Part shown: positions 1 to 44,961 of the stretch, one piece after another
Position numbering within the stretch: position 1 is the first letter of the stretch
How the letters are laid out: each line of letters starts with the position of its first letter
NCBI GenBank assembly: GCA_003132145.1
Contig: PKWU01000078.1
Location: 10,841 to 55,801, forward strand
DNA length: 44,961 nucleotides
Origin: Granulicella sp.
GTDB lineage: Bacteria > Acidobacteriota > Terriglobia > Terriglobales > Acidobacteriaceae
Direction of reading: 5' to 3'
The notes under the pieces: generated by a model
Databases searched by the model: none
The model's input: the letters and a program-made list of their open reading frames with translations, nothing else
What the model was told of the DNA's origin: nothing
Position numbers and translations under genes: made by a program

Positions 1-61
1 AATCGTTGCGGCTGCCCATGAGAACTGCGACAACTGGCTTGGTCTGCAATTTTGTCTTCAT
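1..61 (-). CDS. purE: PurE, N5-carboxyaminoimidazole ribonucleotide mutase (5' end only)
   Basis: The first 20 codons of a gene that leaves the window on the left. The translation begins MKTKLQTKPVVAVLMGSRND. The stretch VAVLMGSRND is the hallmark N-terminal strand and phosphate-binding loop of class I PurE, which converts N5-CAIR to CAIR in purine synthesis. The ATG lies at 61-59. A perfect TATAAT (74-69) sits 7 nt upstream with no Shine-Dalgarno between, so the mRNA may be leaderless. Only the start is visible, so everything after the MGS motif is assumed. purH is also in the window but 8 kb away, so the purine genes are not clustered here. Confidence 0.8.
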   Translation of the reverse strand, partial: MKTKLQTKPVVAVLMGSRND

Positions 62-68
62 GGCACAG

Positions 69-74
69 ATTATA
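69..74 (-). promoter_or_regulatory. -10 hexamer TATAAT for purE
   Basis: A perfect TATAAT on the minus strand ends 7 nt before the purE ATG. No good -35 is visible at 16-18 nt. Transcription would start at or next to the A of the ATG. Confidence 0.5.
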
Positions 75-229
75 CGGTCTAGCTTGCGCGGATTTTTACG
101 ATCCAACGGGTACGTTTTCCGACTATCCGTTCCGGGGAAATTGCGAAAGAGTTCATAGGGCGATGCAGGAACGGATGGCGAACGAGATTTGCTGTTACTT
201 CGCTTTATATACGTCTTTTATTCACCCCA

Positions 230-246
230 CCCCCCCCCCCCCCCCC
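230..246. repeat. 17-nt C homopolymer
   Basis: An uninterrupted run of 17 C residues, flanked by more short C runs (about 224-256). It lies about 170 nt upstream of the purE start. Such tracts vary in length by slippage. Whether this one affects any gene is unknown. Confidence 0.9.
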
Positions 247-304
247 ACCCCCACCCGCCTGCGGGGGATTAGCTGGTAAGAGGATTATTATGTGTCAATT
301 ACAG

Positions 305-433
305 ATAAAATATTCATAATGGATACGTTAGGCGTAAGCGGATTTGATCCAAGCGGTTACAGGGCGCCCTAGACTCCAAAGTATTCCAATGAAACAGGTT
401 ACGGATAAAGTATTCTCAACAGGATGGTTACGG
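305..433 (+). repeat. Repeats with TAAAGTATTC core (three units, two in perfect 29-nt tandem)
   Basis: Units at 305-332, 376-404 and 405-433 share the pattern (A/C)AAA(A/G)TATTC, a short A-rich stretch, then GGTTACGG or a variant. The last two are exactly adjacent and 29 nt each. The same core recurs at 7975-8047 (inverted) and inside the repeat field at 13590-14000, so this is a dispersed family. Apart from these units and the C tract, 75-438 holds nothing I can call. Confidence 0.6.
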
Positions 434-438
434 CTGCC

Positions 439-708
439 TCACTCAGCCGGGGTTGGCTTGGCCCAGAGGCTGGCGTTGAGGCAGTCAACCACACCATCGA
501 CGATGAGGCTGAGGCCAGCGGTGAACTTGGTGGAGTCGGCGATCTGCTTGCTGCTGACGGCGTCGGCCATATTGATGCTGGAGCTGACGATGGAGAGTGC
601 GGCGTCCTTCTTCTGCGCGCCGGACTTTGCGCCGTAGAGAGCTTCGACGCCCTGCACCAAGCTGGGCAGTAGGGAGATGCCGCGAAAGAACAATTTAAGG
701 AATTCCAT
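439..708 (-). CDS. Small phage-type protein, function unknown (89 aa)
   Basis: An 89-residue protein with two mostly hydrophobic stretches (about 3-24 and 60-80) and an alanine/serine-rich middle. A strong Shine-Dalgarno (GGAGG, about 7 nt before the ATG) supports the start. It lies about 110 nt downstream of a coiled-coil/TM protein on the same strand, in an arrangement reminiscent of phage lysis or tail-end cassettes. I do not recognise a named family. No large phage genes are visible nearby, so it is either an isolated remnant or a domesticated pair. Confidence 0.6.
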   Translation of the reverse strand: MEFLKLFFRGISLLPSLVQGVEALYGAKSGAQKKDAALSIVSSSINMADAVSSKQIADSTKFTAGLSLIVDGVVDCLNASLWAKPTPAE

Positions 709-754
709 GTGTTGCCTCCAAATTACGGTTCAAGAACAAACAAAAGAAAATACG

Positions 755-806
755 GGGATCCTTCTCTCCGTTCAGGATGACAATCTTGAACGGACGAGCG
801 GATCCC
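755..806. repeat. Nested inverted repeat (REP-like)
   Basis: Outer arms GGGATCC (755-761) and GGATCCC (800-806) enclose inner arms CCGTTCA (768-774) and TGAACGG (787-793). The loop contains TCAGGATGACA, which recurs in the palindromic repeat at 14478-14520. The element sits between the two small phage-like genes. Confidence 0.65.
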
Positions 807-819
807 GGTTTGGTACGGA

Positions 820-1041
820 TCATCGTCTTCCGATGAAGAAGTCGATGGCGACGTGGGCTATGGTGAGCAGGGCGCCAAACGCGGCGGCCATTCCTTTCAG
901 CCGTTGCACAATTTTTTCGTGCTCCTGCATGCGGCCTTCGAGTTGCGCGAGGCGGCCTGGCTGCCCGATGCCCATGAGCTCTTTCATCTGGCTCTTTAAA
1001 ACACTCAGGTCGGCCAGGACCTGCCCCTCGAAGTCCGTCAT
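820..1041 (-). CDS. Small coiled-coil and C-terminal TM protein, XhlA/holin-like (73 aa)
   Basis: A 73-residue protein. Residues 1-48 are polar with heptad-like leucines (coiled coil). Residues about 49-68 form one hydrophobic segment, followed by a positively charged end (GRR). This layout matches XhlA-type phage lysis accessory proteins, but no diagnostic motif is present. A clean AAGGAG lies 7 nt before the ATG. It precedes the 89-aa gene on the same strand and is probably co-transcribed with it. The phage assignment is inferred from architecture only. Confidence 0.6.
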   Translation of the reverse strand: MTDFEGQVLADLSVLKSQMKELMGIGQPGRLAQLEGRMQEHEKIVQRLKGMAAAFGALLTIAHVAIDFFIGRR

Positions 1042-1099
1042 CTTGCTGCTCCTTGTATTGCGATGTTGCGTTGCGGCTAGTGAAAGCCGGTGTGCCTCA

Positions 1100-1152
1100 G
1101 CGGCTAAAGCCGCAGTACAAATACAGCTTCTACGGCACGGCTAAATCCGTGC
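1100..1152. repeat. Pair of GGCTAAAGCC-type palindromes
   Basis: Two short hairpins: GCGGCTAAAGCCGC (1100-1113) and GCACGG-CTAAAT-CCGTGC (1135-1152). They share the CTAAA centre with the element at 44228-44243 near tRNA-Gly. Between the 73-aa gene and the hydrolase, this pair and the fragment at 1204-1407 are the only structures I see. Confidence 0.55.
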
Positions 1153-1203
1153 TCTTAAGCAAGGCAGGGTCTCCCGCAGACTGTTTAGCCGACTGGAAGA
1201 TTT

Positions 1204-1407
1204 GTGAAGATGGCGCTGGAAAGGCGCGAGTATGCTGTCCGTTGCGGTGCCGGCCTCGTCCTCCGTTTTGTCGAATTCGACGATGGAAGGCTCATCCTCC
1301 GCCCGCTCTCTCTTGCCTTCCCGGTTCAACTTCTTGCCCTAGGATCTCACGAATCCCCGGCGGACTACATCGTCGGCCGTGTCTGTCTCGTCGTCTCCGA
1401 GCTTTGA
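1204..1407 (+). pseudogene. Possible C-terminal fragment of a phage-repressor-like (S24/XRE) protein
   Basis: An open stretch of 67 codons whose translation looks protein-like: a V-E-F-D-D-G turn, then LILRP, a FPVQLL strand, and the ending PADYIVGRV. This cadence resembles the C-terminal beta domain of S24-type repressors. The frame is closed by a stop at 1186-1188, there is no helix-turn-helix and no Shine-Dalgarno, so it would be a fragment. Two phage-like genes next door fit a remnant. This is a weak call from pattern memory. Confidence 0.3.
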
Positions 1408-1468
1408 GCCGCACCTGCATCGCCCCGGCGAGGATGGGTTGCCCTTCTCATCTCGCCCAGGCGATTGA

Positions 1469-1474
1469 TAAACT
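1469..1474 (+). promoter_or_regulatory. -10-like TAAACT, 6 nt before the hydrolase ATG
   Basis: TAAACT at 1469-1474 is separated from the ATG at 1481 by 6 nt, with no Shine-Dalgarno. This is one of the leaderless-type starts in this window. Confidence 0.4.
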
Positions 1475-1480
1475 GTGTAA

Positions 1481-2707
1481 ATGCATTCGGGTCTGTATGG
1501 GAAGTGGATGACGGCGTGGGAGACAAAGCTCACAACGCGCGATACCAATCGGGTTGTAAGGCCCCTCGAATGGGGATTCGACTGGCTACAGGACTTTAGC
1601 GACGCCCACCCCACGGCGCGCTTTGAAGCCCCAGCGCAGGTCCAATCACCAGCAACATCCGACCCGCACAGCCTCAACCGCATGATCGCCCTGAACCAGC
1701 AGATCGTCGAACACTCCGATGATTTCTTCGGCTATCAGGTACCGCAGGACTTCCGCCTCGAACACCGCCATCCGGAGCTATACCCCACCAACGTCCGCCC
1801 GGAGACCCTCGCCCAGGACGCCGAGATGAAGCGTCAGGCCGCCAACGGAGAGCTCGACAAGGCCCAGTTCCTGCGCTTTACCTCCGCCGTCCGCACTTCC
1901 TATCCAGAAAACGACCAGATGAACGCCAGATGGTACCCGGCGCCCGAGCGCAAGCAATCTGCCGGACGTCCCCCAAGACCGAAGCAGGCCATTATCGTCC
2001 TGCCACAGTGGAACTCCGACGCAATCAGCCACAATGTTCTCTGCACCCTCTTCACCCGTTTCGGAATCTCTGCTCTCCGCCTCTCCCAGCCCTACCACGA
2101 CATCCGCCGCCCCGCCGAGCTGGAGCGCTCCGATTACGCCGTCAGCGCCAACATCGGCCGCACCACTGCCGCCTGCCGGCAGGCTGTCGTCGACATCCGC
2201 AGTTGCATGGACTGGCTGGAGACCCAGGGCTACACCCAGTTCGGCGTTCTCGGCACCAGCCTCGGCTCCTGCTACGCCTTCATCGCCGCCGCGCACGACC
2301 CCCGTCTGCGCGTCTGCGCCTTCAACCACGCCTCCACCTGGTTCGGCGACGTCGTCTGGGAGGGCCAGAGCACCCGCCACGTCCGCGTCGCGCTGCAAGA
2401 CGCTGGCCTCACTCAAGACCAGGTCCGCCAGATTTTTCTGGGCGTCAGCCCCATGTCCTACATGCAGCGCTTCGCCTCCACTCCCAAGCGGGTCCTCGTC
2501 ATCCACGCTACATACGACCTCACCTTCCCCCTGCATCTCTCGCTCGAGATTCTGAATGAATTTCAGCAGCTCAACATCGACTTCGTCTCCAAAGTTCTTC
2601 CCTGCGGCCACTACACCACAGGCGAGACGCCATACAAGTACCTCGACGGGTGGTATCTGGGATCGTTCATCTACCGGGCGTTCAGGAACCTCGCGGACCA
2701 CAGTTAA
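1481..2707 (+). CDS. Alpha/beta hydrolase (ABHD18/DUF2048-like)
   Basis: A 408-residue protein with an alpha/beta-hydrolase fold in its second half. The nucleophile elbow is GTSLGS (about residues 259-264, Ser as nucleophile). A late Asp in HATYDLTFP (about 346) and the His in CGHYTT (about 370) complete a plausible triad. The N-terminal 150 residues are a family-specific lead-in without a signal peptide, so it is probably cytosolic. The substrate is unknown. The start at 1481 follows a -10-like hexamer by 6 nt. A second ATG 27 nt downstream is possible. It stands alone on the plus strand ahead of acnA. Confidence 0.75.
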   Translation: MHSGLYGKWMTAWETKLTTRDTNRVVRPLEWGFDWLQDFSDAHPTARFEAPAQVQSPATSDPHSLNRMIALNQQIVEHSDDFFGYQVPQDFRLEHRHPELYPTNVRPETLAQDAEMKRQAANGELDKAQFLRFTSAVRTSYPENDQMNARWYPAPERKQSAGRPPRPKQAIIVLPQWNSDAISHNVLCTLFTRFGISALRLSQPYHDIRRPAELERSDYAVSANIGRTTAACRQAVVDIRSCMDWLETQGYTQFGVLGTSLGSCYAFIAAAHDPRLRVCAFNHASTWFGDVVWEGQSTRHVRVALQDAGLTQDQVRQIFLGVSPMSYMQRFASTPKRVLVIHATYDLTFPLHLSLEILNEFQQLNIDFVSKVLPCGHYTTGETPYKYLDGWYLGSFIYRAFRNLADHS

Positions 2708-2744
2708 CCCGCCAAATCCTCTTATCGCATCGCCATATTTGGCG

Positions 2745-2750
2745 TAAAAT
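2745..2750 (+). promoter_or_regulatory. -10-like TAAAAT for the 20-codon ORF
   Basis: TAAAAT ends 7 nt before the ATG at 2758, the same geometry as at purE, serS and kdsA. No Shine-Dalgarno is present. Confidence 0.4.
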
Positions 2751-2757
2751 TACATCG

Positions 2758-2820
2758 ATGGCACGCACTCCCAGGACGAAACGCTTCCGTCTCGGCCGCC
2801 GCGACCGCGGTCGCTCGTAG
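2758..2820 (+). CDS. Candidate 20-aa Arg-rich micro-protein or leader peptide
   Basis: A complete ORF of 20 codons with eight Arg and one Lys, giving a very basic peptide without hydrophobic stretches. It begins 7 nt after a TAAAAT hexamer and ends at a TAG, 180 nt upstream of acnA. It could be a small RNA-binding or ribosome-associated peptide, a regulatory leader of acnA, or chance. The reason to list it is the start geometry shared with real genes in this window. Nothing else proves translation. Confidence 0.35.
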   Translation: MARTPRTKRFRLGRRDRGRS

Positions 2821-3002
2821 TCCAGCGTGCGAACACATAAGTGCCTCGTAGACCGCTCCCCCCATCGCACCCCTTTATTTGATACGCTCTCCTCGTCCCG
2901 CCGATTTGCGTCCCTCTCAGCTTCCAGACGCGCTCCGGCCCTCAACTCGCGCCCACTACTCCCTTTCGAGTCCGCGCTGCCATTGGAATAATGGAGAAAA
3001 CG

Positions 3003-5849
<2,847 letters not shown>

Positions 5850-5906
5850 CGGGTCTGCCAGTGGAACCGGGTCTCCTTCTTCTCGACGCCATCGCGCCAC
5901 GGATGT

Positions 5907-6890
5907 TTACAGCAGCGAGATGCCGCTGAGTCGCTCGCACTCGCTCCACAGCCGCGCTGCCGCTGCCTGGTCGAGCGCCTGCGGAGCCACCTTGGCCAAC
6001 CCCACATCGCCTCCGCGCATCTCCAGCAAGCCCTGCGGCCCGTAGTATCCGCCGTCCACCACATCCGGCGATGTCGCCGCAAACAGCGTCGGCACCGCGC
6101 CCTCCGCCTCCGAGTTCAGCAGTGCGCCAATCGCCACGCCGAATCCGCGCCGCAACACGCGCTCCGCCGCCGAATGCTCCCCCACCTGGAACAGGTTGGT
6201 GTTGGCCACGCCCGGGTGCGCCGCCGCGCTCATCACGCCGGAGATCGGCGGCCCGGCAGCGCGCAGTCGCCGGCCCAGCTCGAACGCAAGCATCAGGTCG
6301 GCCAGCTTCGACTGCCGGTACGCGATCATCGGCCCATAGTTCTTCGCCGATTGCAGATCGTCGAAGTTTAGCCGCCCCTGCTTGTGCGCAATCGACGCCA
6401 GCGTCACCACGCGCGGCCTTTGCGACCGAACCGCTGCCGCGCGCACCAGCGCTGGCAACAGCACCGCCGTCAGCACAAAGTGCCCCAGAACATTCGTCCC
6501 AAACTGAATCTCAAACCCATCTACCGTCTCATGTCGCTTCTTCGGGGCCATCACTCCCGCGTTATTAATCAGCAGGTCGAGCGGCTCGCCCAGTGCCAGC
6601 TCCGCCGCGCCAAACGCGCACACCGACGCCAGCGACGCCAGATCCAGCAGCACCACCTCAGCGCTCGCCGTGGGAACCTCGGCGCGCAGCCGCACCAGCG
6701 CCCGATCGCCCTTCGCCTTGTTCCGGCAGGCCAGCAACACATGCGCTCCCTTGCGCGCCAGCTCCAGCGCCGCGTGGTAGCCAATCCCGCTGTTCGCCCC
6801 GGTAATCAGCGCCCGCCGACCCGCCTGACTCGGCATCTCCGCCGCCGTCCATCCGCTGCCTACCACCTTACCCTCATCTGTTCCGCTCAT
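5907..6890 (-). CDS. Short-chain dehydrogenase/reductase (retinol-dehydrogenase-like)
   Basis: A 327-residue NAD(P)-dependent oxidoreductase. It shows the cofactor motif TGANSGIG (30-37), NNAG after strand 4, and the catalytic YxxxK as YRQSK. This is the layout of the WWOX/RDH-like classical SDR group. The substrate is not predictable. The ATG at 6890 follows TTTAAT by 6 nt and has no Shine-Dalgarno. The frame could be extended to 7010 but would then overlap the divergent methyltransferase. The gene converges on acnA with 57 nt between stops. Confidence 0.85.
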   Translation of the reverse strand: MSGTDEGKVVGSGWTAAEMPSQAGRRALITGANSGIGYHAALELARKGAHVLLACRNKAKGDRALVRLRAEVPTASAEVVLLDLASLASVCAFGAAELALGEPLDLLINNAGVMAPKKRHETVDGFEIQFGTNVLGHFVLTAVLLPALVRAAAVRSQRPRVVTLASIAHKQGRLNFDDLQSAKNYGPMIAYRQSKLADLMLAFELGRRLRAAGPPISGVMSAAAHPGVANTNLFQVGEHSAAERVLRRGFGVAIGALLNSEAEGAVPTLFAATSPDVVDGGYYGPQGLLEMRGGDVGLAKVAPQALDQAAAARLWSECERLSGISLL

Positions 6891-6896
6891 GCCGCC

Positions 6897-6902
6897 ATTA
6901 AA
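6897..6902 (-). promoter_or_regulatory. -10-like TTTAAT for the SDR gene
   Basis: On the minus strand TTTAAT lies 6 nt before the SDR ATG. TTGCGA lies 15 nt further upstream as a possible -35. Confidence 0.4.
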
Positions 6903-6953
6903 CCACGAGCACATGAATCGCAACCGTTGCATCCATCTTCTCTCCGCTCGCGA

Positions 6954-6959
6954 TAAAGT
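6954..6959 (+). promoter_or_regulatory. -10-like TAAAGT for the methyltransferase gene
   Basis: TAAAGT lies exactly 7 nt before the ATG at 6967. It shares a 76-nt divergent intergenic region with the SDR promoter. Confidence 0.4.
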
Positions 6960-6966
6960 AGATTGC

Positions 6967-7626
6967 ATGGGCCTTTTCGCAAAGAAGATCAAGCAGGAGC
7001 ACAAAGTCATGCTCCAGCACGAGCGCTCCGCCGGGGCCGTGCAGCCGGAGTATCACCGCGCCACCCCAGAGTGTCCCCAGCCCCAGCGCTGGAGCATGAT
7101 CGACTCAATGACCGCCGAGGTCGAAGTCCTCGAGTTCATAGCCACCCTTGTCACCACCCTCAAGCCCCGCCTGGTCGTCGAAACCGGCTCCTTCCTCGGC
7201 GTCTCCACCGAGTGGATCGCGCGCGGACTCGAACGCAACGGCCCGCTCCCCGACGGCTCCCGCGCCCGCATCATCAGTTGCGAGTTCGACCCCGTCGTCT
7301 TCGCCAAAGCCAAGGAACGCCTCGCCTCCTCGCCTCTCGCCCCCTGGATCGAACTCCGCAACGAGTCCAGCCTCGAGATGCACGTCGAGGGCACCATCGA
7401 CCTCTTCTTCTCCGACTCCGACCTCGACATCCGCGAGGCCGAGGTCAAGCGCTTTCTCCCCCAGATTAATCCCCACGGCATCATCCTCATGCACGACGCC
7501 AGCTCCCACCTCAAAACCGTCCGCGACGCCGCCCTCAAGATGGAATCCGAGGGCCTCCTCTCGGTCGTCCTCCTGCCCACTCCGCGCGGCCTGGTCATCG
7601 CCCAACCCCGAGCCAACCGCACCTGA
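6967..7626 (+). CDS. Class I SAM-dependent methyltransferase (Methyltransf_24 type)
   Basis: A 219-residue protein. VVETGSFLGVST is motif I of a Rossmann methyltransferase. ISCEFDP is the acidic end of strand 2. IDLFFSDSD and GIILMHDAS follow the later strands of the family. This group includes O-methyltransferase-like and cephalosporin-hydroxylase-like proteins often linked to glycan or secondary metabolism, but the substrate here is unknown. The start at 6967 fits the -10 at 7 nt. An upstream in-frame ATG at 6889 would overlap the SDR start. Confidence 0.75.
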   Translation: MGLFAKKIKQEHKVMLQHERSAGAVQPEYHRATPECPQPQRWSMIDSMTAEVEVLEFIATLVTTLKPRLVVETGSFLGVSTEWIARGLERNGPLPDGSRARIISCEFDPVVFAKAKERLASSPLAPWIELRNESSLEMHVEGTIDLFFSDSDLDIREAEVKRFLPQINPHGIILMHDASSHLKTVRDAALKMESEGLLSVVLLPTPRGLVIAQPRANRT

Positions 7627-7745
7627 CCAACTCCACGCTGCCCGGCGTCTAGTCGGTCACCCTCGCCAGCTTCAACCTCGACGACTGGCTCTCCGCCGGG
7701 CGCCCCATTCATCGCGTCATTGTCTCGCCACGGGAAAAATCTCTC

Positions 7746-7930
7746 AAAAAACCCAGCAAATCCGCATGTCAAGTCCCTCGACTCCAAAAAATCCCACTAA
7801 CCAACACACCATCAACCACTTACCCCAGAAAAATAGTTGGCATAGTAGTTTCCCTCCAACGCGTATAATTAAAGCAGTAGCAAACAAAGAGACCCGGCCA
7901 ACCGCGCCGGGCCTTCGCATTTAACGCACT
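7746..7930 (+). repeat. 185-bp dispersed repeat, copy 1 (promoter-like box and hairpin)
   Basis: Closely matches the reverse complement of 14105-14290. Shared blocks in order: an A-run with CCCAGCAAATCCGCATGTCAAG, a C/A-rich stretch, GTTGGCATAGTAGTTT, GCGTATAATTAAA, a GC hairpin (CCCGGC...GCCGGG, about 7894-7915) and CTTCGCATTTAACGCAC. A consensus TATAAT (7864-7869) is conserved in both copies. The element fills much of the gap between the methyltransferase and purH. Confidence 0.8.
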
Positions 7931-7974
7931 GCCGCAAACCATTGCGAATCAACGCATTATCAGAAAGTCAAATA

Positions 7975-8047
7975 GAATGAATGCTTTACAAGCTCAATCC
8001 GCTGAAGCCCAATTTCACCCCTAACCCGAATGTTTAGAATACCTTAT
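7975..8047 (-). repeat. Two minus-strand TAAAGTATTC-type repeat units
   Basis: On the minus strand, 7988-7975 reads TAAAGCATTCATTC. 8047-8021 begins ATAAGGTATTCTAAACATTC and ends GGGTTAG, matching the units at 376-433. Confidence 0.45.
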
Positions 8048-8133
8048 CTATAACCTTTCAGAAATGACTACTTTGCCGTCCATCACACCGCGCAATCGTC
8101 TGATTTCATTCCATTTACACCCAGAGTACCCCT

Positions 8134-8155
8134 GGGGAGGGGGGTGGGGGGAGGG
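8134..8155 (+). repeat. G-run tract (G4-compatible)
   Basis: Four G runs of 4, 6, 6 and 3 separated by single bases. This composition could form a G-quadruplex on the plus strand. It lies 70 nt beyond the purH stop. Confidence 0.5.
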
Positions 8156-8224
8156 CGAAAGCGAATAAACAACGAACAGACAGCGAACAACTGACAAGCA
8201 GTTCCTGTGATTGCTATGAGCCTC

Positions 8225-9877
8225 TTATCCGTGACGGAAGTGGCGGATGCCAGTGAAGACCATCGCAACGCCAAGCCGGTCCGCCGCCGCGATCACCTCC
8301 GCGTCGCGTACCGAGCCGCCCGGCTGAATCACAGCAGTCGCGCCCGCCGCGACCACGGCCTCCAAGCCGTCCGCAAAGGGGAAGAAAGCGTCCGACGCAG
8401 CGACCGTCCCGTTGAGCGGCAGGATCGCCTTCATCGCTCCAAATCGCGCCGCGTCCACCCGGCTCATCTGTCCCGCGCCGATGCCTACGGTCTGGCCGTG
8501 TCCCTGGTTGCAGCGCGCATAGACGATGGCGTTCGACTTGACGTGCTTGCAGATGCTCCACGCAAAGCGCAATGCGCGCATCTCTTCCGCCGTGGGCGTA
8601 CGCTTGGTCGCGACCCGCAGATCGGCCTCTGCGACGGAGACGCGGTCGGCGTCCTGCATCAGGAAGCCGCCCGAGACCTGCTTCAGCGCGCGCACCGGCT
8701 TGTCCGCGTCCGCGTGACTCGCGGCGATCTCCAGCAGCCGCAGATTTTTCTTCGCGGCGAAGCGCGCGACCGCCTCGGGCGTAAATGAAGGCGCAATGAT
8801 CGCCTCGACGAACAACTTGGCGATCTCTTCCGCCGCCTCGGCGTCCACCTCGCGGTTGATGCCGATCACGCTGCCGAACGCCGACACAGGATCAGCCTCC
8901 AGTGCGCGCCGGTAGGCTTCGAGAACGGTCGCACCCGTCGCCGCGCCGCACGGGTTGGTGTGCTTGATAATCGCGACCGCGGCGTCCTCGGCGGCGTCGA
9001 ACTCGCCCACCAGCTCCCAGCAGGCGTCCAGATCGACGATGTTGTTGTAGCTCAGCTCCTTGCCCTGCAACTGCTTCGCCGCAGCCACGCCACGCCCGCT
9101 TCCATCGATATAGAGCGCGGCCTTCTGGTGCGGGTTCTCGCCGTAACGCAGCACCGTCTTCAGAGGATCGATCACGCGGACGGCTTGCGGCATCGCCTCC
9201 GCGTCGAAGATCGCCGGCTCGCCATGCGCAGCCGGTGCAGCAATGCTCTCCAGCGTCGTAGCGATGCCCGCGTCGTAGGCCGCCGTCACAGCGAAGGCCG
9301 CGCGCGCCAGCCGCCAGCGCGTCGCACGGCCCAGCGAGCCGGCGTTCGCGGCAAGCTCTTCGGCGATGAGCGCGTAGTCCGCCACAGAGGTGACAATCGC
9401 CACGTCCTCGAAGTTCTTGGCCGCCGAGCGCACCATCGACGGGCCACCGATGTCGATGTTCTCGATGATGTCACTGAACGCCGCGCCGGGTTTGGCCGCC
9501 GTCTTCTCGAACGCGTAGAGGTTGACCACCACCATGTCGATGGGTTCGATCCCGTGCTCGCGCACCGCAGCCATGTGCTCCGCATTCGCGCGGATGTGCA
9601 GGATGCCACCGTGAACCTTGGGATGCAGCGTTTTGACGCGGCCGTCGAGCATCTCCGGAAATCCGGTCAGGTCGCTGATGTCGCGCACGGTGAGGCCTGC
9701 CTCGCGCAGCGCGCGCGCGGTCCCGCCGGTCGAGACCAGCTCGACGCCATGCGACACCAATGCGCAGGCAAACTCGACCAGGCCGTTCTTATCGGTAACG
9801 GAGAGAAGGGCGCGGCGGACGCGGCGAAGACCGCTCAAGGTTTCAGGGCTGGCTGTGGGAACGGATTCAATGGTCAC
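8225..9877 (-). CDS. purH: Bifunctional AICAR transformylase/IMP cyclohydrolase
   Basis: A 550-residue enzyme for the last two steps of IMP synthesis. The N-terminal MGS-like IMP cyclohydrolase domain (about 21-215) contains the STGGTAR phosphate loop. The AICAR transformylase domain follows, with LRYGENPHQ (243-251) and KHTNPC (305-310), which holds the catalytic Lys-His pair. Length is normal for the family. The start codon is GTG (9877-9875), preceded by TAAAAT at 6 nt with no Shine-Dalgarno, so the message may be leaderless. pyrD lies about 80 nt upstream on the same strand, but purH appears to have its own promoter. Confidence 0.95.
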
Positions 9878-9883
9878 GCCACC

Positions 9884-9889
9884 ATTTTA
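9884..9889 (-). promoter_or_regulatory. -10-like TAAAAT for purH
   Basis: On the minus strand TAAAAT ends 6 nt before the GTG start of purH, leaving no room for an SD-containing leader. Confidence 0.45.
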
Positions 9890-9958
9890 TGCCGAAGCGA
9901 CTGTCAGGCTGAGGGAGCATTTGGATAGAAGCCGCCGGGATCTGAGGAAAAACCATCC

Positions 9959-10864
9959 CTATCTCACCATTGCGCCGGTCAGTTCGCTGACGCGGGCTAC
10001 GCCGTGGCTGGCGCACCAGCGGCGCAGGCCGTTTGCGATGTTCTCCACGGCGCGCGGATCGGCGAAGCTCGCCGTGCCCACCTCGACCGCGGTGGCGCCA
10101 GCCAGCATAAACTCCACCGCGTCCTCGGCGCGCACGATGCCTCCCATTCCGACCAGGGGAATCTTTACCGCCTGCGAGGCCTCGTACACCATGCGCACCG
10201 CGATGGGACGGATCGCCGGGCCCGACAACCCGCCGGTAAAGTTCGCAATGCGCGGGCGTCGCGTCTCCACGTCGATGGCCAGCGCAAGGAAGGTGTTGAC
10301 CAGCGAGATCGCCTGCGCGCCCGCGTCCTCGCAAATCTTCGCCATCAACCCAATGCTGGTGACGTTGGGCGAGAGCTTGACCATCAGCGGACGCTTTGCG
10401 GCCTGGCGGCAGCGCGTGGCGAGTTGATAGAGCAAATCCGGGTCGGTGCCGAAGACCATGCCTCCGTGGCTGGTGTTGGGGCAGCTCGCGTTCAGCTCGT
10501 AGAGTGCAATGCCGGGCGCGTCGTTGAGGACGTGGATGACCTCGACGCAGTCTTCGATGGTATAGCCGAAGACATTGGCGATGACCACGACACCGGGGAT
10601 CTTGCGCAACCTGGGCAGCTTCTGTTCGACGAAGGCGTGGACGCCGATGTTCTGCAGTCCGACCGCGTTCATCATTCCGGCGGGGCTCTCGATGATGCGC
10701 GGGCTGGGATTGCCCGCCATCGGCTCGCGCGAGAGGCCCTTAGCGACGAAGGCGCCGATGCGGTCCAGCGAGATAATCTCCTCGAACTCGAGGCCGTAGC
10801 CGAAGGTCCCGCTGGCCGCAATCACGGGCGAGCGCAACTCGACCCCGGCGAGAGTCACGCGCAT
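9959..10864 (-). CDS. pyrD: Dihydroorotate dehydrogenase, class 1 (1B-like)
   Basis: An FMN TIM-barrel enzyme oxidising dihydroorotate in pyrimidine synthesis, about 301 residues. ASGTFGYG lies near the N-terminus. [11 protein letters not shown] holds the class 1 catalytic Cys. VKLSPN and the late phosphate-binding glycines (VGMGGI...[11 protein letters not shown]) complete the FMN site. Class 1B enzymes normally pair with PyrK, which is not in the window. I chose ATG 10864 ([10 protein letters not shown]). The frame stays open to 10936, but that start would leave only 29 nt to the divergent serS. Confidence 0.9.
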
Positions 10865-10952
10865 GTCTGGCTTGCTCAGGTTGTCACCGCCGTTCGCATC
10901 CCTCCCAGTGTAACGGCGAACGGCGATTAAGCGCATCTGCTTTCGCGGAGGG

Positions 10953-10958
10953 TAGAAT
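10953..10958 (+). promoter_or_regulatory. -10-like TAGAAT for serS
   Basis: TAGAAT is followed by 7 nt (TGTAGGG) and the serS ATG at 10966. Confidence 0.45.
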
Positions 10959-10965
10959 TGTAGGG

Positions 10966-12426
10966 ATGCTTGACCTTGGATATGTACGGGCGAATCTGCC
11001 GGTTGTGGAAGAGAAGCTGCGCGCGCGCGGCATGGACCCGGCGGTCGTGCTTGGCGATTTTGCCGCCATCGACCAAAACCGGCGTGGCGGGATCACACAT
11101 TTGGAGCAACTGCAAGCTGAGCGCAATAAGAAATCTACGCAGGTGGAGGCGCTGCGAATACAGGCAAAGGCCGCCGAACCACTGGGCCTAGATGCAGTAG
11201 CGAAATTCTATGAACAAATTACTCCGCTCGAAAGCGACGTGCGGTTACTCAAAGAGCTAATTGAGAACGAAGAGAAGCATACTGCCTCACTCATTCAGCA
11301 ACTCAACGGGATACTGCAGTCTGTTCCCAACCTGCCGCAAGATTCCGTGCCGGTCGGTAAATCGGAGCAGGACAACCGCGTCGAGAAGATTTGGGACGGC
11401 GGCGAAAAGCTCACCTCCGACGGCAAACCCGACACAGCTTACATTCCCGCGGCACCCTCCTTTCACGCGCTGCCGCACTGGGAGATCGGCGAGCGGCTGG
11501 GCATTCTCGACTTCGAGCGCGCGGCCAAGATCTCCGGATCGCGCTTCGTCGTCCACTACGGCCAAGGCGCGCGGCTGGAACGCGCGCTGGCCAACTTCAT
11601 GCTTGACCTGCACACCCGCGAGCACGGCTACACCGAGGTTTTGCCGCCGTATATGGTGAACTCGAAGTCGCTCTTTGGAACCGGCAACCTCCCCAAGTTC
11701 GGCGAAGACCTCTTCCACTGCGACGACAAGGGACCCTACACCGGCCAACCGCAGGACAATGACCACTGGCTCATCCCCACCGCCGAGGTCCCGGTCACCA
11801 ACCTCTTCCGCGACGAGACGCTCGACGAGTCGCAGTTGACGACCAGCTTCTGCGCCTATACGCCGTGTTTCCGCTCCGAAGCGGGAAGCTACGGCAAGGA
11901 TGTGCGCGGGATGATTCGCCAGCACCAGTTCCAGAAGGTCGAGCTGGTCAAGTTCTGCAAGCCGGAGGATTCCAACGCCGAGCACGAGCGGCTGACGCGC
12001 GATGCCGAAGCGGTCCTCGAACGCCTCGGCCTGCCCTATCGGCGAATGCTCCTCTGCACCGGAGACATGGGTTTTGCTTCGGCAAAGACCTACGACCTGG
12101 AGGTCTGGCTTCCGGGGCAGAATCTCTACCGCGAGATCAGCTCCTGCTCGAACTTCGAGGCCTTTCAAGCGCGGCGGGCGAACATCCGCTTCCGGCCGAG
12201 CGGAGCAGCGCAGGGCAAGGCGAAGAAGAGCGAGTTTGTACATACACTGAATGGCAGCGGGCTGGCCGTTGGGCGAACCTACCTTGCGGTGCTGGAGAAC
12301 TATCAGCAGGCCGATGGCACGGTGCGCATTCCCGAGGCGCTGCTGCCGTATATGAACGATCCAAGCAAACCGCGCGCGGAGTGGGAGACGAAGATCGCGC
12401 CGCAGCGGCACACGGGCAGGAGCTAA
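10966..12426 (+). CDS. serS: Seryl-tRNA synthetase
   Basis: A 486-residue class II aminoacyl-tRNA synthetase. The N-terminal antiparallel coiled-coil arm (about 30-115) binds the long variable arm of tRNA-Ser. The catalytic domain has motif 2 ([14 protein letters not shown]) and motif 3 ([19 protein letters not shown]). It is about 50 residues longer than E. coli SerRS through small catalytic-domain insertions. The arm-coding DNA (about 11100-11320) is visibly AT-richer and uses different codons from the rest. It is followed 3 nt later by the 129-aa gene, so the three plus-strand genes 10966-13529 look like one operon. Confidence 0.95.
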
Positions 12427-12429
12427 TTC

Positions 12430-12819
12430 ATGGGCAAACTTCTACGCAGCTATTTTTCCTGGACCTACGAGCGGGGCAGCATCCACTTCGACATCATGGT
12501 GACGCTGATCCTGATCTTTCTGTTCGTCTCGCCGCACTACATCAACTTCAAGGATCGCCCGGTGGAAACCGTAGCGTTGCATGGCAGTGAAGTGCTGGTG
12601 AAGGAAGCGGGGCACATAGGCACAAGCAGCATCTTCGTCTACCAGATTCGTAGCGACCAGGCCGGCGGGCCGACAGCCAGCCAATCCCAGGACGATCGGG
12701 ATGCAGCGATCCTGCGCATCGTCGAACCGATCTCCGGCGAGGTAACTCTCGATCATTCTGAGCCGGTGCTGGACGCGCACGGAAAAGTGGTCGCATACAA
12801 CGCCTGGGTGGTGCGCTGA
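12430..12819 (+). CDS. Conserved-looking single-TM protein (129 aa)
   Basis: A short cytoplasmic N-terminus (MGKLLRSYFSW), one TM segment (about 20-38), then about 90 residues predicted outside the cytoplasm with a beta-rich look. No family is recognised. It starts 3 nt after the serS stop, and its own stop overlaps the next ATG (TGATG at 12817-12821), so it is translationally coupled to the LolA-like gene. That pairing suggests a joint envelope role. I would not guess more. Confidence 0.75.
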   Translation: MGKLLRSYFSWTYERGSIHFDIMVTLILIFLFVSPHYINFKDRPVETVALHGSEVLVKEAGHIGTSSIFVYQIRSDQAGGPTASQSQDDRDAAILRIVEPISGEVTLDHSEPVLDAHGKVVAYNAWVVR

Positions 12820-13529
12820 TGCGGCTTCCGGTCCTTGCTGGCGTTGCTGCCGGTGCGCTTTTTCTCGCCGCCGGTTACGGTGTGAGGCTCGCAGTTGCGG
12901 CGCAGGCCAAGCCAGACCGCCTGAAGGCCGTTCTGGCGCAGATGGACGCAGGCAGCAAGACATTCCGCTCGGCCGAGGCATCGATCCAGAAGCAGCAGTT
13001 CGAAAAGATCGTGAACGACACGACGACCGAGTCGGGGACGATCTATTTCCTGCGCAACGACGGCTCCACGCAGGTAGGGGCGAAGTTCTCTCCTCCCAAC
13101 GAGCAGACGCTGGAGTACAAGAACGGCGCGGTGCGGCTGTATTCGGCGGGCACCAACCACATCGACCAATACTCAACCACAGGCGCGAACCAGGCGCGCT
13201 TCGAGACCTTCATGACGCTGGGCTTCGGCGGCAGTGGCAGCGACCTGGCCAAGGCCTGGACGATCGCCGACCAGGGCATGGAGAAGATGAGCGACGGCGG
13301 CAAGCCGGTCGAGGTCGAGAAGCTCGACCTGGTGTCGAAAGATGCCAGTGTGCGCAGCAACTTCACCCACATCACGATATGGGTGGACGTGACGCGCGAT
13401 CTCTCGCTGAAGCAGGAGTTCTTTACTCCATCGGGCGACACGCAGACCGCGATCTACAGCAACATCCGGCCGAACCAGCCGATCGACCTGAAGGCGTTTG
13501 CGATCAAGTGCAAGGGCAAGTGCAGCTAG
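12819..13529 (+). CDS. LolA-like outer-membrane lipoprotein carrier/sorting protein
   Basis: A 236-residue exported protein. The N-terminal 28 residues form a signal peptide ending near AVAAQA. The remaining sequence follows the LolA/LolB beta half-barrel pattern: an N-terminal helix (LKAVLAQMDAGSKTFRSAEASI) and then strands such as GTIYFLRNDG and LEYKNGAVRLYSAG. LolA shuttles lipoproteins across the periplasm. Paralogues of unknown cargo are common, so a housekeeping role is not certain. It overlaps the preceding TM gene by one base, implying co-translation. Confidence 0.65.
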   Translation: MRLPVLAGVAAGALFLAAGYGVRLAVAAQAKPDRLKAVLAQMDAGSKTFRSAEASIQKQQFEKIVNDTTTESGTIYFLRNDGSTQVGAKFSPPNEQTLEYKNGAVRLYSAGTNHIDQYSTTGANQARFETFMTLGFGGSGSDLAKAWTIADQGMEKMSDGGKPVEVEKLDLVSKDASVRSNFTHITIWVDVTRDLSLKQEFFTPSGDTQTAIYSNIRPNQPIDLKAFAIKCKGKCS

Positions 13530-13568
13530 GTTTTGTGGTAGCCCCTCCCCCTCTCCCTGCTGGGGTTT

Positions 13569-14040
13569 GCTGGTTGTGGGGGAATATACCCCCCTCTAGA
13601 AGTTATAAAGAATTCAATAGATGATGGTTAAGTCTGAACTTGGGCTGGATCGGGTCTGGACTAAGTCTGGACTTCGTGGTGTTGGTTGCGCTGGTCATTG
13701 TGCGTACACCCCCCGGGGGTAAATAGCGTAAAGTATTCAAAAAATGCAGGTTAAGCTCGTGCTAAGCGCGCGAGACGTATTAATGGCGAAGACTAGGTTG
13801 ATTTCGGTTGCGCCGGTCATGCGGGTTCTCCCTTTGTGTGCGAAAAAGTCCTAACGTCTTCAAAGAAGGAATGTTAAGTCTGGACTTGGTCTGGATCAGG
13901 TCTGGACTCAGTCTGGACTTCGTTCCTCCTCGCCGTGCTGGTTGCGGGGGGGTATATACCCCCCCCTAAAGTCATAAAATATTCAAAATACGATAGTTAT
14001 ATCTAGACCTTGTCTAGATCAAATATGCAAGATATTCATT
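13569..14040 (+). repeat. Field of four related repeat modules (G5-TATA-C5 palindrome, TAAAGTATTC box, TCTGGACT array)
   Basis: Modules start near 13569, 13683, 13805 and 13938, each opening with GGTTG(T/C)G. Module 4 has a perfect palindrome of seven G, TATATA, seven C (13946-13965). Modules 1 and 2 have degenerate versions. Downstream come a TAAAGTATTCAA-type box and GGTTAAGTCTGGACT-type tails. In modules 1 and 3 the tail is an array of TCTGGA(C/T) units (13631-13673; 13877-13920). Spacing is irregular and there is no CRISPR-type spacer pattern. No gene is visible in 13530-14100. Confidence 0.75.
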
Positions 14041-14104
14041 CCAGAGCGCTTAGATCTGTATATCTTTTGAATCAAGAACTTACGGACAGTAAACAGTGGT
14101 TAGT

Positions 14105-14290
14105 AGTGCGTTAAATGCGAAGACCCGGCGGTTGGGCCGGGTCTGTTTGGTTTTGCTTACTGATTTAATTATACGCGCTGGAGGAAAACTACTATGCCAA
14201 CTATTATTTGAATTTATGTTGTTTAGTTGGTGTTGGTTAGGGAGATTTTGGAGCGTCGAGGGTCTTGACATGCGGATTTGCTGGGGTTTT
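14105..14290 (-). repeat. 185-bp dispersed repeat, copy 2
   Basis: Reverse-complement counterpart of 7746-7930, with the same block order. Here the hairpin GACCCGGC...GCCGGGTC is perfect. In copy 1 the second pair of that stem is an A/C mismatch. The conserved TATAAT lies at about 14169-14174 on the minus strand. Confidence 0.8.
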
Positions 14291-14477
14291 TGCGGTGTCA
14301 CCGAACAAAGGCATACCACAGGGGGATAAATCCCCTGCATTCAATGCTTCCGATCGAGGGCCAAGCCTGAAGGCTTGGCGTACCCAGAAGCAAAGGCAAA
14401 GGCAAGTGCGGAACTTTTGAGGGAGAAAGGGGTGGAGGGTTGGGGGGGTGCGGGCGGTATCGGGGGCCTTCGACTGC

Positions 14478-14520
14478 GTCTGGCGCAAAGTACGCGCCAG
14501 ACTCCGCTCAGGATGACAGC
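14478..14520. repeat. REP-like palindrome with GGATGACAG tail
   Basis: Nine-bp arms GTCTGGCGC and GCGCCAGAC with a 7-nt loop, followed by TCCGCTCAGGATGACA. The tail is shared with the element at 755-806. Just upstream (about 14428-14470) the strand is very G-rich. Confidence 0.6.
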
Positions 14521-14694
14521 GTAAAACAAACAACGGCGAAGAACAGGCAACGGCAAGGGCAGAAGCAGATTCCTCCGCTGCGCTGCGGAATGACAAGCAA
14601 ATGGGCTGCGGAATGGCAAACAGAGGGGGATGCGAAGGACAAAAAAAAGAGCGTGCAACGGCGAGGACAGACAAAGGCAACGGCCAATACGGAG

Positions 14695-14748
14695 ATTCTG
14701 GCTGCGCCAGAATGACGACGCGTGGTGGCTGCGCCAGAATGACGAGCA
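14695..14748. repeat. REP-like palindrome ATTCTGGC-TGC-GCCAGAAT with duplicated right half
   Basis: The palindrome ATTCTGGCTGCGCCAGAAT is at 14695-14713. GGCTGCGCCAGAATGACG repeats about 25 nt later. The context AATACGGAGATTCTGGCTG recurs at 17787-17804, again with a second GCGCCAGAATGACGA downstream. Confidence 0.7.
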
Positions 14749-14769
14749 AGAACAGGCAACGGTAAATGC

Positions 14770-14974
14770 GAAATACTGGGCTATCAGGCGCAGCATGAGA
14801 TGTTCAGCAACACCAACTACGACACCAACCAGCTTGCCCTGCTGGCCTGGCGCTTCAACGACCGCGGGGTCACCAGAGACGCCTTCGATCAGATGGCTGG
14901 TCAATGTCTGGAAGTCCCACGCCCACTTCAACCAAGTTCGCAGATGGGCGTATGCTTCTTCCGCCCCCCACTGA
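14770..14974 (+). pseudogene. Frameshifted fragment of an unrecognised gene
   Basis: One frame reads EILGYQAQHEMFSNTNYDTN and continues with LALLAWRFNDRGVTRDAFDQM. It then becomes implausible, while another frame continues sensibly as VNVWKSHAHFNQVRRWAYAS up to a stop at 14972. Joining the frames near 14900 gives about 67 protein-like residues, so this looks like the C-terminal remnant of a gene broken by a frameshift. No start or family is identified. kdsA's -10 box begins 15 nt later. Confidence 0.35.
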
Positions 14975-14988
14975 CCGCGCAAGATGCA

Positions 14989-14994
14989 TAGAAT
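14989..14994 (+). promoter_or_regulatory. -10-like TAGAAT for kdsA
   Basis: TAGAAT is followed by exactly 7 nt (AGGTTGC) and a GTG codon. The same hexamer and spacing precede serS. Confidence 0.45.
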
Positions 14995-15001
14995 AGGTTG
15001 C

Positions 15002-15844
15002 GTGGATCATTCTTTCGATATCGGCGCTGTTCCGGTTGGCCGCGGCAAGCTGTTTTTAATCGCCGGGCCTTGCGTTCTGGAGTCCGAGACGCATGCACGG
15101 ATGCTGGCCGACGCGATCCAGCGCATCGCGGCAGACCTGGGCATTCCCTATATCTTCAAGGCCAGCTACGACAAGGCGAACCGCACCAGCATACGCAGCT
15201 TCCGCGGGCCGGGACTGGTGGAGGGCGCGCGAATCCTGCGGGCGATTGCCGAGAGCAATGGGCTGCCGATCCTGACGGACGTGCATACTCCGGAGGACTG
15301 CCTGCGGCTGTCCAAGGCGCTGGGCGACGTGGAGGCGGTGCTGCAGATTCCGGCGTTCCTGTGCCGGCAGACGGACCTTCTGATTGCGGCGGCGCACACG
15401 GGGCGGGCGATCAACGTGAAGAAGGGGCAGTTCGTTGCGCCCGTGGACATGCAGCACGCGTTGCTGAAGGTGCGCGACTCGGTGCTTCCGGGCAAGGCGA
15501 CGCGGGTGATGCTGACCGAGCGCGGCGCCAGCTTCGGATACAACAACCTGGTGGTGGACATGCGCTCGCTGCCGATCATGCGGCGGTTCGCGCCGGTGGT
15601 CTTCGACGCAACGCACTCGGTGCAGACGCCCTCGGCGGTCAATGGAGTGAGCGGCGGGCAGCCGGAGTTCATCGCGGTGCTGGCGCGCGCGGCGGTGGCG
15701 GCGGGAGTGGATGGGGTCTTCCTGGAGATACACGAGGACCCGGCGCAGGCGAAGTCGGATGGGGCCAATGCGCTGCGGCTGGACAAGCTGAAGGCGCTGC
15801 TGGAGCAACTGCTGGCGGTCCATGCGGCGGTGGCGGCGAAATAA
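15002..15844 (+). CDS. kdsA: 3-deoxy-D-manno-octulosonate-8-phosphate (KDO8P) synthase
   Basis: A 280-residue TIM-barrel enzyme condensing arabinose-5-phosphate with phosphoenolpyruvate to make KDO8P for the LPS inner core. Family motifs: LFLIAGPCVLES, FKASYDKANRTS, GRAINVKKGQF, TERGASFGYNNLVVDMR and FDATHSVQ. I prefer the GTG start at 15002, which gives MDHSFDIG and sits 7 nt after TAGAAT, over the in-frame ATG at 14984, which would overlap that box. It converges with the receiver-like gene. Confidence 0.93.
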   Translation: MDHSFDIGAVPVGRGKLFLIAGPCVLESETHARMLADAIQRIAADLGIPYIFKASYDKANRTSIRSFRGPGLVEGARILRAIAESNGLPILTDVHTPEDCLRLSKALGDVEAVLQIPAFLCRQTDLLIAAAHTGRAINVKKGQFVAPVDMQHALLKVRDSVLPGKATRVMLTERGASFGYNNLVVDMRSLPIMRRFAPVVFDATHSVQTPSAVNGVSGGQPEFIAVLARAAVAAGVDGVFLEIHEDPAQAKSDGANALRLDKLKALLEQLLAVHAAVAAK

Positions 15845-15846
15845 AA

Positions 15847-15867
15847 CGGCCTGCTTGGGGCAGGCCG
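15847..15867. terminator. Intrinsic terminator, best on the minus strand
   Basis: Hairpin CGGCCTGC...GCAGGCCG directly after kdsA. The T-run (TTTTATTT) follows it on the minus strand, so it would terminate the converging receiver-like gene and may also stop kdsA transcripts. Confidence 0.6.
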
Positions 15868-15915
15868 CTTGTGGTTCTAAATCACAACTGAAAACTCACA
15901 ACGCACAACTGAGCT

Positions 15916-17031
15916 TTATTGGTTGAAGTTGTCTTCTTCGTCTTCCTGGAGGCCGTATCGGCGGAGGAGGTTGGGAAGGTTCTGGGAGAAGGCGGAGCGG
16001 GGCATGACAGTGTCGCAACCGGCCTCGATTGCCTTGGCGCGCAACTCGTTTTGCAGGTGGGAGAGGAAGCCGACGATGGAGGTGCTCTTCTTTAGCTTAG
16101 CCTTGAGCTTGGGAATGAGGGTGAGAGGCTTGGCGTTGGCGTTGTTGAGGTCGAAGACGATGAGGCCCGGGCGGTCTGCCTCTTCGCTGTCTGTCAGCTC
16201 TGCGATGGCGTCTTTTTCGTTCTTGATGAAGGCGACCTTGACGCCGAGCTTGCGCGCGGTCTCGGTGATCTTGGCGTTGAAGAAGAGGTCTTCGATGAAG
16301 AAGAGGATCCTGGTGGGCGCGTCCTCGGGGATGGGGATGGGACGGCCGATGGAGTAGTCGATGGGCTGGGAGTCGCCGACATAGCCTCGCGCTGCGCGAC
16401 CGGAGAAGTTGCCCTGGGTGTCGATGGTGGAGGCCGGCGCATCGGCGAAGTTTCCGTTGACCGCACGATAGCTGTGGTCCATGGGGCCGACGAAGCTGCG
16501 CGGGCCGCGCTGCTTGCCCTTGCGCTTGAAGCTGCCGCCGTTGCCGGGCTGATGGCTGTTGGCGTCGCGATAGCCCGCGCCGTTGCCGGGGCTGGCCTGG
16601 TTGCCTGGGTTCTCCGGCGCGCGCTGTCGATCGCGGTCGCGAAACTTCTTCTTCCAGCGTTTGGTGGATGGGCCCGCTCCGGCCTGCTGCTGCGCGGCGC
16701 CGGCCTGGAAGTTCTGCTGCGGCTGGCCTCCGGAGGCAAGGACTTGCTCACCCGCCTGCAGGTCTCCTACGAACTGGCCTGAGCCGTTCTGGCCACCGTG
16801 CTGGGCAGCCTGCTGGAGAGCATCGGGCGACTTGTTCTTGCGCTTGCGGCGGCGGCGGCTGCTCTTGGACTGCCCCATGCCGGGCTGGATGTTGTGCGCG
16901 GCGCCCTGCGGCTGGCCGTTCTGGTCCATCCGCGATGGGCCGTTCTGATCCATCTGGCCATCCATCTGGGTGGGCGGTGACGGCGGACCCTGGTGCATCT
17001 GCACCTCGGGTACATTCTGCTCTGAACTCAT
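15916..17031 (-). CDS. Disordered basic region fused to a degenerate response-regulator receiver domain
   Basis: A 371-residue protein. Residues 1-235 are low complexity: Gln/Gly/Pro/Asn-rich with basic patches (KSSRRRRKRKNK, KRWKKKFRDRDR, FKRKGKQRG) resembling disordered RNA-binding regions. Residues about 242-365 resemble a CheY-like receiver, with an acidic pair (E247-D248) and Asp294 in IVFDLNN as phospho-acceptor. A Ser (324) is in the switch position, but an Arg (345, MPRSAF) replaces the conserved Lys. There is no DNA-binding output domain. ATG 17031 has an AGGAAG Shine-Dalgarno. Roles in RNA binding or condensates are guesses. Confidence 0.7.
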   Translation of the reverse strand: MSSEQNVPEVQMHQGPPSPPTQMDGQMDQNGPSRMDQNGQPQGAAHNIQPGMGQSKSSRRRRKRKNKSPDALQQAAQHGGQNGSGQFVGDLQAGEQVLASGGQPQQNFQAGAAQQQAGAGPSTKRWKKKFRDRDRQRAPENPGNQASPGNGAGYRDANSHQPGNGGSFKRKGKQRGPRSFVGPMDHSYRAVNGNFADAPASTIDTQGNFSGRAARGYVGDSQPIDYSIGRPIPIPEDAPTRILFFIEDLFFNAKITETARKLGVKVAFIKNEKDAIAELTDSEEADRPGLIVFDLNNANAKPLTLIPKLKAKLKKSTSIVGFLSHLQNELRAKAIEAGCDTVMPRSAFSQNLPNLLRRYGLQEDEEDNFNQ

Positions 17032-17233
17032 GTTTCCACTTCCTATTGCGGGTTTGCGATTCTCGTTTCTTCCCCACGCTTGCATGCCTGGCTCGTCCCC
17101 GCGGAGAACGCGGAGATGGAAGCAAACCGGGATTGCAACGTTTGTGGAAACGGAATCAAGTTGTACTCGAACTACGTGTTATCAATCAGCCGCGAGCAGC
17201 ATTCTCAGTGCGGATGCGAATTGCCGCTGCGCG

Positions 17234-17568
17234 CCACCTGGATTGCCAAAGTTACCTGTTATTGCAAAGCCACCGGGATTGCCAAAGCTACCTGCCATGC
17301 CAAGAGCCACCGGGAATTTTCAACGGCCCAAGATTGCGAAAAGCAAGCGGGAATTTCCAAAAGCCACCTGAAATTGCCAAAGTGCGATCGCCAACGATGG
17401 CAAACCCCTCACCCTTGCCCCTATTGCAACTCATCTACGATCGGGCACTTTAGTTGAGATCCAATCTTCCGGCTCATCTCTTCCGGCTCATCCGCTCCGG
17501 TGCATCGAATCCAGTGGAATCCGCCGGTTTCATGAGATCCGCCAAGATCCATGAGATCCGCCGGGATC
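17234..17568. repeat. Degenerate short tandem repeats
   Basis: Three sets. (1) CCACC(T/G)GGATTGCCAAAG-like units at 17234, 17270, 17307 and 17364 (period 36-37, then 57). (2) TCTTCCGGCTCATC twice in tandem (17467-17494). (3) A 19-nt unit beginning CATGAGATCCGCC twice in tandem (17531-17568). No credible coding region overlaps them. Confidence 0.6.
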
Positions 17569-17794
17569 CGCGACTTCCTGCGTATCTATCCGCCAGCGGA
17601 AGAACCAGCGATCACACTGCGGTAGGCACCCACAGCCGGTTTACAAGTCTAGGCTGATCATACTCTCAAAGCCAAACCGTAGCAAGAGAAACATTTACAG
17701 GGGTGGTTCGGGCTGATCGTGTCTCCTGCGCTGCGCTACGGACTCGATCTGAATTTCCAAGGGTGTATTGCGAGTTCAAAAGACAAATACGGAG

Positions 17795-17890
17795 ATTCTG
17801 GCTGTCACCCCAGCCAGCAAGCTGGCCGGGAACCCCGGTTCTGCGTCAGAATGACGATTCATGGGGGCTGCGCCAGAATGACGACTTGTC
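17795..17890. repeat. ATTCTGGC/GCCAGAAT-family repeat, expanded copy
   Basis: Begins AATACGGAGATTCTGGCTG like 14687-14704. It then carries an insert with its own CCAGC...GCTGG hairpin before TGCGTCAGAATGACGA, and ends with GGGGCTGCGCCAGAATGACGA. Confidence 0.6.
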
Positions 17891-17932
17891 CGATGGCAGT
17901 TTTCGCCGACCCAAGATGCGGTTAACGTGCAA

Positions 17933-17960
17933 GGGCCGCTCCCTGGGGAGGGAGCGGCCC
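17933..17960. repeat. Perfect 12-bp hairpin in a hairpin-rich stretch
   Basis: Arms GGGCCGCTCCCT and AGGGAGCGGCCC with a GGGG loop. Neither side has a T-run, so it is not a simple intrinsic terminator. More small hairpins follow at about 17971-17986 (GGCC...GGCC) and 18028-18050 (GCACC...GGTGC). Confidence 0.6.
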
Positions 17961-18210
17961 GAAGCACAATGGCCTGTCAAAGGCCTCCTGAAGAGTCTTC
18001 CTTGCGAAAGCAAAACCTGAATCCCGGGGATTGCACCTACTGTGGGTGCATCTCTTGCCGGCTTGTTGCTATTTAAACAAGAGCAATTGGAATGCCAAAG
18101 GCGCGCATGTGGAGTTGGCCGAAATCCGGCGTTCGTGCTCTCACTGGCTGGAAATGTTCCCCAAAAATAAGAGAGATCATTCGGCGAACTCCATATTTCG
18201 GGATGGAGGT

Positions 18211-18240
18211 TTGACCCATACGCGAATCGGGCAATATAAT
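18211..18240 (+). promoter_or_regulatory. Sigma-70-type promoter TTGACC-18-TATAAT
   Basis: The -35 TTGACC (18211-18216) and the perfect -10 TATAAT (18235-18240) are 18 nt apart. This is the best two-box promoter in the window. Transcription would start near 18247, about 210 nt before the OmpH-like start codon. Confidence 0.75.
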
Positions 18241-18246
18241 GAGTGC

Positions 18247-18430
18247 TGTTCTGGCAGCCCTCTCGCTCCCGCCAAACCTCATGGACTGAATCTGGTTAAT
18301 GGAGATCAAGGCGGTAAAGCGCGGTGAGTGCCCTTCTCGATTGGGCACCCCCGGCGATCATGTGGGTGGATGCAGGGCAAACTGACCGGGAGGGCGCGCG
18401 AGTGCATCTCCGGCGGCAGATAGACCAGGA
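18247..18430 (+). ncRNA. Candidate structured leader or independent small RNA (6S-like shape)
   Basis: About 180-210 nt between the strong promoter and the OmpH-like gene. The centre is a perfect hairpin GTGCCC...GGGCAC (18328-18348). The flanks can pair over a distance (CTCCCG near 18265 with CGGGAG near 18389; CTGG/CCGG and CTG/CAG near the ends). The result is a long interrupted rod with a terminal hairpin, the general shape of 6S RNA. It could equally be the 5' UTR of the next gene. No sequence motif proves either. Confidence 0.3.
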
Positions 18431-18455
18431 AAACTTCCAAGGAGCTTTATACCGC

Positions 18456-19217
18456 ATGAAACTTAAGTTTGCTCTTCTCGCCGCGCTGGTCGCGGGACTT
18501 CTTCCAGTGGCCGCGGTTGCACAGTCTGCGCCTGCCGAGCCTCAACCAGCCACACCCGCCGCCAGTTCCGCACCGGCCCCGGCGGCCGCACCGGCTGCCG
18601 CGGCCGCACCCGCTGCACAGGCCAGGCAGGCAGGCACCCTGATTCCTCCGTCGGCGTTTCCGGCCCGGATCGCGCTCATCATGTTCGAGCAGGCCGTCTA
18701 CGAGACCAACGAAGGCCAGCATACAGTGGCGGATCTGGTGAAGAAGTACCAGCCGCAGAAGGACAAGCTGGCGGCCCTGGCAGCCGAGATCGATTCGCTG
18801 AAGAAGCAGTTGCAGGCCGCACCGGCCACGCTGCCGGACGATGAGCGCGCCTCGCGGCTGAAGACCATCGATATCAAGGACAAGCAGTATCAACGCGAGT
18901 CCGACGACTTTTCGACCTCTTCGCAGGCCGACCTTCAGGAGGCATTGGGGAAGGTGGCGCAGAAGGTCGATGTTGTGATGAGAAGGTATGTGAGCGATAA
19001 CGGCTACACGCTGCTGTTCAATGTGGGCGACCAGTCGAGCCCGGTGATGTGGGCCGCGACAGAGCCAAATGCAGATATAACCATGGCTGTCATCGAGGCG
19101 TACAACGCCGCGTCCAAGGTTGCGCCGCTGCCAGCCGCAGCTCCAGGCGCAGCCCGCCCGAAGCCCGCGGCCACAACAACGCCGCATACCACTACGGCAA
19201 AGCCGGCAGTGAAGTAG
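18456..19217 (+). CDS. OmpH/Skp-family periplasmic chaperone-like protein
   Basis: A 253-residue exported protein. Signal peptide residues 1-22 end in VAQS. A Pro/Ala-rich linker (23-60) comes next. Then a Skp-like core: a first strand (RIALIMFEQAV), long charged helices (about 85-165, with EIDSLKKQLQA), and C-terminal strands (YTLLFNVGDQ...ITMAVIEAYN). Skp forms trimers that escort outer-membrane proteins. The ending is Ala/Pro/Thr/Lys-rich. AAGGAG 11 nt before ATG 18456 decides the start. It has a strong promoter with a long leader and a clean terminator, so it is monocistronic. Confidence 0.8.
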   Translation: MKLKFALLAALVAGLLPVAAVAQSAPAEPQPATPAASSAPAPAAAPAAAAAPAAQARQAGTLIPPSAFPARIALIMFEQAVYETNEGQHTVADLVKKYQPQKDKLAALAAEIDSLKKQLQAAPATLPDDERASRLKTIDIKDKQYQRESDDFSTSSQADLQEALGKVAQKVDVVMRRYVSDNGYTLLFNVGDQSSPVMWAATEPNADITMAVIEAYNAASKVAPLPAAAPGAARPKPAATTTPHTTTAKPAVK

Positions 19218-19238
19218 CTCGGCAGCACGATCCAGTCA

Positions 19239-19267
19239 AGAGGGAGGCCCTGAGGGCCTCCCTCTTG
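19239..19267. terminator. Terminator-like hairpin after the OmpH-like gene
   Basis: Perfect 12-bp stem AAGAGGGAGGCC...GGCCTCCCTCTT with a 5-nt loop, 22 nt after the stop. The T-tract is weak (CTCTTGTATT), so it may act bidirectionally or need help. Confidence 0.7.
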
Positions 19268-19555
19268 TATTGCGAAACAAGGAATTCGGCATCTTCCCGA
19301 TTGCGGATTCTCCTGTGGAAAATATGTGGATTGCGGAGCGCGGGAAATTCACAGACCGGCCAAAGGGCGGCGGCGAGCGGCGATGCAAGCGTATTTTTGC
19401 TGCAGCAAACCGCCTGTTTTCATGGGCTTGAAGCAAGCGCCCGAAAAATCCCCAAAATCGATGCAAGGTATGCAAATAAAAGGCTTTCCACAGAGACAAG
19501 AAGAGCCTGGGATGCGTCTTTGCCCGGCGGCTGATGTGCGGGACAGACTTCTCCG

Positions 19556-21358
19556 CTAATCTTCGCCGACCTTGAGGACGGCGAGAAAGGCCTCCTGGGG
19601 GATGTCCACCTTGCCGATGCGCTTCATGCGCTTCTTGCCTTCCTTCTGCTTTTCGAGGAGCTTGCGCTTGCGGCTGATGTCTCCGCCGTAGCATTTGGCG
19701 ATGACGTTCTTGCGCAGGGCGGTGACGGTCTCGCGCGCGATGACTTTGACGCCGATGGCGGCCTGGATGGCGACCTCGAACATCTGGCGCGGGATAAGCT
19801 GACGCATCTTGGAGACAAGGGCGCGGCCACGGTCGTATGCGAAGTCGCGGTGGACGATGATGGAGAGCGCATCGACCGGATCGCCGCCGATGAGGATGTC
19901 GAGCTTAACCATGGGCGAGATCCAACTGCCGGAGCGCGTGTAGTCGAGCGAGGCGTATCCGCGGGAGACGGTCTTGAGGCGGTCGTAGAAATCGAGGACG
20001 ATCTCGTTGAGGGGAAGTTCGTAGGTGATCATGACGCGGGTGGAGGTGACGTACTCGAGGTTCTTCTGGCGGCCGCGCTTCTCTTCGACCAGCTTGAGGA
20101 TTCCGCCGACGTACTCCTCGTTGGTGAGGATGCGTGCGGTGATGACGGGCTCGGCGATGGAGACGATCTCGGTGGTCTCTGGCCAGCGCGAGGGATTGTC
20201 CACTTCGACGACCTTGCCGTCGGTGAGCGTGATCTGGTAGCGGACGCCGGGCGCGGTGATGATGAGGTCGAGGTCGTACTCGCGCTCCAGGCGCTCCTGA
20301 ATGATCTCGAGATGCAGCAGGCCGAGGAATCCGCAGCGGAATCCGAAGCCGAGAGCGACGGAGGACTCGGGCTCGAAGGAGAAGCTGGCATCGTTGAGGC
20401 GAAGCTTTTCGAGTGCGTCGCGCAGCATTCCGTGCTCGTGTGTGTCGACGGTGTAGAGTCCGGCGAAGACCATGCTCTTGATGTCTTCGAAGCCGGGGAG
20501 GGCCGAAGCGCAGGGACGCGCGATCTCGGTGATGGTGTCTCCGACCTTGGTGTCGGCGACGTTCTTGATGGTGGCGACGAAGAAGCCTACCTCGCCGGCG
20601 GAGAGTTCGGCGAGCGCGACGGGTTTGGGCGTCATCACGCCCATGCTCTCCACGTCGAACTGCTTGCCGTTGGACATGATCTTGATCTTCATGCCCTGAA
20701 GCATGCGGCCGTTGATGATGCGGGCCAGGACGACGACGCCGCGGTAGGGATCGAACCAGGAGTCGAAGATGAGGGCCTGCAGCGGCGCGTCCGCGTCACC
20801 GCGCGGCGGAGGGAGACGATGCACGACGGCTTCGAGGATCCCTGCGACGCCCTCGCCGGTTTTTGCCGAGACGGCAAGAGCATCATCGGCGGGAAGGCCG
20901 ACGGTTTTTTCGATCATCTCGCGGGTGCGCTCGATGTCGGCGCTGGGCAGATCGATCTTGTTGATGATGGGAATGACTTCGAGGCCGTGGTTGATGGCGA
21001 GGTAGGCGTTGGCCAGGGTCTGCGCCTCGACTCCCTGCGACGCGTCGACGACCAGCAGCGCGCCCTCGCAGGAGGCGAGCGAGCGCGAGACTTCGTAGCT
21101 GAAGTCGACGTGTCCGGGCGTGTCGATGAGGTTGAGCTGGTAGGTTTCGCCGTTGTGCGCCTGGTACATCATGCGGACGGTGTGGGCTTTAATGGTGATG
21201 CCGCGTTCGCGTTCGAGGTCCATTGCGTCGAGCACCTGGGCCTGCATCTCGCGCGCGGTGAGCGAGCCGGTAAGCTCCAGCAACCGGTCGGAGAGCGTGG
21301 ACTTTCCGTGGTCGATGTGCGCGATGATGGCGAAGTTGCGGATGTGGTTCGGGTCCAT
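19556..21358 (-). CDS. lepA: Elongation factor 4 (LepA)
   Basis: A 600-residue translational GTPase that back-translocates or rescues stalled ribosomes. G1 is AHIDHGKST near the N-terminus, G3 DTPGH (VDFSYEV follows), G4 NKID. The LepA-specific C-terminal domain with the [20 protein letters not shown] region is complete. ATG 21358 gives the normal family length. An in-frame TTG at 21379 would add seven residues. It is transcribed divergently from the lytic transglycosylase gene. Confidence 0.95.
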
Positions 21359-21533
21359 GCGGGGTGCGAACTGCCTCAACCTTCGATGCTATCACTGCGC
21401 AGCGGGCGCGCAGGACATCACGCAACTCATGCGAAGCGGCGCGGCGGTTGCGAATGGATGAGGTGTGCAGCCGCGAATCGATAAGATGCGGACGGCGTAC
21501 CGAAGTGTTCCGCAAACGTCATACAATGAGCAC

Positions 21534-21587
21534 TGCGTTTGCAATGGGCAGTGCGTTTGCAATGGGCAGTGCGTTTGCGGGCAAAGG
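21534..21587 (+). repeat. 18-bp tandem repeat, about three units
   Basis: TGCGTTTGCAATGGGCAG occurs at 21534-21551 and 21552-21569. A degenerate third unit follows from 21570. It sits in the lepA/mltD divergent region just upstream of the chosen mltD start. A longer N-terminus reading through it is possible but would precede the signal peptide. Confidence 0.8.
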
Positions 21588-21628
21588 AGTGGGACAAGAT
21601 TCTTGATCGATATAACGAGCGGGCGCGA

Positions 21629-23530
21629 ATGGTGAGCGGGCGTGGGCGGTGGGCAGTGGCGATTGCGTGCATGCCACTGATGCTGCTGGCGGGCTGTCCG
21701 CAACGGCCGGCGGGCGCACCGGGCGGGATTGCGGCGAATGCAACCGCGCCGGCGATCACTGCTCCGGCGCCGGTGACGACGCCTGCTCCTGCGATGACGC
21801 AGGCGCAGGCCATTGACCTGGCTACGCGGGCGCAGAGGGTGCGGCAACTGCTCCAGCAGGCCGAGGGGGACTATAGCAGCGGCGTCGCGAACTATCGCGC
21901 TGGAAGGCTGGAGGCCGCGCGGTCCGACTTCGACATGGCGGTCGACCTGATGCTGACCAGCGATCTGGATGTGAAGAACGATTCGCAACTCGCGGATGAG
22001 TTCGACCATCTGCTAAACGCGATCAACACGCTGGAGATGTCGGCGCTGAAAGAGGGCACGGGCTTCAGCGCTCCGATCGAGGCGGCTCCTCTGGATGCCG
22101 CCGATCAGGTCACCTTCGGGACGAATGCTGCTCTTACGGCGAAGGTGGAGGAGGAGTTGAAGACGACGCAGTCGGATTTTCCTCTGGTGGTGAACGACTA
22201 CGTGGCGGGGTTCATCAACTACTTCTCCAATTCGAAGGCAGGCCACGCCAGTCTTCTGCGTTCGCTGGAACGTGCGGGCAAGTACAAAGAGATGATCTCG
22301 AAGGACCTGCGCGATGAGGGCGTTCCGCAGGACCTGATCTATCTGGCCGTGGCGGAGTCGGGCTTTCAACCGCGGGTAGTGAATGCGCAGTCCGGCGCCG
22401 GCGGCATGTGGCAGTTCATGCCGTTTCAAGGCGTGTACGGTTTGACGCGCAATGGCTACTACGATGAACGCTTCGATCCGGAGAAATCCTCGATTGCGTA
22501 TGCGAAGTACATGAAGATGCTCTACAACCAGTTCGGCGACTGGTATCTGGCAATGGCAGCGTACAACTGGGGCCCGGGCAACGTGCAGCGCGCTGTGATG
22601 CGGACGGGCTATGCGGACTTCTGGGAGCTGTACCGGCGCAACTCGCTGCCGCAGGCAACGAAGAACTATGTGCCCGGCATTATTGCGGCGATCATCGTGG
22701 CGAAGAATCCGCAGCAGTACGGGCTGGAGGACATGGTGCCCGATGCACCGGTGCTCTCGGACACGGTGACGGTGGACTATGCGGTGGACCTGCGGCTGGT
22801 AGCGGACGTGACTGGCGCCTCGCTGCCGGAGATGGTTGCGCTGAACCCGAGCCTGCTGCATACCAGCACGCCGCGCGATGGTGAGTTTGACCTGCATCTT
22901 CCCGCGGGAACGAGCGACGTATATCAGAAGCGCATTGCAAAGATCCCGGAGGACAAGCGCGGCAGTTGGCGCTTCCACGTCGTGCATGCGGGCGATTCGC
23001 TGGACAGCATTGCGAGCATCCTGCATGGACGGCCCGCGGAGATTGCCGCAGCGAATGGTTTGAATGCAAACGCGGTGACCGACGCGGGCGATGAGCTTGT
23101 GATTCCGGTGGCCAATACCGTCGCGGCGGCCCATCCGCTGCACTACACGACGCGCGCGGGCGACACGCTGGTGAAGGTGGCGGACCGGTTCAATGTGTCG
23201 GTGGAAGACCTGCGGCGCTGGAACCATCTGTCGTCGAGCAAGATCCGGCCACAACGCACACTGGCCGTCAGTGAGCCGGTGCGTCTGGGTCCGGCAACCC
23301 ATGCGCGAGTGAAGAAATCCCATGCGGGAGCCGGCACAAGGGCGGGAGCAAGCACAACGACTGGAGCAGGCACACACGGAAAAGTCAGCGCAAAAGCCAG
23401 AGGAAGCGCAACAACAAAGAGTGCGGCGAAGAGTGCAGCGAACACCGTGAAGCCTTCCGCGAAGAGAACTTCGCAGAGCGCAACAAAGAAAAAAAAGGTT
23501 GCAGCGAAGAAGCACGGAACGACCAAATGA
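21629..23530 (+). CDS. mltD: Membrane-bound lytic murein transglycosylase D-like lipoprotein
   Basis: A 633-residue peptidoglycan-cleaving enzyme. The N-terminus is a lipoprotein signal (MPLMLLAGC lipobox, acylated Cys near 22). The SLT domain spans about 225-365 with catalytic Glu243 (AVAESGFQP), GMWQFMP and MAAYNWGPGN. Two LysM glycan-binding repeats lie at about 447-495 and 505-548, each with a HAGDSL or RAGDTL core. The last 80 residues are Lys/Ala/Ser/Thr-rich and basic, possibly an extra wall- or nucleic-acid-binding tail. I start at ATG 21629 because it leads directly into the signal peptide. Confidence 0.88.
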   Translation: MVSGRGRWAVAIACMPLMLLAGCPQRPAGAPGGIAANATAPAITAPAPVTTPAPAMTQAQAIDLATRAQRVRQLLQQAEGDYSSGVANYRAGRLEAARSDFDMAVDLMLTSDLDVKNDSQLADEFDHLLNAINTLEMSALKEGTGFSAPIEAAPLDAADQVTFGTNAALTAKVEEELKTTQSDFPLVVNDYVAGFINYFSNSKAGHASLLRSLERAGKYKEMISKDLRDEGVPQDLIYLAVAESGFQPRVVNAQSGAGGMWQFMPFQGVYGLTRNGYYDERFDPEKSSIAYAKYMKMLYNQFGDWYLAMAAYNWGPGNVQRAVMRTGYADFWELYRRNSLPQATKNYVPGIIAAIIVAKNPQQYGLEDMVPDAPVLSDTVTVDYAVDLRLVADVTGASLPEMVALNPSLLHTSTPRDGEFDLHLPAGTSDVYQKRIAKIPEDKRGSWRFHVVHAGDSLDSIASILHGRPAEIAAANGLNANAVTDAGDELVIPVANTVAAAHPLHYTTRAGDTLVKVADRFNVSVEDLRRWNHLSSSKIRPQRTLAVSEPVRLGPATHARVKKSHAGAGTRAGASTTTGAGTHGKVSAKARGSATTKSAAKSAANTVKPSAKRTSQSATKKKKVAAKKHGTTK

Positions 23531-23730
23531 AAATGGGGGGCTGCTGCATTTGTTACCTGGATAAAAAGATTGCTTGCAATTGCTGGCGCACGGACGCATT
23601 CTGTTGCTAGAATCCGAGGCATGGCGCAATTGCATTTTTTGTTGCAGCGCGATTGCAGTCCAGGATGCGACGCGGGGATGCAGTTCGAGTTCGGGAAACG
23701 GGTTGATGGTTTCAGGGCGAGGGTGCGACG

Positions 23731-24513
23731 ATGAAGTTCAATGAGCAGGGTGGATTCGACGGACCGGAAGAGACGATCAGGACCTATGCGGCTGCGGGCT
23801 ATGGGGACGACGAAGCCGGCGGGGATGAATACGAAGGCAACGACCTCTTCGACGATGACGAGGAAGAGGAGGAGGTCGTGGTGACCATCCCCCTGGAAGA
23901 CGTCGAAGGTTTCGAACTGCTGGAGGACATTGCCGACGATCTGTTGGAGCCTGGGCTGCATGACGAAGAGAAAGTCTTCGCAGCGGCGCCTCCGCCGCCG
24001 GTCACGGTCCCGACTCCTGCGATCGCGAAGGCACCCGCGAAGAGCGAGGCAGCGGTTGCGGCCAGCGTTATTGTGAAGGCGGCCAAGAAGGTAACGCCCG
24101 CGAAGAAGGTTGCGCAGAAAGCTACCGTGAAGAAGGCTGCTGCGAAGAAGGTAGTTGCAAAGAAGGCTTCGGCAAAGAAGGCCATTGCGAAGAAGGCTCC
24201 GGCGAAGAAGAAGGTTGCGAAGAAAGCCGTGGCGAAGAAGAATGTGGTTGCGAAGAAGAAGGCCGCCAAGAAGGGCGCAAAGAAGACGACATTGAGATCT
24301 GCCGCGAAGAAAGTGAGTGCTCCGCGCGGCGGTAAGGCCGCTTTGAAGAAGGCGGTCGGCAACAAGGGCACTTCAAGAAACAAAAAACCAAAAACGAGAG
24401 GTATTACCTTGGCAACTAAGAAAGCAGCGAAGAAGGTTGTAAAGAAGGCCGTCAAGAAGCCAGCGAAGAAGGCCGCGAAGAAGGCCGTCAAGAAGGTTGC
24501 GAAGAAGAAGTAG
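23731..24513 (+). CDS. Acidic N-terminus plus histone H1-like Lys/Ala tail (260 aa)
   Basis: Residues 1-85 are strongly acidic ([21 protein letters not shown]). Residues about 105-260 consist of AKKA/VAKK-type repeats like eukaryotic H1 tails and bacterial Hc1/AlgP-like proteins, which bind and compact DNA. The acidic part may shield or regulate the basic tail, by inference. A break in the repeat (about residues 211-225, with RNKKPKTRG) precedes an internal TTG at 24409 with a well-placed SD, so a short form may also be made. A bidirectional terminator follows. The gene stands alone. Confidence 0.75.
24396..24513 (+). promoter_or_regulatory. Internal ribosome-binding site and TTG start for a 34-aa histone-like peptide
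   Basis: GAGAGG (24396-24401) is 7 nt before TTG at 24409, in frame with the 260-aa gene. The short product would begin [11 protein letters not shown] and contain only the final Lys/Ala repeats. The bases just before it are A-rich and look like a leader, not like the surrounding codons. Confidence 0.35.
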
Positions 24514-24543
24514 TCAAACAGCAGCTCTAACAGGCAAGCAAAA

Positions 24544-24579
24544 GGGCCCGGACACCTCTCGAGAGGTCCGGGCCTTTTT
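24544..24579. terminator. Bidirectional intrinsic terminator
   Basis: A GGCCCGGAC/ CCGGGCC stem extended by ACCTCTCGAGAGGT, then TTTTT on the plus strand and an A-rich flank (CAAAAGG) on the other side. It separates the histone-like gene from the converging peroxiredoxin gene. Confidence 0.85.
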
Positions 24580-24593
24580 GCGTCTGGTCGCCG

Positions 24594-25172
24594 CTACATC
24601 TTTCCGGCTCGTACGGCTCGTACCTTGTCATCTACATTTAGGCCTGCGATGGCGCCGAGCACGTCGTCGCTGTGCGTGTTCGGGTTGACGCCGGTCCAGA
24701 CCTTTGCGATCTTGCCTGCGGGCGAGATGAGGAAGGTGTCGCGGTGGGCGAACTTGATGGGGCCCATACCGGAGATGGGGACGCCGTATGCGTCGATGAC
24801 CTTGTGGCCGGGATCGGCGAGCAGCTTGAAGGTGAGGGAGTCTTTGGAGCAGAAGGTCTTGTGGCTCTCGACGGTGTCCAGCGAGACGCCGAGGACGACG
24901 GCGTTGAGCGCATCGTACTTGGGCAGGTCTCGCTGGAAGTTGTGGGCCTCGATGGTGCAGCCGGTGGTCATGTCTTTGGGGTAGAAGTAGAGGACGACCC
25001 ACTTGCCCTTGAACTGCGAGAGTGTGACCTGCGTGTCTTCCTGCGAGGGCAGGCTGAAGCCGGGGGCGGTGGCACCGGGCTGAAGCGGGTCGGCGGCGCG
25101 CGCCTTCAGAGTGAAGCTGCACACTGCGACGATTGCGATGAGAACTGCGAGAGCTGCACTATTGCGAAGCAT
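24594..25172 (-). CDS. Exported peroxiredoxin (Bcp/PrxQ type)
   Basis: A 192-residue thiol peroxidase reducing hydroperoxides. The first 26 residues are a Sec signal peptide (ending ARA), so it works in the periplasm. The AhpC/TSA thioredoxin fold starts at about 30. The peroxidatic Cys is C72 in MTTGCTIEAHNF, preceded by the YFYPKD strand. C108 (HKTFCSKD) is the candidate resolving Cys, not the close C+5 of E. coli Bcp. AAGGAG 7 nt before the ATG supports the start. The partner reductant is not in the window. Confidence 0.88.
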   Translation of the reverse strand: MLRNSAALAVLIAIVAVCSFTLKARAADPLQPGATAPGFSLPSQEDTQVTLSQFKGKWVVLYFYPKDMTTGCTIEAHNFQRDLPKYDALNAVVLGVSLDTVESHKTFCSKDSLTFKLLADPGHKVIDAYGVPISGMGPIKFAHRDTFLISPAGKIAKVWTGVNPNTHSDDVLGAIAGLNVDDKVRAVRAGKM

Positions 25173-25268
25173 TGTCTTCTCCTTGAATTTGATTGGGACG
25201 CTACGCGGGGCCCACGCGCATGTAGTGTACGAAGATTAGATGCTACAGCGGCTGATTGAAATCGGATT

Positions 25269-26126
<858 letters not shown>

Positions 26127-26175
26127 CCGGCGTCCATGCTCCTCTTCCCCGTTGGGACAATGCCCAACAATGTAA

Positions 26176-26313
26176 TTATGAGCGCACCGATGCGCACGCG
26201 GTTGTTTGCGCAGAGGATTTTGCATCACTGCGCGCGGATTGAGTGGCAGCGAAGGCGAGAGCTGCGCCGGTCAGTTTGACGAAGTCTCTGCGGTTGGTGT
26301 CGCGGGTGGGCAT
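26176..26313 (-). pseudogene. Remnant of a Tat-exported protein (perhaps Gfo/Idh/MocA oxidoreductase)
   Basis: A 45-codon ORF with a good AGGAG and a classic twin-arginine signal (NRRDFVKLTGAALAFAA), then a stop. Shortly after the signal another frame reads NNRVRIGALI, which resembles the first Rossmann strand of Tat-exported Gfo/Idh/MocA proteins. The likely history is a frameshift and loss of nearly all the gene, leaving the signal in front of lpxI. The signal is clear. The family is a guess. Confidence 0.5.
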
Positions 26314-26475
26314 GAATGGGATCTCCTGATGTTGTATACGATGCAGTGGCTCGCAGAGTTGCTGGCGTGCGAAAGTCTATAGCGGCTGGGGTGATTAGGC
26401 GAATAGGGCTTCGGTTCAGTTGCGAGAGGGCGATTTGCGAGTTGCGTGCAATCTGGATTGTGAGAATATCCCTGT

Positions 26476-26679
26476 ATGAGCGATTTCATTCCGAAGGCAG
26501 GCGAGGTCAGGATCGGCGGACTGGGCCGGAAGGCGCAGAAGCTACAGGCGGCGCGCGAAAAAGCGGCACAGGTGAAGAGTGGCGCAAAGCCACAGGCCGC
26601 AGTGAATGTGGCGTCCTTCAAGGCGAAGGACTCGTTCGCCAATACCAAGAAGACGACCTTCCAGCGTAAGGCGGTGTAG
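26476..26679 (+). CDS. Small basic protein of unknown function (67 aa)
   Basis: A soluble 67-residue protein rich in Lys, Ala and Gln. It has a regular helical middle (RKAQKLQAAREKAAQVK) and no TM segment. No family is recognised. The weak upstream context (GAGAAT, 8 nt before the ATG) makes expression uncertain. Clean codon usage and a well-formed start and stop support a real gene. It is isolated between decayed minus-strand genes and a REP element. Confidence 0.5.
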   Translation: MSDFIPKAGEVRIGGLGRKAQKLQAAREKAAQVKSGAKPQAAVNVASFKAKDSFANTKKTTFQRKAV

Positions 26680-26680
26680 G

Positions 26681-26724
26681 CACCCCCCCCATCGCGATGA
26701 AACTGCGATGGATGGGGCACCCGG
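26681..26724. repeat. GGATGGGGCACCC-family REP element, copy 1
   Basis: Stem CCATCGC (26689-26695)/GCGATGG (26705-26711), followed by ATGGGGCACCCGG. The second copy, with a different stem sequence but the same GGATGGGGCACCC tail, lies inside thiL at 38677-38720. Confidence 0.65.
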
Positions 26725-26736
26725 CCACAACCATCA

Positions 26737-27257
26737 TCAATTGATGCGCTGTAACTTCTGGGCTTTCTTTACCATCATCTGCGCTTCCGTTTCGCGTCCA
26801 ACATCTGACAAAAACGCAGCATAACCCACATATCTTTGACCGCTCTTTGGTTTGAGCTTTAGTCCTTCGAGGTGAATACTTTCGGCTTCCACGACTTTTT
26901 CCTGTGAAAGATAAGCCAACGCCAAACCGATGCGAGTCAAGTCTGATTCTTTGATTCTGAGCGATTCAGTTAGGACCACTTCCGCCTTCTTGAATTGCTT
27001 TCTCATGAGATAAGCCACCCCAGACCACACTTACAGACGGGGTTCTCTGGCACCAGGCGGGTTGCTCGAACCATATGCTTTCGAGCGGTATCGAATTTGT
27101 CGAGTTTAAAATAGCACCAACCGAGGTTACAAGAGAATCGCCAATCTTTCTCAACAACATCGGGTCTGAGCTTGAAGATCTGAATTGCGGAGAGCCACTG
27201 CTCTTTCTTCATTTCTGACAAAGCTCGCTTGTAGAGTCGCTCGGCATCTTTGATCAT
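26737..27257 (-). pseudogene. TPR-repeat protein broken by a frameshift
   Basis: Two overlapping minus-strand frames together encode one TPR-type protein of about 170 residues. The first frame (27257 on) has AERLYKRALSEMKKEQWLSA and NLGWCYFKLDKFDTARKHMV, ending soon after VPENPVCK. The second resumes at WSGVAYLMRKQFKKAEVVL and runs to QKLQRIN. The junction has a GTGTG; removing one TG near 27030 restores a continuous reading (VCK-WSGVAYL). It follows the broken Tat-PKD gene by about 19 nt, with AGGGGG as SD, so the two were an operon. A sequencing error remains possible. Confidence 0.65.
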
Positions 27258-27276
27258 TTAGCTTGCCCCCTGTTCT

Positions 27277-27668
27277 CTACCGCAGCGTGACGTCCCATAT
27301 TTTGGAGAGGCGGGATTTGCCGACGGGGCCTTCGACGGTGAGGACGACGACGTACTGGCCGGCAGATTTGTATTGGTGGATGGGGTTCTGATCGGCGGAG
27401 TCGGTGTTGTCGCCGAAGTCCCACCTCCAACTGGTGATCTGGCCCTCGGACTCGTCCTGAAAGGCTACCAGGCGGCGATTCATGTCGAGGACCTGGAAGC
27501 TCCATTTGGCGTCGATGGGCTTGCGGAACTGGGGCTCGAACGGCATGAGGCGGAAGGCGCGAACGCATGGAGCGGAGAGAGTGCTGCCGCTCCGGCGAAG
27601 GCTGCACCTGTTTTGAGTATCCTGCGACGCGTCGGAAGCTGCGCATCATTATATTGAGATTGATTCAA
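27277..27668 (-). pseudogene. Tat-exported PKD-domain protein with a frameshift
   Basis: The first frame carries a twin-arginine signal (TRRRILKTGAAFAGAAALSP, ending LHAFA). The PKD domain (WRWDFGDNTD...HQYKSAGQYVVVLTV) is in another frame beginning AFRLMPFEPQFRK. The two meet near 27558. A one-base change would fuse them into a protein of about 130 residues. PKD domains are beta-sandwich modules of secreted proteins. The order signal-linker-PKD makes sense only if the frames are joined, so I call it broken. A sequencing error is the alternative. Confidence 0.6.
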
Positions 27669-27902
27669 CGGAGGCCCCCCGCTGCAACTTCATTGCGGCC
27701 CGGCCACGACTGAATTATGCGCCCGGCCACAACTCTACTATAGGACGTACCCTGCGCGTTGATTCCGGCCTGCGGCTCCCGGAGTGCCAGAATCGCAATA
27801 CTCTTGCGGCGAAACCGCTGTATAAGGATTAAGTGCCGGTTGCACAGGCGGCCCTGTGCTAATGGAAGAGGAGGCAAGAAAATCGAAGGCAATCCCAACT
27901 TC

Positions 27903-28355
27903 ATGCGGCGGGCGATCGCGCTGGCCACGGGAAACGTTCTCTCCCGCGGCGGAGGCCCGTTTGGCGCGGTGGTGGTGCGCGACGGCAAGATCATTGCGAC
28001 GGGCACCAACCTGGTGACGTCCACCAACGACCCCACGGCGCACGCCGAGGTGGTCGCCATCCGCGCAGCGTGCCGTGCGCTGGGCGACTTTCAACTCGCC
28101 GGATGCGTGGTGTACACCAGCTGCGAGCCCTGCCCGATGTGCCTGGGCGCGCTCTTCTGGTCACGCTGCAACGCAATTTTTTATGGCAACTCCGCGGCCG
28201 ATGCCGCCGATGCCGGCTTCGACGACGCCCTGCTCTATGAGGAGGTGAGCCGCCCGCTCGACCAGCGCAGAATCCCCATGACGCGCCTGCTGGCCGACGA
28301 GGCGAAGGAGAGCTTCGACGCATGGCGCACTCTTCCCGATAGAATCGAATACTGA
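27903..28355 (+). CDS. guaD: Guanine deaminase-like cytidine-deaminase-fold enzyme
   Basis: A 150-residue zinc hydrolase. Zn ligand and proton shuttle: H47-A-E49 in PTAHAEVVAIR. The other ligands are C74 and C77 in SCEPCPMCLGALFWSR. The sequence after the second motif (YGNSAADAADAGFDDALLYEE) follows the B. subtilis GuaD pattern more than TadA, so guanine to xanthine is the best guess. ATG 27903 lacks a good SD; a slightly longer N-terminus from a non-ATG codon is possible. It is followed by hom as TGA-G-ATG, implying translational coupling. Confidence 0.75.
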   Translation: MRRAIALATGNVLSRGGGPFGAVVVRDGKIIATGTNLVTSTNDPTAHAEVVAIRAACRALGDFQLAGCVVYTSCEPCPMCLGALFWSRCNAIFYGNSAADAADAGFDDALLYEEVSRPLDQRRIPMTRLLADEAKESFDAWRTLPDRIEY

Positions 28356-28356
28356 G

Positions 28357-29703
28357 ATGGCAACCAAACGCGAGACCTCACGCCCGAAGACCGCAACCAC
28401 TTTCAAGAAGACCACGCCTGTCTCCGCAACCGCGCCGGTGAAGATCGCGTTGCTCGGCTTCGGAACCGTGGGCAGCTCGTTGGCCCGCGTGATTGCTGTG
28501 TCGAAGCTGCCAGGCGTCGAGCTGACGCACATCTACAACCGCAATGTCGAGCGCAAGCGCGTCTCGGATGCGGCGAAGTGCGTGCCCGCGTCCGTCGTAT
28601 GGACGGAGAACTTCAACGACATCGTCAACTCGCGCGCGGAGATTGTTGTCGAGCTGATGGGCGGGCTCGATCCAGCCGAGGGCTGGCTGAAGAAGTGCTT
28701 TGCGGCGGGCAAGTCTGTCGTTACGGCGAACAAGCAGCTGATCGCGTACCGCGGCGTGGCGCTCTCGCGGCTGGCGGCGAAGCATGGCGTGCAGCTGGTG
28801 CATGGAGCAGCGGTGGCTGGCGGCGTGCCGGTGATTCCGGGGATTCTGCAAGGGCTTGGCGGCGACCAGATCACGCGCATCAGCGGCATCGTCAACGGAA
28901 CCTGCAACTACATTCTGAGCCACATGGAGACAGGCGCGGAGTACGCCGCGGTGCTAGCAGACGCGCAGGGGCTGGGCTATGCGGAGGCCAGTCCATCGGC
29001 GGATGTGGACGGCTTCGACGCGCGCGCCAAGCTGTGCATCCTGTCGCGCATTGCGCTGCATGCGGAGCTTGATCCCGACGCCGTTGCTACGCAGACGATC
29101 TCGACTGTCGAGGCGGTCGACTTTGCTTACGCGAAGGAGCTGGGCTGCACCATTCGTCAGGTCTCGCGCGCGCAGTTGGATGCGAAGAGCAAGCTGGTTC
29201 ACGCGCGCGTTGCGCCGATGCTGGTGCCGCTGACCTCGCCGATCGCGTGGTCGCACGGTACGCAGAACATGGTGGTGACGTCGGGGAGATTTGGTGGCGA
29301 TGTGGTCTTCTCCGGTCACGGAGCGGGCGGCGAGCCTACGGCGGTTGCTGTCGTTTCGGACATACTTGCGGTTGCGCAGAAGTCGGTTGCGGTTGAATTG
29401 CCGGTGCGACGGCGAGAGGTGACGGGCGAGTTCATGGCTCCGCACTACCTGCGCTTTGTTGTGAACGACAAGCCGGGAATTGTCTCTGGAATCGCTGGCG
29501 CGCTGGCCAAGGTGGGGGCAAATATTGACTCGCTGCTGCAACGGCCGGGATACCCCAAGCACAGCCTGCCGTTCGTCATCACCACGGAGGCGTGCCTGAC
29601 CTCGACGATCGAGAAAGCTGTCGCCGCCATGGCGAAGATGGACTGCATGTTGGAGCGGCCACTCTGCTTGCAGATCCTTACGGTTGACGACAAGGCGGAA
29701 TAG
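28357..29703 (+). CDS. hom: Homoserine dehydrogenase
   Basis: A 448-residue enzyme reducing aspartate semialdehyde to homoserine for Thr and Met. The NAD(P) site is ALLGFGTVGSSLA (about 32-44). TANKQLIA and the GIVNGTCNYIL substrate region are intact. A C-terminal ACT domain (about 365-445; LRFVVNDKPGIVSGIAGALAKVGANIDS) suggests feedback control by threonine. The first 27 residues are a Lys/Thr-rich extension absent from most homologues. It overlaps closely with guaD and ends at a strong bidirectional terminator. Confidence 0.93.
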   Translation: MATKRETSRPKTATTFKKTTPVSATAPVKIALLGFGTVGSSLARVIAVSKLPGVELTHIYNRNVERKRVSDAAKCVPASVVWTENFNDIVNSRAEIVVELMGGLDPAEGWLKKCFAAGKSVVTANKQLIAYRGVALSRLAAKHGVQLVHGAAVAGGVPVIPGILQGLGGDQITRISGIVNGTCNYILSHMETGAEYAAVLADAQGLGYAEASPSADVDGFDARAKLCILSRIALHAELDPDAVATQTISTVEAVDFAYAKELGCTIRQVSRAQLDAKSKLVHARVAPMLVPLTSPIAWSHGTQNMVVTSGRFGGDVVFSGHGAGGEPTAVAVVSDILAVAQKSVAVELPVRRREVTGEFMAPHYLRFVVNDKPGIVSGIAGALAKVGANIDSLLQRPGYPKHSLPFVITTEACLTSTIEKAVAAMAKMDCMLERPLCLQILTVDDKAE

Positions 29704-29716
29704 GTACTGCTTTACA

Positions 29717-29754
29717 AAAAGGATGGCGCACCGTATCGGGTGCGCCATCCTTTT
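29717..29754. terminator. Bidirectional intrinsic terminator
   Basis: 16-bp perfect stem AAAAGGATGGCGCACC/ GGTGCGCCATCCTTTT with a 6-nt loop, between hom and the converging moeZ gene. It has T-runs on both strands. Confidence 0.9.
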
Positions 29755-29768
29755 GCCATTCAGGAAAC

Positions 29769-30992
29769 TCAATACTTCGGCAGGGTCGGGTCGATTTTGT
29801 CGGCCCAGGCGAGGATGCCGCCAGCTAGATTCTCAACGTTTGCGAAGCCTGCGCTCTTCAGTAACTGCGCGGCCTTTTGGCTGCGTGCGCCAGACTTGCA
29901 GTGCACGACAATCTCGCGGTCCTTTTGTGGAGCAAGCTCGTCGATGCGGTTGGCCAGTTGGCCCAGGGGGATGAGAGGCGCACCGATATTGACGATCTGC
30001 ACCTCGTGCGGCTCGCGCACGTCGAGGACGAAGACGTCTTCGTGCGCGTCGAAGCGGCGCTTCAGCTCCTGCACCGTGATCTGCGGGATGCCGTCTACAA
30101 CGGGAACGTCGGCCACGGCCTTGTTCTGCGCGACCTCCAGCGGACCGACGCTGGTCGGCTTCTGGATGCCGCAGAACTGATCGTAATCAATCAGCGCGGT
30201 GACGGTGGGATGCGTACCGCAGACCGGGCAGTCGGGATTTTTGTGCAGCTTCAACGTGCGGAACTTCATGGTGAGCGCATCGACGAGCAGGAGGCGACCG
30301 GCGAGGCTCTCGCCGATGCCCAAGATCAGCTTGATGACTTCGGTGGCCTGGATGATGCCGACCAGACCAGGGAGAATTCCGAGGACTCCACCCTCCGCGC
30401 AGGAGGGAACAAGGCCCGGCGGTGGCGGCTCCGGGTAGAGGCAGCGGTAGCAGGGCGCGTCCTTGGTGGCGAAGACGCTGGCCTGCCCCTCGAAGCGGAA
30501 GATGGAGCCGTAGACGTTGGGCTTGCCGGTGAGGACGCAGGCGTCGTTGACCAGATAGCGGGTCTGGAAGTTGTCCGTGCCGTCGGCGATGATGTCGTAG
30601 TCGCGGAAGATTTCGAGGGCGTTGGCGCTGGTCAACATGGTGTTGTGCTTGACCACGTTCAGGTAGGGGTTCAGCGCCTTGAGCATGATTTCGGCGGAAT
30701 CGACCTTGAGCTTGCCGACGGTGGCGGTCGAGTGAATGATCTGGCGTTGCAGGTTGCTGGCGTCCACCGTGTCGAAGTCGACCAGACCGATGGTGCCTAC
30801 GCCCGCGGCTGCAAGATAGAGTGCGAGCGGCGCGCCGAGTCCACCGGTGCCTACGCAGAGGACTTTGGCGGCCTTTAATTTTTGCTGGCCCTCCATGCCC
30901 ACCTCGGGCAGGATCAGGTGGCGCGAGTAGCGCGAGATCTCATCGTTGGAGAGCTTGGGGAGTTCGATTCCGGGGAGCGTTGTCGTTGCCAT
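29769..30992 (-). CDS. moeZ: MoeZ-type sulfur-carrier activating enzyme (ThiF/MoeB plus rhodanese)
   Basis: A 407-residue E1-like enzyme. The adenylation domain (about 15-255) has GTGGLGAPLALYLAAAGVG and DNFQTRY, plus a zinc-type Cys set (CYRC...CPVC). A rhodanese domain (about 300-405) has the active loop HCKSGARSQKA. It adenylates the C-terminal Gly of a ubiquitin-like carrier and passes sulfur from the rhodanese Cys to form a thiocarboxylate. With cysO, mec and cysM directly upstream, the partner is almost surely CysO. ATG 30992 has GAAGGA upstream. Its own promoter overlaps the GGTTACAA repeats. Confidence 0.92.
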   Translation of the reverse strand: MATTTLPGIELPKLSNDEISRYSRHLILPEVGMEGQQKLKAAKVLCVGTGGLGAPLALYLAAAGVGTIGLVDFDTVDASNLQRQIIHSTATVGKLKVDSAEIMLKALNPYLNVVKHNTMLTSANALEIFRDYDIIADGTDNFQTRYLVNDACVLTGKPNVYGSIFRFEGQASVFATKDAPCYRCLYPEPPPPGLVPSCAEGGVLGILPGLVGIIQATEVIKLILGIGESLAGRLLLVDALTMKFRTLKLHKNPDCPVCGTHPTVTALIDYDQFCGIQKPTSVGPLEVAQNKAVADVPVVDGIPQITVQELKRRFDAHEDVFVLDVREPHEVQIVNIGAPLIPLGQLANRIDELAPQKDREIVVHCKSGARSQKAAQLLKSAGFANVENLAGGILAWADKIDPTLPKY

Positions 30993-31025
30993 TTCGCTGT
31001 CCTTCACCCGCATCCGTGCGGGTTT

Positions 31026-31053
31026 TCTATAATTGTTCCTGCGTAGGTTACAA
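31026..31053 (-). promoter_or_regulatory. Promoter of moeZ (TTGTAA-16-TATAGA)
   Basis: On the minus strand, -35 TTGTAA (31053-31048) is part of the first GGTTACAA repeat. -10 TATAGA (31031-31026) is 16 nt further, leaving a leader of about 27 nt with a GAAGGA ribosome site before moeZ. Confidence 0.5.
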
Positions 31054-31146
31054 ATTGTCTCTATTTGCTCAGAATTGGTTACAAGTTGTCTTTGAGCGAT
31101 CAGAAACGGTTACAAATTTGGCATGCCCAGCAAAATTTGTAACCGA
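31046..31146. repeat. 31-bp direct repeats of GGTTACAA ending in an inverted copy
   Basis: GGTTACAA begins at 31046, 31077 and 31108, exactly 31 nt apart. TTGTC or TTGTC-like follows in the first two. The third copy pairs with AAATTTGTAACC (to 31144) as a 12-bp inverted repeat that overlaps the last codons of cysO. The array covers the moeZ -35 box, so it may be an operator. Confidence 0.75.
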
Positions 31147-31424
31147 CGACAACAGCCACCGGCGATGGAGGGGATGATCGACAGCTCGTCGGACTCTTCG
31201 ACCGGCGTGGCTTCCTTCTGCGGCAGGTAGCGGATGTCGTCGTCGTTGAGGTAGAGGTTGACGAAGGAGCGCAGCTTGCCCTCGCCGGAGTAGAGGTGCT
31301 GGCGCAACTCAGGATATGCGCCGGTCAGGGCTTCGAGCGCCTCGCCGACGGTAGCTCCGGGGATGCTGACGGTCTGCTGGCCTCCGGTGTAGGCGCGTAG
31401 CGGGGTGGGGATGTTGATGTTCAT
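31110..31424 (-). CDS. cysO: CysO-type ubiquitin-like sulfur carrier with a C-terminal tail
   Basis: A 104-residue MoaD/ThiS-fold protein (beta-grasp: NINIPTPLRAYTGG...VNLYLNDDDIRY...DELSIIPSIAGG). In carriers of this class the protein ends in Gly-Gly, which becomes a thiocarboxylate donating sulfur to CysM. Here Gly89-Gly90 are followed by 14 residues starting Cys-Cys-Arg-Arg, so the active end must be exposed by proteolysis, possibly by the neighbouring JAMM protease. The extra codons coincide with the GGTTACAA repeat. Its ATG overlaps the mec stop (ATGA). Confidence 0.85.
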   Translation of the reverse strand: MNINIPTPLRAYTGGQQTVSIPGATVGEALEALTGAYPELRQHLYSGEGKLRSFVNLYLNDDDIRYLPQKEATPVEESDELSIIPSIAGGCCRRLQILLGMPNL

Positions 31425-31891
31425 GAACGCCCTCTCTCTTGTTCGATTTCAGCTTCGTTCATAGCAATCTCGACCGGTTCGTCGAGGAACTTCTTGTCTT
31501 CCTCGCTCGTGCCGGTGAGCAGGAAGGAGTTGGTGACGGCGGCCTTGTCCTGGTCGACGCGCGTGATGACGTAGGAGCAGCCGACCCAGTGCGCCTCGGC
31601 AAAGTCGGTCTGCGACCACTGGGCCGGACAGTCCGGATGGGAGTGGTAGAAGCCGACGATGTCCAGACCCTGCTTGCGTGCCTGTCGCTGGATGCGGATG
31701 AGTTCCTCGGGCGCGATGTTGTAGCGGTCGTGCGCGCGGTCGGTGCGTGTGTTGCCGGCGCGGACGATCTCGCGAACCTGGTTGCCCTCGGGCGTGGAGT
31801 TGCCCAGCAGCACACCGCAGCACTCGTGCGGGTAGTTCTCCTCGCCGTGAGCGCGCAGGGCTGCATAGTCGGAGTAGCTGAGATGCAACAT
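31421..31891 (-). CDS. mec: Mec-type JAMM metalloprotease
   Basis: A 156-residue JAB1/MPN zinc peptidase. The motif is complete: Glu23 in PHECCG, then H83-S-H85 and D96 in HSHPDCPAQWSQTD. In M. tuberculosis, Mec releases cysteine from the CysO-cysteine adduct. Related proteases in siderophore and methionine clusters (QbsD, HcyD) trim the residues after Gly-Gly of their carriers. Both activities would make sense here. It is translationally coupled at both ends: cysM-TAATG-mec and mec-ATGA-cysO. Confidence 0.92.
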   Translation of the reverse strand: MLHLSYSDYAALRAHGEENYPHECCGVLLGNSTPEGNQVREIVRAGNTRTDRAHDRYNIAPEELIRIQRQARKQGLDIVGFYHSHPDCPAQWSQTDFAEAHWVGCSYVITRVDQDKAAVTNSFLLTGTSEEDKKFLDEPVEIAMNEAEIEQERGRS

Positions 31892-32850
31892 TATTCCTCC
31901 CCCCAGAATCGTTCGCTGAGGTACTTGTCGGCCGAGTCGCAGAGGATGGTGACGATGACGGCCTCGCGACCGGCGCGGGCCTCCTGCTCGGCGACCTGCA
32001 AGGACGCGGCGACTGCGCCCGCTGCGGAGACGCCGACCAGCAGACCGTCGCGGCGGCCCAGATCGCGCGCGATGGTGTAAGCGCGCTCAGTCTGCATGAA
32101 GATGTTGGCGTCGGCGAGGGCGGCGTCGTAGATCGGCGGGACGATGGCCGTCGCCATGTGCTTGAGGCCCTCGAATCCGTTGAAGGGCGAGTCCGGCTGC
32201 ATGGAGATGCACTGGATGGCGGGGTTGAGTTCGCGCAGGCGGCGCGTGGTTCCCATGAAGGTTCCGCTGGTGCCGAGGCCGGCGATGAAGTGCGTGATCT
32301 GGCCCTCGGTCTGGCGCCAGATCTCGTTGGCCGTGGTGCGATAGTGGGCCTTCCAGTTCTGCGGATTGCCGTACTGGTCGGCGTAGAAGTAGTGGTCGGG
32401 TTCGGCGGCGATCAATGCGCGGGCCTTGCGGATTGCGCCGTCGGAGCCGTCATTGGGGTCGGTCCAGACGACCTCTGCGCCGTAGGCGGCGAGGATGTGC
32501 TTCCGCTCTTGGGAGACGTTCGATGGCACGCACAGCGTTACGGGAAAGCCCAATGCCGCGCCCAGCATGGCGTACGCGATGCCGGTGTTGCCGCTGGTGG
32601 CGTCGAGCAGCGCGTGGGAGTTTTTTTGATTATTTTCTTGGTTAAAACGGAGCAGGCCGCGCTTCTCGGCGTCGAGGACGATAGCGGCGGCGGCGCGGTC
32701 CTTGATGGAGCCGCCGGGATTGACCCACTCGACCTTGCCCAGGATCTGTACGCCGGGGAGGTGCGCGGTGAGCCGGTCGAGCGCAAGCAGCGGCGTGTTG
32801 CCGATGCGGTCAAGCAGAGACACCCCAAGCGCGCGCGCCGTTGCAATCAT
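31891..32850 (-). CDS. cysM: Cysteine synthase B-type enzyme (CysM)
   Basis: A 319-residue fold-type II PLP enzyme. K50 in NPGGSIKDRA holds the cofactor. SGNTGIAY binds the substrate carboxylate. GLGTSGT is the phosphate loop. In the CysO pathway it uses O-phosphoserine (or O-acetylserine) and thiocarboxylated CysO to form CysO-cysteine. Residues about 68-79 (Asn/Gln/Lys-rich, FNQENNQKNS) form an AT-rich insert between the second helix and the SGNTG strand. It is first gene of the operon, with AAGGGAA 8 nt before the ATG. Confidence 0.92.
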   Translation of the reverse strand: MIATARALGVSLLDRIGNTPLLALDRLTAHLPGVQILGKVEWVNPGGSIKDRAAAAIVLDAEKRGLLRFNQENNQKNSHALLDATSGNTGIAYAMLGAALGFPVTLCVPSNVSQERKHILAAYGAEVVWTDPNDGSDGAIRKARALIAAEPDHYFYADQYGNPQNWKAHYRTTANEIWRQTEGQITHFIAGLGTSGTFMGTTRRLRELNPAIQCISMQPDSPFNGFEGLKHMATAIVPPIYDAALADANIFMQTERAYTIARDLGRRDGLLVGVSAAGAVAASLQVAEQEARAGREAVIVTILCDSADKYLSERFWGEE

Positions 32851-32973
32851 CTGGGAGTTCCCTTTCTTAGTGTGCGGACAACAAATTGTGCGCGGCTGGC
32901 CTTCTCGCAGAGCGCCGATTGAAGGCTGGCCGTGGATGTGCGACAGTTAAGCCGAGTCTAACGTACCTAACTT

Positions 32974-33387
32974 ATGGCCAAGACGAAGCAGCCACGCAGC
33001 TTTACCGACGCGCTTGCCACGCTCGCCGGCCACCAATTTGATGTATCCGCGGCGCGCGACGCTTCAGGAACCGGCGCTAAAGCCTTCCAGGTGCGCAAAT
33101 ACGGCTGCGCGGCGGAGATTGCAGCCGCCGCCGACGGCACCACCGAGCTGCTGGCGCGGCCGGGATGGCTGTTGAATGGTGTGATCTCGCGGCTGGTGGA
33201 TCGGGGCTATCAGAAGTTCCTCAAGACGCCGACGGTCGAGATTCCCGCGACCGCCGACCATCTGCACGCGATTCATGAGTTCGGCGAGGAGCTGAAGGAG
33301 GGGGTTGGGGCGACCAGCCTGTACAACGAATCGCTGGGAACAACGAGTGATCGGTATCTGTATGACCGGGTGAAGGGGCGGGAGTAG
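32974..33387 (+). CDS. Conserved-looking hypothetical protein (137 aa)
   Basis: A soluble protein of 137 residues with a basic start (MAKTKQPR), an alpha/beta-looking middle (TTELLARPGWLLNGVISRLVD) and a C-terminal Tyr-rich motif (SDRYLYDRVKGR). There is no signal or TM segment. The reading frame and GC pattern match the surrounding genes. I do not recognise the family. It is divergent from cysM with 123 nt between, so it has its own promoter and no obvious role in cysteine synthesis. Confidence 0.6.
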   Translation: MAKTKQPRSFTDALATLAGHQFDVSAARDASGTGAKAFQVRKYGCAAEIAAAADGTTELLARPGWLLNGVISRLVDRGYQKFLKTPTVEIPATADHLHAIHEFGEELKEGVGATSLYNESLGTTSDRYLYDRVKGRE

Positions 33388-33466
33388 GGGTAGGTTGTCT
33401 AGCGTCCCGTTCTTCGCCGGTGTACGGCAAAAATACTTCCGAGAAAAGTCAATTCAGTTGCCGTTC

Positions 33467-33889
33467 TCAGAGGTCAACATGAAACACAACAACCCCCTGA
33501 TATGGAACCCCTTTGTCGTCGCGTACAATTGATGAAAACTTCCACTGCATCGCCGCTTTTTCCGCGAGTGATTTGAGAAGTGGGTTCCCGTTCCGAATTG
33601 CCCCTGCACACACCACCGAACCTCGTTCATCTACGAAGACACGGACATATATGTCGGCGTGTGCTGCTATGGTCGCCAATATCGGGCTTGACAGATCCGC
33701 CCGACTGAGAACGTGAGACTCCATTGCCTTCGCACTCAAAACCTTGAATGACGAGAACTTAGCGCATGCACTTGTCTTCGGCTCTTGGGCAGACAGGATG
33801 CTGTTTGCCAGAAATAGCACAATTGCAGCAGACAGAAGAAGCAGTGGGGCAGAACATGTTCGGAATTCTGTTCTACTGATCGCCTGCAT
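33467..33889 (-). CDS. TonB C-terminal-domain-like periplasmic protein
   Basis: A 140-residue protein with an N-terminal signal/anchor (about 13-33, ending SILSAQ), then a region resembling the TonB C-terminal domain (YVRVFVDERGSVVCAGAIRNGNPLLKSLAEKAAMQWKF). There is no Pro-rich spacer and the anchor is short, so it is probably not a canonical TonB. I start at ATG 33889 because GAGGAGGG lies 8 nt upstream. Base composition is lower in GC than the neighbours, a hint of recent acquisition. Confidence 0.6.
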   Translation of the reverse strand: MQAISRTEFRTCSAPLLLLSAAIVLFLANSILSAQEPKTSACAKFSSFKVLSAKAMESHVLSRADLSSPILATIAAHADIYVRVFVDERGSVVCAGAIRNGNPLLKSLAEKAAMQWKFSSIVRDDKGVPYQGVVVFHVDL

Positions 33890-34066
33890 TCGTTTTGCCC
33901 TCCTCTTGTGCTTTGTTAGTGGTGCCATTCACACACTGACGCCATGAACACTCCTCAAGGCTAGACGACTGAAATCGCCGAGTACAACATGTACCAAAGT
34001 ATAGCTCCCGACGGATCAGTAGCTCCCGATTCCTCCGGCTCTCGCGCGCATCCGTATGGGAATAAT

Positions 34067-35092
34067 TCATTTACTCCGTTCGCGTTGGAGTTCGCGGTAG
34101 GCTTCGCTCTTGCCCATGCCGCGGGCGCGGGCTACGCGCTTGAGGGCGTCTTTTTCGGCGAGGGACTCTTTTTGCATCAGATCGCGGACTTCGGCTGCGA
34201 TGCTGGCGGGCGCGGCTTCGCTGGAGGGCGCGGCGGCAGCAGGGACGAAGAGCAGAACGATCTCGCCGCGAACGGTGGCGCGGGCGGCGAGCGTCTTGCG
34301 CACCTCGGAGACAGCCCCGCGCAGGAACTCCTCGTGCAGCTTGGTCAGCTCGCGCGCGACGACGACGTGCTGCGTGGGGCCGAAGATCGAGGCAATGTCG
34401 GCGAGCGTTTCGAGGATACGGTGCGGTGCTTCGTAGAAGATCTGCGTGCCGATAGACTCGTCGCTGCTAGTGCTGCGGCGTAGGGATTCAAGCGCGGTGC
34501 GGCGCTGGCCCTCCTTCGAGGGGAGAAAGCCGTGGAAGGTGAACTGCTCGGCGTTTGTGCCGCTGGCTGCCGGGCCGGTTCCCGCCGGATTTGTTCCGGC
34601 TAGCGTGGTTCCGGCCGATCCAGTACCGGCGAGACCGCTGGCGATGAGCGCGCTGATGGCGGCGTTGGCTCCGGGGATGGGGAAGACGGGGACGCCCGCG
34701 GCAATCGCCGCCGCCGCGATTTGGCCGCCGGGGTCGGCGATGCCGGGGGTTCCCGCGTCGCTGACGACGGCGATGCGCGCGCCGGCACGGAGCGCTGCGG
34801 CAAGCTCAACGGCGCGGCCCGCCTCGTTGTGCATGTGGTAGCTGATGGTGGGTGTGCGGATGTCGAAGTGATTGAGCAGCTTCTGGGTCTGGCGCGTGTC
34901 CTCGCAGGCGATGCGGTCGACCGAGCGCAGGACGCGCAGCGCGCGCAGGGTGATGTCTTCCAGGTTGCCAATGGGCGTGGCGACGAGATAGAGGCCGGGG
35001 GCGAGGGGGCGCTGGGCAGCGGCGGATTCGCTTGATGACTCATCGTCGCGAATCAGGTCGTCATCGCTCTCTGGTTTTTGATCCGTCTTCAT
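34067..35092 (-). CDS. rsmI: 16S rRNA (cytidine-1402-2'-O)-methyltransferase
   Basis: A 341-residue tetrapyrrole-methylase-fold enzyme that 2'-O-methylates C1402 of 16S rRNA. Core motifs are LYLVATPIGNLEDITLRAL, CEDTRQTQKLL, VSDAGTPGIADPG and IPGANAAISALIASG. After this comes a low-complexity Ala-Gly-Thr insert (about 153-182) absent from typical RsmI, then FHGFLPSKEGQR and YEAPHRILETL. The N-terminal 30 residues are an extra acidic tail. AGGAG 9 nt before the ATG supports the start. It precedes the moderately distant S2P-like gene's end by 55 nt on the same strand. Confidence 0.93.
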   Translation of the reverse strand: MKTDQKPESDDDLIRDDESSSESAAAQRPLAPGLYLVATPIGNLEDITLRALRVLRSVDRIACEDTRQTQKLLNHFDIRTPTISYHMHNEAGRAVELAAALRAGARIAVVSDAGTPGIADPGGQIAAAAIAAGVPVFPIPGANAAISALIASGLAGTGSAGTTLAGTNPAGTGPAASGTNAEQFTFHGFLPSKEGQRRTALESLRRSTSSDESIGTQIFYEAPHRILETLADIASIFGPTQHVVVARELTKLHEEFLRGAVSEVRKTLAARATVRGEIVLLFVPAAAAPSSEAAPASIAAEVRDLMQKESLAEKDALKRVARARGMGKSEAYRELQRERSK

Positions 35093-35147
35093 CCGCGTTG
35101 CTCCTGGCCGGTCTTTCGCTTCTTCTGCTGCGGTCCCGCGTGTCGCG

Positions 35148-36332
35148 CTAGGAGTCTTCGGGGCGGCGGATGCGGCGGCTCTGGTTGAGCAGGCCCATGG
35201 ACTGCGAGAGGTTCTGCGGGGTGACGATGCCGACGATGCGCTCGCCCTGCATGACGGGGACGAGCTGTGCGCCCTGCGCGCCGGAGATGCGGCCCAGCGT
35301 ATTGACCAGCGAATCTTCGGGCAGAGCGGTCTGAAAGCTGCGCGTCATCACGCCCTGCACATAGCTGTTGCCGTTGGTGGCCAGCGCCTCCATGATGTTC
35401 TGACGGGAGACGGCTCCGACCAGATTGCCTCCACGCACCACGGGAAAGACGTCTTGCAGGGAGTGGACGGCGCGCTGTAGCGCGTCTTCCAGGGTGTCGG
35501 ATGCGGAGAGCGTGCTGAACTGGGTGAGCATGACGTCGCGCATGAGGACGCTGTCGGCGTCGTTCCTGACGAGCAGGTTTTGGCTCTCCATGTGGGCTGC
35601 GATGAGCACAAACGCGCCCATGATGAGAAGCCACATGTTGTTCAGCAGAAGCCCGGTGATTATCAGGGCTATGGCGATCCACTGGCCTAGCCCCGCGCTC
35701 CTCCCCCATCGGAGTCCCGCGCCCAGCCCAGCGCCCAATCCGGTGGCTGCTTCCGCGCCCGGCGCGGCGGGCCGTCGCTCGCCTTTGCCCTCCTGCGCTC
35801 CGGTTGTGGGAGCGCGTCGGAAGAAGCGTCCGCCATCCAGCGGAAAGGCGGGCAGAAGATTGATTACGCCGAGCAGAAGGTTCAGCCAGACCATGGCGCG
35901 CAGCAGGTGCGAGGGCGCAATCCACGGCCGCTGCAGCAGGTTGATGCCGGGCGTGGAGGCGAGCACGATCGCCGCGAGCAGAAGACCGAAGCCGATGTTG
36001 GCGAGCGGGCCGACGACAGCCATGCGGCGCTCAATTGCCGGCCCGGCGGCGCGCTCGGTGGCTTCGCGCGTGGCGTAGGTGCTGAGGCCGCCGGTGGGCA
36101 GCAGCAGGATTCCGCCGAGCTCCAGGCCGAACCATGCCGCAGCCAGAGAGCGCGCGACCTCGCGCACGGCGACGGCGAACAGCAGCAGGAGCCAGAGCAT
36201 CAGCCCGCGCCCGGTACTCGCACCGGCGAGCGAACCGAGACCGATCGCCACGGCGAGCAGGAGCAGGAAGAACGCATGGATGCGGACCTCCACTCCAAAG
36301 AAACGGCCGAGGGGGAAGCTCCATCCGCGCAT
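35148..36332 (-). CDS. Site-2-protease-like membrane protein with CBS pair, zinc motif degenerate
   Basis: A 394-residue polytopic protein. N-terminal M50-like membrane domain: TM segments at about 20-36 and 43-62, VGPLANIGFG (107-116), and NLLPAFPLDGGR (158-169), which retains the family Asp166. C-terminal CBS pair (about 270-394, MRDVMLTQFSTLSASDTLEDAL). In active S2P enzymes helix 1 carries HExxH. Here the aligned site is R57-E-V-A-R61, so both zinc histidines are gone. It is therefore likely a non-proteolytic pseudoenzyme that binds a partner or a nucleotide through CBS. TACAAT lies 6 nt before the ATG. Confidence 0.8.
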   Translation of the reverse strand: MRGWSFPLGRFFGVEVRIHAFFLLLLAVAIGLGSLAGASTGRGLMLWLLLLFAVAVREVARSLAAAWFGLELGGILLLPTGGLSTYATREATERAAGPAIERRMAVVGPLANIGFGLLLAAIVLASTPGINLLQRPWIAPSHLLRAMVWLNLLLGVINLLPAFPLDGGRFFRRAPTTGAQEGKGERRPAAPGAEAATGLGAGLGAGLRWGRSAGLGQWIAIALIITGLLLNNMWLLIMGAFVLIAAHMESQNLLVRNDADSVLMRDVMLTQFSTLSASDTLEDALQRAVHSLQDVFPVVRGGNLVGAVSRQNIMEALATNGNSYVQGVMTRSFQTALPEDSLVNTLGRISGAQGAQLVPVMQGERIVGIVTPQNLSQSMGLLNQSRRIRRPEDS

Positions 36333-36338
36333 CGCTCT

Positions 36339-36344
36339 ATTGTA
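36339..36344 (-). promoter_or_regulatory. -10-like TACAAT for the S2P-like gene
   Basis: Six nt before the ATG at 36332. A TTGACC lies 20 nt upstream of it, a rather long spacing for a -35. Confidence 0.4.
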
Positions 36345-36403
36345 TTCGCACGCGGGTTTCGCAAGGTCAAACAGAATGAGGCCGACCGTCGCGCTTGCCG
36401 TCA

Positions 36404-36409
36404 TAAGAT
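36404..36409 (+). promoter_or_regulatory. -10-like TAAGAT for rsmD
   Basis: Six nt before the rsmD ATG at 36416. The divergent S2P-like gene, 83 nt away, has the same arrangement. Confidence 0.35.
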
Positions 36410-36415
36410 TGAGAG

Positions 36416-37021
36416 ATGCGGGTTATCGCCGGGACCTATCGCTCACGTCAACTGATCGCACCACGCGGCAGCGGGACGCGGCCCACCAGCGACCGGCTGC
36501 GCGAGACGCTCTTCAATATTCTGGCGCCGAGGGTCGCGGGATGCCGCTTCGCCGACCTGTACGCTGGGACGGGTGCAGTGGGGATCGAGGCGATCAGCCG
36601 CGGGGCGGAGCATGTGTGGTTTGCGGAGAAGGCAGAGCCGGCGCTGGCGGCGATCCGGGCGAATCTGAAGGCGTTGCAGATTGCGCGCGGCTTTACGGTG
36701 GAGGAGCGCGAGACGGGGGCGCTGCTGGAACGGTTCGCCAAGGTCGCACAGAAGGCGGCGACTGAACCGGTGGAGGGCGCGCGTGCTGGCGATCTGCTCG
36801 ATCTCGTCTATCTCGATCCGCCGTGGGAGGCGGAGGCGGAGTACGCCAATACGTTGCATCTGCTGGGCAGCGCGCGGGGACGGCTGATGCTAGCGCCGAA
36901 CGCGCTGATTATTGCCGAGCACAAGAGCAAGGACCAGCTTGCGGAGCGGTACGGGGAGCTGGTGCAGGCGCGGACGTTGAAGCAGGGAGATGCGGCGTTG
37001 AGCTTTTACGCTGTGGGTTGA
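36416..37021 (+). CDS. rsmD: 16S rRNA (guanine-966-N2)-methyltransferase
   Basis: A 201-residue SAM methyltransferase acting on G966 of 16S rRNA. Motifs: MRVIAGTYRSRQL and RPTSDRLRETLFNIL at the N-terminus, DLYAGTGAVGIEAISRGA as motif I, and catalytic YLDPPW (usually DPPY, here Trp). A short Ala/Glu-rich insert precedes the DPPW strand. It converges with the PLP-enzyme gene with only 7 nt between stops. Together with rsmI, 1.3 kb away on the other strand, two 16S modification genes sit close together. Confidence 0.92.
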   Translation: MRVIAGTYRSRQLIAPRGSGTRPTSDRLRETLFNILAPRVAGCRFADLYAGTGAVGIEAISRGAEHVWFAEKAEPALAAIRANLKALQIARGFTVEERETGALLERFAKVAQKAATEPVEGARAGDLLDLVYLDPPWEAEAEYANTLHLLGSARGRLMLAPNALIIAEHKSKDQLAERYGELVQARTLKQGDAALSFYAVG

Positions 37022-37028
37022 TCTTCAA

Positions 37029-38183
37029 TCAGCGGAGGGCGTCTAGTGCCTGGGCTATGTCTTCGAGGAGGTCGTCGACGTCTTCGAGGCCGGCGCTGAG
37101 ACGGATGAAGCCCTCGGGGACGGCGTCGCCACCCCAGCGGGCGCGGCGCTCGGCGCAGGTACAGGTACCGCCGAAGCTGGTGGCTTCGGTGATGAGCTTC
37201 GCCTTGGAGAGGAAGGTCTCTGCACTGGTGCGGTCGGCGAGGGTGAAGCTGAGGATCGCGCCGAAGTGCTGCATCTGGCGTGCGGCCAGCGCGTAGGCGG
37301 GATGGGTGGGCAGTCCGGCGTAGAGGACGTCGTGGACGACGTTGGTGCGGGTTGTGAGATACTCGGCGATGCGCAGGGCGTTGGCCGAGCTTCGCTCCAG
37401 ACGCAGCGGCAGGGTCGCGATGGAGCGCAGTGCGAGCCACGCCTCCATGGGGCCGAGAACGCCGCCCATCAGTGTGCGCCACTGCTCGATCTGCTGGCGG
37501 AGTTCGAGGTCGCGGACGGCGACGTGGCCGAGGACGATGTCGCTATGGCCGGTCATGGATTTGGTGTCGCTGGCGACGGCGAAGTCGGCACCGAGCGCGA
37601 GCGTGCGCTGGCCGAGCGGGGTTGCGGTGGTGTTGTCGACGGCGACCAAAGCTCCGGCGCGGTGCGCGCGTTCGCTGAGCGAGGTGATGTCGCAGATCTC
37701 CATCAGCGGGTTGCTGGGCGACTCGATCCAGAGCAGGCGAGCGCCTTCGAGCTGCTCGCCCTGCGCTTCGTTGGCGGTGGGTGCGAGGCGGATGACGACG
37801 CCCATTTTGGCGAAGTACTCCTGCATGAGGGCGCGGGCGGCGAAGTAGCAGTGCGAGGGCAGAACGACCACGTCGCCCGGCTTCAGAACGGATCCGAAGA
37901 CCGAGGCGCTGGCAGCCATTCCGGAGGCGAAGACCAGGGCGCTGGCGCGGTAGGGCTTGCCCGCGTCCGCGTGTCCCGGCGCAAACTGGCCGGACTCCAT
38001 CTGGCCAATGGCGCGCTCCAGTGCGGTCCAGGTTGGGTTGTTCATCCGCGTGTAGGTGTACGTCGCATCGTTGGGATCTCCCGGCGTGTGGAAGGGCGCG
38101 GCGAAGACCGGGCTGGGATGTAGCGGTTCGCCCGCTACGGCGCGCGTCAGGGTCGAGCGAACGATCTTGGTGGAGTCGTGCAT
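37029..38183 (-). CDS. Cystathionine gamma-synthase/lyase-family PLP enzyme
   Basis: A 384-residue fold-type I trans-sulfuration enzyme. K208 in ASDTKSMTGHSDIVLGH is the PLP lysine (normally SxTK). YTRMNNPTW and the late GTCTCAERRARWGG with SAGLEDVDDLLEDIAQAL are family landmarks. Whether it is MetB, a beta- or gamma-lyase, or an O-acetylhomoserine enzyme cannot be decided from sequence alone. A role in Met/Cys flux would complement hom and the CysO cluster. The -10 is weak (TAATCC, 6 nt before the ATG). Confidence 0.85.
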   Translation of the reverse strand: MHDSTKIVRSTLTRAVAGEPLHPSPVFAAPFHTPGDPNDATYTYTRMNNPTWTALERAIGQMESGQFAPGHADAGKPYRASALVFASGMAASASVFGSVLKPGDVVVLPSHCYFAARALMQEYFAKMGVVIRLAPTANEAQGEQLEGARLLWIESPSNPLMEICDITSLSERAHRAGALVAVDNTTATPLGQRTLALGADFAVASDTKSMTGHSDIVLGHVAVRDLELRQQIEQWRTLMGGVLGPMEAWLALRSIATLPLRLERSSANALRIAEYLTTRTNVVHDVLYAGLPTHPAYALAARQMQHFGAILSFTLADRTSAETFLSKAKLITEATSFGGTCTCAERRARWGGDAVPEGFIRLSAGLEDVDDLLEDIAQALDALR

Positions 38184-38192
38184 GGCTCTGGA

Positions 38193-39338
38193 TTAATCCT
38201 CATGCTTTCCCGTGAAGTGTTCCCAGCCGCCTGGGGCGAGCGGCGACCGGCGACCGGAGGGGGCCAGCAATGAGATGCTGCGACCGCGCACAAGGCTTCC
38301 GATGCGTGTGATGCGGACTCCGGCTACGCTACGCGGAATGCGCACCGAGGCGGGTGCGGAGAAGAGAAGCTCGTAGTCCTCGCCGCCGTGGAGGGCGAGC
38401 TCGAGCGCGCGGTTGGGTGCGTCTGCGGCGTGATTCGCCTGCGCGTCGCGGGCTTGCATTGCCAGAGGATGGATTGGCAGCGCGGCGGAGGATATCTGGG
38501 CGCCAACTCCGGACTCGCGGCAGAGGTGAGCCAGATCGGTGGAGAGGCCGTCGCTGAGGTCGATGGCGGCGGTGGCGAGACGGCGGCGAAGGAGCTCCTG
38601 TCCGACGGCCAGGCGGGGTTGAGGGAATAATTGCGGATGCGCGGTGAGCTGGTCTGACGCGGACTTTGAGCTTGTCTCCCACCCATTCCGCCAAGAACGC
38701 GGAATGGATGGGGCACCCATCTGTCTCTTCGTCGCGCGGTGCTCGATAGCGGCGAGTTCGGCGGCTGCGCCACCCAGCGCGCCGGTGACGTAGAGCGCGT
38801 CGCCGGGGCGGGCCGTGCTGCGGCGCAGGGCGCGACCGGCGGGGGCCGAGCCGATGAGGACAATGTCTGCGAGGACCAGATCGCAGGGGGATTCGGCGGT
38901 GTCGCCGCCCGCCAGCGGGACACGGTGAAGGTCGGCGAGAGCGCGCAGGCCGGTGAAGAAGCGATCGACCCAGAGGCGTCCGGCGCGGGTGGAGAGCATC
39001 TCGCCGGGCAGCGCGAGCGAGAGGAAGACCGCCAGCGGACGCGCTCCCATTGCGGCCAGATCGCTCAATCCGCGGGCGAGAGCGCGGTGGCCGACTGATT
39101 CGGCGGGATGCCAGTCGCGGCGGAAGTGGCGTCCTTCGAGGGTGAAGTCGGTGGTGACGAGAATCTCGTGGCCCCTGGGCGGGCGCAGGATGGCGCAGTC
39201 GTCGCCGATGCCGAGGGCGACACTGGGCGCGAGGCCGTGGCTTGCGCGCCCGGTGGCTCCCGCTGCTGCGCGCCCGGCGGCTCCCCACTCCGACCGGATG
39301 CGTTCGATCAACTCCAGCTCGCCCATCTCTCTGTTCAT
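38193..39338 (-). CDS. thiL: Thiamine-monophosphate kinase
   Basis: A 381-residue AIR-synthase-fold kinase converting TMP to thiamine diphosphate. Motifs: ALGIGDDCAIL, TTDFTLEGRHF, GHRALARGLSDLAAMGA and PLAGGDTAESP in the N-terminal half; AIDLSDGLSTDLAHLC and GGEDYELLF in the second half. Between residues about 205-245 lies a poorly conserved insert encoded partly by a palindromic REP element (38677-38720) read in frame as QMGAPSIPRSWRNGW. The enzyme may tolerate it as a surface loop. Confidence 0.92.
   Translation of the reverse strand: MNREMGELELIERIRSEWGAAGRAAAGATGRASHGLAPSVALGIGDDCAILRPPRGHEILVTTDFTLEGRHFRRDWHPAESVGHRALARGLSDLAAMGARPLAVFLSLALPGEMLSTRAGRLWVDRFFTGLRALADLHRVPLAGGDTAESPCDLVLADIVLIGSAPAGRALRRSTARPGDALYVTGALGGAAAELAAIEHRATKRQMGAPSIPRSWRNGWETSSKSASDQLTAHPQLFPQPRLAVGQELLRRRLATAAIDLSDGLSTDLAHLCRESGVGAQISSAALPIHPLAMQARDAQANHAADAPNRALELALHGGEDYELLFSAPASVRIPRSVAGVRITRIGSLVRGRSISLLAPSGRRSPLAPGGWEHFTGKHED
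38677..38720. repeat. GGATGGGGCACCC-family REP element inside thiL (copy 2)
   Basis: Stem CCATTCCGC (38683-38691)/GCGGAATGG (38699-38707) with loop CAAGAAC, followed by ATGGGGCACCCAT, as in the intergenic copy at 26681-26724. The length preserves the thiL frame. Confidence 0.7.
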
Positions 39339-39415
39339 CGTGAGCCAAGCATAAACCAGCCGGGGATGGCCCGGCGGACGCGGTGGAAGCGGACTGAAGA
39401 GAGGCGAAGAAAGGA

Positions 39416-39463
39416 AGAAAATAGACCCCGCAAATCCATTTAACTAGGAAAATAGACCGATTC
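39416..39463 (+). repeat. Direct repeat GAAAATAGACC upstream of the M23 gene
   Basis: GAAAATAGACC occurs twice about 34 nt apart (near 39417 and 39450) in the 340-nt gap between thiL and the M23 peptidase gene. I see no coding region and no convincing promoter in the rest of that gap. Confidence 0.45.
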
Positions 39464-39680
39464 CGTACAACTTATCGGCGATCTGCCCACAATTCGGATT
39501 GCGCTCGCTCCCATCGACGGTTAAAATCGAAAGTAACGTCCAAGAGGGATGGCAACTGCGGAAGCCGATTGCGAACGGCGATTGGCTAAGTTTATTTGAC
39601 CCGGTTGCCGCGCACTCATCGCGCCAATCTCTCCGCCGAACCGCGGAGAGAAGGTTCAACCACTGCACAAGGTCCAGGAC

Positions 39681-40715
39681 TTGACTCTAAAACGCTTCAG
39701 CCTGAAAAAACGTTTTTACGTTGTCCTTGTCAGCCGCGATGAGGGTGGAGGCCTGCACAAGATCCCCGTGCCTCTCCACTACGCATATGTCTTTATAGCA
39801 GCAGCAGTTATCGGGACGTTTACGATCGCCGGACTGGCTGGTTCGTACTCCCGCATGTTGATCAAGATGGCGCGCTTCAACCAGTTGCGCGACGACCACG
39901 CCACGCTGCAGAAGGACTACGCGCACCTAGAGAAGCAGGCGCACGAGAAGGACGTGCAGGCGGCGTCGCTGGGCTCGCTGGCGGGCGAGGTTTCCGCGCT
40001 CTACGGGCTGACCGCGAGCAAGCTCTCCGGGCCGATGGGGCACATGCGGACGAAGTCTACGGCGAAACTGGACGGGATCAAGACGGCGCAGGGCGCGCTG
40101 AACGCCGATGCAGCCTCGAACTTTACCGACGACAGCTACTACAAGTCGCTCGACACCTTCTACAGCCTGCGCGACTCGGCGGTGAGCGGGGCCGTGACTC
40201 ATGCAATTGACGGCGGCTCGACGCTTGCCTCGATCGGTAAAATCGGAATGAGTGGGGCAGTCGGCGGGATGGATATTGCGACCGACGCGCCATCTTTATG
40301 GCCGGTCATCGGGCCTATCCGCAGCAGCTTCGGCCAGCGCGAAGACCCCATCCACGGCAACGGAGAGGGTGAGTTCCACACTGGAATCGACATCTCCGCG
40401 CCCATCGGGACGCCCATCCGGGCCACCGCCGACGGCACCGTGAAGTCGGCCGCGATGGAGAGCGGCTATGGGCGCGAGGTCATCATCGACCACGGCCACA
40501 ACATCGAGACCTGCTACGCCCACATGTCCGGCTTCACAGTGATGGCGGGCCAGACCGTCGTGCGCGGCCAGGTGATCGGCTACGTCGGGATGAGCGGACG
40601 CACCACCGGAGCGCACCTGCACTACGAGGTGCGCATCCGCAACACGCCGGTGAATCCGCACAAGTACCTGCGAGCCACAATGTCCGGGTTGAACAACGAG
40701 GCCGCGGGACTCTAA
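39681..40715 (+). CDS. M23-family (LytM) peptidoglycan endopeptidase, membrane-anchored
   Basis: A 344-residue protein. A basic N-terminus (RFSLKKRFYVVLVSRDEGGGLHKIPVP) leads to one TM helix (about 36-54), then a coiled-coil segment (about 62-95). The C-terminal Zn peptidase domain (about 215-330) has H233 and D237 in HTGIDIS and H312/H314 in HLHYEV, so the metal site is intact. It would cut peptide cross-links in the periplasm. The start is TTG at 39681, with AAGG 8 nt upstream. It converges with the sugar dehydrogenase gene 13 nt away. Confidence 0.9.
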   Translation: MTLKRFSLKKRFYVVLVSRDEGGGLHKIPVPLHYAYVFIAAAVIGTFTIAGLAGSYSRMLIKMARFNQLRDDHATLQKDYAHLEKQAHEKDVQAASLGSLAGEVSALYGLTASKLSGPMGHMRTKSTAKLDGIKTAQGALNADAASNFTDDSYYKSLDTFYSLRDSAVSGAVTHAIDGGSTLASIGKIGMSGAVGGMDIATDAPSLWPVIGPIRSSFGQREDPIHGNGEGEFHTGIDISAPIGTPIRATADGTVKSAAMESGYGREVIIDHGHNIETCYAHMSGFTVMAGQTVVRGQVIGYVGMSGRTTGAHLHYEVRIRNTPVNPHKYLRATMSGLNNEAAGL

Positions 40716-40728
40716 TTCAGCTCTCCAT

Positions 40729-42156
40729 TTATTTTCCTGTGTAGATGACATGCCAGACGGTCTTGCTTCCGTCGTCGGAGACGAAGAGTGAGCCGTCGAG
40801 GGCAACCGCTACGCCGACCGGACGTCCCCAGACCTTACCGTCGGGGGTGGTAAATCCGGTGAGGAAGTCCTCGAATTCGCCAGTGGCGTGGCCGTTGTGC
40901 ATGGGAATGCGAATGACCTCATAGCCAGCGCGGTCCTTGCGGTTCCAAGAACCGTGCTCGGCGGCAAAGCCGTCGCCGCGATAGAGCGCGGGAAAGCTGG
41001 AGGGGCCGGGATGCTGCGGGTAGAAGAGCATCTCCAGCGAAGCAAAATGTGGCTGGAGAATCACGTCTGGCGTACGAACTTTGGCGGAGAGATCGACCCG
41101 TTTGCAGTCTGTGGCCTGGTCTGCGGTTAGCGGCGCAGTCAGCTGCGGGTTCGGCCCGGTGCCATTGGCGCAAGGCTTGGGCAGGCGCGGGTCCTGATGG
41201 CCTCCCATGTAGAACCAGGGCCAGCCGAAGAAGCCGTCCTCCGGGACAGAAGTGATGTAGTCGGGGACGAGGTTGTTGCCCAGCGCGTCGCGCTCGTTGG
41301 TGGAGCACCAGAGCTGGCCGGTGACGGGATTGACTGCCTCGCCGACACAGTTGCGCAGGCCGCTGGCGTAGACCTTCACGAAGGTGCCATCGGGGGTGTA
41401 CTCGAGGATGTCGGCGCGGTGGAACTCGTTGGGGTGGGTGTCGGCGTCGTCAACGTTCGAGCCGGAACCGATGGAGATCCACATGCGTTTGCCGTCGAGC
41501 GAGAAGGCTACGTCGCGGGTCCAGTGGCCTCCGCCGCGCAGTTGGGCGTAGCCGGGCAGGACGGGGACGATGGTCTCCGGCTTGGCGGTGGCAACGAGGT
41601 CGCCGGGCTTGTAGGTGAAGCGGACAACGCTGGTGGTGTTGGCGATGTAGACCCACTGCGGATTTGCACCGAGGGGGTAGAAAGCGATGCCGAATGGGTG
41701 ATCGAGGCCGCTGGCGAAGGTTTCAGTGCGGGCGGCGTGGCCGTCGGGCGTCTCTCCGCGCAACACTATGATCTTGCCTGCGGCGCTGTCGGCGACGAAG
41801 AGGTCGCCGTTGGGCGCTGTGCGGATCAGACGCGGCTGCTGGAATCCCTGAGCGTAGATCTCCACCTTGAAGCCCGCAGGAGAGATGGGCCATGCGCCGT
41901 CGGGACGGGGAACCAGATTGGGGCCGTTGTCGACCGACTCGTCGGGATGGGGTTCGGGCAGGTCGGCGACGGTCAGCTTGCGGCGGACGCCGGGGCGCTC
42001 CTGCGAGTAGTCAGTGAAGGCGGCCTGGCCGGTCAGGGTATTGGTTGTCTGGGCGCTGGTTTGGGCACGGAGTGTTGCGCAAGCCGCAACTGCAATCGAC
42101 AGAAGTGCGATAAGGGAAAGGTGTATCGCAGTGGGTACTTGGGCTCGTGTGCGCAT
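40729..42156 (-). CDS. PQQ-dependent sugar dehydrogenase-like beta-propeller lipoprotein
   Basis: A 475-residue exported protein. The signal peptide (about 10-26) ends in a lipobox-like VAAC. The rest is a six-bladed glucose/sorbosone dehydrogenase propeller: PRLIRTAPNGDLFVADSAAGKI, GLDHPFGIAFYP, HWTRDVAFSLDGKRMWISIGSGSN, ASGLRNCVGEAVNP and HGSWNRKDRAGYEVIRIPM. These soluble-GDH-like proteins oxidise aldoses with PQQ in the periplasm. The exact substrate is unknown. ATG 42156 follows AGGAG by 12 nt. An earlier in-frame ATG 27 nt upstream is less likely. Confidence 0.82.
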   Translation of the reverse strand: MRTRAQVPTAIHLSLIALLSIAVAACATLRAQTSAQTTNTLTGQAAFTDYSQERPGVRRKLTVADLPEPHPDESVDNGPNLVPRPDGAWPISPAGFKVEIYAQGFQQPRLIRTAPNGDLFVADSAAGKIIVLRGETPDGHAARTETFASGLDHPFGIAFYPLGANPQWVYIANTTSVVRFTYKPGDLVATAKPETIVPVLPGYAQLRGGGHWTRDVAFSLDGKRMWISIGSGSNVDDADTHPNEFHRADILEYTPDGTFVKVYASGLRNCVGEAVNPVTGQLWCSTNERDALGNNLVPDYITSVPEDGFFGWPWFYMGGHQDPRLPKPCANGTGPNPQLTAPLTADQATDCKRVDLSAKVRTPDVILQPHFASLEMLFYPQHPGPSSFPALYRGDGFAAEHGSWNRKDRAGYEVIRIPMHNGHATGEFEDFLTGFTTPDGKVWGRPVGVAVALDGSLFVSDDGSKTVWHVIYTGK

Positions 42157-42272
42157 CGGGGAACCGATCTCCTGGAGGTACATTCGACGATAGGATGCTT
42201 CGTCGCGGCGGTTCGATGCAGCTCGCGAGCCAGGATAACGATTCATACTCCGCGCGGAGACAGGCTGATCCT

Positions 42273-43307
42273 CTACCGCCCAGCAGCGCTGGCGGGGGGT
42301 GCGGCGGCGGCGGATGGGGCTGCGCCGATTGCAGCCTCCGGCGTCACCAGCTTCTTCAGCAGCTCCAGCGGCACGTTGGCGGTGAGCACGACGCGGTCCT
42401 TGTGCTGCTCGATCTGGATGGAAGCGGCGAACTCGCTCATGGCCTCGGCGTCGGAGCTCTCCGACTGCGCCTCGATCTTGGGCTGGATGGCCTGGAAGAG
42501 CTGCAGCAGCGCGTCCAGCGCCTCGGTGGAGCGGGCGGCGGCGGCGTCCGTCGGGGCGATCTGCTCGATGCGCAGGTGCAGCGCGCCCAGGCCGTAACGC
42601 AGGCTGGCGACAAAGGTTGTGTCCTCGGGCAGCGGCAGTTCGAGGCCGAAGACGGTGATCCGTCCGCGTTCGGAGAAGGGCAGGCCGACATGGCCGATGG
42701 CCCACGCGCTGGAGAGCAGCGGCACGTCGCGGTAGCGCGAGGCCAGCAGCGACGAGCCGGCAAACGGCGACGCCGAGGCGCGATAGCGGTCGAGCATGGA
42801 GTGGATCTGCTCGGTGGTGGGCATGTTGGAGGCGGCGATGGTGTCGTAGCCAAGCTGCGCGATGCGCAACCGGCGGCCCTCGATGGGGATGGTGTAGATG
42901 GTATGGCCGGCGTACTGCTCCTGCGAGGTGGCCATTCCGGCCAGGTAGCGGGCCAGGCGCGCGCCGTCGAAGCGGCCCTCGAAGACCTCGGAGTAGGCGA
43001 CCGGGCCGTTGGGGCCTGCGGGATCGTCCATGCGGTGCAGGGCAAAGGCGGCGGCGTCCAGGTCGCGCTCGGGGTCGATTCCGGTGGCGTCGATGAACTG
43101 CTGGAACTCAGGGCTGCGCGAGACGGGCGCGCGCTCCAGGTGGGTCGCGGCACGCAGCGGCCTCAGGTTGAGGTAGACGATGGCGTCGGACTCCGGCAGC
43201 AGGCGGGCGACCTCCGGCGGGGCGGCCTTGCGCAGCCACACGGCGGCGATCAGCGCCACAATCAGAGCCAGCATCACAAGCAGCGAGTACAGCGTCCGTT
43301 TCCGCAT
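42273..43307 (-). CDS. Membrane-anchored protein of unknown function (344 aa)
   Basis: An N-terminal TM anchor (about 6-23) and a large extracytoplasmic part. Motifs include LPESDAIVYLNLRPLR, ARYLAGM...YAGHTIYTIP and LRYGLGALHLRIEQI. The domain resembles DUF3352-like proteins that begin with LPADA-VYLN, but I cannot name it firmly. The last 25 residues are Ala/Pro-rich. ATG 43307 has GAGGG just upstream. It lies between the sugar dehydrogenase and the tRNA cluster, all on the minus strand. Confidence 0.65.
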   Translation of the reverse strand: MRKRTLYSLLVMLALIVALIAAVWLRKAAPPEVARLLPESDAIVYLNLRPLRAATHLERAPVSRSPEFQQFIDATGIDPERDLDAAAFALHRMDDPAGPNGPVAYSEVFEGRFDGARLARYLAGMATSQEQYAGHTIYTIPIEGRRLRIAQLGYDTIAASNMPTTEQIHSMLDRYRASASPFAGSSLLASRYRDVPLLSSAWAIGHVGLPFSERGRITVFGLELPLPEDTTFVASLRYGLGALHLRIEQIAPTDAAAARSTEALDALLQLFQAIQPKIEAQSESSDAEAMSEFAASIQIEQHKDRVVLTANVPLELLKKLVTPEAAIGAAPSAAAAPPASAAGR

Positions 43308-43433
43308 TCTGCCCTCTACTGTACGCCAGCCGCCGACAGAATTGCGTTGTCTTCTGCGTTGCTCCGTGCTTGCGGCTGTGCTAAAGTTGATACTGTGCGC
43401 TGCCCGATATGGACAGCGCATTCGACTGTTTGG

Positions 43434-43509
43434 GCTGGCGTAGCTCAGTTGGTAGAGCATCTGATTTGTAATCAGAGGGTCGGGGGTTCAAATCCCTCCG
43501 TCAGCTCCA
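43434..43509 (+). tRNA. tRNA-Thr (anticodon TGT)
   Basis: A 76-nt tRNA with encoded CCA. Acceptor GCTGGCG/CGTCAGC (one G-T pair), D arm AGCTCAGTTGGTAGAGC, anticodon loop TTTGTAA, T loop TTCAAAT. It is the first gene of the Thr-Tyr-Thr-Gly-tuf block, which matches the thrU position of E. coli. Confidence 0.97.
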
Positions 43510-43584
43510 AGGCGCCAGTTCCGCTCGGCCGGCCGGCTCCGTTCCATTCGGGCGAGGCGCGTCCGAGGGCGACGGGCGGAAGAT

Positions 43585-43671
43585 GCACAGGTGGCCGAGT
43601 GGTTAATGGCAGCAGACTGTAAATCTGCCGCGCTAAGCGCTACGGAGGTTCGAATCCTCCCCTGTGCACCA
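43585..43671 (+). tRNA. tRNA-Tyr (anticodon GTA)
   Basis: An 87-nt class II tRNA with a long variable arm (CGCGCTAAGCGCTACGG region). Acceptor GCACAGG/CCTGTGC, discriminator A, encoded CCA, anticodon loop CTGTAAA. Confidence 0.97.
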
Positions 43672-43742
43672 TTTATTTTCATGCGGTTGTTTCATGCAGT
43701 TGCGTTAGGCGGTAGCGTTTTTTGAGGTCTTTCAGGCGGTGA

Positions 43743-44021
43743 ATGGCGATGAGTGACAGCGAACGATCACTCAACCTGGCGGCAAGCAGGCCGCGGATGT
43801 TCATTGCCCTTGCGGTTTTGATAGTCTTGGGAGTGCTGTCGTGGCTTACGATAGACTCCTCTGCCGTACTTCATGTTCAGGGTTTTTCCAGCAGGTATGT
43901 TGCCTTCGGAGCACGCGATGTTGAGGTCCGATGGTTTCCGATCCTGTTTCTGGGCCTCTTCGCATTCAAGGTGGTGCTGGCCAACATGCGGGCGCGCCTG
44001 GAGACGAGAGGTCCGCGGTAA
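43743..44021 (+). CDS. Small two-TM protein (92 aa)
   Basis: A 92-residue protein with TM segments at about 19-36 and 65-82, separated by a polar loop with HVQGFSSRYVAFGARDVEVRW, which looks like a short extracytoplasmic strand pair. No family is recognised. ATG 43743 follows AGGCGG. A second ATG two codons later is possible. It sits between tRNA-Tyr and tRNA-Thr(GGT), so it may be co-transcribed with the tRNAs. Confidence 0.6.
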   Translation: MAMSDSERSLNLAASRPRMFIALAVLIVLGVLSWLTIDSSAVLHVQGFSSRYVAFGARDVEVRWFPILFLGLFAFKVVLANMRARLETRGPR

Positions 44022-44022
44022 G

Positions 44023-44097
<75 letters not shown>

Positions 44098-44208
44098 GAT
44101 TCAAAGCTTTTAGCCTTTCGCTATTAGCTGTTCGCTTCACGATTGCGACCGCTAACGCCTTCAGGCGCGCCATCGAAGAACCGGAGCTAACTGCTAATAA
44201 ATAGAAGG

Positions 44209-44267
44209 TGCGGGAGTAACGGTAGGTTCGGGCTTTAGCCCGGACTAGAGTCACATGCGGGAGTAAC
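44209..44267 (+). repeat. 12-bp duplication of the tRNA-Gly 5' end around a REP-like palindrome
   Basis: TGCGGGAGTAAC occurs at 44209-44220 and again at 44256-44267, where it covers the first 11 nt of tRNA-Gly. The 35 nt between contain TTCGGGCTTTAGCCCGGA, a CTAAA-centre palindrome like the pair at 1100-1152. Confidence 0.8.
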
Positions 44268-44331
44268 TCAGTGGTAGAGTCTCAGCCTTCCAAGCTGTTG
44301 GTCGCGGGTTCAATTCCCGTCTCCCGCTCCA
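44257..44331 (+). tRNA. tRNA-Gly (anticodon TCC)
   Basis: 75 nt with encoded CCA. Acceptor GCGGGAG/CTCCCGC, anticodon stem TCAGC/GCTGT region with loop CTTCCAA, T arm GCGGGTTCAATTCCCGT. Its first 11 nt are duplicated 48 nt upstream. Confidence 0.97.
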
Positions 44332-44389
44332 GTTTGCTCTGGATGGTCCAGAGTGGTCGTTTGACGGCAGTTCTCGGTGCAGGAGTGAC

Positions 44390-44710
44390 GTGTTGACCGC
44401 ATTGCGTGAGCAGGGAGTGATTCCGGTGACCGATCCCGAGAGCTTTGGTGCGGTGCAAGCCGCCATTGAGGCGGCCTTCTCCGCGGCCAGGGTGCAGGAT
44501 TTTCTGAAGTCGCTGCTGCGTGCCGGGCTGCGTATCCGCGATTTCGAGCTGGTGTTGGGCAAGGGCATTCTGGGCGCGCCAACGGCTTCGCAGTACAACC
44601 GCCTGGGCAACGGCGACCAGGGCCTGATCCGCGAGTTCTACCTCGCCAGCCTGGAACAGGTCGCACCCGAGCTGCGGGTAAAGTTTTCTAAGCTGTACGC
44701 ATATTATTGA
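44390..44710 (+). CDS. Small helical protein of unknown function between tRNA-Gly and tuf (106 aa)
   Basis: A soluble, mostly helical 106-residue protein (AAIEAAFSAARVQDFLKSLLRAGLRIRDFELVLGKG; DQGLIREFYLASLEQVAPELR). No known family is recognised. The start is GTG 44390 or the following TTG 44393. AGGAG at 44381 is better placed for the TTG. Its position, 58 nt after tRNA-Gly and 64 nt before tuf, suggests co-transcription with the translation genes, but that does not define a function. Confidence 0.6.
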   Translation: MLTALREQGVIPVTDPESFGAVQAAIEAAFSAARVQDFLKSLLRAGLRIRDFELVLGKGILGAPTASQYNRLGNGDQGLIREFYLASLEQVAPELRVKFSKLYAYY

Positions 44711-44774
44711 TGGAGCGAGTTTAGTTCCGAATCGCCGGCAAGCGCCGACTAAATAAGAGAGAGGGAGAATCGCA

Positions 44775-44961
44775 ATGGGCAAGGAAAAGTTTGACCGGTC
44801 GAAGCCACATGTGAACGTAGGGACGATCGGGCACATCGATCACGGCAAGACGACGCTGACGGCGGCGATCACCAAGGTGCTTGCAAAGCACAACCCGAAG
44901 AACTCGTTCCGCTCGTTCGACTCGATCGACAACGCACCCGAGGAGCGCGAGCGCGGCATCA
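44775..44961 (+). CDS. tuf: Elongation factor Tu (5' end only)
   Basis: The first 62 codons of EF-Tu, cut by the window edge: [20 protein letters not shown], then the P-loop [13 protein letters not shown], and the start of switch I (APEERERGI). The P-loop has Ile where most bacteria have Val (GHVDHGKTT). A GAGGGAG ribosome site precedes the ATG. The tRNA-tuf linkage is a conserved bacterial arrangement. Confidence 0.97.

Follow-up and report, generated by a model that had tools for sequence, protein, structure and literature searches.

The arrest leader peptides TnaC and SpeFL are encoded by short open reading frames (ORFs) with conserved residues, and in these systems the downstream gene is separately initiated and the intervening spacer is Rho-prone. 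The locus analysed here, a probable leader-peptide gene upstream of the aconitase gene acnA in Granulicella sp., differs from them in that a ligand, arrest and a role of Rho are only proposed for it and in that the peptide appears to be leaderless in this genus. To our knowledge, no acnA-linked family with the core KRFRxGRxDRGR has been described; no acnA leader peptide was found in the PMC literature searched, aconitase included, most subscription papers lying outside it, and the peptide is apparently undescribed until now and kept in many related species.

Genes preceded by a -10-like hexamer (TA-led genes) were reported in 3/3 acidobacterial genomes, at 9.7-19.4% of genes and 13.3% on average, in the available text of Zheng et al. 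2011 (PMC3160421). As described in that text, they have TANNNT about 12 nt upstream (counted from the first T) beside genes led by a Shine-Dalgarno sequence (SD), as here; the present signal is the same in kind and adds one more acidobacterium to them, in which a crude caller put the excess at about 6% of the called genes. An earlier, sequence-only reading of this DNA had named Deinococcus and Actinobacteria as precedents, and the Acidobacteria themselves are a published one (PMC3160421, available text). Leaderless transcripts and small proteins are also common in mycobacteria, another phylum, according to the accessible part of Shell et al. 2015 (PMC4633059), as appears to hold here. Korolev et al. 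2016 (PMC4833913) described leader ORFs that had escaped annotation and precede structural genes, in Acidobacteria among others; the spacing there is 10-11 nt versus 51-182 nt at acnA, and the portion of that paper at hand contains no conserved peptide of such kind. Leaderless starts being already established in the phylum, the new part is the conserved peptide gene at 2758 before acnA.

Hexamers upstream of start codons

The window, the whole stretch of DNA analysed, comprises 44,961 nt of Granulicella sp. contig PKWU01000078.1. Ten starts with a -10 hexamer and no evident SD had been listed in it, as follows.

69..74, minus strand: TATAAT, 7 nt before the purE ATG at 61
1469..1474, plus strand: TAAACT, 6 nt before the alpha/beta hydrolase-like ATG at 1481
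2745..2750, plus strand: TAAAAT, -10 hexamer, 7 nt before the leader-peptide ATG at 2758
6897..6902, minus strand: TTTAAT (not TANNNT), 6 nt before the SDR ATG at 6890
6954..6959, plus strand: TAAAGT, 7 nt before the methyltransferase ATG at 6967, divergent to SDR
9884..9889, minus strand: TAAAAT, 6 nt before the purH GTG at 9877
10953..10958, plus strand: TAGAAT, 7 nt before the serS ATG at 10966
14989..14994, plus strand: TAGAAT, 7 nt before the kdsA GTG at 15002
36339..36344, minus strand: TACAAT, 6 nt before the S2P-like (M50 + CBS) ATG at 36332
36404..36409, plus strand: TAAGAT, 6 nt before the rsmD ATG at 36416, divergent to S2P

Hexamers and spacings were reproduced for all ten, and GGAG, GAGG, AGGA or AAGG was present within 15 nt in none (0/10); the GGAGG of serS at -19 is too distant for a normal SD. 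With an automatic caller, 4/33 genes of the window alone were TANNNT-led against 0.85 expected, a number reached by 10/1000 shuffles; the remaining listed genes were missed by the caller because their start lay outside its range or because the gene was short, cut or without TANNNT.

The genome to which the window belongs was sampled over 760,940 bases (about a quarter of it, 504 called genes). TANNNT stood 6-7 nt before ATG or GTG in 47/504 called genes versus 16.9 ± 3.8 in 200 shuffles (maximum 29). TTG candidate starts gave no TANNNT peak (2 and 3 of 223), and no TANNNT excess was found in Geobacter/Desulfo and Bacilli samples. Thus the proposal of widespread leaderless transcription, for which a genome-wide count with shuffled controls had been suggested, is supported by sequence, with a TANNNT- and ATG/GTG-specific peak at 6-7 nt in the sampled quarter; the lack of a genome-wide peak, named beforehand as a refutation, was not seen in that sample. 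In two other genomes of the family (G018 and G048, with 29 and 56 genes), the excess did not reach significance, at 2.2% (z 0.5) and 2.5% (z 1.2), respectively. The term "exactly 6-7 nt" was right as to the peak and too strict as a rule, since there was enrichment at distances 8 and 9 as well (13 and 15 genes, respectively, the background averaging 6.2) and serS of congeners has its hexamer at 8-9 nt. The coexistence of two start classes was borne out by SD-like tetramers in 206/504 genes versus 127 in shuffles.

A pure promoter signal should deplete TA-led genes in tight co-directional pairs; no clear depletion was found in the genome sample (8/69 at gaps <30 nt, 5/39 at 30-80 nt, 10/195 at ≥80 nt, and 21/160 in divergent contexts), which counts in part against the genome-wide claim, and errors of the caller in choosing starts may explain it. 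Leaderless transcription in this genome is supported, but it is already known for the phylum, and a good share of genes in this soil bacterium appears to begin with almost no untranslated mRNA.

Comparison of starts among orthologues

Starts of purH, serS, kdsA, the S2P-like gene and rsmD were compared with those of orthologues, with acnA as SD-led control, for which TANNNT was present at a distance of 4-9 nt in 1/30 loci. For serS, TAAAAT was found at 8-9 nt in 4/4 congeneric loci, and TAAACT at 9 nt in a locus of another genus (L107). For purH, the sole congener (L190) had TAAAAT at 8 nt from an ATG; among the other 28 loci, TANNNT at 4-9 nt was seen only in L201, at an ATG 20 codons into the gene, and in L213, at a TTG, and an SD-like stretch was seen in several. 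The pattern had also been said to settle the start of kdsA, and this stood only in part: of 29 other loci, 26 had a candidate start within 2 codons of the window's GTG, but only 7 had TANNNT 6-7 nt from such a start. The S2P-like gene had TACAAT at 6-9 nt from the aligned ATG in 4/26 other loci (L250, L251, L258 and L262), and L277 and L278 had TAAAAT at 8 nt from an ATG 8 codons upstream. For rsmD, TANNNT stood 6-9 nt before the same ATG in 6/10 nearest other loci (L250-L259) and at no such distance from that start in L260-L278.

The probable leader-peptide gene and its linkage to acnA

The leader-peptide gene and acnA are arranged as follows.

2758..2820, plus strand: 20-codon ORF of the acnA leader peptide, putatively leaderless, MARTPRTKRFRLGRRDRGRS, with its TAG stop codon at 2818-2820
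2821..3002, plus strand: leader-acnA spacer, C-rich in the window (C 0.43, G 0.19 over 2821-2979)
3003..5849, plus strand: acnA (aconitase), SD-led, Pfam Aconitase 4.4e-167, GGAG at -10

The peptide is Arg-rich with the conserved core KRFRxGRxDRGR near its C-terminus, and its orthologues are of 20-30 aa with a variable N-terminus. A profile of the peptide matched in 98/250 genomes of the family, representing 24/79 genera, at E ≤ 9.3e-5 (the next match, after a gap, had 1.6e-3); a strong match was missing from the other 55/79 genera, and in the window's genus the peptide was present in 21/21 genomes searched. The profiles of Pfam and NCBIfam gave 0 families for 10/10 leader peptides at E ≤ 1. 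Among 66 leader-peptide loci checked, which cover part of the 98 matching genomes, acnA lay within the fetched stretch at 64, and the strict motif was found in the 400-500 nt before acnA at 61. Three loci with acnA lacked a strict motif match and were excluded from the codon tests (L353, L358 and L359), L321/L379 (the same place) and L308 were cut, the former by the contig end, and L346 was without acnA. Matches of the profile outside the family (G368, G389 and G417) were rejected, no acnA being present in the fetched stretches and the G389 match lying within a long frame.

Information per codon position at the leader-peptide loci was 1.84, 1.63 and 0.75 bits, and the synonymous fraction of single-nucleotide codon differences was 0.85 versus 0.28 expected (0.03 and 0.17 in the other frames). 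The ORF is short, lies 5′ of acnA, is conserved at the amino-acid level and adjoins the same gene.

On the sample peak, the conserved peptide coding, the acnA link and the -10-like hexamer at the start, we consider it likely that the hexamers are mostly -10 elements of leaderless genes and that one of them drives a cis-acting leader peptide of acnA working by ribosome arrest. The hexamers would mostly be of sigma-70 type, with transcription starting on the start codon or about 0-3 nt from it, so that these genes would be leaderless or nearly so, beside the larger SD-led class. With one such element, the acnA mRNA would open directly with the 20-codon ORF, and ribosomes would load at this terminal ATG and make the Arg-rich peptide. 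The core, on passing the exit tunnel, would slow or arrest the ribosome and so alter the access of Rho to the spacer or of ribosomes to the acnA SD. The leader peptide probably controls acnA, and we read it as leaderless in the window's genus and regulating acnA in cis, by a mechanism that we infer; action in cis is favoured by the linkage to acnA. Should aconitase prove to be regulated by the leader, the TCA cycle of soil bacteria would have a control point hitherto unknown, leaderless in this genus, and the leader is a definite object for toeprinting and reporter assays. The -10 spacing proves useful for finding real tiny genes, here one for a conserved peptide ahead of the gene of a central metabolic enzyme.

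An independent microprotein that is merely co-transcribed with acnA, perhaps as a binding partner of aconitase or of RNA, would also account for the conservation of amino-acid rather than codon identity, and a strongly basic composition suits a binding peptide. It is nevertheless unlikely: a trans-acting gene is expected to move sometimes, whereas acnA accompanied the peptide at all but two of the loci checked and the window's genome has a single copy of the core, and a length of 20-30 aa with a variable N-terminus suits a leader peptide better.

The leader-acnA spacer and the start of acnA

The proposed arrest could be extended to a ligand-sensing peptide translated from a leaderless start, whose Arg-rich nascent chain in the exit tunnel would sense a TCA-cycle anion (citrate or isocitrate) or the iron/redox state, arrest the ribosome and thereby decide between RNA polymerase and Rho in the spacer before acnA; we regard this version as decidedly unlikely. 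Of the C-rich, G-poor composition that a rut-like spacer of a TnaC-like, Rho-dependent system would have, a mild C bias was seen over 30 spacers (mean C 0.35 versus G 0.25; control from the window's genome, 0.29 versus 0.28). No conserved RNA structure was found in 29 orthologous spacers (mean fold z -0.43), and in a search for alternative attenuator hairpins no signal rose clearly over the control, whether sequences were folded singly, folded as an alignment or examined by pair counts; the one 5-pair hairpin lay inside the leader ORF, and its covariation was reached by 40/500 shuffles. Conserved alternative hairpins, as a terminator-hairpin attenuator would have, were thus not found in these spacers.

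That no attenuator hairpins were found also bears on attenuation at Arg codons, the classical mode of amino-acid attenuators, in which ribosomes would stall when charged tRNA-Arg is low. Several Arg codons do fall within 20-30 codons, but the Arg positions are hardly more invariant than those of F, G, D and G, so purely Arg-codon attenuation is disfavoured; moreover, the Arg codons vary among CGN and AGR and aconitase lies outside the arginine pathway, and we judge this explanation quite improbable.

In the window, GGAG at 2993-2996 makes the ATG at 3003 preferable to that at 2991 as the acnA start, and SD-like sequences precede the start in orthologues, in which the ATG lies 51-182 nt downstream of the leader. 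Translation re-initiation or coupling from the leader, raising acnA translation, is very improbable in view of these SD-like sequences and of the contrast between this distance and the 10-11 nt peak of Korolev et al. 2016 (PMC4833913), whose available text does propose re-initiation from leader genes, Acidobacteria included. Under the arrest reading, acnA would be started from its own SD.

The putative promoter and start of the leader peptide

A -10-like hexamer was found within 20 nt upstream of the leader-peptide start in 44/48 loci, a count that is not blind because hexamer and start were chosen together. At the 41 loci outside the genus, the hexamer lay at 6-9 nt in 17 and at 11-20 nt in 20, some of the latter having an AGGA-like SD in between, and was absent within 20 nt in 4, so the peptide does not depend on being started leaderlessly. 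In the window's genus, TANNNT was present 6-8 nt before the start in 19/21 genomes (the window's included), although this count is not blind either, the hexamers having been in view before the starts were chosen. Column tallies, in which the 4/48 loci without a hexamer within 20 nt were left out, gave G at -4 in 39/44 and T at -24 in 26/44, the latter fitting a -35 TTG. The T-rich -35-like column appeared only when the acnA leader loci were aligned and not among the TA-led genes of the genome sample, where 36 aligned sequences gave no clear -35 column.

That the hexamers reflect initiation regions of high A/T content and weak structure, rather than promoters, is scarcely credible, although their shortness and the missing clear depletion of TA-led genes from tight co-directional pairs would suit it. 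In the genome sample, none of seven permutations of the pattern with equal A/T content gave a comparable peak at 6-7 nt; at the acnA leader, -35-like and -4 G signals stand beside the hexamer; and in the genus the spacing is kept at exactly 7 nt in 14 of the 19 genomes despite diverged letters in most of the spacers between hexamer and start.

Start sites preceded by a −10 hexamer

Ten genes of the window (purE, hydrolase, 20-codon ORF, SDR, methyltransferase, purH, serS, kdsA, S2P-like and rsmD) had been described in a sequence-only reading as possibly leaderless, with a −10 hexamer (TANNNT, or TTTAAT at the SDR gene) 6–7 nt before the start codon and without a Shine-Dalgarno (SD) sequence. 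All ten hexamers and spacings matched the sequence exactly, and an SD tetramer was present within 15 nt of the start at none of the ten. The gene names were compared with Pfam for acnA and for eight of the ten genes, PurE and the 20-codon ORF lying outside that set, and Pfam agreed for acnA and for all eight: hydrolase (weakly), SDR, methyltransferase, PurH, SerS, KdsA, M50 with CBS, and RsmD. KdsA was matched as DAHP_synth_1 and RsmD as Cons_hypoth95, the Pfam names for these proteins. The SDR/methyltransferase (6890–6967) and S2P/rsmD (36332–36416) pairs are divergent with hexamers 6–7 nt before both starts, so that each would hold two facing promoters within 76–83 bp. A further TAAAAT, absent from the original list, lies within 301–369, 7 nt before the ATG (319) of a 17-codon ORF with a poly-C tract upstream.

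Judged by SerS, the closest named genomes are those of Granulicella and other Acidobacteriaceae, at 68% identity or lower, which places the window's genome in this family or near it. Genes were called in 760,940 bases of that genome (draft, 3.17 Mb, 89 contigs) by an iterative codon-usage scorer, yielding 504 genes; every start in a range reaching 25 codons upstream and 12 codons downstream of the top-scoring one was admitted as a candidate. The predicted excess at short distance was borne out: TANNNT stood 6 or 7 nt before ATG or GTG in 47 of the 504 genes, against 16.9 ± 3.8 when upstream sequences were shuffled 200 times (highest shuffled count, 29). By distance, the pattern occurred in 30 genes at 6 nt, 18 at 7, 13 at 8 and 15 at 9, with a mean of 6.2 at 14–25 nt. 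No comparable peak at 6–7 nt was seen in the same sample for ATNNNT, TTNNNA, TANNNA, AANNNT, ATNNNA, TTNNNT or AANNNA, the highest count of these at 6 nt being 15 (ATNNNT), equalled by 15 at 0 nt. No peak was seen at TTG candidates (2 and 3 of 223). Internal in-frame starts, 8,369 in number, showed nothing special at 6–7 nt except a period of three. The excess corresponds to about 6% of the genes called. The true share is probably higher, since starts are misplaced by the caller: of 33 window genes it recovered 4, against 0.85 expected (a number reached by 10 of 1000 shuffles).

The same procedure was applied to small gene sets from other genomes with 40 shuffles each. The TANNNT excess was 6.1% in one congener (85 genes, z 2.8), 5.7% in the genome G009 (64 genes, z 2.6), 2.2 and 2.5% (not significant) in two further genomes of the family, and 4.2 and 3.1% (z 2.5 and 2.8) in two sets of named acidobacterial loci. 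Four further families of the class, sampled by one genome apiece, gave −1.4 to +1.8% (22–68 genes, too few to call the trait absent), Geobacter/Desulfo loci −1.4% and Bacilli loci −3.8%. The SD excess ran opposite in trend (16% in the window's genome, 41% in Geobacter/Desulfo and 45% in Bacilli loci).

Among orthologues, all 4 congeneric serS loci carried TAAAAT at 8–9 nt, and L107, a locus of another genus, had TAAACT at 9 nt. TANNNT preceded the same ATG of rsmD by 6–9 nt in 6 of the 10 closest other loci; at kdsA, 7 of 29 other loci had it 6–7 nt before a start no more than two codons away, and 4 of 26 other S2P loci had TACAAT at 6–9 nt. At purH the hexamer was kept only in the congener (ATG, 8 nt), and SD-like sequences stood there in several other loci. 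For acnA, taken as the SD-led control, TANNNT occurred at 4–9 nt in 1 of 30 loci. From these counts, therefore, the start class shifts with distance between relatives, as the abstract of Zheng et al. 2011 (PMC3160421) states for bacteria in general. That paper gives TANNNT about 12 nt upstream as a sign of bacterial leaderless genes and lists 3 of 3 acidobacterial genomes, with 13.3% on average (9.7–19.4), so that the general claim of leaderless transcription is right and already published for the phylum.

A conserved probable leader peptide upstream of acnA

The new part is the 20-codon ORF upstream of acnA (aconitase), whose surroundings are as follows.

2758–2820 (+): 20-codon ORF, candidate leader peptide, core KRFRxGRxDRGR
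2991: alternative acnA ATG, overlapping the GGAG
2993–2996: GGAG, SD of acnA, favouring the ATG at 3003 as its start codon

Upstream of acnA, 11 of 30 family loci (L279–L308, the window's own included) had a short ORF that shares this core; the 11 were among the closest by identity, and one was cut by a contig end. A profile built from the alignment of ten peptides and run over 250 family genomes matched at E ≤ 9.3e-5 in 98 genomes from 24 of the 79 genera, at 100 places in all (genome and genus counts made by eye), the next value being 1.6e-3. Among 200 genomes of the class, 35 matched at E ≤ 1e-3. The window's genus supplied 21 of these (all 21 of its genomes), the rest of the family 11 and other families 3, and in these 3 the fetched stretch showed no acnA. 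In two of the three, L363 and L364 (family f6; genomes G368 and G417), the matches are short ORFs with RFHLGRPDRGRKD, which resembles the leader core. No Pfam or NCBIfam model was matched by 10 peptides at E ≤ 1.

In the best 30 loci acnA followed just downstream in 29, the remaining one being cut by a contig end. A weaker set, consisting of 20 chosen weak matches (18 with E from 5.0e-7 to 9.3e-5, the other two at 1.6e-3 and 3.1e-3) and two automatic loci, held acnA in 21 of 22 stretches, with the strict motif within 400 nt before acnA in 18 of these 21; both were present in all of fourteen further congeners. Over the 66 loci checked, acnA was thus found in 64 and the strict motif before it in 61. 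Within the window's genome there is a single occurrence of the core pattern, and in the 3.3 Mb fetched it was seen only at acnA loci, save one unrelated frame in locus L236.

Information at the three codon positions was 1.84, 1.63 and 0.75 bits (12-codon core, 30 sequences). The synonymous share of single-nucleotide codon differences was 85% against 28% expected (56 distinct 11-codon cores from 62 loci), with 3% and 17% in frames +1 and +2; since core pairs share ancestry, this test compares fractions, not independent events. Three Arg, two Gly and the Asp were invariant in 30 of 30 cores, the aromatic position was F in 27 and Y in 3, and the Arg codons varied over CGN and AGR.

The leader stop lies 51–182 nt from the acnA ATG, before which an SD-like sequence was judged by eye to be present in most loci; L280, one of the family loci, shows the same GGAG/two-ATG arrangement as the window. 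The spacers are mildly C-rich. No conserved fold was detected in 29 of them (mean z −0.43), and covariation in a 5-pair hairpin inside the core was not clearly above control (reached by 40 of 500).

Four features fit a leader peptide acting through its nascent chain, which would slow or arrest the ribosome: residues conserved near the C-terminus, synonymous sites that change freely, linkage to acnA in cis, and an SD of its own for acnA. A nascent-peptide mechanism of that sort is put forward tentatively, at somewhat less than even confidence. A trans-acting microprotein, in place of a nascent-peptide leader, seems unlikely beside that cis linkage; Arg attenuation and re-initiation are less likely still. 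In the nascent-peptide mechanism, the chain would slow or arrest the ribosome, and the stalled ribosome would expose the spacer to Rho or shield it from Rho. That the Arg-rich chain senses citrate is only a proposal.

Putative promoter and start of the candidate leader peptide

Of 48 loci, 44 had a −10-like hexamer in the 20 nt preceding the start of the peptide (TAAAAT 21, TAGAAT 10, TACAAT 6, others 7), at 6–9 nt in 23, 11–15 in 17 and 18–20 in 4. Among the 41 of these 48 that lie outside the window's genus, the three distance classes counted 17, 17 and 3 loci, and the other 4 had no hexamer. CAGGAC stood between hexamer and start in six loci with the hexamer at 12–13 nt (L310, L315, L322, L326, L331 and L334); placed right before the ATG, it would let the mRNA open with a 5–7 nt leader holding a minimal SD. 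When loci were aligned on the hexamer, T was found at −24 in 26 of 44 and G at −4 in 39 of 44. A G four bases before the hexamer also occurs in 47% of 36 TANNNT-led genes of the window's genome, and this near-fixed G is perhaps a lineage-specific extended −10 element.

Of the 21 genomes of the window's genus, 19 had TANNNT 6–8 nt ahead of the peptide start (exactly 7 in 14), a count that was not blind (starts were picked after hexamers were seen) and does not represent independent events, some upstream sequences being near-identical (e.g. L366 and L368). Outside 6–8 nt, TANNNT within 0–40 nt upstream occurred just four times at 1 nt and once each at 19 and 24. The exceptions were L378 and L360 (genome G409); in the latter GGTGGAG precedes an upstream in-frame ATG, as if this leader had switched to an SD-led start.
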